Shown one piece after another: positions 1-64,000 of a stretch of 64,000 bases of DNA (its first letter is position 1; every line of letters begins with the position of its first letter). A program made the translations under genes and the position numbers. Origin of the DNA: Warburgia ugandensis (lineage: Eukaryota > Streptophyta > Magnoliopsida > Canellales > Canellaceae). The notes beneath the pieces were generated by a model that did no database searches, was not told where the DNA came from, and saw nothing but the letters and a program-made list of their open reading frames with translations. The DNA is taken from the NCBI GenBank assembly GCA_035236585.1, contig CP141128.1:38670684-38734683 (forward strand), in the 5' to 3' direction.

Positions 1-995
1 GTGTGTCTTAGCTCCCAGGGCACCCCGTGCATCTTGGTCGAGCCAGGACCTATGCCCTATGTCACGTGTGTAGCCAAGGGCCGCACCTGGGACCATGTAC
101 GCACTATCGTACACCTGGAACTTGTCCCAGGGACTCAGTCCCAAGTGTACGTACAGCATGGCGTCCCTAGGACGTCGTGTTCGTGCACAGCCGGCTAGAA
201 CCGGTCTTAGGGCGTTTTTCGGCCATGAACCTGGCTGGAAATGGTTGGGGAAGGACCAGATCCGGCGTGGATCTGGCCTGGGGAAAGCAAAACGGAGTGG
301 AAGTGGAGATAATCAGCTTACCTGGGTCGGTTGGGGACGCCCATCGCCGGTGGTGGAACCCCATTTCATTCCAAACCTCTTGCTCGCTGAAAAACTTGAA
401 GAAAGGGGAAAAACCCTATTGCCAGGCTAGAAAGGAGAAAAGGCATGGAGAAAAATGACAATGGCCAACCTGACTTGGGCCTGACCGTTGCCGAAAAATG
501 TAGAAAGATGGGTTTACAATTTTTGCCAGAAACCTCAGTCTCAAATGATTGGAAAAACACGATTTGAAGAGGGGGGAAGATGGGGTTTTTATAGAGGAGT
601 GAAAGGCAGTGCCCCTCAATGACGATGCCGCCATTTCCCCTGGTGTATTCTAGAGAAATCGGGAAAAACTGGTTTCTGGAGGGGTCTAGAGGTTGAAGAC
701 GACAGGGGGTGCCGTTATCAAAACGGCCCCCTGCGTTTTTGGTTTTAAACATTTTTCTGTTTAATTTCCAAAAATACCCCTATCTTTAAATGGTTGTAAC
801 TTCTTCATACGAACTCCGTTTTGGGTGATTTATGAGGTGTTGGATTCCATTTTTCGAGTAGAATCTAATAGTACTAAGTTTCCTCACAAATTCCTTCATT
901 TTATATTTTAAATAAAGTAAAACTTTTAACTCAGTTTATTTCCTATAGATTGTCCAATTTTCATTAAAAATAGTGTAAATTGCTCGGGCATTACA
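1..995 (-). mobile_element. Partial LTR, family C (chromovirus-like), left end outside window
   Basis: Read on the minus strand this matches the first part of the family-C LTR at 21225-23846. Both contain a CTCTAGAGGTTGAAGAC-type segment followed by an inverted-repeat-like GTGCC...GGCCCC stretch (here about 680-735), then text resembling AACTCCGTTTTGGGTGAT. The element end is GGGCATTACA at 986-995, matching the reverse complement of a TGTAATGACCCC-type LTR start. The other end lies before base 1, so whether this is a solo LTR or part of a full element cannot be decided. The base after the end begins GTGTC, a candidate TSD. The first 330 bases are GC-rich and give spurious open frames on both strands. 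Confidence 0.8.
586..593 (-). promoter_or_regulatory. TATA box of family-C LTR
   Basis: The minus strand reads CTCTATAAAAACC here. This is the same position, relative to neighbouring blocks, as the TATA box at 21641-21648 in the family-C solo LTR. It is the likely core promoter; U3 would be 594-995 and R/U5 would lie to the left. Confidence 0.6.
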
Positions 996-1682
996 GTGTC
1001 TATCATAAACTTAGTACCTTTTCACAAGTCAATGGCCAACCGAACTTCCAAGCATAGCAACTGGTTGAACAATCCACATATATTGTATTAAACCAAACCC
1101 AACTTCATGAGTTTCTTGATTTTTAGAAAATTGAGTTTTCCAAAACCAACTCAATAAGTCATCTGATTTTTGAAACCCTTAGTTCTTTTGTCCCATTTTC
1201 AATGTGATTCTTACATATAATCATCACAATTAAGTTTCTTGTGAGTTTAATTACAACATCATAGAAGATCATATTTTTAATGATTTTCATAGTCAGATAA
1301 GATGAAAACAATCATATAATAGGAGTAATATAATAAACATAGCCTCATGGTTCAATTAAAATAAAATGCATGAGCATATATTTCATAACTTGACTATTAG
1401 TAATCACTTGTATATATATTAACCAAGAGCACATTTATTAAACAAGTAAACATCCATACACATCAAACAACAATTTCCATAACTTTGCATAAGACAACAA
1501 TTCACTATATCTTATAGCTATCCCACTCTTAGGGTATAAACACTATAGTATCATACACATGAGAAAAGTATATAGGGTGGTTGCCATAGCAATGCTATAA
1601 AAGTGACATTCTCATTATATATCTAACACCCAAAATTTCTATAAAAAAAAATGTTTATTTTCACCAAAGCTATCATTAGAAG
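996..1682. other. Unassigned AT-rich spacer
   Basis: No open frame, LTR end, RNA gene or clear repeat is recognised in this stretch. It lies between the end of the family-C LTR and a tRNA-like repeat and may be the oldest sequence in this part of the window. Confidence 0.4.
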
Positions 1683-1745
1683 CAAGTTAGCTCAACTAGT
1701 TGTAGAGTGGGTGCTAATGGCCTGAGACCGGTGTTCAAACCATTG
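1683..1745 (+). repeat. tRNA-derived SINE-like head or tRNA pseudogene
   Basis: The segment resembles a pol III internal promoter. An A-box-like TAGCTCAACTAG (from 1688) is followed by TTGTAGAGTG, and about 30 bases later comes a B-box-like GTGTTCAAACC (1731-1741). The spacing fits the head of many plant tRNA-derived SINEs. No acceptor-stem pairing or anticodon arm is clear, so it is not a functional tRNA gene. The right end of the repeat and its target duplications were not located. Confidence 0.45.
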
Positions 1746-1950
1746 AAATGATATACTAATTTGATTTTTTGGAGAAAAATGTAGTTCCCAGTAATAGGGA
1801 ATGTCCACGTACAATGAATCTCTAGTAAATAGAAAAGGATAAGAATACGAAATAAAGAGTAGATAAGATAAGAATATGAGATAGGAGAGGAGAGGAAGGG
1901 GAGTCAACTAAAATTGGAAAAGGGGGGGAAGGAGAGAATACGTGAAAACA

Positions 1951-1953
<3 letters not shown>
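1746..1953. other. Unassigned purine-rich spacer before GA tract
   Basis: Low-complexity A/G-rich DNA with no recognisable gene, leading into the GA microsatellite. It may include the body of the SINE-like repeat to its left. Confidence 0.35.

Positions 1954-1995
<42 letters not shown>
1954..1995. repeat. (GA)n microsatellite, left half
   Basis: Uninterrupted GA dinucleotides up to the solo LTR starting at 1996. The tract resumes at 5052, so the two halves were one microsatellite before the LTR inserted. The last five bases, GAGAG, are one copy of the target-site duplication. Confidence 0.95.
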
Positions 1996-1997
<2 letters not shown>

Positions 1998-2500
1998 TAA
2001 CACCCCGGGTTTTTAAGACATTTTTTTTATAATAATAATAGCATTTTTAATAAGAGCATTTGGGATCCCATGAGAAAAGTTTTATTTATCATTTTACTAA
2101 AACATCTCTTAAAACTCCAGGTGTTATTTTTCCTTTCTCAAAATGTCACATATATAATTTAAAACATAAATAAAATTTTATGATAATAGATTTGAAACAC
2201 TACTCATATCAATCAATGTCAAATGAATCGGCACCTTTATTTTGAATCATATAAATATCCAAAACACAATAATAATATGGCCCAGGGTCTATCCATCATA
2301 ACATCCCATATAAATGTCCAACATATGTCTCAACATCTCAATCAAATCCATAAAATAAAAGTATACAGTCCATAATTAAATTCAAATGGTAGTCTTATTT
2401 ATTAACTCACGTCATTGTTTAAAATTCAAGGTAAAAGGATCTCTTGCAGCTCTCACGATTTCTCAACAGCCTTGCTTTTCCTGTTATCGCGCTCGAGATC

Positions 2501-2545
2501 TAATGCATTGCAAAACAAAGCAATGCCTCAGCAAGCTATTGCTTG
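2501..2545 (-). promoter_or_regulatory. Conserved palindrome + hairpin, family-B LTR
   Basis: CAAGCTATTGCTTG (2532-2545) is a CAAGC/GCTTG inverted repeat. Next to it the arms 2501-2511 and 2520-2530 (GCAATGCCTCA) form an imperfect stem around an 8-base loop. The same pair occurs in the other family-B LTR (24407-24451) and, with different stem bases, in all four family-A LTRs. Function is unknown; the position near the LTR 3' end suggests a role in the RNA. Confidence 0.6.
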
Positions 2546-3824
2546 TGTAGGTACATAGGCAATTAATGTAATAAAATGAAATAAATGAATAACAATACTG
2601 ATAAAATAAAAAGTCTATCATCTATGAAGATAGAAGTATCATAAGTCATGCCAACATAATGCCAATTTATCCCATATACTAAGACATGCATTTCACGGAG
2701 TTAAAACATGACATGAATCAATGTAAATGAGCATACATTAAGAATAAGGGCACCCTAAGGTAATGGGTCCCACAACATTGCACTAATATCACTAATCATG
2801 AGTAATCATAGCCAACCTCTGAGTGTTGTCACACCCAGGCATACCATCCATAACCATGCTCATCATACATGCACACATAATAAGAATATGGGTCGTCATG
2901 CCGCAGTGGCAACCTTCCATGGGTCTCAACCACTGCTGCTCTCCGTCGACACCATAATGGGAGACTTAGAGTCTGTCCTCATGGAAAGGCCCAGACTAGT
3001 AGTGTGGACTATCCATGTTACCAAACCCTTACCGAATGCCATCTATGGGTAGGTGTCTATCATATCACAATATCATCACATCACAATCTGGCCGGCCCTA
3101 TTCCTCCTAGCACAACGCCCACCAAGTGAAAGCACCCATCATAAAACATAGAAATACAAAAATCATGTGTATACCAAAACCCAAGAGCACTCGTAGCTCG
3201 AAATCCCCAAGGCACGCCCCTCATCTCGGGGTTAGCCTCTAAAAGGACTAGCTAACAAGCCTCTATTCTTATTTCCATGCAAATCCATGCATTTCAAATA
3301 TATAATAAGAAAGAAGTCTCTATTTAAGCATAAAAAAATAATATCATGCTCATAAAAACACTTATCATGGGTTTATTCAATAAAATATTTCAATTTGTAA
3401 TAATCATAATGTACTCTAAGTCTCATAAAATCAACGGCTAATAATAAATGCAATTTAAAACACAATCACTCATGATGCTATGTTTATGCATGGTTTTAAA
3501 ATCAAGGCAAAGCATTAATTGTCGTCACCTACTTCAACGTGAGATCACTTAGCTTGCTAATAAATCCCCTTAACTGGTATGTTCAAGTGCACCTATCCAT
3601 GTCGCATCACTATTTTAAAATTTTTCTAAATTAAAAGTACTCATTTATAAATTTTTTAGCTAAAACTAGGTACGTGTCTTCGATACGGTCACAACACCTC
3701 TTTCAGATAGTGATTTGGACTCCTATAGCTCCCAAAAATCAAGTTTTAAATGCATATATACGTAAAATGAGGTTTGACCGACCACCATAAGTGGTTTGTA
3801 CTGGTGGCACCCTTTTTATACGAG

Positions 3825-3830
3825 TTTATA
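3825..3830 (-). promoter_or_regulatory. TATA box of family-B LTR
   Basis: The minus strand reads GCCGATATAAACTCG, aligning with GCCAGTATAAACAGG at 19941-19955 in the other family-B copy. A second candidate TATAAAAAGGG lies about 10 bases further in the direction of transcription. Confidence 0.55.
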
Positions 3831-3837
3831 TCGGCTT

Positions 3838-4140
3838 ACTCGGGAGCCACGGGGACGCATGCATATGCGACGCACATTCGGGACGCGCTGCGTACATCCT
3901 GGTTACTAGGATGCACTGTGTGTGCGTCTCTATCGCCAAGACGCACTACGTGTGCGTCATCGTCTCCAAGATGCACAGCGCGTCCCGCACGTTGGCGACA
4001 GCACCTGTTAGCACCCACATGCAATGGATACCGTGTGCACGAAGATGAACATCCATCATGCATCTTCATCGTGCATTCCTGGGGTGTGTCCTGGCGTCAG
4101 TGCAGGGCGCCGACGCCCTTGACATCGCCAGAGAAGACAA
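3838..4140. other. CpG-rich island with tandem GACGC inverted repeats
   Basis: This is a GC- and CpG-rich block in an otherwise AT-rich LTR. It holds a series of inverted repeats about 30 bases apart: CATCCT/AGGATG (3895-3900 and 3908-3913), GTGCGTC/GACGCAC (3922-3928 and 3940-3946) and GTGCGTC/GATGCAC (3952-3958 and 3970-3976). It lies immediately upstream of the minus-strand TATA box, so it could be an upstream regulatory array. Open frames covering it on both strands come from base composition. Confidence 0.6.
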
Positions 4141-5044
4141 CCGTGTTCCGGTCCTCTCCAAGAAGCCTACGAGTGTCCAAATCACATAGTTTTTGAGGCA
4201 TTTTGTTTAGTTTCCATTTCTATCATCCTCTTGCATTGATTTCTCCAAAAACTACAGTTTTTTTTGCACTTTTCTCCACGTTCCTAAATTTCCCCATAGG
4301 TACTGTTTTTCACATTTTTTGGAGAAACTAGCCATTGGATCTCTCCCAAATTTAAAGGGTTTGTTCTTGGGTCTATCATGCACTAGATGGATTGTCCGAT
4401 TTGTAAAAAAATGTGGTTTCATCCCTGAAATCATGCCCCAACAGTATTGTGCATAGGGTTCTCAGGAAAAATTTCGTTTTTCTTGGATTTCCTGGTTTCC
4501 ATGTGTTTTCCCTTGCTATTTCCTTACACATGTAACATGAAAAGAGAAGGTTTATGGCTTAACTCTAATACTAGGTGTTGCTTGATGTTTTCCAGAGCCC
4601 TTACTCGCCGAAAAAAAGCAGATTTACAGAGACAAGGGTTTAGGAGAAACAATGGCGCGATGATGAGAGATTAGAGGCTGATTGAGGAGCAGACTAGATT
4701 AGGAAGTTGCGTTTGGGAATGAGGAATAAATCTCTTCCCTTTTTACGCCTTCTCTCCAATGATTTCTCCAGCAAAATCGTCGAATCTGATAGAGGTAAGG
4801 TAGACAGGGGTGCCAATATCAATTTAGGCCCCTGTGTTTTTTGCTCTCCCAAATTACCAAACTACCCTTAAACTTCAACAGTTCATAACTTCTTCTTTTG
4901 AACTCCGTTTTTTGTGTTCTTTATGTCATTTGAAAGCTATCAACGAGTAATTTCTAATTTTTAATTTTTTTGGACCAACTTCTGTGTATAAAAATTTTAA
5001 TTTAATTTCTTTAATAATTTACTAATTTGAGCTAAAATTGAGGA

Positions 5045-5051
<7 letters not shown>

Positions 5052-5108
<57 letters not shown>
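5052..5108. repeat. (GA)n microsatellite, right half
   Basis: Continuation of the GA tract interrupted by the solo LTR. Its first five bases, GAGAG, are the second copy of the target-site duplication. The CT-rich complement gives a leucine/serine repeat frame that is not a gene. Confidence 0.95.
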
Positions 5109-5111
<3 letters not shown>

Positions 5112-5606
5112 GAAGGAGATTTCATTTGAAGCATTCTTCTTAGATCTTCGCATTTTGGATAAGTCAATAGTATAAGAATGGTTTTGCCAATGAGGTAGGG
5201 GGATTAGGACCATTCCCAAACTAGTTAGTTTTTTCATAAAGTATATTCAAAAGGCATGTTGTTTTGTAAAGTTGAATGTGGTGCATAGTATCTGGGATTG
5301 AATATGATTCTTATTTAGTTAATTTTAATCTTATCTCATAAAAAAGCACGTGCATGCACTATGATATATTTTTGTATTTGTGTTAGATTTTAATGTGTTA
5401 ATAAAATTCAAAATCCTATAAGATAACTTCTTCTTCTTGGGTTGATCATAATCCATATTAAACATGTAAAAGTTAGATGTTGAATGCATGATGATTGAAT
5501 CATATGCAAATATAAAATTTACACCTACTACTTGATCATGAATATGCACATCAATCTATGTCCTTGATTCTAATCCATCTAGCACCATGCGCATCTTCCA
5601 AGTAAA
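5109..5606. other. Unassigned spacer
   Basis: Ordinary AT-rich sequence flanking the microsatellite. No gene, LTR end or repeat was recognised. Confidence 0.4.
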
Positions 5607-6490
5607 GTGCACATGTTATAAGGCCTTCAAAGGCCAAGTTTTCTTCCAAAATAATATGAGGAAGTTGTACATGATTTGAAGGCCTTTGAGAGGCCAAGAG
5701 CATTATCCAAAGTTGCTTAGTTCTACGCATGCGAGTATATCTATGATAAAGCTAGGATGACGTTTGGAATAGAGCTATGTGCCCACGATCATGGGGCATT
5801 AGGAAGGCCTAGTACTCTTCCTAAAACCATATGTTATGTGCATTAAATTGGGTTTCCAGGGAGGCCCAGATGCTATCACATAACATATGTAGATCTAGCC
5901 ACTCTATTCTTTTAGGATTTTTACTAAGATGCATGAAGTTTTTGCCATGATTTCATGGCTAGTTTTGATAAGATGTACACATGGGTTTTGATGCCTCAAA
6001 GATTGTATCTTCATTCTAAATAGTGGATGATTCAAGCACATGATTATAAGTCTTGATTTGATTGATTTCTATATAAGTGTCCCTGTGATTCCATATTCGT
6101 ATGAGATATGTATATTGGTTGATTAAGTTTTTCTTTGAGTGGTTCACGTATTACTTATGCAAGATTCTAACTTCTACCTGCTTAGATTTACCCCATAATA
6201 GTCGTACACCTTGCACACACTATAGGACCCGTAGAGGCTAAGTGCATATCCTCAAAATTCAAAGTAGACTACGCACATTACAAGACCCCCCAAAAAACTA
6301 TACTTTCTCACAAGCTCTTGAGTGTTGAGGCAAACAAGGCTTGGCTACATGAAGTATGATGTTTATGCATGGAACACGGAGCCCTAGAGAGGTCTAGTAA
6401 TTCCCATTTGAAACCAAACTATGTATGCACATTTTGGAGCCCTTGAACAGCCCAAACTCATTATAAATCCCAATGACATAGTACTGCATG
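5607..6490. repeat. Diverged array with ~60-bp spacing
   Basis: A loose motif of the form TGCACAT...GG-CC-TT..GAGGCC..AGTNCT..TCC recurs near 5607, 5665, 5777, 5835, 6211, 6270, 6362 and 6424. Neighbouring copies in a pair are 58-62 bases apart, as expected for an old tandem repeat with a ~60-bp unit, partly eroded between 5890 and 6200. The clearest pair is at 5607 and 5665, where both copies contain AAGGCCTT or AAGGCCTTT followed by AGGCCAAG. No protein frame runs through it. Confidence 0.5.
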
Positions 6491-7928
6491 GTATAAGCTA
6501 TCACTCCAAGCATTGGAAGTGATTTTCATGAGTAAATAGGAAGTATTTTGTAACTTAAAGACAAGATCATCTTATTACTTATTATTGCTATTATTATTAT
6601 AAAAAAATGTTTTACAAAGATTATTATTATTATTATATTTTTAATGTAAAAATAATCCTGAAGGAAAGTTTCATTTCCAAATTATATTTCAAAAAAAATA
6701 ATAATAATTCTTTTCTCAAACCCAAATCCCCAAAATATAGTAAGTCAAAATTCATATGATACATAGACCAAGTATTCATAGAAAACAAAACAATAGGCTC
6801 AAGGTTTCGTTTGATGTAAACACATAAATTAACCAATTACTTAGTTGAACCATAACCTAAGAAACAACTTGCATAAAAGTTTATCAAATGAGTTGCATGC
6901 CTTAAGGATTTCATAGCAAATATCTAGTGGGAAAGTGTATGTAATTAGATACCCTTCTTCTAATGCATTTTATTTTTATTTTGCTAACCATTCTTTTATT
7001 ATGCTTTATCATATCAAGTCCTTTATTCAATTTCTAATAATTGAAAATTCAAGAACATCAAAAAAAAAATTTTACAAATTTTTGCATAAGCTAGTACAAC
7101 TCTAGGGTATAGTATGTGTGGAATTTATCCACTTTCTTATTACATTAACTATACTTTTCTATTTTAAGCTCCTTTAATTTTCAACAATCATAACTTTTTA
7201 AATTAGAATATTATGTTTAATTAACTTTTCAAATTCTTAGCTATATCCCAAGTAATGTATAGGTGTCCAACCTCATCCTTTCAAGAATCTATTTCAACTA
7301 TGAATTAGTTTATCAGAACTTAAATGGGCAATATATACTTGCTTCCATAATTTCCAAAGTTTCATAATATCACTTTAATGAGTGCTAATATAATTAATTT
7401 AAGAATGAATTGGAAGATTTTTAGTTAAGGACTTCATTGTACATGAGCTTATATAAGTGTGCTAAAATTTTCTATGGTAATCCATAAAATTTCTAGCATG
7501 AACATACCTCTTCTAATTATGGGAATTTTCAATCATTTATTTTATATACATGTCCTATCATACTTATAAGTTATTAATATTAATAAAGATGACTTGTATG
7601 TTTACAAGAGTAGTGTTAGAATATATTCAATCAAGTTTCGATTCTTAATACATATGTAGTATAGACTCTCTTACAAAATTTTCAGCAATAGCACTATGAT
7701 TCCAATCATATAAAAGAAAGGACTAATTAATCAAATCTCCTCCAAGGAGTGAACCATACCTCTATATACTAAACATATAAAGTATGGGATGCATGGATAA
7801 CTTATTTTTTTAACAAATTTAGTCATGCATTTGCAAGCAAGAAACATGAACTTAGGATTGCATAAATTTTTTAACATGTATGATAATGCGTCCTGTGTCA
7901 ATAAATTGAATTACAATACCTAGTTGAC
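6491..7928. other. Unassigned AT-rich spacer
   Basis: AT-rich DNA including an ATT trinucleotide run near 6582-6640. No LTR end, coding frame with a recognisable domain, or RNA gene was seen. Confidence 0.4.
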
Positions 7929-8200
7929 TAAATTTCCAGAAATGATTGTAACATGCTATCACACTCATAGAAAAGACATTGATCGGAAGGTTGAATGACC
8001 AAAATTCCAGAAATGATTCTCTTGCTATCACATACAAAACATATGAAATTTGGGACTGCATGTCAAAAATTCCAGCAATAATATGTTTTGACATTGTATA
8101 CAAAATTTATGGATTTTTTTTGGGACTATTAGTCAAAATTCCAGAAATACTATTCTATGATGGTAAAAATCCTTACTTATTATGTACAAAAATTCTAGGG
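7929..8200. repeat. Four-copy diverged repeat, 65-71 bp period
   Basis: The core AAAATTCCAGAAAT-like recurs with its CCAG at 7936, 8007, 8072 and 8141. Between cores there is a recurring GCTATCACA/TATACAAAA-type segment and a TGGGACT segment. A related isolated core, AAAATTTTCAGCAATA, lies near 7675. This is a degenerate tandem repeat of unknown origin in the spacer left of Athila-1. Confidence 0.55.
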
Positions 8201-8490
8201 AGGATTATATGTGTAAAACAATTAGATTTGCAAACTAGTTAAAAGAAGTTTCAAATCAAATATACAACACACATCTAGAAGACATAGATTAAACAGTCAT
8301 ATAACCAAAATTTTCAACTTGGAATTGTTTCATATTCCTCTATACAAGGTGAATGGATTAAAAGATCCATGACCAAGAATTAAGCAAGATGAAATCATGT
8401 TTCCATAATCTCTTATACCAACAAAACAAGCAATACATGAATTTACATGTATAACCTAGAACATAGGTGTGTACTTCTTTTTCAAGCATA

Positions 8491-8495
8491 GAATC
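8491..8495. repeat. Target-site duplication of Athila-1 (left)
   Basis: GAATC precedes the 5' LTR; GAATT follows the 3' LTR at 32456-32460. Four of five bases match, and the difference is a C-to-T transition. Confidence 0.75.
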
Positions 8496-10954
8496 TAATA
8501 AGTGTTCAATTTTGTACAAAATGCACCCAATTAATAGTCCATGTTAAATTATAGGCATTATTCTAGTGCTTTTTTTGAAAATTTATAACACATGCATTTC
8601 TAAGCTAATGATTCAAAAATTTGACATTTGGCAAGTTCAGGAGCTAATCTAGTGTAAGTATGTAAATTGTTATAATTTCGTAGGATTTAGTTATAGCTTT
8701 TAGTTTTATGCAGGTGTTGAGAAGATGATCCAAAGGTGGATATCAAGAAACATAAGATTTGTAGATCAAGACCAAAAGAGGGTCAAAGACCTAAATTTCA
8801 TCATTTCAAATCTCAATCAAGGTTCAAGATCATCTTAAGGCAAAGCAAGAAAGTAGTGGGAAGATTAAAATGTGACTAAAATGTTCCATTCAAAAAGCCA
8901 AGCAATTCCACAACCTTTGCATGAGAATTGGAGCCATGCATGAAGTTTCCTAGTCTAACAAGGAAACCAAGTAAGCCAAGCCATTCAAGCCTTAAAGCCA
9001 ATGGAATTACCCACTCAAGCCATCAAAGAGAGCCACCAAGCCAAATGAGAGCCATGCCACATGAATCACATGATTGGAGGACAGTTAGAAGGAATTATGC
9101 TATGCTAAATAGTAAATTTCAAGGGATAAGTAGTAAGGAATTTGAGTGATAAACAATATGGCAAGATATGCATGCATGGGGGGACCAATAAAGAGAGAGA
9201 AACCAAGTCTAATTTCCTTATTTCCCCCTCTCTTTTCATCCTTCTTTTCTCTCTCTTTCCTACCCACCACATCACACATTTAGAAGGGGGGAGTTCCATG
9301 CCTAATCCCTTGAAAGATGATGCCTCCCCCTTTCTTTTGTTCATAATTAGAAAGTCCACTTACCTACCTCACCTAACCTTCTAATCTTTCATATCCAATC
9401 AACCACCTAACTTTCCTACCTTGAATCATAGTTCTAATTCTGCTCTTTCTTCTTAAGATAAGACTTATCAAATTGGAATGCAAAACTCTATAAATACCCC
9501 ATGAACTCCATGCTTATTTCAAGTAGAGGGGTTGCTTCTAACTCCTTGCAATCAAGCACATCAACTTGGAGGTACTATTAGGGTTTTGGACTTCAACATC
9601 TTAGACGATTTTACTTGTCTTTCACAAATTTTCCTAGATTTGTTTCTTTGGATTTTGCACTTCAATTCCATATTGGTACCTTGCACTAATTCCTGGTTTA
9701 TTACTTTCTTTTTTATTTAAGTTCCCTACACATAGTTTCTCTTTGTTCTCCTTTCACTTTTGCTTCCACTTCTCTTACTTTTCATGCTTAGTTCTTCAAG
9801 GTCAAAGTTATCTTTTATCTTATAGTGATAGCCAATATGATGGTAGCTTCGAATCATTTTGTTTCCCTTTCATCTTTTCCTTATTTCTCACTTAGATTTA
9901 CAAATGGTTTTGTTGCTTTGTTGCCCATCTTCATGCTATCACTCTCTTGATTTCTCTTTTGGGTTTCACATGTATGTTATATGAGATTAGTTTGATATTA
10001 TTGGAGAGTGTTTAAGATTTTTCTTAAATCAAGTTCTAGGCATAAGAATAGTGCACATTTTTTTGCTTTGTTCTCTATGTACATGTGCACAATTAATGTA
10101 CCAAATTCCATCCAATAAAGTTTATGATTCATGCACAGTTTCTCTTGATTATTTCCATGCTTGAATTTCATTAAATTTTTGGTTTCATTATCATGTTTCA
10201 TGCCTTGAATCACACACCCCATATCAGTCCATGCCTTATTTGATTTAAGTTTCATGAGCACCATACTTTTGGAATTTTACTTTTCATGCTTCATGCATAA
10301 TTTCCAGCAGTCAATACACTTTACTTGCCTAATTCCTTGGGAACCCATCTAGCTTTTTGGATAGCTTAGTTACTATTTTGATTAGCTCCCATGTTAGTAA
10401 GCTTTTAGTTCAAGCATTCCAGCCATCTTCTCACTCAGCACCATGTGCACAGCTCCATGGGTCATGCACGTGGTAATTGGGTGACTTTTCTTTAAGTTCT
10501 TTGTTGTTCCCTTGTTTCATGATAGTTTTATGAGACTTGTTTAGTTAATTGCATCTTAGTTTAGTTTTAGAAAGTTTCTTAATTTAGATTTACAAAGTTT
10601 AGGATTAGAAAAGTGTCATTTTTAACAAGTTTTCTTAGGTAAAGTTTCCTAGATTCATTGATTTTAGTTTTGCTTTTATTGAATGCATGTTAGTTAGGAA
10701 AGTTTCTAATTCCATTGAAAATAGTTGTTTTTAAAAAGTTTCCTTTAGTTCATGTTTCTAATTTTATGCATGTTTACCAATCCATGTTGTTTAAATTCCT
10801 AGTTTAACCAAAAGAATCTTTTTTTTGCTAAGATAAGAAACTTAACTAAATCTAATCAACTAAAATTTCATGAGATTCCCTATGGAATCAACCTCTTTTG
10901 CATGCAATTACTACATTGATTTGCGCACTTGCAAGTAATTTTAGAGCTATACCA
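8496..10954 (+). mobile_element. Athila-1 5' LTR
   Basis: A 2459-bp LTR. It starts TAATAAGTGTTC (the 3' LTR has TGATAAGTGTTC, so the terminal G has mutated) and ends GCTATACCA. Within it lie the TATA box at 9489 and the Athila-typical end region CCTATGGAATCAACCTC. Positions 9938-9942 (ATCAC) are the empty-site equivalent of the ATTAC target where a solo A LTR entered the 3' LTR. Confidence 0.9.
9489..9496 (+). promoter_or_regulatory. TATA box, Athila-1 5' LTR
   Basis: CTCTATAAATACCCC is a good plant TATA box about 1.0 kb into the LTR. The 3' LTR equivalent near 26322 has decayed to TCTATAATGC. Confidence 0.7.
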
Positions 10955-10960
10955 AGTTTT

Positions 10961-10978
10961 TGGTGCCATTGGTGGGGA
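10961..10978 (+). promoter_or_regulatory. Athila-1 primer-binding site (tRNA-Asp type)
   Basis: TGGTGCCATTGGTGGGGA matches the reverse complement of the 3' end of plant tRNA-Asp (TGGCGCCGTTGCCGGGGA) at 15 of 18 positions. Two of the differences are C-to-T or G-to-A transitions. It lies six bases after the LTR end. Confidence 0.85.
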
Positions 10979-12100
10979 ATCATAATGGATTTGTGATTGG
11001 ATCTTTATTTAGGTTGTTTGTCTCTAATCATAGTTCTAAGTTGCATTTGATTAGGGTTTTAACATTGTATTTGCATCATTTCTTTTGTTTTATGCGAGGG
11101 GAATTTGGCAAGGAGTAGCAGTGATCCTATAGACCAAAGCTTCATTAACTTAATTATGATTTTCTTGTTTTCTTAGATTAGGTTTTTGAGTGAACTTGTA
11201 GTGAGGTTCCATTGTAATTTGAAATTATTTATTTTCTTTTAAATAGGTTGTAATAATATAGGACAAGTGTGGGGTATGGTGGCCCACACTTCATCTTCAT
11301 CAGAAACCCTACTAGATGCTTCTCTCACTCTCTTTTATTTTATTAGAGTAGTTGCATTAAATGTAATTTGTATATTGATTAGTAGTTTAATTCATATAGT
11401 TTAGGGTCAACTTATTGCATCTTAGTTGGGGTTATTGTATTAGATTGCACCGATTTAACAAAGTTACTTTATTAGATAGTATATAGGTAGACATTAGTTT
11501 CCTTTCCTTTTATTACATTACACATTTACTGCTTTATAGTGAATGGAACACATTGATAGTAAGGACCCCACAAGAACCTTCATAAGATAATGATTGGATT
11601 TCATTACCAGATCCTTGGCCCAACTAGGTAATCAATTCAATTCCTTGTATGTTAGCGATCCCATCCTATGAATTTTAATTTAAAATTAAGTAGCAAGAGA
11701 CTTAGGGTCTTGAGCTTGTAGGACCCTTTTAGAAGGAGGAGATCTATTGTCACTCTAGTAGCTTCTGAGCATCATGGTTATAGTGGCTATCCAAAATCCA
11801 AATGATTTTTTCACACCTTTCATTGACAGTTGTTAAGTTATAAATGCCTCCTTTTATAAGAAGTGTACTAACCACTTTAGAGCAAGACCTAACTGGTAAG
11901 CAATAGTCAAGCCTGGATAAAAGGAGGAGCTATCTAGATCTAGGTCAGAAAACTACCACTCTATTGATTAACAAAGATTATCAAAACAGCTCGATAGTGA
12001 ACCATTAAGATTGATTGTGCATCATATAGAGTTAGGAGTCACATTCAAAGTTAGGTTGCATCATTTAGATAAGTTTTTCATTATACTACATGCAAGGTTA
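10979..12100 (+). other. Athila-1 untranslated leader with shared module
   Basis: Noncoding leader between primer site and gag. It includes an ACAAGTGTGGGGTATGGTGG block (near 11265) also found in Athila-3 (63656). From about 11546 to 12000 it matches the segment found inside all family-A LTRs. Shared words include ATCCTTGGCCCAA (11608-11620), a CTTAGGGT...TAGGA block and GTACTAACCACTTTAGAGC-like text. No long open frame is present. Confidence 0.7.
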
Positions 12101-13330
12101 TAAATCTCAAAACATTGAGTCAGCACCATTAGATATTGAAAAATGGAAGCAAGTTCAATACTTCTATGAGGCACTGACACCTCAAAATATATATATGGTA
12201 GATGTAGTTAGTGAAGGGGCCCTCATACTGAAAAAATGAGACAAAGGCCTGGGAGTTCTTCCAAACTTTAGCTAAGAATTCCTAGCACTGGGAGTATTCT
12301 AATAGAAGTGAGAGAAATACCCTACCTCAAAAGAAAGGATGCCTATCTGAAATAGGAGTGACCACAGATCTCTTTTAGGATAGATACTTTGGATAAGCAT
12401 TTGGACAAGTTTCATAATATGTTTTAAACAATAAATGCCAAACTACATGCCATCATTTCTACCAATACATCCACAAAACATCCACAAGAGGTTTGTTCTA
12501 TTTGTTCCAGATTGGCACACTTAACGTCAACTTGTCCATGTAATGTACATTAAATGTCTTATGAAACAAGAAAATGCTCTGAATGCATATCACAATCCAT
12601 GCGATAATCCATACTCTAAGACCTAAAAGCTAGAATGAGCTAGGCATCCTACCTTGTCATGGTCAAAGAACAATTGCCAGGGAGGTCCATCTATGAACCT
12701 CTATACAAAACTTTCCTGAATCTTTAGCTCCCCTATAGCTATATAGTTTCCATCTTCCTCAAAAACCAAAGAAATCATCAATTGAAGACAATCTAAAGTT
12801 ACTCCTTAAGAAATAAGATGAGACTAATAAGGCCTTACACAATATCCAGAATGAGAGTAGACAAAGATCAAATGTAAATTCCTAAGCTATTGCCAAATTA
12901 AAAATTCAAATGAGCCAATGTCTCCTATATTGAATGATAGAGGAAAAGGGTAGTTTTCTAGTTTGCCAATTTCAAACTTTAAGGGACAGTTTGAAATAGG
13001 GTCAAGTTTAAGTAGACCACATGAGTAAGCAAAGTCCACAAAAGCCCTTAGGAGTGGCTGTCAAGTTGATAACAAGATGGGGTAAACTAAGGAAACTATA
13101 GAGGAGAATGAACCAGCTAAAACATGGGAGAAAGTGAAAATATAGAAACCTCATACTCCATCTTAGCCTATAGAGGAGGCACCTTATGTGCCTCAAGCCC
13201 CATTCCCTCAATTGTTAAATAAGGTTAAGAAGGGAACTAATTTCAATGAGATAATGGATGTGTTTAATCATGTTCAAATAAATATCCCATTACTTAAATG
13301 CTATTAAAGACATTCCTACTTATGCCTAAT
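12100..13330 (+). pseudogene. Athila-1 gag relic
   Basis: This is a structural polyprotein of the virus-like particle, reduced to fragments in all three frames. The clearest piece is near 12150-12260, where translation gives a FYEALTPQN-like segment followed by MVDVVSEGAL, matching the Athila gag pattern FY-GL-P-T...MVDA--GGAL. Stops interrupt it within 100 bases. The start codon cannot be placed, and the boundary to the protease region is approximate. The open frame at 13008-13211 on the minus strand is a chance frame. Confidence 0.6.
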
Positions 13331-13419
13331 TTCTTAAAGAGCTCTGCACACAAAAGTGCAAACTTAATGTACAAAAGAAAGCCTTCCTCATTGTGCAGGT
13401 GAGCTCTTTGATCCAATAT

Positions 13420-13985
13420 TAGATCTCTCCTAAGTTTAAAAATTTAGGTTGTCTTACCATTTCTTGGCTTATTGGAGATCATGTCATTTATAGGGCACTG
13501 CTTAATTTAGGGGCTAGGGTTAACCTATTTCCATATTCCGTCTATCACCAACTTGGGCTTGGTGATCTTAAGCCAACCAATACCACTTTGTAGTTAGCTA
13601 ATAGATCACTGAAAATTCCACATGATACAATTGAGGACGTTCTAATATAGGTGGATTAATTTTACTTTCCTATAGATTTCATTGTCTTGGACACTCAACC
13701 TTTGCCAGACCCTAGTAGTTAGATCCCAGTAATTTTAGATGTCCATTTTTGGCAACATCCAATGGCATCATCAATTATAGAAATGGTGTGATGAAGTTAT
13801 CCTTCAGGAATATGAAAGTCAAGCTCAATGTTTTTAATGTCAATTATCAGCATCTAGGCCTAGATGATTCCTATGTAGTCAATTTAATTGAAGGTCTACT
13901 TCAAGATGCTAAGCCACCATTGTCTATTCTACACCCACTTGAGGCATGTCTAGTGCATTTTAAATGCGATTTTGAATAATCTTTT
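13420..13985 (+). pseudogene. Athila-1 protease relic and following spacer domain
   Basis: This is a retroviral-type aspartic protease that would cleave the polyprotein. Fragments near 13440-13740 read like the Athila sequence around the catalytic loop (LCDLGASINL type). Here the motif is LNLGAR, with the catalytic Asp codon read as Asn (AAT at 13504). The following LGDLKPTNTTL and FPIDFIVLDTQPLP segments fit the family. The open piece 13749-13979 continues with NGIINYRNGVMKLSF, diagnostic of Athila between protease and RT. Several in-frame stops are present. Confidence 0.75.
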
Positions 13986-13999
13986 GGATGTCGCACCTC

Positions 14000-14970
14000 T
14001 AATGGATTCCTACAAATGGGGACCTCTATTGGGACCTCTTCCTCTTTCCAATTCTATCCCAGTATCGTTAGTAGAAAAACCACCTAGCTTGGTCTTTAAG
14101 CCACTCCCTAAAATTCTAAAATATTTTTACTTAAGACCAGATGAATCTTTGCCTGCAATCATTGCTTTGAATATAGATAAAAATTAGGAAGAAAAGCTTC
14201 TTGGTGTTCTTAAGGAACATAAGATGCCCTTATGTTGGACAATAGTAGACATCAAAGGGATTTGCCCTCATGTGTGCATGCATATAATTCATCTAGAAGA
14301 AAATGCTATACTATCTAGGGAAACACAGAGGAGATTAAACCCTAATATGAAAGAGGCAGTGAGAGACGAAGTGCTTATACTCTTATAAGTTGGTGTTGTC
14401 TATCCTATATCAACAGCATTTAGGTCAGCCTAGTTCAGGTTGTCCCAACAGGTTCAGAGTCACAGTTATCTAAAATGAAGATAACGAGTTAGTCCTCACT
14501 CGCATGATCACTAGGTGGAGACTTGGTATAGATTATTGAAAACTGAACGCAGTCAAGATGAAAGACCATTTTCCTCTTCCTTTATAGACAAAATGCTTGA
14601 AAGGTTAGTCAATCATAGTTATTAATATATTCTTGATGGATACTCTAGCTATAACCAAATCCCCATAACACATGAGGGCCAGGAGAAGACTAACTTCACC
14701 TATCATTTTGGGACCTTCACATACTATAGTATGCCTTTTGGGCTTTGTAATGCTGCAACTACTCTTCACGGGTGTAAGTTGAGCATATTTTCAAATATGG
14801 TGGAGTGTTTTTTAGAAGTGTTTATGGATGATTTCTCAATATTTGGTTCTTCATTTGATGAATGCCTACACCATTTAAAACTTGTGCTTGCTAGTGTGTC
14901 AGGAAAAGAGCTCAGTGTTAAACTGGGAGAAATGTCATTTTATAGCACAAAGATGGCATTATTTTAAGCC
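14000..14970 (+). pseudogene. Athila-1 reverse transcriptase relic
   Basis: RNA-dependent DNA polymerase. Upstream fragments (from about 14080) give KPLPKILKYFYL and RRLNPNMKEAV, matching the RT amino-terminal region of Athila. The palm is preserved at 14731-14967: MPFGLCNAATT, then the active-site FMDD at 14821-14832 within VFMDDFSIFGSS. Stops and frameshifts lie between 14380 and 14640. The catalytic aspartates are intact, but the enzyme cannot be translated as one chain. Confidence 0.85.
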
Positions 14971-14996
14971 ACATCACATCGCATAATGGCATAGAA

Positions 14997-15720
14997 GTGA
15001 ACAAAGCCAGAGTGGATTTAATCTCTAATTTTCCTTCTTTAAGGGCAATGATAGAAATTCACTCATCATTAGGCCATGCTGGTTTTTATAGGCAACTTCT
15101 CAAGGACTTTAGTAAAATTGCTATGCCCTTGTGTAATTTAGTTAAGAAGGAGGAAACTTTTTACTTTGATGATGATTGTATGAAATCATTTAAGTGCCTA
15201 AAGGCTGAACTACGGTTTAGGTTCGTTATTTGACTACTAGATTGGAGTGCATTATTTGAAATAATGTGTAATGCTTCAGACTACATGAGTGGGATTGTGT
15301 TGGGGCAGTGCATTGACAAACTTCCCCAAGTGATATATTATGCTAGCAAGACACTCAATGATGCCCAACTCAATTACTCCACTATAGAAAATGAGTTGTC
15401 GGCAGTTGTTTTTGCCTAGATAAGCTTAGATCTTACTTGTTAAGATCTAAGATCATTGTCTATTTAGACCCTACAACTCTAAAACATCTTCTTTCAAATA
15501 AAGATGCTAGATCTAGGTTGATCCTTTGGATACTATTGCTACAGGAGCTTGATTTAGAAATTTGGGATAAGAAAGGTTTTGAAAATGTTGTAGCTAACAA
15601 CTTATCTTGGTTAATTGTGGAGTCCACTAGCGAGAATGTTCCTATGATAGAGACATTTCTAGATGAACAATTGTTGCACATTTCCATTTGCCCCCGTATG
15701 AAGATATAGTCAATTACCTT
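14997..15720 (+). pseudogene. Athila-1 RT connection / RNase H relic
   Basis: 14997-15233 encodes the RT thumb-connection piece (HAGFYRQLLKDFSKIAMPLC). RNase H follows. The first catalytic Asp position reads Asn (MCNASDY, codon at 15270), whereas the Glu-containing segment ENELSAVVFA near 15390 is kept. The 15437-15709 frame continues with KHLLSNKDARSRLILWILLLQ and the end of RNase H (VVANNLSWL). Frameshifts separate these parts. The minus-strand frame over the same bases is a shadow. Confidence 0.8.
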
Positions 15721-15800
15721 GTCTCGAGTCAAATGCCTAATCACTAGTCTAAACAAGATAGAAAAATATTCATTGCCGAAGTAAAACATTTTCCATCACA

Positions 15801-16109
15801 TGAACATCGAAAAGATAAGGAAAGGACTAAACCATACTTTCACAGTTGCCAATGACATCAACAAGGAGCACAAAAAGAGAATTGGATGTTTGAAGGGCAT
15901 TGATGGCCCCTCTCACACCTACTTATTAGTAAGTTAAGACTTTTGAAGCTAGTGGCGAAGGAAATGGTTTTGGCTCTAGGTTATTTTCATACTACTTTCT
16001 CATGTGGAAACATATGAGTTCAATCACTACTAATTTGTATCTTTATTTATGCATCAATACAATAGATGCATTCTCCATAGTTCATCCTGTACTCCAAAAA
16101 AGCACTAGT
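15801..16109 (+). other. Unidentified insert left of the chloroplast piece
   Basis: This stretch interrupts Athila pol between the end of RNase H and integrase, where Athila-2 has no equivalent. I do not recognise it. It may be more organellar or filler DNA joined to the 23S piece. TCACA occurs at 15796-15800 and again at 16395-16399, but the second copy lies within the 23S-matching part, so it is probably not a target duplication. Confidence 0.4.
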
Positions 16110-16404
16110 GAGGTCCAAAAAGTGGGACGAATCTACCTGGCCAAGGTGAGATTGGTCCTCGAGTGCAAAGGCAAAAGGGAGCTTGACTACAAGACCCACC
16201 CATCAAGTAGCGAAAAAAGTCAGCCTTAGTGATGTAAGGGTGCCAAGTGGAAGGGCAGCTGCTCATGACTACAAGACCCACCCGTAAAGTAGCGACAAAA
16301 GTTGGCCTTAACGATCTAAGGGTGCTGAGTGGAAGGGCAGCCGCTCAATGGATAAAATTACTTTAGAGATAACATGCTGATCTTCCTTAAGAGTTCACAT
16401 CAAC
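16110..16404 (+). pseudogene. Chloroplast 23S rDNA fragment (NUPT) with internal tandem duplication
   Basis: The sequence follows plastid 23S rRNA near the peptidyl-transferase region. It contains TCCTCGAGTGCAAAGGC, GAGCTTGACTACAAGACCCA, GGCCTTAACGATC, GTGGAAGGGCAGCCGCTCAA, then GAGATAACATGCTGATCTTC and AAGAGTTCACATCAACGG. Many differences from the plastid gene are C-to-T or G-to-A, as expected of a methylated nuclear copy. The match is clear from about 16146; 16110-16145 is weaker. An 82-bp unit is present twice in tandem (16184-16265 and 16266-16347), which the chloroplast gene lacks. An overlapping open frame at 16002-16229 is not a gene. Confidence 0.88.
16184..16347 (+). repeat. 82-bp tandem duplication in the 23S-derived piece
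   Basis: Two consecutive copies, each beginning TGACTACAAGACCCACCC and ending GTGGAAGGGCAGCYGCTCA. The copies differ at several sites, so the duplication is old. Confidence 0.9.
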
Positions 16405-17575
16405 GGTGGATGATTTGTACTTTTTTAAGTACGTTCTTAATTAGGTCATTAGGAGATGTATACTAGATAGTGAACATCATAAAATCATTTCCTTTAGTCA
16501 TGACCATGTGTGTGAGGGTCTTTTAGTTTTTGAAAGACAGGTTCAATGATTTCGTAATGTGGTTTTTATTAGCCTACATTTTAGGGTTTCACATGCTTAC
16601 TGTACAATATGTGCTAGGTGTCAATAGTTAAAGAGCACAAGAAAAAGAAATATGATTCCCTTAAACCATATTCTTACCATTGCGCTTTTTGATGTTTCGG
16701 GCATTGATTTTATAGGACCTTTCCTAAATCATTTGGTTATCTGTACATCCTTGTGGGAGTGGACTATGTGTCCAAATGGGTGAGAACTATACAATGCAAG
16801 ACCAATGAACACAAGGTGGTGGTCAAGTTTTTAAAATAGAATATATTCACACACTTTGATACTCTAAGGGCCATAATTAGTGATAGGGGAAACACTTTTG
16901 CAATAGAGTGTTTGTGAACCTAATGAAGAAATATGGTGTTCCCATAGAATTGCTACCCTTATCATCCTTAGACTAGTAGACAAGTAGAAGTGTCAAGTAG
17001 GGAGATAAAGTGAACTTTAAAAAAGATAGTTAATCCAAATAAGAAAGTTAGTGATGACTTTATGGGCCTACGATACTACATAAAAGACCCTTATGGGCAT
17101 GTGACCCTATTGCTTGGTCTATGGAAAATCCTGCCACCTACTAGTAGAATTTCATCATAAAGCATATCGGGTCACTAAAAAGCTCAAATTTGACCTTGAT
17201 ATTGCTAGAACCCACAAACAACTCTAACTCAATGGGTTGGATGAACTAAGGAAATATGCATATGAGTCAACCTAAATATGTAAAGACTGCAAGAAAAGCC
17301 ATCATGATAAACATATTCTATGAAAGTCCTTCACCCCAAGACAAAAAGTCCTTATGTATAATTCTAGATCGCATCTATTCCCTGGAAAACTTTGATCTTG
17401 ATGGACTAGATACTATATTACACATATTGTATAGCCTCATGGGGCTATCGAGATAGAAAAGGATGGAGAGATTTCCAAAGTCAATGGGCAAAGGTTGAAA
17501 CCCTATCTAAAGTTGGTAAAACACAAAATAGAAGACATCTTACTAGATGAAAATGTATACCATGGCCCACCATAG
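16405..17575 (+). pseudogene. Athila-1 integrase relic
   Basis: The domain that inserts the cDNA. The zinc-binding region is recognisable near 16470-16620 (FSHDHVCEG ... CTICARCQ). The catalytic core shows GIDFIGPF with Asp at 16706 and ISDRGNTF with Asp at 16881. The C-terminal region near 17130-17200 (CHLLVEFHHKAYRV type) and 17256-17456 fits Athila. Many stops and frameshifts are present. The chloroplast-derived piece is joined directly upstream of this domain. Confidence 0.78.
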
Positions 17576-18968
17576 CATGTTTCCTAATACTACAATTCAT
17601 TATTAAATTTGCATTCATCATAGCATTGTATGTCTGGAGAAAGTCATTAAACTTAGTGCTCACTGAGAGGTAACCTAGGGTTTTTAGATAGTCTCATTAT
17701 TTTGCATTACCCATTTACCATATAGTTTACTATATTCAAACATTGGGGACAATGTTTAGTTTAGGTTGGCCGTTGTAGATATGCTTGAGATATTTTGAGT
17801 TTTTCTTGTTTGAAAAAAAGTATTTTTCTGAGTTTTCAAAAGTTTTAAAGTCTAAGTTCCTTTACTATGATGAGAATTGGATTTTTTGAATCATATTAAT
17901 TCCACTACTTTAACTTATTAATAGAAATAGGTATGGTTAATTTTGCATTTTATTTATGTCTTGAAGTATTTTATGAAAGTTAAATATCAGAATACACTTA
18001 CATAGTACATAGTCTAGACTAATAAATAGTTAAGACTTATAGACCTTGAGAAAATCAGTGGATACCTATACACCCAAGTGAATTTTAAAGACTATCATCT
18101 TCTGAGGGTGATATGTAATTCCATATTTTTTTCAGTGAACATTACTTAGAAAGTCCTAGTATCTTTGTTTTGGTCAATTGCTAAGAAACAATAGGTGTAC
18201 TAGCTTTCTTTCCTAAACATTTATTGAATTCGATAGGTTTTAAGAAACCTAGGAAATGATAGAGGTGATCTTTGTTTTAGATCAAAGACATAAAGCCTAC
18301 CCAATATAAAATACCACTATTTAGACTTGAGCCTTGTGGTAACCTTTCTCTTTTCAAACACTCATCTACCTTAACCCAAAACCCAATTAAATATCCATTA
18401 CTTATCATTCAAAAATGAGTAGAGATGGTAGAAAAGGTATGAACAAGACAAAAATAAAAGAAGTGAAAAATATCAAAGTGTTTACAAAGAAAAAGCCTTT
18501 CCCTCAAAGATAAAAAGAAAATACAAAGAAAAGTCAGAAAAAGAAAAATATCAAGAAAAAGAAAATTGAAGAGGAAGAGGAAGGAAAAGTAGAAAAGATA
18601 TTCACTTCAGTACATTCAACAGAAAAGAAAAGTTGTGCAAACAACAATTGAAGACCTCTACTCAGATTTAGAACTTTGAATCCTTGTACCCTTTCTTTTA
18701 GAAACATTCCTAATCATACATTGCGTCCTATCTAAAGACCTATTGATCTAAAGGTAGAAGATAACTATAATGAGGATATAAATATTAAAGAATTAAGGTA
18801 AAATATTCGTACTTGTCTTGGTAATGACATCCATTCTTATGGATCACAATTCTTTGTCTCATCAGTGCTGATAAAATTATGTGAACCATCAGATTATTGG
18901 ATTCAATCACATAATGAGAGCATTTTATCTAAACTATTTTCTTTGAGGGCTTTATTTCTAAGTGTATA
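17576..18968 (+). other. Athila-1 post-pol noncoding region
   Basis: It contains the Athila-typical GCTCACTGAGAGGTAACC-like segment (17659) and the CATTGGGGACAATG motif (17739-17752) followed by TTTAGTTTAGGTTGG. From about 17850 to 18380 it aligns loosely with Athila-2 60070-60600 (both have ACTATGATGAGAATT and ATAAAGCCTA). A purine-rich tract runs 18410-18640, almost only A and G on the plus strand. No env-like frame is visible. The region resumes at 24815 after a nested solo LTR. Confidence 0.65.
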
Positions 18969-19714
18969 TGTAATATCCTTAATTTTTAACCCTAAATTAG
19001 CAATAAAATGAATTAATTAAATTAAAATTTCTATGAATATAATTTAGTTTTGAAACCAAATTTAGAGCACGTCGATAGGAATTGAATGATATAAAGAACA
19101 TCAAAAATGGAGTTCAAATGAGAGAGATATGAACATTTAAATTTATAAGGGTATTTTGGTAATTAAATAGGGACACAAATTAGAGGGGGTCATTTTGATA
19201 ATGGTACCCCCTTTCCATCCCTAACCCGTAGCAGGTGGAGAGAGGTGGTGATTTACCTTTCCCTGCGAATTAATTGGATCTACAATTACCAAAGCATGTT
19301 CCCTTTCCATTTCCATGCCAGACACCCAAAGAAAAGCCCTAGTTTTTCCCTTTGCACGCCATTAACACGAATGGAAGTTTGCACACATCATAAGGCTCTG
19401 ACTTCCCATCTCCGGCTCTAATTAGGGAAGCCACACACTCTAACTTGTTATTCATCTTGTTTTCTAACTTTCCCCACACAGATACGGGCTAGATCTAAGC
19501 TGAATGGCCTAGGAAATCAAAATTGTGGTTCATGGTTAGACCCGTGTTAAGAATAGCTTGGATGATAGATCGAAGCCTTCCAATGTGATGATTGGACCCA
19601 AGAACCTTAGAAACGGCAAAAATAGATAAAAAATCATAGCATCTGGGGCTCCAATTTAGCCAAAACAAATCAAACCGCTTGGGTTCATAGTCCCCAATGG
19701 ACGATGTACCCAGG

Positions 19715-19925
19715 ATGCTAACCGAGATGCCCAAGTGGAGACAGTGCACTCGAGCCCTCCATCGCAAGCACACGCTGAGCATGCACGCCCGAGGATACTA
19801 TCGCACTCTGTTATGGACAGTTGCAACGCCCAGCATCTTAGAAACCAAGATGCCTACAGGAGTGTCCCGGTGACTAGGACACATGCGACGCATTCTACGG
19901 AGCATCCCAGAGTCGTGTGTCCTTG
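19715..19925. other. CpG-rich island of family-B LTR
   Basis: GC-rich block containing GCATCTT/AAGATGC (19833-19839 and 19847-19853), a perfect 7-base inverted repeat. It is in the same place as CATCCT/AGGATG in the other family-B copy; the C:G-to-T:A change occurs on both arms. It lies directly upstream of the TATA box. Confidence 0.6.
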
Positions 19926-19944
19926 AGATGTCAGTTTAAGCCAG

Positions 19945-19950
19945 TATAAA
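19945..19950 (+). promoter_or_regulatory. TATA box of family-B LTR
   Basis: GCCAGTATAAACAGGGG aligns with the minus-strand TATA box of the copy at 1996-5051. A further TATATAAA at 20603-20610 is a weaker alternative. Confidence 0.5.
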
Positions 19951-21640
19951 CAGGGGTAAATCACTCCACCGGTGTGTACCAATCTTCGATTTGAAAATCC
20001 ATTGGAATAGTCTCGACGATGCAGACATCAATTTAATCTCTAAACCTTGATCTGAGCATAGTTAGTTGATCAAACCTAAGAAAATGTACTCAATTACTTA
20101 GATCAAGCCGATCAAAGGATGATTAGGCCTTAGAACTTGAATAATTGGGTGATTTAAGGGATGAATTAATGAATCTAAGGAGCGGATTATGAGTATTCAT
20201 CTTAGAATTGATCTAGACCATTAATCTAATCCAGATCTTGGAAACTCGTTGATCTAAGGATGTTCTGACCATCGGATCAAGGTTTAAACTATATATACAT
20301 ACTAAAATGAGTAGATGAACATGAGATGGGATTGATTAATAATAATTAAAGTTGGGATTAATGATCTAATCATAAATCAAAGTCTTAAAGAATGATCCAA
20401 CGGTTGGATCACCATAGATTCCATTGAGATGGAATAAATTGAATCTTTTAGAATAAGGAAACATTAAATTGGTAGACTATAACTCTAATCGATGATCAAA
20501 TGAGGCAGATAGGCATTAAATGTTATGGAAACTGATTAATAAAGGAAAAATCAGACGATCTAGACTGTTGAACCAAATCAAAAGCTAGATCAGGAGGATC
20601 ACTATATAAAGGGATGCATAAATGGACACAACTTAAGAGAAAGTTATAATAGACTTTCGTTGAGGAAAATAATTAATGTGAAATAGTACCGTGATACTAA
20701 CAAGTACAGCAAAGTGTGCGAGCTAATAGGATTACATGCTCGATTGGGTTATCTTACATTGAGGTAGGTAACGACATTTAATGTTGCATCTTGTTTTCTA
20801 AATCTTGCATCATCATATCATCACAATTGATTGTCACATGTTTATTTATTTTGAAGATCGATGAATCTCAATGTTTTATGTCATGGTTTGATATGAGATT
20901 TCGGTAGTGCATTGAATGGGTTTTTCATGATCGATTGTTTTATAGTACTGATACGGTGTATCTTATGTATGATTAGTAAATATCTTTCTTTATCTATTGC
21001 ATCATTGAGATTGGTGGCTTTTCATACAATCGGTGGTGGAGGCTTGGTGGCTAGTCCTTTGAGAGGCTAATCCTAAGATGAGGGGTGTGCCTTGAGGATT
21101 GTGAGCCACAAGTGCTGCTAGTTTTACAACATACGCGATTTTCGTGTTTTGTGATTTATGATGGGTACTCGGTGTAAGATAACCCAGTGGATGTCATGCT
21201 AGGAGGGAGTAGGACTAGCCATCCTATAATGACCCCCATTTTTGTAATATTAAAATCCCATGAAAAGTTCAGTTTTAAAGATAAGGGCATTTTGGTCATT
21301 TCACTAGTCTCCTTGACTAAACCCAGGAATTTGGTCCTAAAAATGGTTCCATTAGATGCATCTTGGAAAAAGGAATCCAACGAGACCAAAATCACCCAAA
21401 ATGGAGTTAAAATGAGCAAGTTATGGCCCTTTGAAGTTCAGGGGCAAAACTGTAATTTTTACAAAAACGACTTAACCTGAAAAACACAGGGGCCCGTTTT
21501 GATACGGGCACCCTGTTGTCTTCAACCTCTAGAGGGTTCTAGAACGGCGGTGATTGGAGGAGAAATCACCGCCATTCTGGAGGTTTCTCCACCGCCATTC
21601 AAAGGCGGTGAGAGCCCCCTCTAGAACCATCTCTTAGCTC

Positions 21641-21648
21641 TATAAATA
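21641..21648 (+). promoter_or_regulatory. TATA box of family-C LTR
   Basis: TATAAATA within GCTCTATAAATAGAGC, itself a palindrome. It lies 417 bases into the LTR and is probably the core promoter. Confidence 0.7.
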
Positions 21649-21834
21649 GAGCTCTTGGGTGCCTCTAATGGCAGCCCAAAACCTTGGAGAAAAGCCATCG
21701 TGGAGCAGTGACCTAGAGGGGAAAACGAGGAGATAAACCCAGCAACAAGCCAAGTACGTCCGAGATCGCTCAAAACCCATCTCCCCTATAGTTCCAAGGT
21801 CAATTTTCCTAAGTTTTTGCATGAAAAACCATGC

Positions 21835-22140
21835 AAAACGGAGCCCAGGAGAGCCACCAAGGACCCAGGGACGTTCCCTGGGCCGCACTGGTTCAGTAGG
21901 GGTCGAACCAGGGTGTCCTGAGGATGCCCCGGTCCCCCAGACGACGGAACGTTCCATGTCGTCTCTATTTGGAAAACCAAACGGGCGCGTCGAAGGACGG
22001 GAGGAGAAGTACCGCGCGTCTGCAGAAGCGCCCGCTGAGGCACACACCGCATACGTGCAGCGCACTAGCAGCGCGATGATTTTTGGTTCCTTAAGGAAGC
22101 CAGGGCACACGTCGCAGACGCGCAACGCCCTAGCATTCCG
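21835..22140. other. CpG-rich island of family-C LTR
   Basis: GC-rich block with many ACGC/GCGT words about 200 bases downstream of the TATA box, so inside the presumed transcript. The equivalent block in the left-edge family-C LTR is 1-330, but the two share little sequence compared with their flanks. Confidence 0.55.
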
Positions 22141-24406
22141 TCTTTTTGTCTTTAAAGACTCTATGTACATATGACACTAAAACGCTTATAACTTGAGATC
22201 TAGAGCTCTGATTGAGGTTCCGCAAAAGGCGTTGTGTCCGTGTCAACGACGAGGACACATCCAAAATATAAAATCCTTGATCAAGACCTAATCAAAGGGA
22301 GGCATGACCCTTAGAATAGGATGGTGGCGCGTGGCCACTAGACCTTTGGAAAATTGATAATACCAAGGCCCAATTAGGACCTTAGGATACCCATAGGCAT
22401 AGGGATGGACCCCTAATGCCTAAGTAATAAGACCCAACTATTCTAAAACCCATAAAAGATGGGTCAAACTAACCTTGAGTCCCCAAACCATGTTTAGGAG
22501 CGTACGAGGACAAATGGGTTAGTGCGACCTAGCCAGGTAGGTGCTCTATCACTATTAGATTCTTTTAAAAGAACTATTATTATTTTGAGAACACATGTTT
22601 TAAATATATGTCTTGATTTGCATGAATTAATTCAGCATGCATGATAAATGCTTTGTACATAGCCATGCTTTGAAATGATTGCATATACATTATGCACATA
22701 TATGGGTTGCAAACAAGTGCATACATTGCATGATTTAAGTACTTGCAAAGATTGCATGTCCTTGAGGGTTGCCAAAAGACGCTGGAGTGCCGAGGGTCAG
22801 GCAGTTGTGAGGGACCCAAAGAGGACAAGTTTTAACAAGAGGTTTTGGCTTATTTGATCTTATGTGATTTGGGCAAGAAAGCCCGTGGGTGCTATGCCGA
22901 GGGGTCTAGGTTGGCCACCCGATCTCTACCACTAATAGGTGGATGGGTACCGTGCCCAAAAAGAGGCAAGTCCCTACGTCGACTGCATGTGGTACAGGGG
23001 GCTACCACTGGTGTCACTGCACTGGGTCGACGTGTCATAGGCCCCGTGGAGGCTATGACCGAGTGTCCTCAGGTACCCAGGGACCACACGGCGAGGAGGT
23101 CGTGGGCATAGTGGACCCTATGGTTTGATGATTTATGTGCATCGCATATGCCATGATATGAGGTTGGTCGACCATACCATGATAGATATCCATGAGTTGG
23201 ATTCCATAAAGCATTTTATGCATATCATAATGCTATGATATATATGTGTATGATACTTTCGATTTTGGATTATATGATCCTTTAAGTCGTTAGTATTTCA
23301 ATTTGACAATGGATTTTGATGTCGACGTTGAACGTGAGTATTCAAACATGCACATGTTTTGGAAAGAGCATATGATTTTTAAACATCGCACGCATTATAA
23401 AACTAGTAGTGATAGACTCCTACTGAGTATAATATATACTCACTCTATCCTTAACATTTTTCAGGATAGTTCCGCTCATAAATGGAAGATGTCTCAAGAG
23501 ATATTAGTGCTATGAGCAAGTGAATCAAAAAGAAGGAAGTTATACATGTAAGTAAACTCTCAACCCTTTGGACATGTATTTGTATTTAATTACAGTTGGG
23601 CTGTGTCTTTGTATTTGGATAGACCTGGGGAAAAACATTTATGATTTCTGAAGTTTTTCAAAAACCACTTTGGTTGTTGTGAAGGCAAATGACACTCGGG
23701 GTTTTCAAAATGAGTTTAAAACTAAAAGGTTTTTCGCTGCATTACATGGTTTCTATGAAATGGTTTTTAAATAGGGATGCATCCCGCCTTAGGAAATTAG
23801 GTATTGCATTAAAAAAAAAATGCATGAGAAAACCCGGGTCATCACACATCCACCCTCTGAATTTATGATGTGATAGACACCTACCCACAAATGGCTTTCT
23901 ATTGGGGATTGGTAACATAAGTAGTCCACACTACCGGTTTAAGCCTTCCCATGGGGACAGACGTTAAGTCTCCCGTTATGGTGTCGACCGGGAGCGACAG
24001 TGGTTGAGACCCGGAAGTAGTTGCCACTGTAGCATGACTATCCATACTCTTGGTCTATATGCTTGTATGATGAGTATGGAGATGTTATTGTATGCCTGGG
24101 TGTGACAACACTCAGAGGATTGATATGAGTACTCATGATCTGTTGTACGAGTATATGGGATACTCGTGGGACCCACGTACTTTGGGGTGCCCTGCATGTT
24201 TATTGTATGCTCATTGAGATTGGATCATATCATGTTTTACATCCATGAGATTCATGTTTCATCGCACATGATGTCTTAATACTATATTGGCATTGCTTAT
24301 GATACTTATGTTCCCTAGACATTATGACCTACACTATATCAGCATTGTTATTCAATTTTGCTTTTTATGTTTCATTTGTTATTACATTAACTGTCTATGT
24401 ACCTAC

Positions 24407-24451
24407 CAAGCATCGCTTGCTAAGGCATTATGTTATTGTTGCAATGCCTCA
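24407..24451 (+). promoter_or_regulatory. Conserved palindrome + hairpin, family-B LTR
   Basis: CAAGCATCGCTTG (24407-24419) is followed by a stem TAAGGCATT (24421-24429) with AATGCCTCA (24443-24451), eight of nine pairs. The single mismatch fits a G-to-A change of an original TGAGGCATT. Confidence 0.65.
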
Positions 24452-24814
24452 GATATTGAGAGAAAGGTAGGAATGATGAGGAGCCAGATGAATAGTGATC
24501 AGCATATCTCATTTTGAAGTATGTTTTAAATTTCACATGGACTGTATATGTATATCCGTCTCGTTGGACTTAATTATATTAATGTTGGGAATGTGGCTGT
24601 TGATTGGATGAATCTTGGAGTTGTAACTTATTTTAAAAATGTTACTTGAAAAATGAAAATTTTATTTGAGTTTTGAGTCCATGGTTGACACTTGAGTTTT
24701 CTTAAAATGAAATTAATTGAAATTCTCACTATTTTTGGTTTTTAAAAATTGGGGCCCCACCTTTCTAAAAGTTTTATTAAAAAGTGTTGGAAAAACCCAA
24801 GTCGTCATAGTATA

Positions 24815-25224
24815 CTAGTGAGATTGTGGTCAAAATATCATTCTAGTGGAGTATAAACATTATTGTTTAGGAATACAGACATATGTAGCCTATACACACA
24901 CTGCACTCCAAGGTATAACTGCTGTAAAATGGCTTCAGTATATGGGTAACTTATAAAAAAATTCATTCTTCTTTATTAAGTCATGAAACCTAGTAGAGTG
25001 GTAATGGATGAGAATTATCTAAGATAAATAAAGAACTTATCCTTGTTGAATTTTTTGGGCATAGTCACTTTAAACCCTCACGAGGCGTAACTCTATAAGG
25101 GTTTAAGGGCTTGTTGTATATGATAAATGCAATCATGAGTACCTATGAAAGCAATAACCATTTTGTTTCCATGATATTTTTCCCATGTTTTGCTGGGGAC
25201 TAGCATAATTCTAGTTGGGGTGTG
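24815..25224 (+). other. Athila-1 post-pol region (continued) and polypurine tract
   Basis: Continuation of the noncoding region interrupted at 18969. It ends with GCTGGGGACTAGCA and GTTGGGGTGTG (about 25214-25224) directly before the 3' LTR; the latter is the likely plus-strand primer. No open frame is recognised. Confidence 0.65.
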
Positions 25225-27355
25225 TGATAAGTGTTCAATTTTGCATAAAAAATACCCAATTAGTAGTCTAAGTGTTACAAATTATTGACATTATTCGAGA
25301 GTTTTTTTTTAATTTTATAATGCATGCATTTGGTAACTTAAGGACCTAATCTATAGTAAGTATGTGAATTTTCATAATTTTCTAGGATTTAATTGGGATT
25401 TTTACTCTTTTGTAGGTGTTGACAAGATGATCTAATGGCAGAAATAAAGAAATATAAGGTTTAAATATCAAGATCAAAATAAGGAAAAAAACCTAAATTC
25501 AAAGCTCAATCAATGTTTAAGATCATCTTAAGGCAAGCGAGAAAGCAATGGGAAGATCCAAAGGTGACTAAAATGGTCATGCGAAAAGCCATGTAATTCT
25601 ACCACCTTTTCATGAGAATTGGAGCCATGCATGAAGTTTCCTAATCTAACAAGGAAGCCTAAGTAAGCCAAGTCATTCAAGCCTTGAAGACAATGGAATT
25701 AGCCACTTAAGCCATAAAAGAGAGCCACCAAGCCATATGAGAGCCATGCCACATAGAATCACACAATTGGAGGACATTTACAAGAAATTATGCTATGCTA
25801 AATAGTAAATTTTGCAAGGGATAATTATAAATTAATTTGGGTGATAATCAACATGGTAAGAAATGCATGCATGGGTGGACCAATCAAGACATAGACCAAG
25901 TATAATTTGCTTATTTTTTCCTATCTTTTCCTCATTCTCTGTCTCTTTCCTACCCACCACATGACACATTTAGAAAGGGAGGAGTTCCATGCCACCTTCC
26001 TTGAATGGTGACGCCTCTCCCCTTCTAAATTCATCTCCAACAAATCTAGCTTCTAAATCCATTCCTCACTCTACTAGCTTACCTTCCTACCTCTTTCCTT
26101 TATCTTTCCCATCATGTGATATTCCTTAAGGAAAGGGATCCATGACTAATCCCTTGAAACCTCCCTCTTTTCTTTGCTCATAATTAAAAAGTCTACCCAC
26201 CCACCTCACCTAACCTTCTAATTTTCTGTCTCTAATCCACCACATAACTTTCCTACCTTGAGTCCTAGTTCTAATTATCTTTTTTCTTCCAAAGATAGAA
26301 CCTTATCAAATTGGAAAGAAAAAATCTATAATGCATATTTCAAGTAGAGGGGTTGCTTCTAACACCTTCAAGTCAAGCACATTAACTTGAAATTACACTT
26401 ATGGTTTTGGACTTCAACATGTTGGCTACTTTTCCTTGTCATCCACACCTTTTTCTTACTTTCTTTCTTTGGATTTTTACACTTCATTTTCAGGTTGGTA
26501 CCTTGCTTTCATTGCTTGTTTATTGCTTTGTTTATTGTTTAAGTTTCCTACCCATAGTTCCTCTTTCTTCTCCTTTGACTTATGCTTCCACTTCTCTTAA
26601 TTTTCTTGCTTAATTCTTCAAGATCAAAGTTATATTTTCTCTTCTAGTGACAACCAAGAGGATAGTAGCTTTGAATATTTTTGTTTCCCTTTCATCTTTT
26701 CCTTATTTAACACTTATATTTAAAACTAGTCCTTGTGTTTTCTTGTCCATCTTCATGCTATTACTGTAATAACCCCAATTTTTGTAATTGATTGAGAAAA
26801 TCAATAAAGTTTGAGTTCCAAATATTTCGGGCTGAAATATTAGGGTTATTTAGAATATACTTTTTATAAAAGTATAATCAAATCATAAGACATGTAAAAT
26901 TGAAATTTAACTTAGCAAACCCTTCAAAATGACTATAAGCACAACAAATTCTGAATTTGGATGAGAAATCCTTAAGTTTCTTCATTTCTTGGACAAAAAG
27001 GGGTAAAATAGTAATTTTACCCAATAATCAAAATATGAGACATCAAAATTTATAATGTACTAAGAAATATGAATCCAATGCCATTGAGTACACTCAAATC
27101 TGAGATCATGGGAATAAAACCCAAAATTTTATGCATAAATGGCAAAACGGTCTTTTTACACCATGTGGGGCCCACAAGGGACCCAAAAACCAATCTTATC
27201 AGCAGCCCACATGAAGTCATGGGCCAACAAATATCAGCTGGTCTTGGGGAAGAAAAATGAGGCATGGGGAAGAAAAAATGGAGCATGGGAGACTTTCATG
27301 CCATTTAATAATAAAAAATAAAATATTATAATCATGAAAAAAGACCCAAAATGCC

Positions 27356-27363
27356 TATAAATA
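27356..27363 (+). promoter_or_regulatory. TATA box of family-A solo LTR
   Basis: TATAAATA in GCCTATAAATACAACC, 591 bases into the LTR. The same box is at 34636-34643 in the Tekay 5' LTR and on the minus strand at 42591-42598. Confidence 0.75.
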
Positions 27364-28017
27364 CAACCCCAAAAATCCTCTAAAAATTCTCATAAAATCC
27401 CCAAAAAATTTTCTTCACTCTCCCTGAAAAATTAGACCTAGATCCCTCCCCAAAAACCCAAAATTTCCAAGAGACCTCTCTTTTCAATTTGTTTTCCTTT
27501 TTAGATTGGAACAAGAGACCTAAAATCAATTAGGTACTCTGTTCCAGATCTAATTTGATCAATTCCACCATCCAAAACTTCCCAACATATCTATTCTACA
27601 AAACCCTGAAAGAAATTTCAAGATCCAATAGTTCAAACAACGGAAATTTGCGAGAAAGGTGGATCTTAGGCCATATCTTCATCGACAAGGTATTTTTTTA
27701 AATTGGGCATATAACCAAGGTTTTTTCTCCAATCAGGTAGGTGGAAATACTTTCCATAGATGTTGAATACTGTTTTATGTAATTTTCAGTTTACTATAAT
27801 TTATTTTGGTAATAAAAAGGTAAAAATAAAGTAAACACCAGAACCCTTAATTCTGGATGATAGAGTACTCAGATGAAAATTCTGACTGTATCAGTCGATC
27901 CAAAAGGGTCCAAAACCCCTAGGGTAGAATTTTCACAAAGATCATAGATGTTTTGGGCCTTCAATTGAGAGAGGATTGATTGGATGGTCTAGAATGGACT
28001 GTCCGATCTCCAGATCT

Positions 28018-28260
28018 AATGGCTCCCAAGACGCACACGTGACGCACCGTAGAAAACGGCATGTACACTGCTCGTGGGGCGTTGTCCCAAGCAAGACGAC
28101 GGCGCATTCATCAAATCCAGTTTACGGGCGCGCGGACGACGAGCATTTTGCTCGTCCCGTCCGCGTCTGTGGACGCCCCCGCAAGGGCGCTTCGTGCATT
28201 CCTCCCAGCGGACGCGCTCGACTAACTGGATGCGTCTGCTTGGTTTGGTTTTCCTCCCGA
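28018..28260. other. CpG-rich island of family-A solo LTR
   Basis: GC-rich block with ACACGTGACGCAC (a G-box-like CACGTG overlapping TGACG) near 28036, a strong hairpin at 28132-28164 (arms GCGGAC-GACGAGCA and TGCTCGTC-CC-GTCCGC) and a GCGTC/GACGC hairpin just after. It is shorter and largely different in the sister copy at 41840-41960. The open frames across it carry no domain. Confidence 0.6.
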
Positions 28261-29184
28261 AAAATCTGGGCCATCCATTCCTTGGGCCTAGATCAAATCT
28301 AAGCCTTAAAAAAGACTGTGAACTTCTAGATCCAATTTTGGAGTCATCTGAACTCCAAATTGAGATCGGAAAGAAGCTATGGAAAGCTTGAAACCTCTAT
28401 TTTCTGATGAAATGATAAAATGGATATACAATTCAGTAAAAACTTTTTGTATTAAAGAAATAAGTTTCCAATTACCTAAATCTTCAAGATCTGAGATGAT
28501 CAGATCTTAAAAATATGTTTTAATAATGATATACTATTAAAATAAAGTGAGATCTATGGTTTAATTGGATATATATGAGATATTTTAAGGGATCTACCCA
28601 TTATGGTAGAAAAACCCTAAAAATACAAAGGGACCCACTTGATCAATGAGATCAAGTGTGATCAAATCCTTGGGATGGAAAGAATAAATGTTAATATGAT
28701 GAAATCCAAGGAAATCATGGATGGATTATGACAAAAATAGATCAATATGATCTTTTGACCATAATAAAGAAAATTCCCTAAATATAACTAAAATCCTTAA
28801 TCAAAGGAAAAGATCTAAGATTAAATGGTTGGATATAAGTAAAGGTTTCTAAAAATGTCAATGTAATTAGTTTCATTTTATATAATAGCATTTTAAATAT
28901 GATTATGTTATAAAGCATGCTAGTATAACATTTAGAGTTTAGCATGATATGTAATTTCATTGTTATCATAAGGTGGTAGATTTAATTATTTTAAGTATCT
29001 TGCCTCATTATCATTAAATGTTAAATTATGTAGTTTTATGCTTTGAATTTATAATTCATTTATGGTTAAATGTTATTAGTAGATTTACTTGTTATGAGAT
29101 AAAGAGCATAAAACATCAAAAATGTATTCTAATGAGAAAGTAGAGTTTCATGACACAAATAAGAATGGAGTACTTTAGACTTAA

Positions 29185-29620
29185 TTAGTAAGGCTGTAGT
29201 TAGTAGGACAATATAAGGATTATCAAATCCTTGGCCCAAATTAGGAAAGGAATAATAAACCCCATGAATGACATTATAAATATTCATGGACTTAATTAAA
29301 ATCCATTAGAAAGAGTACTTAGGGTAAACATGCTTATAGGAACCTTATGAAAGGTTGAGCTATGGTCATTCTAGTGAATGATGAACATAGTGGTTAAGGG
29401 GGCTACCTAATAGAGCCTCGCTCTTCCCCTACCTTCTATTGACATTTGTGAGGTCTAAACGCCTCCTTACATGAGGATTGAAGTAACCACTTTGTGTTCA
29501 CCCATTCAGCTAGTAAGCCTTAGCTAATTGGAAATAAGAGGAGTAGTCTAGATTTAGGCTTGAATAAGCTACCTTCAACTAGCACATTAACTAGTTGAAT
29601 AATAATAATAAGAGCATAAA
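29185..29620 (+). other. Athila-leader-like module in family-A LTR
   Basis: This segment resembles the untranslated leader of Athila-1 (11546-12000) and parts of the Athila-2 and Athila-3 leaders. Shared words include AATCCTTGGCCCAA, TTAGGGT..., CTCATAGGA or CTTATAGGA, and ATGAGGATTGAAGTAACCACTTT against AGAAGTGTACTAACCACTTT. The same module is present in the other three family-A LTRs (36590-37010, 40350-40790 reversed, 50600-51020). Confidence 0.65.
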
Positions 29621-31016
29621 AGGTTAGGAAATTACCTAACCCTAATAAAAATAGTAAGTAAGATAAGGATGATCAAACAAGATCCATTAGATCTTGGATG
29701 ATCAAGAACAATAAGAATAAGAACACTATATTGTACTTAGTATGCATGTTTATTAGTATACTTGTTATAGTTCATTAGATTAGATAATCCAAACCCTTGA
29801 TCAAAGATGATTCAAGGAAGAAAACCAAGATCATCCTCCATAGGGATGATCCAATAACTAAACTTAGATCAAAGAAGAACTAGATGATAGAAGATCTAGG
29901 ACCTTGATCTTTATCAACATGTGTAGATTGTCAATCAATGGATCTATGAAAGATCAAGATCAAGGAAATGGACATACAAAGACTTAGAGATACAAAAATA
30001 CTTAGATATGAATGATCTAAAGATCATTATAAACATCAGATCTAGTGATCAATAGGATTGTTCATAATTTATATATTGACAATATGTATGGATGTACAAA
30101 TTATATACATCAGTCAGGATCATGGAAGATTGGGGAAAAGAGATCAATCCTTAAAGGTAGGAGGATTTGATGAATTCATACATGATTGTACTCATGATCT
30201 TATGTTGACAAGAGTAATGATAATACTTGTTTTAAATCTCTCAAAAATCTTATGATCCAACCAAACATATATAAGACGGTTAAGGACTAAACTATAAGTG
30301 AATAGGGAACTAGGAAATATTTCAGCCCTAAGTAAACAAACATATGGTTTGATATATATGAAATCTATTTTGCATAAAAGCTTGGAGGCTTGTGAGTTTG
30401 TTTTAATAGGAATAAGCCTAGGGGAATGCTATTGCTAGAGGAGTTATGAGGGTTTAGCCACCCGCTCCTTGAAATTTGATGATGTGATGATACCTTACCC
30501 TAAGAGAGTCTAAAAGTCGGGTGGTGGCAATTATGGGAAGGCCACCACTATGAAAGTCTTGCTCCCGCATACGGGCAATGATATAATATTTTCCACCGTG
30601 GTATCAGTGGTGAACAGGGCAGTTATCCGAGCATGCTAGTGCGGATCAGACTGCAGCATAGCAACCTTTCTGATTATTTTGCACTATGATGCATATGAGA
30701 ATAGGCATAGTGAAATGCCTTATGTTATAGCATAATGAAATGCTAGGTAATTGTATATTACCAATATTTCCCAAGAAAGGAAATACCCAGTATAAGATTA
30801 GCTATAATACTAAATTCTCAAAATGAACAGAATTGATCAGCTTAGTTAGGAATGATATTTGACTACTTTCACATATTTAACTGGTTTACCCATGAAGCGT
30901 ATGTATGTATGTGTATAGATATACATAACTTACAAAGTAAAGAGTATGCTTAAGGATAATGGGATTATGAAGTATTGGAATTACATTATCAATGTTATGT
31001 TTCTTGAATCCCCTAC

Positions 31017-31059
31017 CAAGCATTGCTTGTTGAGATATTGTAATTGTTGCAATATCTCA
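31017..31059 (+). promoter_or_regulatory. Conserved palindrome + hairpin, family-A solo LTR
   Basis: CAAGCATTGCTTG (31017-31029) is an inverted repeat with a one-base centre. It is followed by a perfect 10-base stem TGAGATATTG (31031-31040) and CAATATCTCA (31050-31059). Confidence 0.7.
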
Positions 31060-32460
31060 GATACAGGGAAGGAGAGTTAGGAGCTGAAGACTATAGAAGA
31101 CTTGAAGAGAATAATCTTCAAGGTATACCCTTGAAGATATGTATTTTTCTTTGTTGAGAGTTTTATTGTATGGTGAGCTTGAGTTTTGGATTATGTAATT
31201 TGGACAAGTATTGTACTAGATTTGGTCAGATCTTGTGAACCACTGGATGGATCCTGAAATTTAATAAAAGTATATTCCTTCAATGGAATTTTATTTTGTA
31301 CACAAATTGTACTTATGTTATGTATGAAGTGGTGACTTGGGTTTTCAAAACAAGTTCTAAAGAAATGAATTTCCACTGCTTTGTTTTGCAAAAAAATTTT
31401 ACACTCTTAAGGGCCCTGCCTTTCAAAATACTTTACAAATCATGTTTCAAAAACCCGGGTCGTCACAATTACTCTCTTGATTTCTCTTTTGGGTTTCACA
31501 TGCATGTTATCTAAGACTAGTTTGAGATTGTTGGAGAGAGTTTGAGCTTTGTCTTGAATCAAGTTCTAGGCATTAGAATAGTGCACATGTGCACAATTCA
31601 TGTACTAAATTTCATCCAATAAAGCTCATGATCCACACAAAGTTTCTCTTGGTAATTTCCATGCTAGAAGTTCATTAATTTCTGGTTTTATGATTATATT
31701 TCATGCCTTGAATTACATGCACCATATCAGTCCATGCCTTATTTGATTTAAATTTCATGAGCACCATATTTTTGGAATGTTACTTTTCATGATTCATGCA
31801 TAATTTCTAGTAGTCTATGCACTTTATTTGCTTGATTCCTTAAAAACTCATTTATCATTTTAGATAGTTTAATTATTGTTTTTATTGGAACCCATGGTAT
31901 CTAGCTTTTAGTTCATGCACTCCAACCATCTTCTCACTCACCATGTGGACAACTCTATGGATCATGCACATGGTAATTGGGCGACTTTCCTTTTAGTGCT
32001 TTGTTGTTCTCTTGTTTCATGATAGTTTAAGAGTACTTGTTTAGTTAATTGCATCTTAGTTTAGTTTTAGGAAGTTTCTTAAGTTAGATTTAAAATTTTT
32101 TATTTTTAGAAAGTTTAGGATTTGAAACGTGTTAATTTAGGAAAGTGTCATTTTAGCAAGTTTCCTTAAGTAAAGCTTCCTAGATTCATTCATTATAGTT
32201 TCACAACAATTTATGTTATTGAATGCAAGTTAGTTAAAGTTTCCTTCACTTCATGTTTCTAATTTTATGCATCTTTCCCATTCCATGTTGTTTCAATTTC
32301 AAAATTAATCAAAACAATCTTTCTTTGACTAAGATGAGCAACTTAAATAAGATCTAATCAATTAATAATTTTGTGAGATTTCTCATGGGATTGACCTCTC
32401 TCTCACATACAATTATTGCATTCATGGGCTTGCGAGTTATTTTAAAGCTACATTAGAATT

Positions 32461-32607
32461 TAAAGCACAACCAACAACAATCAATTGATTCATAGACATC
32501 AATCATTCCAAAAACCATCAATTAAACATGTGTAGTTTTTATTTTCGAAAAGGAAAACTACGACCTAGGTTTACATTCCCTACCTCAAAATGTGTTTCCA
32601 TCTTAGA
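32461..32607. other. Spacer between Athila-1 and Athila-2
   Basis: A short stretch with no recognised feature. It is the continuation of the sequence left of 8491 if Athila-1 is removed. Confidence 0.5.
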
Positions 32608-34635
32608 TGTTAAGTGTTTAGTTTGACCTAGTTATCCTTGATTTAGCATTTAATTAGATCATCTAATAGATCAATTTTGTAATTTTAGATTAGTTATCAA
32701 TTCTAGCTTTAATTAATCATCCAACCATTGACATGTAAAGTTTAACGGTCATATGATCATCAAAGATAATTAGAGGATTAAATCTTCATTTAGATAATTC
32801 TAATTTAGTCTTATGTTTTGCAGATCAACCAGATTAGGAATTGGACGTCTAAGATCAAGTTGAATGATGCCAAATCATCCTAAAGAGCATGCCAAATCAT
32901 CCCAAATCACTATAGCATAAAAAGAAGGAAACCTTTGAAAATAAAAGGGGGAGTTATTAGAAGTCTATATAGTGGAAACTTTATAACTGTAGTAGAGAGC
33001 CTGAAGTAAAGGACAGCATTGAACTAGGAAAGAACCAAACAAGGAAAGGGGAAAAACAAATTTAGAATCTAGGTGTGCTTAAAAATAGAGAAAGGAATCA
33101 AAGACATGAGAGACTCAACATAGAATGGTGGGAAGGAAGGGGGACTGATCTCAGCCTTCTCCCTTACATCCATTTAATTTCCTGCACCCAAGAAGGGGGA
33201 CTGATCTCAGCCTCCTGCCTTACATCAATCTAATTTCCTGAACTCATTTCTCCCTTGTTATTTCTTTTTCTTTCTCTCTTTCTTTCTCTATCTTTCTCTT
33301 TCTCACCCTGTCAGATTCTTTATCCATAGAAGGACCCCAAACCTTCTTTCTCCTTGTATGTCTACAATTCCCTCACTTTCTCACCAGCACCCTTCCTTCC
33401 CCATCTTTCCTCATCTCACATTCTCTCTTGGCTTTTTTCCCTGATTAGAAAACCCACACCACTTCATCTTATTTGTTTATTCCATGTTCTTAGTTGTCAT
33501 GTTTTCCTCTTCATTTGCCTTTGGTTTCATTTTCCATTTTCATCATGTTCTTTTTCTCACCATTTTCCCTTAATTTTCCTCCTACTACATCTTTTCTTTC
33601 ATTCTGGTCAAAACCCAATTTGGATTTTTCTTCAGATCCCTTGTTTTCCCATTTGTTTAGGAGTTTCAAACAACACATGGAGCTATTTGCACCATCTTCC
33701 TCTCAGTATCAGCTTTTAAAAAGATAAGTGAAAAAATCCAATATTTCCCTTTGAACATTAATTTTAATTCCATTTTCATTATATTTTTGTCTTTTTCTTT
33801 ATTTGCCTTATTCTTATCCAAGTTTTGTTGAATCTAGGTTTTGTGTTGTTCTCAAATTAGTTTAGGAATAAACTTAATCCAATCCTTGTTTGATTAAAGC
33901 CTAACCGAATCAATGGTTTATTTTCTTATATTATTCTCATCAGATTTCTAGTCAATTCTTATATCTTTGCCTCAGGATAATTCCTAGTTAAACCATTAGT
34001 TCTAATCTTTAATTTGAAATATAAGAATTTGATCTAAGCCATGCAAATATCCCATTCTTTCTTTAGTCCAAATTATCAAAATTTTGAAAGATTTTAATAA
34101 CATAGCCATTGAATCCTTAATTAGAGATAGAGTAAGAGACTTATTATAATAACCCCAATTTTTGGAAATTGATTGATAAAATCATTAAATTTTGATTTTT
34201 TAGAAATTATGATTGCACTCGAAAAACCAATTGAAATGACACTAAGTACGTTCAATTCCAAGTTAAAATGAAAAATCCCTAATTTTCTTCATTTTAAGAA
34301 TGAAAGGGTAAAATGGTAATTTTAACCATAACTAAGAGCTAAGACATCAATATTTAGAATGTAAATGGAAAAATGATTCTAATTCCACTAAGTGCGCTCA
34401 ATTCCAAGTTCAGGAGAATAAAATGAATTTTTCTCCACAAAAGGGCAAAATGGTCTTTCCACACCCCATGGGGCCCACAAAAGAATCCAATGCCCAAAAA
34501 ACATGTAATGAGTGGTAAAACCACTACCAAATGCTAGTGGAGAAGGAGGTGGTAGTGGAGGATCCAATGTTAATTTAATATTTAAAAGAATTAAACCATA
34601 ATTATTATATGTAATTATGAAAAATTCAAAACACC

Positions 34636-34643
34636 TATAAATA
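34636..34643 (+). promoter_or_regulatory. TATA box of Tekay 5' LTR
   Basis: TATAAATA within CACCTATAAATACCCC. The equivalent in the 3' LTR is deleted. Confidence 0.75.
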
Positions 34644-37600
34644 CCCCTCCAAAAATCCTCCAAAAATGTTTATTAAAGTTCCCACAACTTCATTTTTCTT
34701 ACTTTAAAAAATCAGATCTAGATTCCTTCCCAAAATTCCAAAACTCCCAAAAATCTCACTTGTTGCACTTTCTCTCTCCTCTCTCTAATTGGAATAAGAG
34801 ACCTAAATTCAATTACGCACTAAATATCATAAATCACACCATCCATTCAATCCTAGACTACCTTGTCTACAAAACCCCCAAATCAATTTCAAGATCCAAC
34901 GGTGCAATCAACTAGAAATCACAAAACAAGGGACCATCAAGCTATCTTATCATCAAAGGGTATTTATTTCAAATTGGGCTTTAAAGCTACGGTGTTTCTC
35001 CAATCAGGTAGGTGGAACTACTTCTGAAACTTATTTCATATGGTTTTAGTTAATTTTTATTTTTTGGTAATTATTTTTAGGTTAAAATTTATAAAAATAA
35101 AGGGCCAGAACCCTTCAATTTTGGACAATGGAGGGCTCAGATGGAAAATCTGAGCCATCATATCAATCTAGAAGGTTCCAAAACCCCTAGTGTAGAAATT
35201 GTAAGAATTTTTATTAAGTTTTGAACTCTTAATTGTAAAGGGATTGATTGGTCAGTCTAAAATAGACAATCTGATCCCCTAAATTGGATCAGTTCCCTGA
35301 ACACCATGTGAAATGCTGCACGAAAATGTGCCATATAACAGTGTTTCCATGCGTGCACACTACGTGCGATGTCCTCCCTACAAGATGACCACATGATAGC
35401 TCTGATCACAGGGGGAGCACGTTATGTGTACATCTCGGTGATGGGTGCGTGGTGACCACTCGCCTAGCCTACTCCACCCAATCAATCTAGGTCGTCTGTT
35501 CCAAGGGGCTCAGATCAAATCTGGACCGTAGGAACGACTGTGAACTTCACAATTCAATTGTGGAGTCATCTGAACTCCAAATTGAGATAGAAAAGAAGCT
35601 ATGGAAAGTTTATAATGTCTATTTTCTTTTGAAATCATAATATTGATAAAAACATTCTAGAAACTTTCTGTTTTCAAGAATTTAGTTTCTTATTTTCATG
35701 ATCTTCAAGATCTGAGATGATTAGATCTTAGGGATCTGAATAACTAATGATATAATGTTAAAATCAAGTGATATCTATGATTGATTTGGACAGATCTATG
35801 ATAAATTGAGGGATCTACCTTTTATGGTAGAAAAAGCCTAAAAATACAAAGGGACCCACTTGATTGATAAAATCAAGTATAATCAGACCCTTGGGATGGA
35901 TTGAATAAATGATATTATGATGGAATCCATTGAGATCATGGATTGAATATAACATAAACAAGTTGATTAGGTCTTTAGATCTTAATGGAGTGAAAGCCCT
36001 AAAATTAATTAAAACCATTGATTAAAAGGAAAAGATCTAAGATCTAATGGTTGAATCATAAGTAAAGGTTTCTAATAACCTTAATCTAATTATTTTCATT
36101 GTCATTTATTTGAAAATAGTATTGTAAATGTGATTTATGTTATAAAGCATGATAGTTCTTAAATTTAGTATGCTATGTTCTGTGTTATTAGATTGTTATA
36201 ATTTGATAGATTTAATTATTTTAGGACCATGTGGGTATGATTTCATGCAATTATAACTCAGGACCATGCAAGGATTTCATGTTAGATTAGACTATGGTAT
36301 GAGATGGTACTTTAGGTCCATGATAGTTTAATTTGAGTTTATAAGATAAAGTACATTAGTTAGAAATCATGCTAGTTTAATCTTAAGTACCTTATACCAA
36401 TACCATTAGGTTGTTCAATTATGTTTTTTTATGCTTTAAAGTTATAATTCATTTATGGTTAAATTTTATTAGATTTAATTGTTAAAGTAGTTATGAGATA
36501 AAGAGCATAAAACCCCAAAAATGAAATCTAATGAGAAAGTAGAGTTTCATGACACAAATAAGGGTGAATTATTTAACTTGGAATTAATTAGTAAGGGCTA
36601 TAGTTAGTACGATAATATAAGCATTATCAAATTCTTAGTCCAAACTAAGAGAATAATTAACCCCATGAATGACATTTTAAATGTTCATGGACTTTATTAA
36701 AATCCATTAGAGAAAGTACTTAGGGTTAACATGCTCATAGGAACCTTATGAAAGGTTGAGCTAAGGTCGCTCTAGTAAATGTTGAACATGGTGGTTAAGG
36801 AGGTTTTCTAATAGAGCCTTGCTCTTCCCCTACCTTCCCTTGATGTTTGTGAGGTCTAAACGCCTCCTTACATGAGGATTGAAGTAACCACTTTCTGTTC
36901 ACCCATTCAGCTAGTAAGCCTTACCCAATTCGAAAGAAGAGGAGCAGTCTAGACTTAGGCTGAAATAAGTTATCTTCAACCAGTAAAATATTAACTGGTT
37001 GAATAATAATAATAATAGGAGCATAAAAATTTAGTAAATTATCCAACTCTAATAAAAACTATAAGTAAGATAAGGATGATCAAACAAGATCCATTGGATC
37101 TTGAATAATCAAGAACAATAAAAAGAAATAAATACTTCTGGATGATATATATATATATTTCTTGCAACTAAGATAAAATAGAATAGAATATCATAGATCA
37201 AATAGAAGATCTGAACCCTTAATCAATTATGATTCAATGAAGAGAACCAAGATCATCCTCCTTAGGGATGATCAAACAACTAAACTTAGATCAAAGAAGA
37301 ATTAGATGATAAAACATCTAAACCCTTGATCTTTATCAACAAGTATAAATTGTTGATCAAAGGATCTATGAAAGATCAAGATCAAAGAAAGGAATATGCA
37401 AAGACTTAGAATGGAAAATACTTAGATTTGAAAGATTAGAAGATCATTTGAACCATCTGATCTATTGATCGATAGGATTATTCAGATTGTATATATATTG
37501 ACAGCATGTATGGATTTATAGATTACATACATTAGTTAGGATCATGGAAGATTTGAAGAGATGGATCACTACTTAAAGGTAGGAGGATTTATGAATGTAT

Positions 37601-38463
37601 CGACATGGGATGTACATGTTGAACACATGACCTTATGTTGACAAGTGTAATTTTAATACTTGTATTAAATCCCCTAAAACCCTTATGATCCAACTAAACA
37701 CATATGAAATGGTTAAGTTAGAATTGAGGACTGGACTCTAAGTGAATATGGAACGAGAAGATATTCCTGCCCTAAGTAAATAGACAAATTGTCTGATACG
37801 TATGAAACCTAATTTACATACAAGCATGGAGGCTTGTGGTTTTATTTTAAATAGGCATAAGCCTGGGGATGCTATGCTAGGGGAGTTACAAGGGTTTGGC
37901 TACCCACTTCCCAAAATTTGATGATTTGATGATACCTTGCCCTATGGGAGGCTTAAAGTCGAGTGGGGCAATTATGGGAAGGCCACCACTATGAAAGTCC
38001 CGTCTCCCCATATGGGTAGTGACATAATATTTTCCATCGTGGTATTAGAGGTGAACAAGGCAGTTATCTGAGTAAGCTAGTACGGATCAGACTGCAGCAT
38101 AGTAGTCCTTTATTATTTTGCACTATGATGTATATGATGTAGGCATAGTGAAATGCCTTATGTTTTGGCGTGATGAAATGCCAGTAATTGTATATTACTA
38201 GTATTTTCGAAGAAGGGAAATTCCTAGTATAGGACTAGCTAAAATACTGATTTCTCTTAGTTTAAAGAATTGATCAGCTTAGTTGGGAATGACATTTGAC
38301 TACTTTTATAAATTTGACGGATTTATCCATGAACAGTATGCATGTATAAGGATGTACATATATTATAAAGTAAAGAGTTGGATACATGAGTATGTTTATG
38401 AATAAAGGGATTATGGAGTATTAGAATTTTACTATTAATTATTATGCTTATTGAATCCCATAC

Positions 38464-38491
38464 CAAGCATAGCTTGCTGAGATGTTGTAAA
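38464..38491 (+). promoter_or_regulatory. Palindrome and left half of hairpin, split by insertion
   Basis: CAAGCATAGCTTG (38464-38476) is followed by the arm CTGAGATGTTGTAAA (38477-38491). The other arm, TTTACAGTATCTCAG, is at 43220-43234, on the far side of the nested LTR. Joined, 13 of 15 positions are complementary. The insertion target GTAAA is the tip of this stem. Confidence 0.7.
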
Positions 38492-38895
38492 TTTGATGAC
38501 CTGGGTTTTTGAAACATGATTTGTAAAGTATTTTGAAAGGCAGGGCTCTTAAGAGTGTAAAAATTTTCGCAAAACAAAGCAGCAAATTTTTTTTTCTTTA
38601 GAACTTGTTTTGAAAACCCAAGTCACCACTTCATACATAACATAAGTACAATTTATGTACAAAATAAAATTCCATTGAAGGAATATACTTTTATTAAATT
38701 CCAGGATCCATCCAGTAGTTCACATTACAGCCAAATCTATTACAGTACTTATCCAAATTACATAATGCAGAACTCAAGCTCACCATACACTAAAACTCTC
38801 AACAAAGAAAAATACATGTCTTCAAGGGTATACCTTGAAGATTATTCTCTTCAAGTCTTCTATCATCTTCAGCTCCTAACTTTCCTTCCCTGTAT

Positions 38896-38939
38896 CTGAG
38901 ATATTACAACATTTACAATATCTCAGCAAGCAATGCTTG
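38896..38939 (-). promoter_or_regulatory. Conserved palindrome + hairpin, inverted solo A LTR
   Basis: CTGAGATATT (38896-38905) and AATATCTCAG (38917-38926) form a perfect 10-base stem. CAAGCAATGCTTG (38927-38939) is the adjoining palindrome. Confidence 0.7.
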
Positions 38940-41900
38940 GTAGGGGATTCAAGAAGCATAATAATTGACAAGGTAATTCCAATACTCCATAATCTCATTA
39001 TCCTTAAACATACTCTTTACTTCGTAAGTTATGTATATCTATATACATACATACCCTTCATGGGTAAACCAGTTAAATTTGTGAAAATAGTCAAATATCA
39101 TTCCCAACTAAGCTTATCAATTCTCTTCATTTTGAGAATTTAGTATTTCAGCTAATCTGATACTAAAAATTTTCCTTCTTGGGAAATATTGGTAATATAC
39201 AATTACCTAGCATTTCATTATCCTATAACATAAGGCATTTCACTATGCCTATTCTCATATGCATCATAGTGCAAAATAATCAGAAACGTTGCTATGCTGC
39301 AGTTTGATCCATACTAGCGTGCTTGGATAACTGCCCTATTCACCACTGATACCACGGTGGAAAATCTTATGTCACTGCCCATATGGGGGGGCAAGACTTT
39401 CATAGTGGTGGCCTTCCCATAATTGCCACCACCCGACTTTTAGCCTCTCATTGGGCAAGGTATCATCATATCATCAAATTTCAAGGAGCGAGTAGCCAAA
39501 CCCTCATAACTCCTCTAGCAATAGCACTCCCCTAGGCTTATGCGTATTAAAACAAACTCACAAGCCTCCAAGCTTGTATGTAAAATAGATTTCATATATA
39601 TTAGACCATATGTCTGTTTACTTAGGGCTGAAATGTTTTCTAGTTCCCTATTCACTTATAGTTTAGTCCTTAACCATCTTATATGTGTTTGGTTAGATCA
39701 TAAGGTTTTCAAGAGATTTAATACAAGTATTAACATTACTTTTGTTAACATAAGATCACGAGTACAATCATGTATATCTCATGTAAATGCATTCATCAAA
39801 TCCTCCTACCTTTAAGGATTGATCTCTTTTCCCCAAATCTTCCATGATCCTGACTGATGTATATGATCTGTATATCCATGCGTATTGTCAATATATAAAT
39901 TATGAACCATCCTATTGATCACTAGATCTGATGTTTAGATCATTCATATCTAAGTATTTTTCTATCTCTAAGTCTTTGTATGTCCATCTCCTTGATTTGA
40001 TATTTCATAGATCCATTGATTGACAATCTACACATGTTGATAAAGATCAAGGTCCTAGATCTTCTATCATCTAGTTCTTCTTTGATCAAAGTTCAGTTAT
40101 TGGATCATCCCTATGGAGGATGATCTTGGTTTTCTTCCTTGAATCATCTTTGATCAAGGGTTTGGATTATCTAATATAATGAACTATAACAAGCATACTA
40201 ATAAACATGCATACTAAGTACAATATAGTATTCTTATTCTTATTGTTCTTGATCATCCAAGATCTAATAGATCTTGTTTGATCATCCTTATCTTACTTAC
40301 TATTTTTATTAGTGTTAGGTAATTTACTAACCTTTTATGCTCTTATTATTATTATTTAACCAGTTAATGTGCTGGTTGAAGGTAGCTTATTCAAGCCTAA
40401 ATCTAGACTGTTCCTCTTATTTCCAATTGGCTAAGGCTTACTAGCTGAATGGGTGAACACAAAGTGGTTACTTCAATCCTCATGTAAGGAGGTGTTTAGA
40501 CCTCACAAACGTCAACGGAAGGTAGGGGAAGAGCGAGGCTCTATTAGATAACCCCCTTAACCACTATGTTCACCATTCACTAGAATGACCATAGCTCAAC
40601 CTTTCATAAGGTTCCTATAAGCATGTTTACCCTAAATACTCTTTCTAATGGATTTTAATTAAGTCCATGAATATTTATAATGTCATTCATGGGGTTTATT
40701 ATTCTTCTCCTAGTTTGGGCCAAGAATTTGATAATCCTTATATTGTCCTACTAACTATAGCCCTTACTAATTAAGTCCAAAGTACTCCATTCTTATTTGT
40801 GTCATAAAACTCTACTTTCTCATTAGAATACATTTTTGATGTTTTATGCTCTTTATCTCATAACAAGTAGATCTACTAATAACATTTAACCATAAATGAA
40901 TTATAAATTCAAAGCATAAAACTACATAATTTAACATTTAATGATAATGAGACAAGGTACTTAAAATTACTCTAATATGATTTCCAACTAATATACCTTA
41001 ATAACTCAATTTAAACTAACATGGACTTAAGGTATAATCTCATACTATAATATAAACTTATATGAAATTCTAGCATTATCTTAAGTTAGAATGGCATGAA
41101 ATCATACTAAAGTGCCCCTAAGATAATTAAATCTAGCAACAATGAAATCACATATCATGCTAAAGTCTAAATGTTATACTAGCATGCTTTATAACATAAT
41201 CATATTTAAAATGCTATTATATAAAATGAAACTAATTACATTAACATTTTTAGAAACCTTTACTTATGATCCAACCATTAGATCTTAGATTTTTTTCCTT
41301 TGATTAAGGGTATTGGTTATATTTAGGGGATTTTCTTTATTAAGGTCCAAAGATCATATTGATCCATTTTTGTCTTAATCCATCCATGATTTCTTGGATT
41401 TCATTATATCAACATTCATTTTATCCATCCCAAGGATCTGATCACACTTGATCTCATTGATCAAGTGGGTCCCTTTGTATTTTTAGGGTTTTTCTACCAT
41501 AATGGGTAGATCCCTTAATATATCTCATATATGTCCAAATAAACCATAGATCTCACTTTATTTCAATAGTATATCATTAGTGAAACATATTTTCAAGATC
41601 TGATCATCTCAGATCTTGAAGATCTAGGTAATTGGAAACTTGTTTCTTTAATACAGAAAGGTTTATTGAATATTATGTCTATTCTATCATTTCATCAGAA
41701 AATAGAGATTTCAAGCTTTCCATAGCTTTTTTCCGATCTTAATTTGGAGTTCAGATGACTCCGAAATTAGGTCTGGAAGTTCACAGTCCTTCCCAAGGCC
41801 TGGATTTGATCTGGGCCCAAGGAACGGACGGCCCAGATTAGTCGACCGAAATGCGTTCGGTTCATCAGGTGCGTCCACTTGGATGAAATATGGAAGCGCC

Positions 41901-42590
41901 CTCACAGGGCATCCATGGACGCGCGCGGGACATCGTCGATCCGATCGGGAGATCGGACAGTCCGTTTGGATCATCCAATCAATCCCTTCTCAATTGAGGG
42001 ACCAAACCTTCTCCGATCATTGTGAAAATTCTACCCTAGGGGTTTTGGACCATTCTAGATCGATTTGTGTAGTCAGAATTTTCATTAGAGCACTCCACCA
42101 TCCTAAATTAAGGGTTTTGGTATTTACTTTATTTTTACCTTTTTATTACCAAAATAAATTACAGTAAACTAAAAATTACATAAACCTGTAGTAAATATCT
42201 ATATAAAGTATTCCCACCTACTTGATTAGAGAAAAAACATTGTTTATATGCCCAATTTAAAAGGAATACCTTGTTGATGAAGATATGGCCTAAGATCTAC
42301 CTTTCTTGCTAATTTCCTTTATTTGAACCGTTGGATCTTGAAATTGCTTTGGGGGTTTTGTAGAATAGATATGGTGGGAATTTTTGGATGGTCAAATTGA
42401 TGAAATTAGATCTAGAACAGAGTGCCTAATTGATTTTAGGTCTCTTGTTCCAATCTGAAAAGAAAAAGAAATTTAAAAGAGAGATATCTCTTGAAAATTT
42501 TGGGGAAGAGATCTAGATCTAATTTTTTAGGGAGAGTGAAGAAAATTTCACGGGAATTTTATGAGAATTTTTGGAGGGTTTCTGGGGTTG

Positions 42591-42598
42591 TATTTATA
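42591..42598 (-). promoter_or_regulatory. TATA box of inverted solo A LTR
   Basis: The minus strand reads GCCTATAAATACAACC, identical to the box at 27356. Confidence 0.7.
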
Positions 42599-43662
42599 GG
42601 CATTTTGGTCTTTTTCTTATGACTATAATATTTAATTTTTTATTACTAAATGGCATGAAAGTCTCCCATGCTCCATGTTTTCTTCCCCATGCTCCATTTA
42701 TCTTCCCCAAGACCAGCTGATGTTTGTTGACCCATGACTTCACGTGGGCTGCTCATAAGATTCTTTTTTGGGTCCCTTGTGGGCCCCACATGGTGTAAAA
42801 AGACCGTTTTGCCATTTATGTATAAAATTTTGGGTTTTATTCCCATGATCCCGAATTTGAGTGCACTTAGTGGTGTTGGATTTGTATTTCTTAGTACATT
42901 CTAAATTTTGATGTCTCATATTTTGATTTTTGGGAGATTTTGATTTTTAGGTAAAATTACTATTTTACCCTTTTGTCCAACAAATGAAGAAACTTAAGGA
43001 TTTTTCTTCCGAATTCAGAATTTGTTGCACTTATAGTCATTTTGAAGGGTTTTCCAAGTTTAATTTCAATTGTACATGTCTTATTATTTGATTATACTTT
43101 TATAAAAAGTATATTCTAAATAACCCTAATATTTCAACCCGAAATATCTGAAACTTAAACTTTATTGATTTTCTCAATCAATTACAAAAATTGAGTTTAT
43201 TATAGTAAATGTTTCAATATTTACAGTATCTCAGATATAGAGAAGGAGAGTTAGGAGCTCAAGACTATAGAAGACTTGAAGAGAATAATCATAAGGGTAT
43301 ACCCCTTGAAGACATGTATTTTGTTTTGTTTGAGAGTATTGTATTGTAATGAGAGTTTCATTATATGGTGAGCTTTGAGTTTTGGATTATGTAATTTGGA
43401 CAAGTATTGTAATGGATTTGGGTTGTACTGTGAACAACCGGATGGATTTTGGAATTTAATAAAAATATATTCCTTTAATGGAATTTTATTTTGTATAAAA
43501 ATTCTACCTATGTTATGCATGAAGTGATGACTTGGGTATTTCAAAACAAGTTCTAAAGAAAAGAATTTTTGTTGCTTTGTTTTGCAAAATTTTTTACCAC
43601 TAAGGGCCCTGCCTTTGAAAATGTATTACAAAATGTGTTACAAAAACCTGGGTCGTCGTAGT

Positions 43663-43674
43663 TGGTATCAGAGC
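43663..43674 (+). promoter_or_regulatory. Tekay primer-binding site (initiator tRNA-Met)
   Basis: TGGTATCAGAGC lies two bases after the LTR end. It is complementary to the 3' end of plant initiator tRNA-Met, the standard primer for Tekay and most plant Ty1/Ty3 elements. Confidence 0.95.
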
Positions 43675-43791
43675 AATTCATCCAGTCACAGTACAGTACA
43701 AATATGTCCAAAGGAGAGATGATAATCCAATTCCAGATTAAGATGGAAGTAGTTGTATAGAATACTGATAGAAATTTTGGTTTATGAGCAG

Positions 43792-44712
43792 ATGCCACCA
43801 ATGAGAGTCACAAGGTAAACATCTCAAATACTCCAAAAGACACAAGTACGCAAGCTTAGACTCAGCCTGAAGTGAAACACAATACACCAGCAGCAATACC
43901 AGCTACTCCCACACTAGTACAGGGACAATCCTCCCTCGTACCAAGTGAAGAAGTTAGAAAGTCTCCATTAGCACCAGAAAAAGTTGACAAAATGATGGAG
44001 AGATTTCAAAAGATGGCTATGGTGTATAATGGCAAGGGTGAAGTTGAGAAGGCTGAGGAATGGGTGTATGAAGTAGAAAGGATTTTTAGTGTTTTACATA
44101 CTCCTCTAGAGTTGAAGGTGAAATTTGCCACCTATCTATTAAAACAAGAAGCTACATTTTGGTGGAGATCAGCTAACAACACCTTCTCAAATTTTGAAGA
44201 TACTACATGGGAGGAATTTAAGGAAGTCTTTAACCACAAATATTTCCCTTCTCATGTACAAGAGAGAAAGTTGATAGAGTTTCTAGAACTAAGATAAGGG
44301 AACACGTCAGTGGTAGAGTATGATAACAAGTTCACACAGTGAATCAATTCATTGAAGGGCTGCACCCAGGACTGAAAATAAAGGTACTTGGTACTAAACC
44401 CATGACCTTGGCAGAATGTGTGGAAATGGCTTCCAAGTTTGAAGAAGAATACAAGAAGATTCAAACCACTAAGTTTAGTGGAGGAAATGATAACCTAAAG
44501 CCCTTCCAGAAGAACAAAAGACCTTGGAACAATTTTAAGCACTAAGGAAATTAGAGGAACAATGCATAAGAGCAAAATAGACAACCATGTCCAAGATGCA
44601 GAAAATTTCGCCAAGGCAATATTTGCCCTAGACTCGACAATAGCAACCACAACGGTTTTGATCAAGTGCGATAATTGTGGGGAGTATGGACACATCACCA
44701 CCTATTGTTCCT
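43792..44712 (+). pseudogene. Tekay gag relic
   Basis: Capsid-nucleocapsid polyprotein. A likely original start is ATG at 43792 (MPPMRVTR), which meets TAA at 43816. The main capsid piece is 43872-44297 (141 residues), with WVYEVERIFSVL, FATYLLKQEATFWW and FKEVFNHKYFPSHVQERK, the conserved gypsy gag core. A frameshift leads to 44339-44545 (FIEGLHPGLK). The zinc knuckle lies at 44667-44708: C-DN-C-GEYG-H-ITTY-C, the CX2CX4HX4C pattern with all four ligands, back in the first frame. It is broken by at least two stops and two frame changes. Confidence 0.9.
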
Positions 44713-44717
44713 AACCA

Positions 44718-45300
44718 TTGGCGGTTAAGGAGGCAAAACCAAAAATTGCCCCTCAACATCAAGGGAGGGTCTTCACCGTCACTAATGGCCAGTCTAGACC
44801 ATCTAATGCAGCAATTGCAGGTACATTACTTATAGCTAACAACTATGCCAAAGTACTATTTGATTCTGAATCTATACATTTCTTTATATCTTGTGTATTT
44901 GCATCTAGTATATAATTGTCAGTGAAAAACTTAGGATTTAATCTAGACGTAACAACTCCAGTTGGAAAAATAGTTAAATGATAAGAATACTTGCATAATG
45001 TACCTGTAGAAGTATTGGGCAAAAGAATGGACATAGACCTCATTTTATTGATCATGGTGGACTTTGACATCATATTGGGTATGGATTGGTTAGCAAAATA
45101 CTAGGTAGTTATGAATTGTCACAAGACGAAAATCACATTTTGCATATTGTGTGATGAAGTATTAGTATTGTATGGGAAACACAGTGACTTAGACAAATCC
45201 ATTATCTCCGCTATGAAGGTAGTCAAACATATGTCCAAGGGGTGCCAGCCATTTCTGGCAATAGTAATTTCTTTAGATGTTGAATAGCCCAGGATAGTAA
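44718..45300 (+). pseudogene. Tekay protease relic
   Basis: Aspartic protease of the polyprotein. The first part, 44718-44915, contains VLFDSESIHFFIS, where the family has the catalytic DSG triad. Asp is at 44862, but the Gly codon is now Glu, a G-to-A change. The second conserved block, FDIILGMDWLAKY, lies near 45065-45104. Stops occur after each block. The expected enzyme would be inactive even if read through. Confidence 0.85.
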
Positions 45301-45953
45301 AAATTGAAGTACTCAGGGAATTCCAAGATGTTTTTCCAGAAGAACTACTAGGATTACCCCCACATAGGGAAATTGAGTTTACCATTGAAGTAATTCCTGG
45401 TACAACTCCAATTTCTAAAGCACCTTATAGGATGGCCCCAGCAGAGTTGAAAGTTTAGGTACAGGAATTGTTAGACAAAGGGTTTGTTAGACCAATTAGT
45501 TCACCATGGGGAGCACCAGTAATATTACTGAAGAAGAAGGATGGGTCTATGAGATTGTGCATTGATTATGGAATGTTGAAAAGTGTCCCGGTGAAAAATA
45601 AGTATCCCTTACCTCGCATTGATGACCTCTTTGATCAACTCCAATCTACGAAGGTCTTTTCCAAAATCGATCTTAGATCAGGATATCATCAATTGCATAT
45701 TAAGGATGAAGATGTACCATAGTCAGCATTTAGAACTCGGTATAAGCATTACGAGTTTCTAGTCATGTCTTTTGGGTTGATCAATGCAGCAATAGTGTTT
45801 ATGGATCTGATGAACAGAATCTTCAAGGAATTTTTGGATAAATTTGTGATTATATTTATTGATGATATACTGATTTACTCTACTAGTATCAAGGAAAATC
45901 AACAACACTTACAAATTATACTAAATGCCCTCAGAACACAAACTATTTGGTAA
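45300..45953 (+). pseudogene. Tekay reverse transcriptase relic
   Basis: The fingers begin with [14 protein letters not shown] near 45306. 45468-45722 reads [33 protein letters not shown] and [12 protein letters not shown], the standard Ty3/gypsy RT blocks. One TAG at 45721 separates it from 45765-45953, which is in the same frame and carries MSFGLINAA and the active-site FIDD (45855-45866) in FIDDILIYS. Catalytic residues are intact. An in-frame TAG near 45457 precedes the first long piece. Confidence 0.92.
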
Positions 45954-46026
45954 ATTTAGTAAGTGTGAATTCTAGTTAGAGAAAGTCAATTTCTGGGGTC
46001 ATGTAATTTGCAAGAATGGAGTAGAA

Positions 46027-46650
46027 GTGGACCCCACCAAGGTTGAATCAGTAATGAATTGGGAGAAACTTAAAACAGTAATAGAAATACTTAGTTTTCA
46101 TGGAATGGTAGGATACTACCATAGATTCATTCAAGGATTTTTTCGTATAGCCCTTCCTTTGACTTCATTAACTAGAAAAGGGGTACAATTCACTTGGACA
46201 GAAGAATGTGAAAATAGTTTTCAAGAGCTAAAGAAGAGGTTAACTATAACACCAGTATTAACTTTGTCATCTGGAAGTGGGGCATATGAAATATACTATG
46301 ATGCTTCAGGCAAATGGTTAGGAGGTGTGTTGATGCAAAATGGGAAGGTCATTGCTTATGCATCTAGACAATTGAATAAACATGAAATAAATTACCCAGT
46401 ACATGACCTAGAATTGGCAACTGTAGTTTTTGCATTGAAAATTTGGAGACATTATTTGTATGGAGAAAAATTCATTATATTCACCTTTCATAAAAGTCTT
46501 AAATACATCTTCACTTAGGCTAATTTGAACATGAGACAAAGAAGATGGATGGATTATATCAAAGACTATGATTTTGCCATCCAATACCATCCTGGAAAAG
46601 CGAACGTAGTAGCTGATGCATTAAGTAGACAACCAAGAATTGTACTCACA
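46027..46650 (+). pseudogene. Tekay RNase H relic
   Basis: After a frame change the thumb and connection region ([19 protein letters not shown]) leads into RNase H. YYDAS carries the first Asp at 46300, followed by [13 protein letters not shown] and [21 protein letters not shown] with the Glu. The segment normally TDHKSLKY reads TFHKSLKY, so the next acidic residue is lost. A stop follows at 46516; the domain end [16 protein letters not shown] is still recognisable to about 46632. Confidence 0.9.
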
Positions 46651-46699
46651 AACATCACCATTAAATCAGCTTTTGTAGAAAGAGTCCTTAAAGCCTAAG

Positions 46700-47870
46700 A
46701 AGAAGATACAATAACTCAGGAATTATGTAAAAAGAAAGGATTTTGTAAGGGTACAGATGGGGGTATACTTTTTTAGGAGAGATTGGCGGTTCCTTTAAAT
46801 ACAAACTTGAGAAAAGAACTGTTATAAGAAGCCCATCTGTCAAAATTTTCCATACACCCTAGGGGTACAAAGATGTATCAAGATTTGAAAAGAAACTTTG
46901 GGTGGGAAGGCATAAAAAGAGAAATAGGGGAATTTGTGGCTAAATGTCTAAATTATCAATAAGTAAAAGATGAACACCAAAGACCAGCTGGAATGTTACA
47001 AACACTGGAACTTCCAGAATAGAAACGGGACAACATCATTATGAATTTTGTAGTAGGATTGCCAAGGACCTGGGCAAGTCATGACATGATTTGGGTGGTT
47101 GTGGATAGGTCAACAAAGTCAACACATTTCCTTCCAATTAGGCAAAACTAGTCAGTTGATAGTCTAGCTAAGTTATACATCAAAGAAATAGTAAGTCTTC
47201 ATGGGATTCCACTATTCATCATCTCTAATAGGGATGGAAGATTTACTTCAAGATGTTGGAAGAGTGTACAACAAGCCTTGGGAACCTCACTTAAATTCAG
47301 TAAAGCATTTCACCCCTAACCAGACGGTCAATCAGAAGGACTATTCAAACTTTAGAAGATATGTTGAGAGCATGTGCATTAGATTGGAAATGGAATTGGG
47401 ATGAACATCTTCTGTTAGTAAAATTCGCGTATAACAATAGTTTTCAAGCAAGTATTGGTATGGCACCATATGAAGCATTGTATGGATGGCCATGTTGATC
47501 ACCAACCTATTGGAGTGAAGTTGAAGAAAGAAAGCTAACAAATTTAGAACTAGTGAAACAGTGTACAGACAAGGTTAGATTGATACATAAGAGGTTGTTA
47601 ACAGCACACAGTCAGCAGAAAAGTTACGCAGATAAAAGACGTAGAAACTTAGAATTTAATGTGTGGGATCATGTATTTTTGAAAGTATAACCAGTCAAAG
47701 GACTAATAAGGTTTGAAAGCAAAGGAAAACTAGTCCTAGATTCATCGGTCCATTTGAAATCCTAGAAAGAGTTGGTCCAGTGGCTTACAAATTAGCCTTA
47801 CTACCCCAACTCTCAAAAATACACAATGTCTTCCATGTATCTATACTATAGAAATACCTACAAGATGATA
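46700..47870 (+). pseudogene. Tekay integrase relic
   Basis: Zinc-binding region near 46828-46965: both His are visible (EAHLSKFSIHP), but the second Cys of the CLxCQ motif reads Tyr (KCLNYQ). In the catalytic core the two Asp positions read Asn: MNFVVGLP for MDFV (AAT at 47043) and IISNRDGRFTS for SDRD (AAT near 47226). The Glu region continues in another frame near 47330-47400 (RTIQTLEDMLRACALDW). The C-terminal [19 protein letters not shown]-like segment lies near 47743-47810. About eight stops or frame changes occur. Most altered codons are G-to-A or C-to-T changes. Confidence 0.87.
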
Positions 47871-47887
47871 GCCATGTATTTCAAAGG

Positions 47888-48079
47888 GTGCTAGAAGAGC
47901 TAAAGCCATACCTAACCTTCCAAAAGAAGGCGATATGGATCTTGGACTGGAAGGAACATAAGTTAAGGACCAAAACCATTCTGCTAGTCAAAGTCCTGTG
48001 GCAACATCACTCTTTTGAGGAAGCCACGTGGGAAACAAAAGTAGAAATGAGGAAGACACACCCTAGTCTATTTGATTAA
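47888..48079 (+). pseudogene. Tekay chromodomain at pol C-terminus
   Basis: A 63-codon open piece ending with the pol stop codon. It reads KKAIWILDWKEHKLRTKTI then LVKVLWQHHSFEEATWETK and EMRKTHPSLFD, the chromodomain that many chromoviruses carry after integrase to target heterochromatin. This C-terminal type fits the Tekay/Del lineage. The open piece itself is uninterrupted, but it is cut off from the rest of pol by stops upstream. Confidence 0.93.
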
Positions 48080-48116
48080 GTTATTGTATTACCAATTTCA
48101 AGGACAAAATTATTGT

Positions 48117-48128
48117 AAGGGGGGAAGA
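48117..48128 (+). promoter_or_regulatory. Tekay polypurine tract
   Basis: AAGGGGGGAAGA immediately before the 3' LTR start at 48130. It would serve as plus-strand primer for reverse transcription. Confidence 0.92.
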
Positions 48129-48129
48129 T

Positions 48130-51100
48130 TGTAATAACTCCAATTTTTGAAAATTGATTGAGAAAATCAATAAAGTTTGAAATTTCAAAAAGTTTGACCT
48201 CGAATATTAAGTTTGAAATTCTCTTTATATAGAGATTAAAACATCATTTAAAACTTAAAAATTATGAATGTACTCGAAAAACCAATCGAAATGACACTAA
48301 GTACGTTCAATTTCGAGTTAAAATGCAAAATCCCTAATTTTCTTTATTTTATGAATAAAAGGGTAAAATGGTAATTTTACCAATAACTAAGAGCTAAGAC
48401 ACCAATATTTAGAATTTACTCAGAAATATGATTCCAATGCCACTAAGTACACTCAATTTCGAGTTCAGGAGAATAAAATGAATTTTTCACCATAAAAGAG
48501 CAAAATGGTCCTTTCACACCTTGTGGGGCCCACAAAAGAATCCAATGCCTAGGAAACATGTAATGAGTGGTCAAACCACTACCCGTTGCTAGTGGCAAAG
48601 AAGGTGGTAGTGGAGGGTCCAATGTTAATTTAATATTTAAAAGAATTAAAACAAATTATTACATAATCATTAAAATTCCCATGAAATCATCATGCTTACT
48701 TTGAAAAACAAGATCTAGATTCCTTCCCAAAATTCCAAAATTCTAAAAAATCTCCCTTCTTGCACTTTCTCCCTCCTCTCTCTAATTGGAATAAGAGACC
48801 TAAATTCAATTCGGCACTCTGTTCCAAGTTGAATCTCACAAATCACACCGTCCATACAATCCTAGACTACCTTATCCACAAAACCCCCACATCAATTTCA
48901 AGATGTAACGATGCAATCAACGGGAAATCACAAAAAAGGGACTATCCGGCTATCTTATCATCAAAGGGTATTTATTTTAGATTGAGCTTCAAAACTACGT
49001 TGTTTCTCTAATCAGGTAGGAGGAACCACTTCTTAAACTTATTTCATGTGGTTTTATGTAATTTTTTATTTTTCTATAATTAGTTTTAGGTTAAAATTTA
49101 TAAAAATAAAATAAGAGCCAGAATCCTTCAATTCTGGATGATGGAGGGCTCAGATAGAAAATCTGAGCCATCCAATTGATTCAGAAGGGTCCAAAATCCC
49201 TAGGGTAGAAGTTTCAAGAATTTTTATTAAGTTTTGAGCCCTTAATTGTAAAGGGATTGATTGGACAGTCCAAAACACACTGTCTGATCTCCCAAATCAG
49301 ATCAGTTCCTGGAATGCCGTGTGAAATGCCACATGGAAACGCACCACATAGTAGTGTTTCCATGCACGCATGCCGCGTGCAACGTCGTCCCAACAGGACA
49401 ACCGCGACAATGCCAGTCACGAGGGGAGCGTGTTATGCGTGTGTTGTGGTGACGGGCGAGGCGATCTCTCCGCCTGGCCCCCTCCACCGATCAATCCAAG
49501 TCGTCTATTCTAGTGGGCCCAGATCAAATCTAGACCCTAGGAACGACTGTGAACGTCATAGTTTAATTGTGGAGTCATTTAAACTCCAAATTGAGATCGG
49601 AAAGAAGCTATAGAAAGCATATAACGTCTATTTTCTTCTGAAACCATAAAATTGATAAAAACATTCTAGAAACTTTTTGTTTTCAAGAATTTAGTTTCTA
49701 ATTTCCATGATCTTCAAGATTTGAGATGATCAGATCTTGGGGATCTGAATTACTGATGATATAATGTTGAAGTCAAGTGATATCCATGATTGATTTGGAC
49801 AGATCTATGATAAATTGAGGGCTCTACCCTTTATGGCAGAAAAACCCTAAAAGTACAAAGGGACCCACTTGATCAATAAAATCAAGTATGATTAGACCCT
49901 TAGGATGGATTGAATAAATGATAATATGATGGAATCCATTGAGATCATGGACTGAATATAACATGAACAAGTTGATTAGGTCTTTAGATCTTAATGGAGT
50001 AAAAGCCCTAAAATTAATTAAAACCTTTGATTAAAAGGAAAAGATCTAAAATCTAATGGTTGGATCATAAGTAAAGGTTTTTAATAATCTTAATCTAATT
50101 AGTTTCATTGTCTTTTATTTGATGATAGTATTGTAAATGTGATTTATGTTATAAAGCATGATGGTTCTTAAATTTAGCATGATATGTTCTATGTGTTATT
50201 AGATTGTTATAGTTTGATAGATTTAATTATTTTAGGACCATGTGGGCATGATTTCATGCAATTGTAACTAATGACCATGGTAGGATTTCGTGTTAGATTA
50301 GACTATGTTATGAGATGGTACCTTAGGTCCATGATAGTTTAATTTGAGTTTATAAGATAAAATACATTAGTTAGAAATCATGCTAGTGTAATCTTCAGTA
50401 CCTTGTACCATTATCATTAGGTTGTTCAATTATGTAGTTTTATGCTTTAAAGTTATAATTCATTTATGGTTCAATTTTATTAGATTTAATTATTCAAGTA
50501 GTTATGAGATAAAGAGCATAAAATACCAAAAATGAAATCTAATGAGAAAGTAGAGTTTTATAACACAAATAAGAGTGAATTATTTGACTTAGACTTAATT
50601 AGTACGGACTATAGTTAGTAGGACAATATAAGGATTATCAAATCCTTGGCCCAAATTGGGAGAATAATAAACCCCATGAATGACATTTTATATGTTCATA
50701 GATAATTAAAATCAATTAAAAAAAGTACTTAGGGTTAACATGCTCATAGGAACCTTATGAAAGGTTGAGCTAAGATCACTATAATGAATGTTGAACATGG
50801 TGGTTAAAGGAGTTTTCTAATAGAGCATCCCTCTTCCCCTGCCTTCCATTGATGTTTGTGAGTTCTAAACGCCTCCTTGCATGAGGATTGAAGTAGCCAC
50901 TTTGTGTTGACCCATTCTGCTAGTAAGCCTTAGCCAATTGGAAATAAGAGGAGAAGTCTAGACTTAGGCTAAAATAAGTTATCTTCAAACAGTAAAACAT
51001 TAACTGGTTGAATAATAATAATAAGAGCATAAAAGATTAGTAAATTATCTAACCCTAATAAAAATTGTAAGTAAGATAAGGATGATCAAACAAGATCCAT

Positions 51101-52934
51101 TGGATCTTGAATGATCAAGAACAATAAAAAGAAACAAATACTTCTTGATGATATATATATATTTCTTGCAACTTAATAGAATATAATATCTTAGATCAAA
51201 TAGAAGATCTAAACCCTTTATCAATTATGATTCGAGGAAGATAATTAAGATCATCTTCCTTAGGGATGATCAAACGACTAAACTTAGATCAAAGTAGAAC
51301 TAGATGATAGAAGATCTAAGCCCTTGATCTTTATCAACAAGTATAAATTATTGATCAAAGGATCTATGAAGGAGCAAGATCAAAGAAAGGAATACACAAA
51401 GTCTTAGAATAGAAAATACTTATATCTAAAAGATTGGAAGATCAATCTAATCATCAAATCTATTGATCAATAGGATTATTTATATTGTATATATATTGAC
51501 AGTATGTATGGATTTACAGATTACATACATTAGTCAGGATAATGGAAGATCTAAAGTGATGGATCACTACTTGAAGGTAAGAGGATTTATGAATGAATCT
51601 ACATGGGATGTACATGTTGAACACATGACCTTATGTTGTCAAGTGTAATGTTAATACTTGTATTATATCCCTTGAAACCCTTATGATCCCACCAAACACA
51701 TATGAAATGGTTAAGTTAGAATTGAGGACTAGACTCTAAGTAAATATGGAACTAGAATATATTCTAGCCCTAAGTAAGCAAACAGATTATCTAGTACCTA
51801 TGAAACCTATTTTACATACAAGCATGGAGGCTAGTGGTTTTGTTTTAAATAAGCATGATCCTAGGGATGCTCTGCTAGGGGAGTTATGAGGGTTTGGCCA
51901 CCCTCTTCTCAAAATTTGATGATACCTTGCCCTATAAGAGGCTAAAAGTCAGGTGGGGCAATTATGGGAAGGCCACCACTATGAAAGTCCTATTTCCCCA
52001 TATGGGTAGTGACACAACATTTTCCATCATGGTATCAATGGTGAACAGGGCAGTTGTTCGAGCGCGCTAGTACGGATTAGACTGTGCCATGGTAGTCCTT
52101 TGATTATTTTGCACTATGATGCATATGAGATAGGCATAGTGAAATTCCTTATGTTTTGGCTTGATAAAATACTAGGTAATTGTATATTACTAGTATTTTT
52201 GAAGAAGGAAAATTCCTAGTATAGGACTAGCTAAAATACTGATTTCTCTTAGTGGAAAGAATTGATCAACTCAGTTGGGAATGATATTTGACTACTTTTA
52301 TTAATTTGACTAATTTATTCATGTACAATATGTATGTATAAGGATGTACATATATTACAAAGTAAAGAGTTAGATACATGAGTATGTTTATGAATAACGG
52401 GATTATGAAGTTTTAGAATTTTGCTATCAATTATTATGCTTATTGAATCCCCTACCAAGCATAGCTTGTTGAGATATTATAAATGTTTCAATGTTTATAG
52501 TATCTTAGATATAGAGAAGGAGAGTTAGGAGCTCAAGACTATAGAAGACTTGAAGAGAATAATCATCAAGGTATCCCCTTGAAGACATGTATTTTGTTTT
52601 GTTTGAGAGTAGTGTATTGTAATGAGAGTTTCATTGTATGGTGAGCTTTGAGTTTTGGATTATGTAATTTGGACAAGTATTGTAATGGATTTGGGCTATA
52701 ATATGAACCACTAGATGGATTCTAGAATCTAATAAAGATCTATTCCTTCAATGGAATTTTATCTTGTACAAAAATTCTACTTATGTTATGTATGAAGTGA
52801 TGACTTGGGTTTTTCAAAACAAGTTCTAAAGAAAAGAATTTCTGTTGCTTTGTTTTGCGAAATTTTTTTACCACTAAGGGCCTTGCCTTTGAAAATGTAT
52901 TACAAAATGTGTTACAATAACCCAGGTCATCTCA
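48130..52934 (+). mobile_element. Tekay 3' LTR
   Basis: Starts TGTAATAACTCC and ends CCAGGTCATCTCA. It aligns along its length with the 5' LTR but lacks about 60 bases around the TATA box near 48666. It has the CpG-rich block at 49305-49490, the Athila-like module at 50600-51020, the GATC-rich stretch at 51090-51480, the palindrome-hairpin at 52456-52508 and AATAAA at 52731-52736. Small open frames inside are chance. Confidence 0.93.
52456..52508 (+). promoter_or_regulatory. Conserved palindrome + hairpin, Tekay 3' LTR
   Basis: CAAGCATAGCTTG (52456-52468) is followed by arms GAGATATTATAAA (52471-52483) and TTTATAGTATCTTAG (52494-52508), pairing at most positions including G-T pairs. Confidence 0.65.
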
Positions 52935-53221
52935 TTGATGAAGGCTAAAGAAATTTTCCATCATCAAGTTAGGCAAGTAGATTTTAATTGTGATTTCATT
53001 TAAGTTTTTGTCTTTTTGGTTCAAAAAATTTGTACTTTTGATTAATGCAACAGATGAAAAATTTTAGTTCGTTATTCTTTAATTTCTAATATTTTTTAAT
53101 TAGTGGGTATTTAACTTATATTTAACCTCTATTTGCATTAAGTCGAGTACCCATGAGATTGACCCACACTTGCATAGCTATATTACAATAACCCAGGCAC
53201 TTGCAATAATCAACAAGTTAT

Positions 53222-53239
53222 TAGTGCAATTGTCAAGGA
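53222..53239 (+). promoter_or_regulatory. Athila-2 primer-binding site, decayed
   Basis: TAGTGCAATTGTCAAGGA matches the tRNA-Asp complement at 11 of 18 positions. Six of the seven differences are C-to-T or G-to-A transitions. Its place just after the Athila LTR end supports the call. Confidence 0.65.
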
Positions 53240-54420
53240 CTTGCAATAGAGTTTTCATAAATTTTAATAAAAATTTAAAAAAATTTAAAATTTAAAAATT
53301 AGAAAAGAAAAAGGTTTTAGGAATTTCATTGTTCTATCATTCTATGTATTTTTAGGTGCATTTTAAAATTTTTCTTAATGCCTAGTACTAAATTTCTTGA
53401 ATTTGGTACTTATTTCTATTTTACTTTGTAAGGGATTGGAAAAGGAGGAATTCAAGGAGGATCTCAATTAGGGTAGCAATTTTGTTTTTTTGGTGTGAAT
53501 TGTAGTGAAGACATATTGTATTTTTCATTAATCACAATTCATTTAAAATAGTTGTAATAATACAAGTCAAGGATGAACCATCGTGACCTGGAAGTGGAGG
53601 TGGAATGTAAATAGTCCCAACCTTGTACGAGAAGATCTTATCTAGGACCCCATTGTGACCATTCCTCACTCCTTAAAATTCTTAGATTAAGGTTTGCATA
53701 TTTAGCATAATTTTGCATTATTTGTTAGTGTAATTGCATATAGATAGCGTACTTGATAACTGTTTCATTTTAGGATTTGATTAGTTTATTATTTTTAATT
53801 ACATTTTAGGGCATGTTTATCACTTTAAGGTGATTTATATGTTAATGGAACTACTATGGAGTGTGAAAATTAATTAGTAAGGGCACCAACCCCACAAGAT
53901 CAAGGGTTGATTTAATCACCACCTCTTAGCCCACCTAGGATAATCACCACAAGCACATAACCAACCTTCCAAATTAATTTAATATTAATTAGAAGAGACC
54001 TGTAGAGGCCATCACATGCTCATAGGACCCTTTCGGAAGGAGATGACCCATTACTACTCTAATGGCCTCTGTCTAATTGACTACACAGATATTTAAACAA
54101 CTAGTTATACTAACACATTATGTGACTCAGACTACCTACAGCTAGTTGAAGAGTATGTGAAGCAGTTGGTTAGGTTAAAATCTAATTGGTAAGTGGTGGG
54201 GCAAGTTTGAAAGAGTGGATGAGCTTAGATTAGGCTAATCTCAAAGCTTCTTTCCCATAAATATTCATGACAATCAAATTGTCTGCTTACTAGCCTTATG
54301 GTTGTTAACATTTTATGCTTTATCATTATCCATCATTAGCAATTAGGTTGCATTAGTTATGGTAGTTTTTTAAATAAAAATGAAAAAATAAAAAAGAGCT
54401 TTCATTGTATGCAGTTTTGG
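53240..54420 (+). other. Athila-2 untranslated leader
   Basis: AT-rich noncoding leader. From about 53870 to 54110 it carries the module shared with family-A LTRs, including TTAGTAAGGGCACC, CATGCTCATAGGACC and a GGAAGGAGATGACCC segment followed by ACTCTAATGG. No long frame is present. Confidence 0.65.
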
Positions 54421-56220
54421 ATACAGGACAAAATCAAAAGGTTAGTCAAGTATGACCAAAACTATATACAACCAGATTAGTCACCATCAATGACTGATCA
54501 AGGATGAAGGGGTAACTCACCCCATAGTAGTATTAGAGGCGATCAAGGCCCTCCACTCATCATGAATGAGGACCCACCACCTCTAATGATTGATGAATAT
54601 TGACCTCCACCAAGGAGGAATAATCATCTGCCAAATAGTGATTGGAAAAGAAATAATAATAGCGAGTGGGTCCAATAAAGTGAACACGGGATAATGATGT
54701 ATATCAAAACTTTCATGGCAGAACTCTAAAAGAGTACCTATAGCTTACATGCACTAGTACCCTATCCAGTGTCTTTCTTCCTTAGAATTCTGGTGCATTA
54801 GAATTAAAATTAGGAGTATTCCAATTACTCCCCAAATTCCACGGGTTAGATAGTGAAAGTCCTTACTTACACCTTAAAGAGTGATGAGGTATGTAGTACC
54901 CAGCACACAAAACATTGGTCTAGATACAATGAGACTTAAGCAATTTCTTTTCTCTTTAAAGGAAAATGCTAAAATGTGATTTAATGCACTACCAACAGGT
55001 TCCATAAGGACCTGGAATGAAATGACTGGGAAATTCTTGAAAAGAAATTTCCTTGCACATAAAACCAATACACTTCGCTGAAAGATCATGACCTTTGCTC
55101 AAAAGGATAAAGAATCATTCTACCAATGTGGGGAAAGGTTTAAAGATCATTTACTCACATGCCCATAGTATGGTTATGAACCATGGCACATTATTAGCTT
55201 CTTCTATGAGGGACTTAATTCTAATATGCTCCAGTTCATATAGATTTTGTGCAATAATAACTTCTTAAATAAACAACTAAATGAGGCAAAAGAGTATTTG
55301 GAATACTTAGATGAAAGTACACAAACTTAGGCTAACTCAGAATGAGTATAACATCAAGATAGACCAAAGCCCACTACCACATCTGCTAAGGAAGGCATGT
55401 ATGCCATGTCTGACAAAGATGAACTTAATGTCAGAGTAGCATCCCTAGCTAGAGAAGTAAAGGCTATATAAATGGGGAAGAATAACTCTAAAAAGGATGA
55501 ACAAGGGTGTACCATCTGTGAAAGTACCATACATCTTATGTAGAAATGTCTTACCATTTCAGCATTCCAAGAGGTACTTCGTGATCAGGGTAATGCACTT
55601 AACACTTATAAAAGACATTTCTCCCCATACTAAGGGACATATAATCCTAATTGGAGAAACCATCCAAATTTTAGTTGGAGGCCAATGTCTCACAACCTGG
55701 CCCATATCAGCCTCCCCAATAAAATCAAGGACAGTCTATTCCATGCCCATACTAATACCAAACTCATGGACCTCCTACTCCTGGACCTTAGTTGCCCCCT
55801 TCCAAATGGCCTGTAGAGGATAATATGCATCAACTTGTCCCAAACCAAGAGAGGAAAACTTCTTAATTAGAAGTCCAACTAAAACAAACCAACTAGTCTA
55901 TTAATGAAGTGAAAAATAGGATGAGTCAAATGACGCAAAATATGGAAAAAGGAAAGTTTCTAGCTCAACCACAAGCAAACCTTAAGGGTGTGCATACTAT
56001 TAGAATTAATACATCTAATGCATCATCGAGCTCTACCATCAAATAGACTAAGGCTATCACCATTCTTAGTAGTGGTAAAAGAATTGACAAAGATGAGCTA
56101 GAAAAGACTAAACAGGTAGAAAAATCCACTAAAGTTAAAGAAAATTCTAAACAAAAAAACCTCACTTCACCTGTTAAACCATGTGTTATTCCTTCTCCAT
56201 TCCCTCAAAATTTGTGTTAA
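54420..56220 (+). pseudogene. Athila-2 gag relic
   Basis: Heavily decayed gag. Plus-strand fragments near 54990-55300 resemble the Athila capsid region (a TWNSLPPGSITTWND--EKFL-type segment is recognisable as WNDWEILEKKFPCT in pieces). The lysine-rich part near 56030-56200 precedes the protease region. Stops occur every few dozen codons. Open frames on the minus strand here (54874-55089, 55354-55557, 55965-56165) are shadows. Confidence 0.55.
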
Positions 56221-56329
56221 ACTCCAAAGTTTGCCTTTAATTATGAGATTTTAGAGATTTTCAAGCAAGTTAAGGTCAACATATTGATCTTAAATGCAAT
56301 AAAACAAATCCCATCATATGCCAATTTCT

Positions 56330-56990
56330 TAAAAGACCTTTACACCATAAGAGAACATTAAATGTTTAAAAGAGGGCATTTTTTACTGCTCTTCAACGTC
56401 ATAGACCATCAAAATACAACGATCTAGGTTGCCTCACTTTTACTTGAATTATTAGCAACTATAAGATTAATCAAGCTTAACTTCATTTAGGATCTGGTGT
56501 GAACCTACTATCATAGTCAATATATGAATAGTAAGGTCTAGGTGAGCTTAAACTTTCTTCTATGACACTCTAGCTAGATGTTTGTTCTATTAAGATACCA
56601 AGAGGGGTAATAGAAGATGTGCTTGTCTAGGTAGAACAGTTCTACTTTCCTGTAGATTTTTTAGTATTGCATACACAACCAGTGGTGAATGAGAAGAATG
56701 AAATACCAATCATCCTGGGACGACCATTTTTTGCTGCATCCAATGCCTTAATTAGCTACAAAAATGGTGTCATGAAACTGTCCTTTGATAATATGACATT
56801 AGAGCTAAACATTTTTAACTTTTATAAGCAACTTCATTAAATTACTAATGACTTACACAATTTAAACATGATAAATTTAGTTGTACATGATCAGTTTCTT
56901 TCATCTTCATTATTAGACCTACTTGAGGCCTATTTGGCCCACTTTAATGAGTTTAATGAGGATGCATTAATAGGGGAAGTTAATGCCCTC
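56330..56990 (+). pseudogene. Athila-2 protease relic
   Basis: Fragments give the segment before the Athila RT: an IEDVLV-VEQFYFPVDFLVL-like stretch near 56610-56670, PIILGRPFFAASNAL-like text near 56705-56750, and NGVMKLSFDNMTLELN near 56763-56815. The catalytic loop is not readable. 56868-57068 continues with the acidic spacer (LLDLLEAYLAHFNEFNEDAL). Confidence 0.7.
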
Positions 56991-57022
56991 ATTAATTTTA
57001 TTCCTATCATGGATATAGAAAG

Positions 57023-57900
57023 ATGGAACTTCCACCGAGGGAGTCCACTCTCCTTCCATCATCAATAGAACCTCCTAAGCTTGAATTGAAATCTCTACCA
57101 GCAGATCTAAAATATGCATATTTAGGATACAATGAGAGTTTTCCTATGATAATTTTCTCCCAATTAGAAACATCTCATGAGGAAAATTTAATAGACACTT
57201 TAAAGGATCACAAAGGTGCTATAGGATGGATCATTGTTGATATGAAGGGCATTAACCCTTTAATCTATACTCATAGGATACATATTGAGGATGAAGTAAA
57301 ATCATATTGTCAACTGCAGAGAAGGTTAAATCCTAATATGAAGGATGTGGTTAAAGCAAAAGTCCTTAAGCTGCTTGATGTGGGAATCATCTATCCCATA
57401 AATGATAACAAATGGGTAAGTCCAACTCAAGTAGTTCCAAAGAAGTCTAGAGTGACAATGGTCACTAATGCCAACAATGAATTAATTCCTAGTAGAGTTA
57501 TCACTGGTTGGCATATGTGCATTGATTATAGAAAATTGAATGCATTCATGAGGAAGGACCATTTTCATTTGCTTTTTATTGATAAGATGTTAGAAAGGAT
57601 TGCAAGATATCAATATTACTATTTTCTAAATGGTTAGTCAAGGTATAACAAGATAGAAATCGCACCCAAGGATTAAGAAAAGACCACCTTTGCATGTCCT
57701 TTCAGCACTTTTTGCTTACAAAAGAATGTTATCTAGATTATGTAATGCTTGTGCCGCATTTCAAAGCTACATGTTGAGTATCTTTAGTGATATGATAGAG
57801 AGAATTTCAAAGGTTTTCACATATTGACTTTTCTATTTTTTATGATTCATTTGACATATGTTTTGAAAATCTAAGAGATGTCTTAAGTCATTGTAAAGAA
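57023..57900 (+). pseudogene. Athila-2 reverse transcriptase relic
   Basis: 57023-57637 is the longest open piece in the window (204 codons). It reads PPKLELKSLPADLKYAYLG, LQRRLNPNMKDVVKAKVLKL, WVSPTQVVPKKS, GWHMCIDYRKLNAFMRKDHF and IDKMLERIARYQYYYFLNG, the Athila RT fingers and first palm blocks. After the stop the SRYNKIEIAP and CPFSTF blocks follow, then frames change and the FMDD active site is not intact (about 57820-57850). The coding start is not within this frame; its first ATG is internal to the polyprotein. Confidence 0.9.
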
Positions 57901-57909
57901 AAGAACTTA

Positions 57910-58650
57910 GTGCTTAATTGGGAAAAGTGTCATTTCTTGGTTCCTAAGGGAATTGTCCTTAGCCATATAGTGTCATCCAAAGGTATAAAGATAAATATAT
58001 ACAAATTTAATCTAATTACCAATCTACCCATCTCCACATTTATTAAGGACATTCGCTCCTTCCTAAGTCATGTAGGATACTGTAAGAGATTTATTAAAGA
58101 TTTTAGTGCAATATGCAGACCATTGTGTCATCTCCTTACAAAGGATACCCCTTTTGAGTGGATTGATGATTGTCAAGAAGCTTGTACAAAGCTAAAAGAC
58201 ACAATTAATCACTACACCTATCATGAAACCATCTTATTGGAATCTATCCTTTGAAATCATGTGTGATGCTAGTGATTATGCTATAGGAGCCATAATAGGA
58301 TAGAGAAAAGAGAAATATTAGTAGTTCTCTTTGACTTGGACAAATTTAGGTCTTACTTGGTTGAACCTAAACTAGTCATATTCATTGATCATTTGACCAT
58401 TCAGTATCTTCAAGAAAGATGCTAAGCCCAGACTAATTAGATGGATTCTTCCACACAAAGAGTTTGACATTGAGATAAAAGATAAAAAAAGAGTAGAGAA
58501 TATTGTAGCTAATCGATTATCTCACTTAATCATAATAGAACCTTTGGATGTGTTGCCAATTAAAGGCATTTTCCTAGATGAGCAACTTTTTTATGTCTCC
58601 CATCCTCCCTGGTTTGCTGATAGTGTAAATTATTTAGTCATAGTGAAGAT
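57910..58650 (+). pseudogene. Athila-2 RT thumb / RNase H relic
   Basis: 57910-58254 reads LNWEKCHFLVPKGIVLSH, SFLSHVGYCKRFIKDFSAI and PFEWIDDCQEAC, the thumb and connection of Athila RT. RNase H follows in another frame with the first catalytic Asp intact (MCDASDYAIGA, codon at 58265). A deletion follows, since the text runs quickly into the LVVLFDLDKFRSYLV-like segment near 58320. The domain ends near 58520 (IVANRLSHL). Confidence 0.85.
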
Positions 58651-58689
58651 TCCTGAACATTCAAACAAATAAGAAGAGAAAAAATTCTT

Positions 58690-59890
58690 TTCCATTGTTA
58701 AGCACTACTTCTAAGATGATCCATACTATTTAAGTACTACCCAAATCAAATAATTAGGAGATGTGTACTTGACTTAAAGCAAAATATCTCCTTTTGTCAT
58801 TCAGAAGCATGTGGTGGACATTTTTCTGTATAGCTAATAGCTACAAAACTTTTGCAATGTGGTTTCTACTGGCCTTCATTGTTTAAAGAGACATGTGTTC
58901 TATAAATCATGTAAGAGATGTCAAAATTTAGGAGGAATTACCTATAAGACTATGATGCCTCTGAACCCTATCCTTGTTATAGAAGTATTTTATTGTTGAG
59001 CCATTGATTTCATGGGCTTGTTACTACCTTTTTTTGGCTACCTGTACATCTTATTAACCATAGACTATGTATCCAAATAGATTGAGGCTGACACATGTAG
59101 GCATAATGATCATAAAATAATTTGTTAAATTCTTAAAAGAAAACTCTTTTTCTAGATTTCGAACCCTCGATCCCTTATAAGTGATAATGGTACACATTTT
59201 TGCAACAATGCATTTGAAGCATTAATGAAAAATTATAATATTAACCATAACATTGCAACAACATATTAGCAACAAACAAATGGACAAGTAGAAGTATCTA
59301 ATTAGGTTATAAAGAAATTCTTTAAAAGATTGTTAATTTGGATCATAAGGATTAGTCTCTTAGACTACTTAATGCACTCTATGCTTATAGAACTGCACAT
59401 TAAACCCCAATTGGTTTATCTCCCTCATATTATATACAATAAGGCTTGCCATTTGCCTGTGAAATTGGAACATAACGCCTATCGGGCAATAAAGACCTTT
59501 ATTTTCAACATGGATAAAGTAGGCTCCATAAAAAACTTCAACTTAATGATTTGGAAGAGATCAGGTAGGAAGCTTATGAAAGTAATAGGATTTATGCGAA
59601 AAAGATGAAAGTCTTTCATGATAAAAACATAATGAGATGATCCTTTACCCCAGAACAAAAAGTTATACTTTGCAATTCTAAGCTCCACATATTTCTAGGT
59701 AAGCTTAGATCTCGATGGACCGATCCATATATAGTCAAAGAAGTTTTTCTATATGGGATCGTAGAGATTGAGGATGTTAGGAATGGCTATATTTTTAAAG
59801 TAAATGGTCAATGTTTAAAGTCTTTCCTAGAATATGAGAATCCAGAAGTTGAGTCCACAACTTTGGATGATCCTGTTTATCAATCTTAAG
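58690..59890 (+). pseudogene. Athila-2 integrase relic
   Basis: Zinc-binding CHSEACGGH near 58797-58822. The core has AIDFMGLL near 58999 (Asp kept) and a SLISDNGTHF segment near 59170-59200 with Asp kept. NGQVEVSN near 59280 carries the Glu region. The open piece 59330-59608 continues with YNKACHLPVKLEHNAYRAIK, the Athila integrase C-terminal region. Stops and frame changes separate the blocks. No insert like the 23S piece of Athila-1 is present between RNase H and this domain. Confidence 0.85.
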
Positions 59891-60643
59891 TAGATCTAAT
59901 TCCTCTATACAATCTTTTGTATTTTAGAATTTGTTGTTTTCTGCATCACTCATATTCATTTCGGGTCCTATTTTTTAAACATCAGGGATAATGTTTCTTT
60001 CAGGTTGGGGGTGTAGAATTCTAGCAAATTCTCACTGTTGTTAGTTTCTTTTCCTTTTTTCTAAAATATTTAGGTCAATTCCTAAACTATGATGAGAATT
60101 AGATTGCCCAGAAGTGTAATCTAGATAACTTTGGTGTATTAATGGAATTGCACATGATTAATTCATCATTTTACTCTTTTTCTAAAGTATTCCATGAAAG
60201 TAAAGTCTTAGATCATATATGTGTATACAATTACATATACATCATCTAAATTGACAAGTAATTATAACTTAGAGATATTGAAGAAATTTAGTGGAGACTT
60301 ATAACCTAAGTGAGTTTTAAAGCCATTCATTCTTTTTGGGAGGTTATAACTGTTTTAATTTTCTTCAACGTGCTTAAACTAAAATTTGATCCCATCAACT
60401 TTTAAATTTGGTCAATTACATGAATTGTTAGAATATTACCTTTAAAATTCTAGAAGTTCATTGAGTCTAATTGGTTATAGGAAACCTGGAAATTGATTTA
60501 GGCCATTCTTGTTGTTAACTTAGAGATATAAAGCCTATCCAAAAGAGTAGTTTACTACTAGTTGGGAAATTTGAGCTTTTTATATAATCCTTTTTTTTTT
60601 TTCCTACCCAAATTAACCTTTACCTACAGTAACCTAGTATAAT
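59891..60643 (+). other. Athila-2 post-pol region
   Basis: Begins after the integrase C-terminus. It has the CATCAGGGATAATG motif (59981-59994, cf. CATTGGGGACAATG in Athila-1) and CAGGTTGGGGGTGT (60002-60015). It aligns loosely with Athila-1 17780-18400 and stops at the Athila-3 LTR. No open frame. Confidence 0.65.
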
Positions 60644-63308
60644 TAACAAGTGTCTAATTTTACATAAAAACCACACAATTAGTGCCTGCGTGTTACAACT
60701 TATAGGGATAAATTATAGTTTTTAGACCAAAATTCATACCACATGCATTTTTTACTTGATAACCCAAAAGTTTGTTATTTTGTAGGTCAAGAAACTGGTC
60801 CAAGTTAAGTATGTGATTAGTCATGTTTTTATAGGTTTTAGTTAGGATTTTTCAATTTTTGTAGGAAGTAAGATGTTGATCCAATGGATAAGATTGATAG
60901 GGATGAAATAAAAGAGCAAGATCAAAAGATTGAGTCAAAGCATCAAAATCATCACTTCAACATAAAACATAGGCCAAGATCATCTTGTGGACTAGTAATG
61001 TATGTGATTAAAGGAGCTCAAGAAGGCCAAAGTGTGCCCATGAAGTAAGCTATGCATTCCCACCATCTTTGCATGGAAGCCACATAAGCCATATAAACCA
61101 TGAAAGAAGGTGGCAAGCTAAGGAATTCTAGCCAAACCATACAAGATTCCTAAGCCAGCCATGAAGCTTATCCAATGGAGACTTCAAAGTTAGCCATCTA
61201 AGACATCAAGTTACGCTAAATGAAAGGCTAGGATTGGAGGAAATTCAAGAGAGTTATTCATGAGTTATTTTAAAGTTAATTAAGGAAAAATCTATTAAAA
61301 TAAGAAGGCATGTGGACCAATTGGATATGAGCAACCAGTTTTTAGCATTTTCTCTCTTTTCCCCACTTTTTCCTTAATTTCCACCACACCCTTAAGATGC
61401 ACTACGAATTTCAAAAACTCTAACTCCTTTCCACCTATTAGGAAACTTCCTAACCAATCAAATTTCTCCACCTAACACCTTCCACCTCTTTCATAACCTC
61501 TCCCCACCAACTTTCCTAAAAAATGGAGGCTTCAATGGTTTTTGAAGTGGGGAGACTCCCCTTCCTAAAAGGGTGGCGTCTCCCACCTACCCTCTTCTTA
61601 AGATAGCCACTTACTTCCCCACTTTCCTATTTGTTGTTTACCTTTTTCCCCCATCATAGCCATTTAATTTGACCCTTTTTAATCCCCACCACACCTTAGT
61701 ATTAGGTTACCCTAGGAAAGAAAGGAGAAATCTTATAAAACCAGCCCAAAATCCAAGCAAAAGACCACAGTTTTCCCACATAGGAAAAGTTGCTTCCTCC
61801 ATTAGGGAGGAGGATGTCTACTTCTTTCAAGCCCATTTTTTTTTCTTTTGATTGTTTTTTTTGTGAAGTCTTTGGGCGCTGGTACTTCCTTCCCAGGTTC
61901 ATGCTTCTTCCTCAAGTGTTGAAGCTAGGATTTTTGGAGTTTTGAGTCATCTTCGAATGTTGGTTAACCTTTATTGGAATTTGCTTCTTTTCATGTTAGT
62001 TGCCTTGTTTTTCCTTTAGCTTTCCTAGCTCTTAAAATAAGATTCAAATCTAGATTTCCCTTTGAGTGACAGCCAAGGTAAGTCATCTTGAATCTAGTTT
62101 TGTTCTTTATCTTTCATTACATTTATATTCTCTTTCAGCCAGCCCTCTTGATTTTCCAGCTTTGGTTGCTTAAATTCCATTGGATTGTTGCCTTAGTTTT
62201 CCTTAGGATTTTCTCTTGATTTCAAGCATACTTGTTTATGAGTGAATGTTAGGACAATTGAAGAAGAATTTGGCTTATAATTAAGCATTGATTGAAATTA
62301 AGTGAACATCATTGTAATAGCATTTAAGTTTTAGATTTGGACTACATGTATGGAGTGTTATGTTGATGACTTTTTGTATGTAATTCAATGAAGTTGGTTG
62401 GAATTTTCAACCGATGTTTGTGCCCAAAAGTAAATTAACTTTGTTCTCGAATGTTTGCAGCATTAGAAGTGATTAATTTCATATTTTACATATTATAGTC
62501 ATTGAATGTTTCAATTACCTTACTACTGAAATTTCATTGCACGAATGGTGTATGTTAATTTCCAGCACCATTTTGTTCACTTTACTTTTCAAGAGCCCAA
62601 TTAGATTGTTAATTAGCTTAGTTAATATTAGAAATAGATTGCATGCTTAGGTTTCCAAAGTAGTTGATTAAATCCTCTCGTATCCAATGAATCACACTAC
62701 CATTCCATGATTACATGTATGTTAATTCAGTATTTTTTCTTTCAATGTTGTTAGTAATTTATTTCATTTATTTCTCTAGTTTGGTTGTACTTATATTCCA
62801 TTATTTTGCATCTTAGTTAGTTGGAAAGTAATCAAATTTGTCATACTTGTTAAGCTAGTTGATTTGGTTGCTTACTTTTCTTAGTTTTGCATGATTTGGA
62901 AAGCAGTTTGTTGAAGTATTGTTCCATTAGATTGATTGTTAATTTCATGTTTAGGAAAGTTGCTAAATTTCATTTTAGGAAAGTTTCACTTTAGGAAAGT
63001 TGTTAATTAGGAAAGTCATAAAATTAGAAGTTTTTAATTTTAAAAGTGCATGTTTTAGGAAAGTTTTCCATTTACCATGTTTCTTATTTTTGCTTAGTTT
63101 TCATTTCTTATTTTGCTTAGTTTCCAAGTTCATGTTTTAATTTATATTATTAATTTAGGACAAAAATCACTTGAATTTTGGTTAGGTTAGTTAGTTTAAA
63201 GTAGGGACCACTAGCATTACAATAGTTCACTCCTCATGGGATCGACCTCACTCGCATACTATATTGCAAACAATTCATGTGCTTGCAAGTTTATTTAAGA
63301 AAACTACA
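60644..63308 (+). mobile_element. Athila-3 5' LTR
   Basis: 2665 bp from TAACAAGTGTCTAATTTTAC (cf. TGATAAGTGTTCAATTTTGC) to AACTACA. It shares with the Athila-1 LTR a GTTGATCCAATGGATAAGAT-type block, AAGATCATCTT, and the end region CTCATGGGATCGACCTCACT. A likely TATA box is CTTATAAAACC near 61733. The small open frames near 61669-61902 overlap on both strands and are chance. Confidence 0.8.
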
Positions 63309-63314
63309 AGGTTT

Positions 63315-63332
63315 TAGCATCATTGCTGAGGG
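63315..63332 (+). promoter_or_regulatory. Athila-3 primer-binding site, decayed
   Basis: TAGCATCATTGCTGAGGG resembles the tRNA-Asp complement TGGCGCCGTTGCCGGGGA; most differences are transitions. It lies six bases after the LTR end, as in Athila-1. Confidence 0.65.
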
Positions 63333-64000
63333 GTTACAACAAATTTTGTAGTGCTCCATACTTTAGGTTATTTTCCTCTAGTTTAGGTTTATGGTGCATT
63401 AGATTAGTTTTTTTTCATGATTTTTGCATACCTTTTGCATTTGTTGCTATTTTCCTCATATTGATCATATTTCTTTGATTTTTGTGCCAGTAAATTGGCA
63501 AAACAGCAGTGGAACTCTTGTGGGCCACAACTTCATGTTCTTAGATTAGGTTTTCTTGATTTCCTAGATTAGGATTGAGTGAAACTTGTAATGAGGCCCA
63601 CTGTAAATTAAAATTTTCTTATTATTTAATTTTAAATTGGTTGTAATAATATAAGGCAAGTGTGGGGTATGGTGGTCCAGACTTGATCATCATCGGACCC
63701 CTTATTATGAGTATTTCTCACTCAATTTTTAGGATAATTTGCATTTAGTATAATTTTTATTCGGATGTCAGTATAATTCGTATAGATTAGGATCATTAAT
63801 TGATAATTGTTGCATCTTTAATTACGATTGTTGCATTATAGCACCTATATAACCTTGGTTGGATAGCATCTATGTTGCATTAGTTTGCTTTTGTATTGCA
63901 TTGCATATTTACAGCTTTATGGTGGAATGGAATTAATGTTAGTAAGGACCCATAGGAACCCTTAGAAGATAAGGAATGGATTTCATCACCAATTCCTTGG
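63333..64000 (+). other. Athila-3 leader (partial)
   Basis: Noncoding leader parallel to Athila-1 10979-11620. The last 75 bases enter the shared module (TTAGTAAGGACCC, then CACCAATTCCTTGG). Confidence 0.65.

Follow-up and report, generated by a model that had tools for sequence, protein, structure and literature searches.

Why should a non-coding block of about 400 bp occur both in the long terminal repeats (LTRs) of one Ty3/gypsy retrotransposon family and in the untranslated leader of another? This question is raised by a 64-kb stretch of Warburgia ugandensis DNA (hereafter the window), in which the original prediction had described a module common to Tekay-type LTRs and the leader of Athila elements. 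We asked whether the two forms are homologous, how the block came to be shared and whether it may serve the RNA that carries it.

The LTR family concerned, family A, is present in the window in four copies as predicted, although these represent three rather than four insertions, A2 and A4 being the LTRs of one element. A1 is a 4.7-kb solo LTR (26765-31467, plus strand) inserted within an Athila LTR and flanked by the target duplication ATTAC (26760-26764 and 31468-31472). The 5' LTR A2 (plus strand) is interrupted by the minus-strand copy A3 (38495 to about 43205, limits approximate) and therefore consists of two parts, 34145-38492 and 43206-43660, the second of which is followed by a primer binding site (PBS). 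This site, TGGTATCAGAGC (43663-43674, plus strand), is exact and is taken by us to be of the tRNA-iMet type. The 3' LTR of the same element, A4, lies at 48130-52934 (plus strand), preceded by a broken gag-pol in separate open pieces (43860-48079, plus strand). Matches to Retrotrans_gag, RVP_2, RVT_1 and RT_RNaseH followed one another in this order; no integrase was seen among the 10 open pieces searched, and the chromodomain match was weak, its E value of 0.005 falling short of the Pfam cut-off. A tRNA-Met PBS, found in family A as the exact TGGTATCAGAGC at 43663, is described for most chromoviruses and as absent from non-chromoviruses (PMC6317226). By resemblance, we follow the original prediction in naming family A a putative chromovirus of the Tekay/Del clade. 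Its TATA box, CTATAAATAC (27356-27363 in A1, plus strand), recurs in A2 and A3 and was not found in A4. Two related LTR families lie upstream on the plus strand, namely B (18969-24809, target duplication GTATA) and, inserted in it and splitting it, C (21225-23846, target duplication CATCC).

The Athila-1 5' LTR (8498-10958, plus strand, TATA at about 9489) is followed by a degraded PBS (10961-10978, plus strand) that is presumably of the tRNA-Asp type, with 4 of 18 positions differing from the word for that type. Such a site stood at the expected place with 4-5 differences in 18 in four of 12 Athila genome loci, Athila-1 included; the remaining eight had 6-8 differences, some of them at other places, and in Athila-2 no site of this type was recognised. 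Among the 10 pieces searched, Athila-1 yielded reverse transcriptase (RT) and RNase H, and Athila-2 an RT match below the cut-off; the Athila-2 gag match was weak (E 0.034), and the Athila-type gag motif is a putative one.

The segment lies on the plus strand at 11548-11990 in the Athila-1 leader (core about 11603-11957), at 53868-54265 in that of Athila-2, with a clear 5' and a weak 3' half, and from 63930 to the window end at 64000 in Athila-3, where it continues for about 350 bp beyond. All four family-A copies contain it, at 29178-29600 (A1), 36580-37000 (A2), 50590-51010 (A4) and, on the minus strand, 40370-40777 (A3). It is bounded and measures about 350-420 bp there, against the roughly 450 bp first proposed; the homologous core is smaller, spanning about 340-360 bp in the blastn alignments and 265-341 bp in the profile hits, with a brief 5' extension around TAGTAAGG. 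The predicted shared words were recovered at or near their places and in the same order, and TTAGTAAGG is exact in five of the seven copies (A1, A2, A3, Athila-2 and Athila-3) and varies in A4 and Athila-1.

The claimed resemblance of every family-A LTR to the Athila-1 leader was confirmed by blastn, in which about 11603-11957 matched all four at 63-66% identity (E 1.9e-31, 7e-29, 4e-24 and 5e-22), the best match reaching 66% over 367 columns (E 2e-31). Comparison with shuffled controls, named beforehand as a possible refutation, gave local scores of 65-87 for Athila-1 against family A, while 300 dinucleotide shuffles per pair had means of 12.2-12.4 and a largest score of 22. Parts of the segment had also been proposed in Athila-2, which scored 21-23 (shuffle means 11.8-12.0, largest 19). 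Since a whole-window scan gave it 23 against 19 for the next unrelated windows, the case for Athila-2 draws on its profile hits as well (E 1e-5). Athila-3, of whose segment the window contains 81 bp, stayed within the shuffles over that part (10-14; means about 10, largest 16), and it was the rest of the copy, found in the adjoining 3.5 kb downstream of the window (L011), that bore out the prediction by matching A1 at E 1.4e-29. A 33-base pattern common to both forms occurred five times in the window at three mismatches or fewer, with none expected; it had no exact match in viral contigs, a comparison of little information for plant DNA.

A profile of the Athila leader from the PBS into gag, built from 30 genome loci including Athila-1 itself (1735 positions), aligned to Athila-1 over model positions 2-1730, to Athila-3 over 3-695, where the window stops, and to Athila-2 over 246-844 and 1303-1728. 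On the four family-A LTRs it matched only within 669-1049 (E 1.6e-32 to 7.7e-25). Its other reports were a colinear Athila-2 stretch at 955-1087 (E 0.1) and one chance-level match (E 0.68), and tiled profiles of the family-A LTR (E 0.1) detected no homology into Athila beyond the segment. The segment in the family-A LTRs and that in the Athila leader are thus truly homologous.

In A1 the segment begins 1.82 kb downstream of the TATA box (about 27356) and ends 1.87 kb before the LTR end, hence far from the PBS. In Athila-1 it lies 2.06 kb downstream of the TATA box (about 9489) and 0.59 kb downstream of the PBS (10961). It accordingly follows the PBS by 0.59 kb in Athila-1 and precedes it by 1.9 kb in family A, in the arrangement originally described, and would lie about 1.8-2.5 kb from the predicted start of either RNA. 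These TATA and PBS positions support the prediction that the segment belongs to the 5' leader of both genomic RNAs.

All three Athila elements carry the segment inside a leader that they otherwise have in common, whereas B, C and a second B-like copy lack it, with scores at shuffle level (60 shuffles each, either segment form). The proposed exchange between lineages is supported by this distribution, since family A has the segment, its relatives B and C do not, and Athila has it in three of three. As two relatives of A are without it, transfer probably ran from Athila to A, and capture by family A is the simplest reading. An unrooted tree has a single split, between A and the three Athila copies (100); its Athila-2 branch is long, and it leaves the direction undecided.

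On balance, we lean towards the explanation that the segment belongs natively to the Athila 5' leader, was acquired by family A before its two subfamilies split and has since been kept in family A by selection as a cis-acting element of the genomic RNA. The receiving site would have been the transcribed R-U5 part of the long LTR of this chromovirus-type, Tekay-type family. The favoured route is template switching by RT between co-packaged RNAs, to which DNA-level capture is an equally open alternative. The weakest part of the proposal is the function, for which we favour selection or dimerisation of genomic RNA during particle assembly, because the segment is non-coding, changes slowly and lies in the leader of both RNAs; its lying before the PBS in one element and after it in the other lends no weight to a packaging role. 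We regard it as a putative packaging or dimerisation element.

Retention by selection was suggested by the rate of change. Between the family-A subfamilies, fixed differences affect 15 of 418 segment sites (3.6%) vs 11.0% of sites in the neighbouring sequence (p 5e-7), with 12.9% over the remainder of the LTR (p 6e-10), so that the segment changes about three times more slowly than its neighbours. Other, non-fixed variants were similarly frequent in the segment (13.6%) and its neighbours (15.8%, p 0.30), and sites shared with Athila-1 were not significantly less variable among A copies (p 0.13). The eight least diverged of 171 sliding windows all fall within 29103-29711, and fixed differences per 100 bp amount to 2-6% within the Athila homology and 10% and 22% at its edges. 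Other slow stretches of the LTR are found at 30366-30765 (4-7% per 100 bp) and at the LTR start (1 of 52 sites). The Athila leader is conserved as well: Athila-1 and Athila-3, a pair picked independently of the segment, are 0.42-0.63 identical in the LTR and 0.75-0.79 in the leader at 11198-11618. Among family-A copies picked by the segment, divergence is about 23% near 27.7 kb and 1-9% from 29 kb on; divergence among these copies (L002-L010) and among the Athila copies (L013-L041) is biased, as both sets were found by the segment itself, and one comparison of the latter inflates LTR divergence through forced alignment. Our argument does not rest on the Athila comparisons. The slow change appears to point to constraint or to exchange between the A subfamilies, and the low divergence suggests a working RNA signal able to move between families.

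Exchange between subfamilies is central to the main rival explanation, under which an Athila fragment entered the family-A LTR at the DNA level by nested insertion, deletion or repair and was carried passively thereafter, its low divergence being due to recombination or conversion. The window contains nested insertions of these very elements, A1 within an Athila LTR and A3 within A2; the LTR copies look mosaic (an impression biased by copy choice), covariation is absent, and the slow block at 29029-29711 overshoots the Athila homology somewhat, with other variants also rarer in it (11.4% vs 15.8%, p 0.004). Against passive carriage, change is slowest just where the homology to Athila lies, and the Athila leader itself is slow relative to the Athila LTR. 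We consider this explanation possible but rather doubtful.

The prediction of a functional leader element is consistent with the slowed evolution, but its suggested packaging, dimerisation or translation role found no covariation above controls. The full alignment had 10 double-change pairs vs 11.0 in column shuffles (82 of 120 reached 10); the 3' part alone, one of three cuts tried, had 10 vs 5.7 (5 of 120 shuffles). An apparent excess on the structure's own alignment (10 pairs vs 3.6) failed the column-shuffle control and was rejected. The consensus energy of the segment was below that of shuffles (z -4.6), and another LTR stretch was more structured (z -8.2). Single sequences folded stably in three of six copies (A1, A2 and A3, not A4, Athila-1 or Athila-2), as did the antisense strands of A1 and A2 (z -3.0 and -2.5). 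A coding role was rejected, as no stop-free run exceeded 60 codons on either strand of six copies. Identity with a known RNA family was likewise rejected, with no Rfam match above the gathering score in the window and none in Athila-1; two chance-level matches lie beside the A1 segment (E 2.1 and 3.1).

The segment might instead act in splicing or translation of the long leader, as a splice donor, shunt or entry site. All seven copies have the words TAGTA, TAGGA and GTAAG unchanged, the donor that scores highest in the Athila-1 leader falls inside the segment at 11896, 83% of 29 genome copies retain TAAGG at 11560 (percentile 0.97), and families A, B and C could plausibly have an intron in the leader. 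However, GTAAG at 11896 is kept in 55% of the 29 copies (percentile 0.61 among segment 5-mers), which shows no special retention and led us to reject this donor. Its score was reached by 61 of 200 shuffles, the A form (CTA, not CTG, before GTAAGC) is outside the top eight in every copy, and in A the segment would fall inside the predicted intron. Such a role is thus very improbable.

Vertical inheritance, in which an ancient leader part of plant Ty3/gypsy elements persisted in both clades and disappeared from B and C, would agree with the similar TATA distances (1.8 and 2.1 kb) and is compatible with the unrooted tree. It is hard to reconcile with the plain identity over the segment, which is higher between A1 and Athila-1 (0.61) than between Athila-1 and Athila-2 (0.54), with its absence from two of the three chromovirus-type LTR families in the window, or with its position on opposite sides of the PBS, and we give it very little credence. 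The originally named alternative, a small mobile repeat of independent origin that inserted into the ancestors of both, would fit the many candidate genome places at first look (3541 and 7781; 40 scored per search, 40 of 80 inspected, LTR or leader copies where checked), but with no free copy in 64 kb, segment edges that by eye lack inverted ends or flanking duplications, and continuity of the Athila segment with leader shared on both sides among Athila copies, it is highly unlikely.

An extension of the preferred reading, selection on a leader part taken from Athila, is that the segment is a portable non-coding RNA module under purifying selection in two Ty3/gypsy clades, which in moving from the post-PBS leader to R-U5 across the PBS would give a chromovirus RNA recognition by a shared host factor or by the particles of the other lineage. 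This is speculative and on present sequence evidence unlikely; if true, lineages trade packaging signals as well as proteins.

In chimeric plant retrotransposons and cases of trans-packaging, BARE-2 and Cassandra among them, recombination has given elements of different families common leader or LTR signals. Those are Ty1/copia or non-autonomous elements, whereas the exchange here would cross the divide between chromoviruses and non-chromoviruses and shift the block across the PBS. Few of the cis-acting signals in plant Ty3/gypsy RNAs are known to have been mapped, and sharing by two clades together with slow change singles out about 400 nt for testing such a signal, with A against B and C as a natural presence/absence contrast among LTR relatives. 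The exchange would show deep lineages swapping non-coding parts, invisible to protein trees. Among the matches listed in the open-access literature, no title or abstract start described such a shared leader.

Conserved non-coding motifs with an inferred regulatory role are described in Sireviruses (PMC2829016), and like them the segment is a non-coding part of a retrotransposon that stands out from the adjacent sequence by much stronger conservation. Unlike those motifs, which are described within one Ty1/copia genus, it is a block of about 400 bp common to two Ty3/gypsy clades, inside the LTR in one clade and downstream of the PBS in the other. Diaspora, a soybean element of the Athila clade, is described with a tRNA-Asp PBS and with 873 bp of non-coding sequence between LTR and gag, in which splice sites were predicted and which at the time had no database matches (PMC1142308); the section on its structure describes no segment common with another lineage. 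Accounts of Del/Tekay chromoviruses do not mention Athila-derived LTR sequence where they describe these elements (PMC4029996, PMC6317226). They do report that Del LTRs vary most in length (PMC4029996, PMC6317226), and BAGY-1, placed under Del (PMC6317226), has an LTR of 4.2 kb (PMC1142308).

All four LTR copies of family A (A1-A4), a chromovirus-type element with LTRs of 4.7 kb, aligned with the post-PBS leader of Athila-1 (about 11603-11957) at 63-66% identity (E 2e-31 to 5e-22), and in each comparison Athila-1 scored far above every one of the 300 shuffles made per pair of sequences. Athila-2 was moderately above its shuffles (z 6-8). For Athila-3, the 81 bp inside the window did not score above the largest shuffle (z 0.2-3.0); once sequence from beyond the window end was added, this element also matched A1, A2 and A4, the three tried (E 1.4e-29 to 3.9e-23). 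Over the full segment (29178-29600 in A1, 11548-11990 in Athila-1), identity with A1 was 0.61 for Athila-1, 0.59 for Athila-3 and 0.47 for Athila-2, and identity with Athila-1 was 0.75 for Athila-3 and 0.54 for Athila-2. Reverse-complement controls scored 9-13, and searches of LTR families B and C and of other window parts gave scores at or near chance. The original prediction of a segment common to the family-A LTRs and the Athila leader holds, with details corrected, and its interpretation is supported in part; homology is the well-supported reading of this non-coding stretch, which Athila has in common with a chromovirus-type element.

The window is densely packed with plant retrotransposon sequence (GC 34%) and belongs to an assembly of 1.12 Gb and 14 contigs. 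A1 is a solo LTR (26765-31467, target duplication ATTAC) sitting in an Athila LTR, and A2 (34145-38492 plus 43206-43660) is interrupted by an insertion, A3, which lies on the minus strand at about 38495-43205. The four family-A copies predicted all carry the segment, but they represent only three insertions because A2 and A4 (48130-52934) are LTRs of one element, which has a tRNA-iMet-type PBS at 43663, a broken gag-pol, a weak chromodomain match and no integrase seen among the 10 pieces searched. Within the family-A LTR, another PBS-like word (TGGTATCAGTGGTGAACAGGGC or a close variant) occurs at 30599 (A1, about 0.87 kb upstream of the LTR end), 38040 (A2) and 39343 (A3, minus strand). The LTR of Athila-1 spans about 8498-10958 and is followed by a degraded PBS of tRNA-Asp type at 10961. 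The empty form of the A1 site is visible in this LTR (8498-9943 / 9938-10949, compared with 25227-26765 / 31468-32450 of the host Athila LTR of A1), and an 82-bp unit forms a tandem pair, 87% alike, at 16184-16347, in or near Athila-1.

Athila-1 and 29 genome copies were used to build an Athila leader profile of 1735 positions, which starts at the PBS and extends into gag. Scanned across the window, it matched all three Athila leaders, and matched the four A LTRs only within model positions 669-1049. Two further weak matches were a colinear Athila-2 stretch (E 0.1) and one at chance level (E 0.68). Tiled A-LTR profiles at E 0.1 gave no match to Athila other than the segment. Some 500 bp downstream of the segment, by about 54786, begin pieces of Athila-2 that we take to be gag-like from a gag motif; 54980-55078 weakly matches a Pfam model (E 0.034). 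The leader/gag junction of Athila-1 (12000-12240) looks rearranged, in that the open piece 12069-12236 seems to correspond to a stretch further along Athila gag.

In the A1-A4 alignment, differences fixed between subfamilies (A1 = A3, A2 = A4, pairs differing) were counted apart from other variable sites, most of which postdate insertion. The segment held 15 fixed and 57 other variable sites in 418, and its neighbours (28251-29028 and 29712-31043) 11.0% and 15.8%, respectively. The segment had about one third of the neighbours' frequency of fixed differences (p 5e-7). Other variants did not differ from the neighbours (p 0.30) and were slightly less frequent than in the remainder of the LTR as a whole (p 0.03); for the wider block 29029-29711, their frequency was below that of the neighbours (p 0.004). 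Because divergence along the LTR is uneven (neighbours, 4-19% per 100 bp; 22% at 29666-29765), these p-values exaggerate how unusual the segment is. The eight lowest-divergence windows (of 171, 440 columns each) all lay within 29103-29711. Between Athila-1 and Athila-3, the LTRs were 42-63% alike and the leader (11198-11618) 75-79%. Among 30 genome copies, a choice biased by picking them with the segment, the segment was 0.81-0.85 alike, the downstream stretch 0.77-0.83 as far as 1.4 kb from where the segment begins, and the LTR 0.70-0.78 (of 870 ordered pairs, 185 to 870 could be aligned). Constraint on the segment is moderately supported. Genome copies L002-L010 of the A LTR, a sample biased in the same manner, look mosaic, with strongly diverged 5' parts and similar 3' parts.

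Long open frames are absent from the segment. Its RNAalifold consensus exceeded column shuffles in stability (z -4.6), but compensated pairs were no more frequent than in the shuffles (10 vs 11.0). Folded singly, the Athila-1, Athila-2 and A4 segments were no better than shuffles, and the antisense strands of A1 and A2 were better. The predicted functional leader element is consistent with leader position and slow change, which fit a cis-acting RNA element. Packaging or dimerisation is our preferred, though unproven, role, and any specific function is put forward tentatively. The position relative to the PBS is not kept: the segment lies 0.59 kb downstream of it in Athila-1 and 1.9 kb upstream in A. 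Passages of PMC12786077 name no packaging signal that has been mapped in a plant Ty3/gypsy element.

Family B (18969-24809, target duplication GTATA) and family C (21225-23846, nested in B, target duplication CATCC) have LTR ends and 3' blocks in common with A, and against both forms of the segment they scored at shuffle level; the segment is therefore present in one of three chromovirus-type LTR families. In all three Athila elements of the window it lies within a generally shared leader. The predicted exchange between lineages agrees with the homology and with this distribution, and capture by family A is the simplest explanation, with moderate support for that direction. Loss from B and C instead of gain by A is possible, and the unrooted tree of the segment did not settle the direction: the split between A and the three Athila copies had a support of 100, the grouping of Athila-1 with Athila-3 one of only 51, and the Athila-2 branch was long.

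Downstream of the TATA box in families A, B and C, an AG/GTAGGT-type word was the best or second-best 5' splice site, ranking first in A1 (27737), A2 (35008), B (20764) and C (22537) and second, as GTAGGA, in A4 (49016); in A3 the word was one base off and outside the top eight. Taken singly, these donors had scores that roughly 10% of shuffles also reached (22, 18 and 21 of 200). Seven of nine further A genome copies carried CAG/GTAGGT or CAA/GTAAGT, the other two being unaligned there, and the two variants resemble compensated U1 pairing. The candidate acceptor is a CAG near the LTR end (in C, CTTAACATTTTTCAG/GAT). It came first in B (24452) and C (23464); in A1 (31060) it was no higher than sixth, and in A3 and A4 it fell outside the top six. 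If such a leader intron is real, the segment would be spliced out of A RNA and kept only in genomic RNA. According to an excerpt of the 2005 Diaspora paper (PMC1142308), no intron upstream of gag was then known in any LTR element, and a passage of PMC12786077 describes plant elements as generally intronless, naming Ogre and EVADE as exceptions. Directly upstream of the acceptor-like site lies a short palindrome, AAGCATTGCTT in A and TGAGTATAATATATACTCA in C (regions 31000-31060 in A1, 24400-24452 in B and 23415-23464 in C); unlike in sequence but similar in form, these palindromes possibly represent a conserved hairpin.
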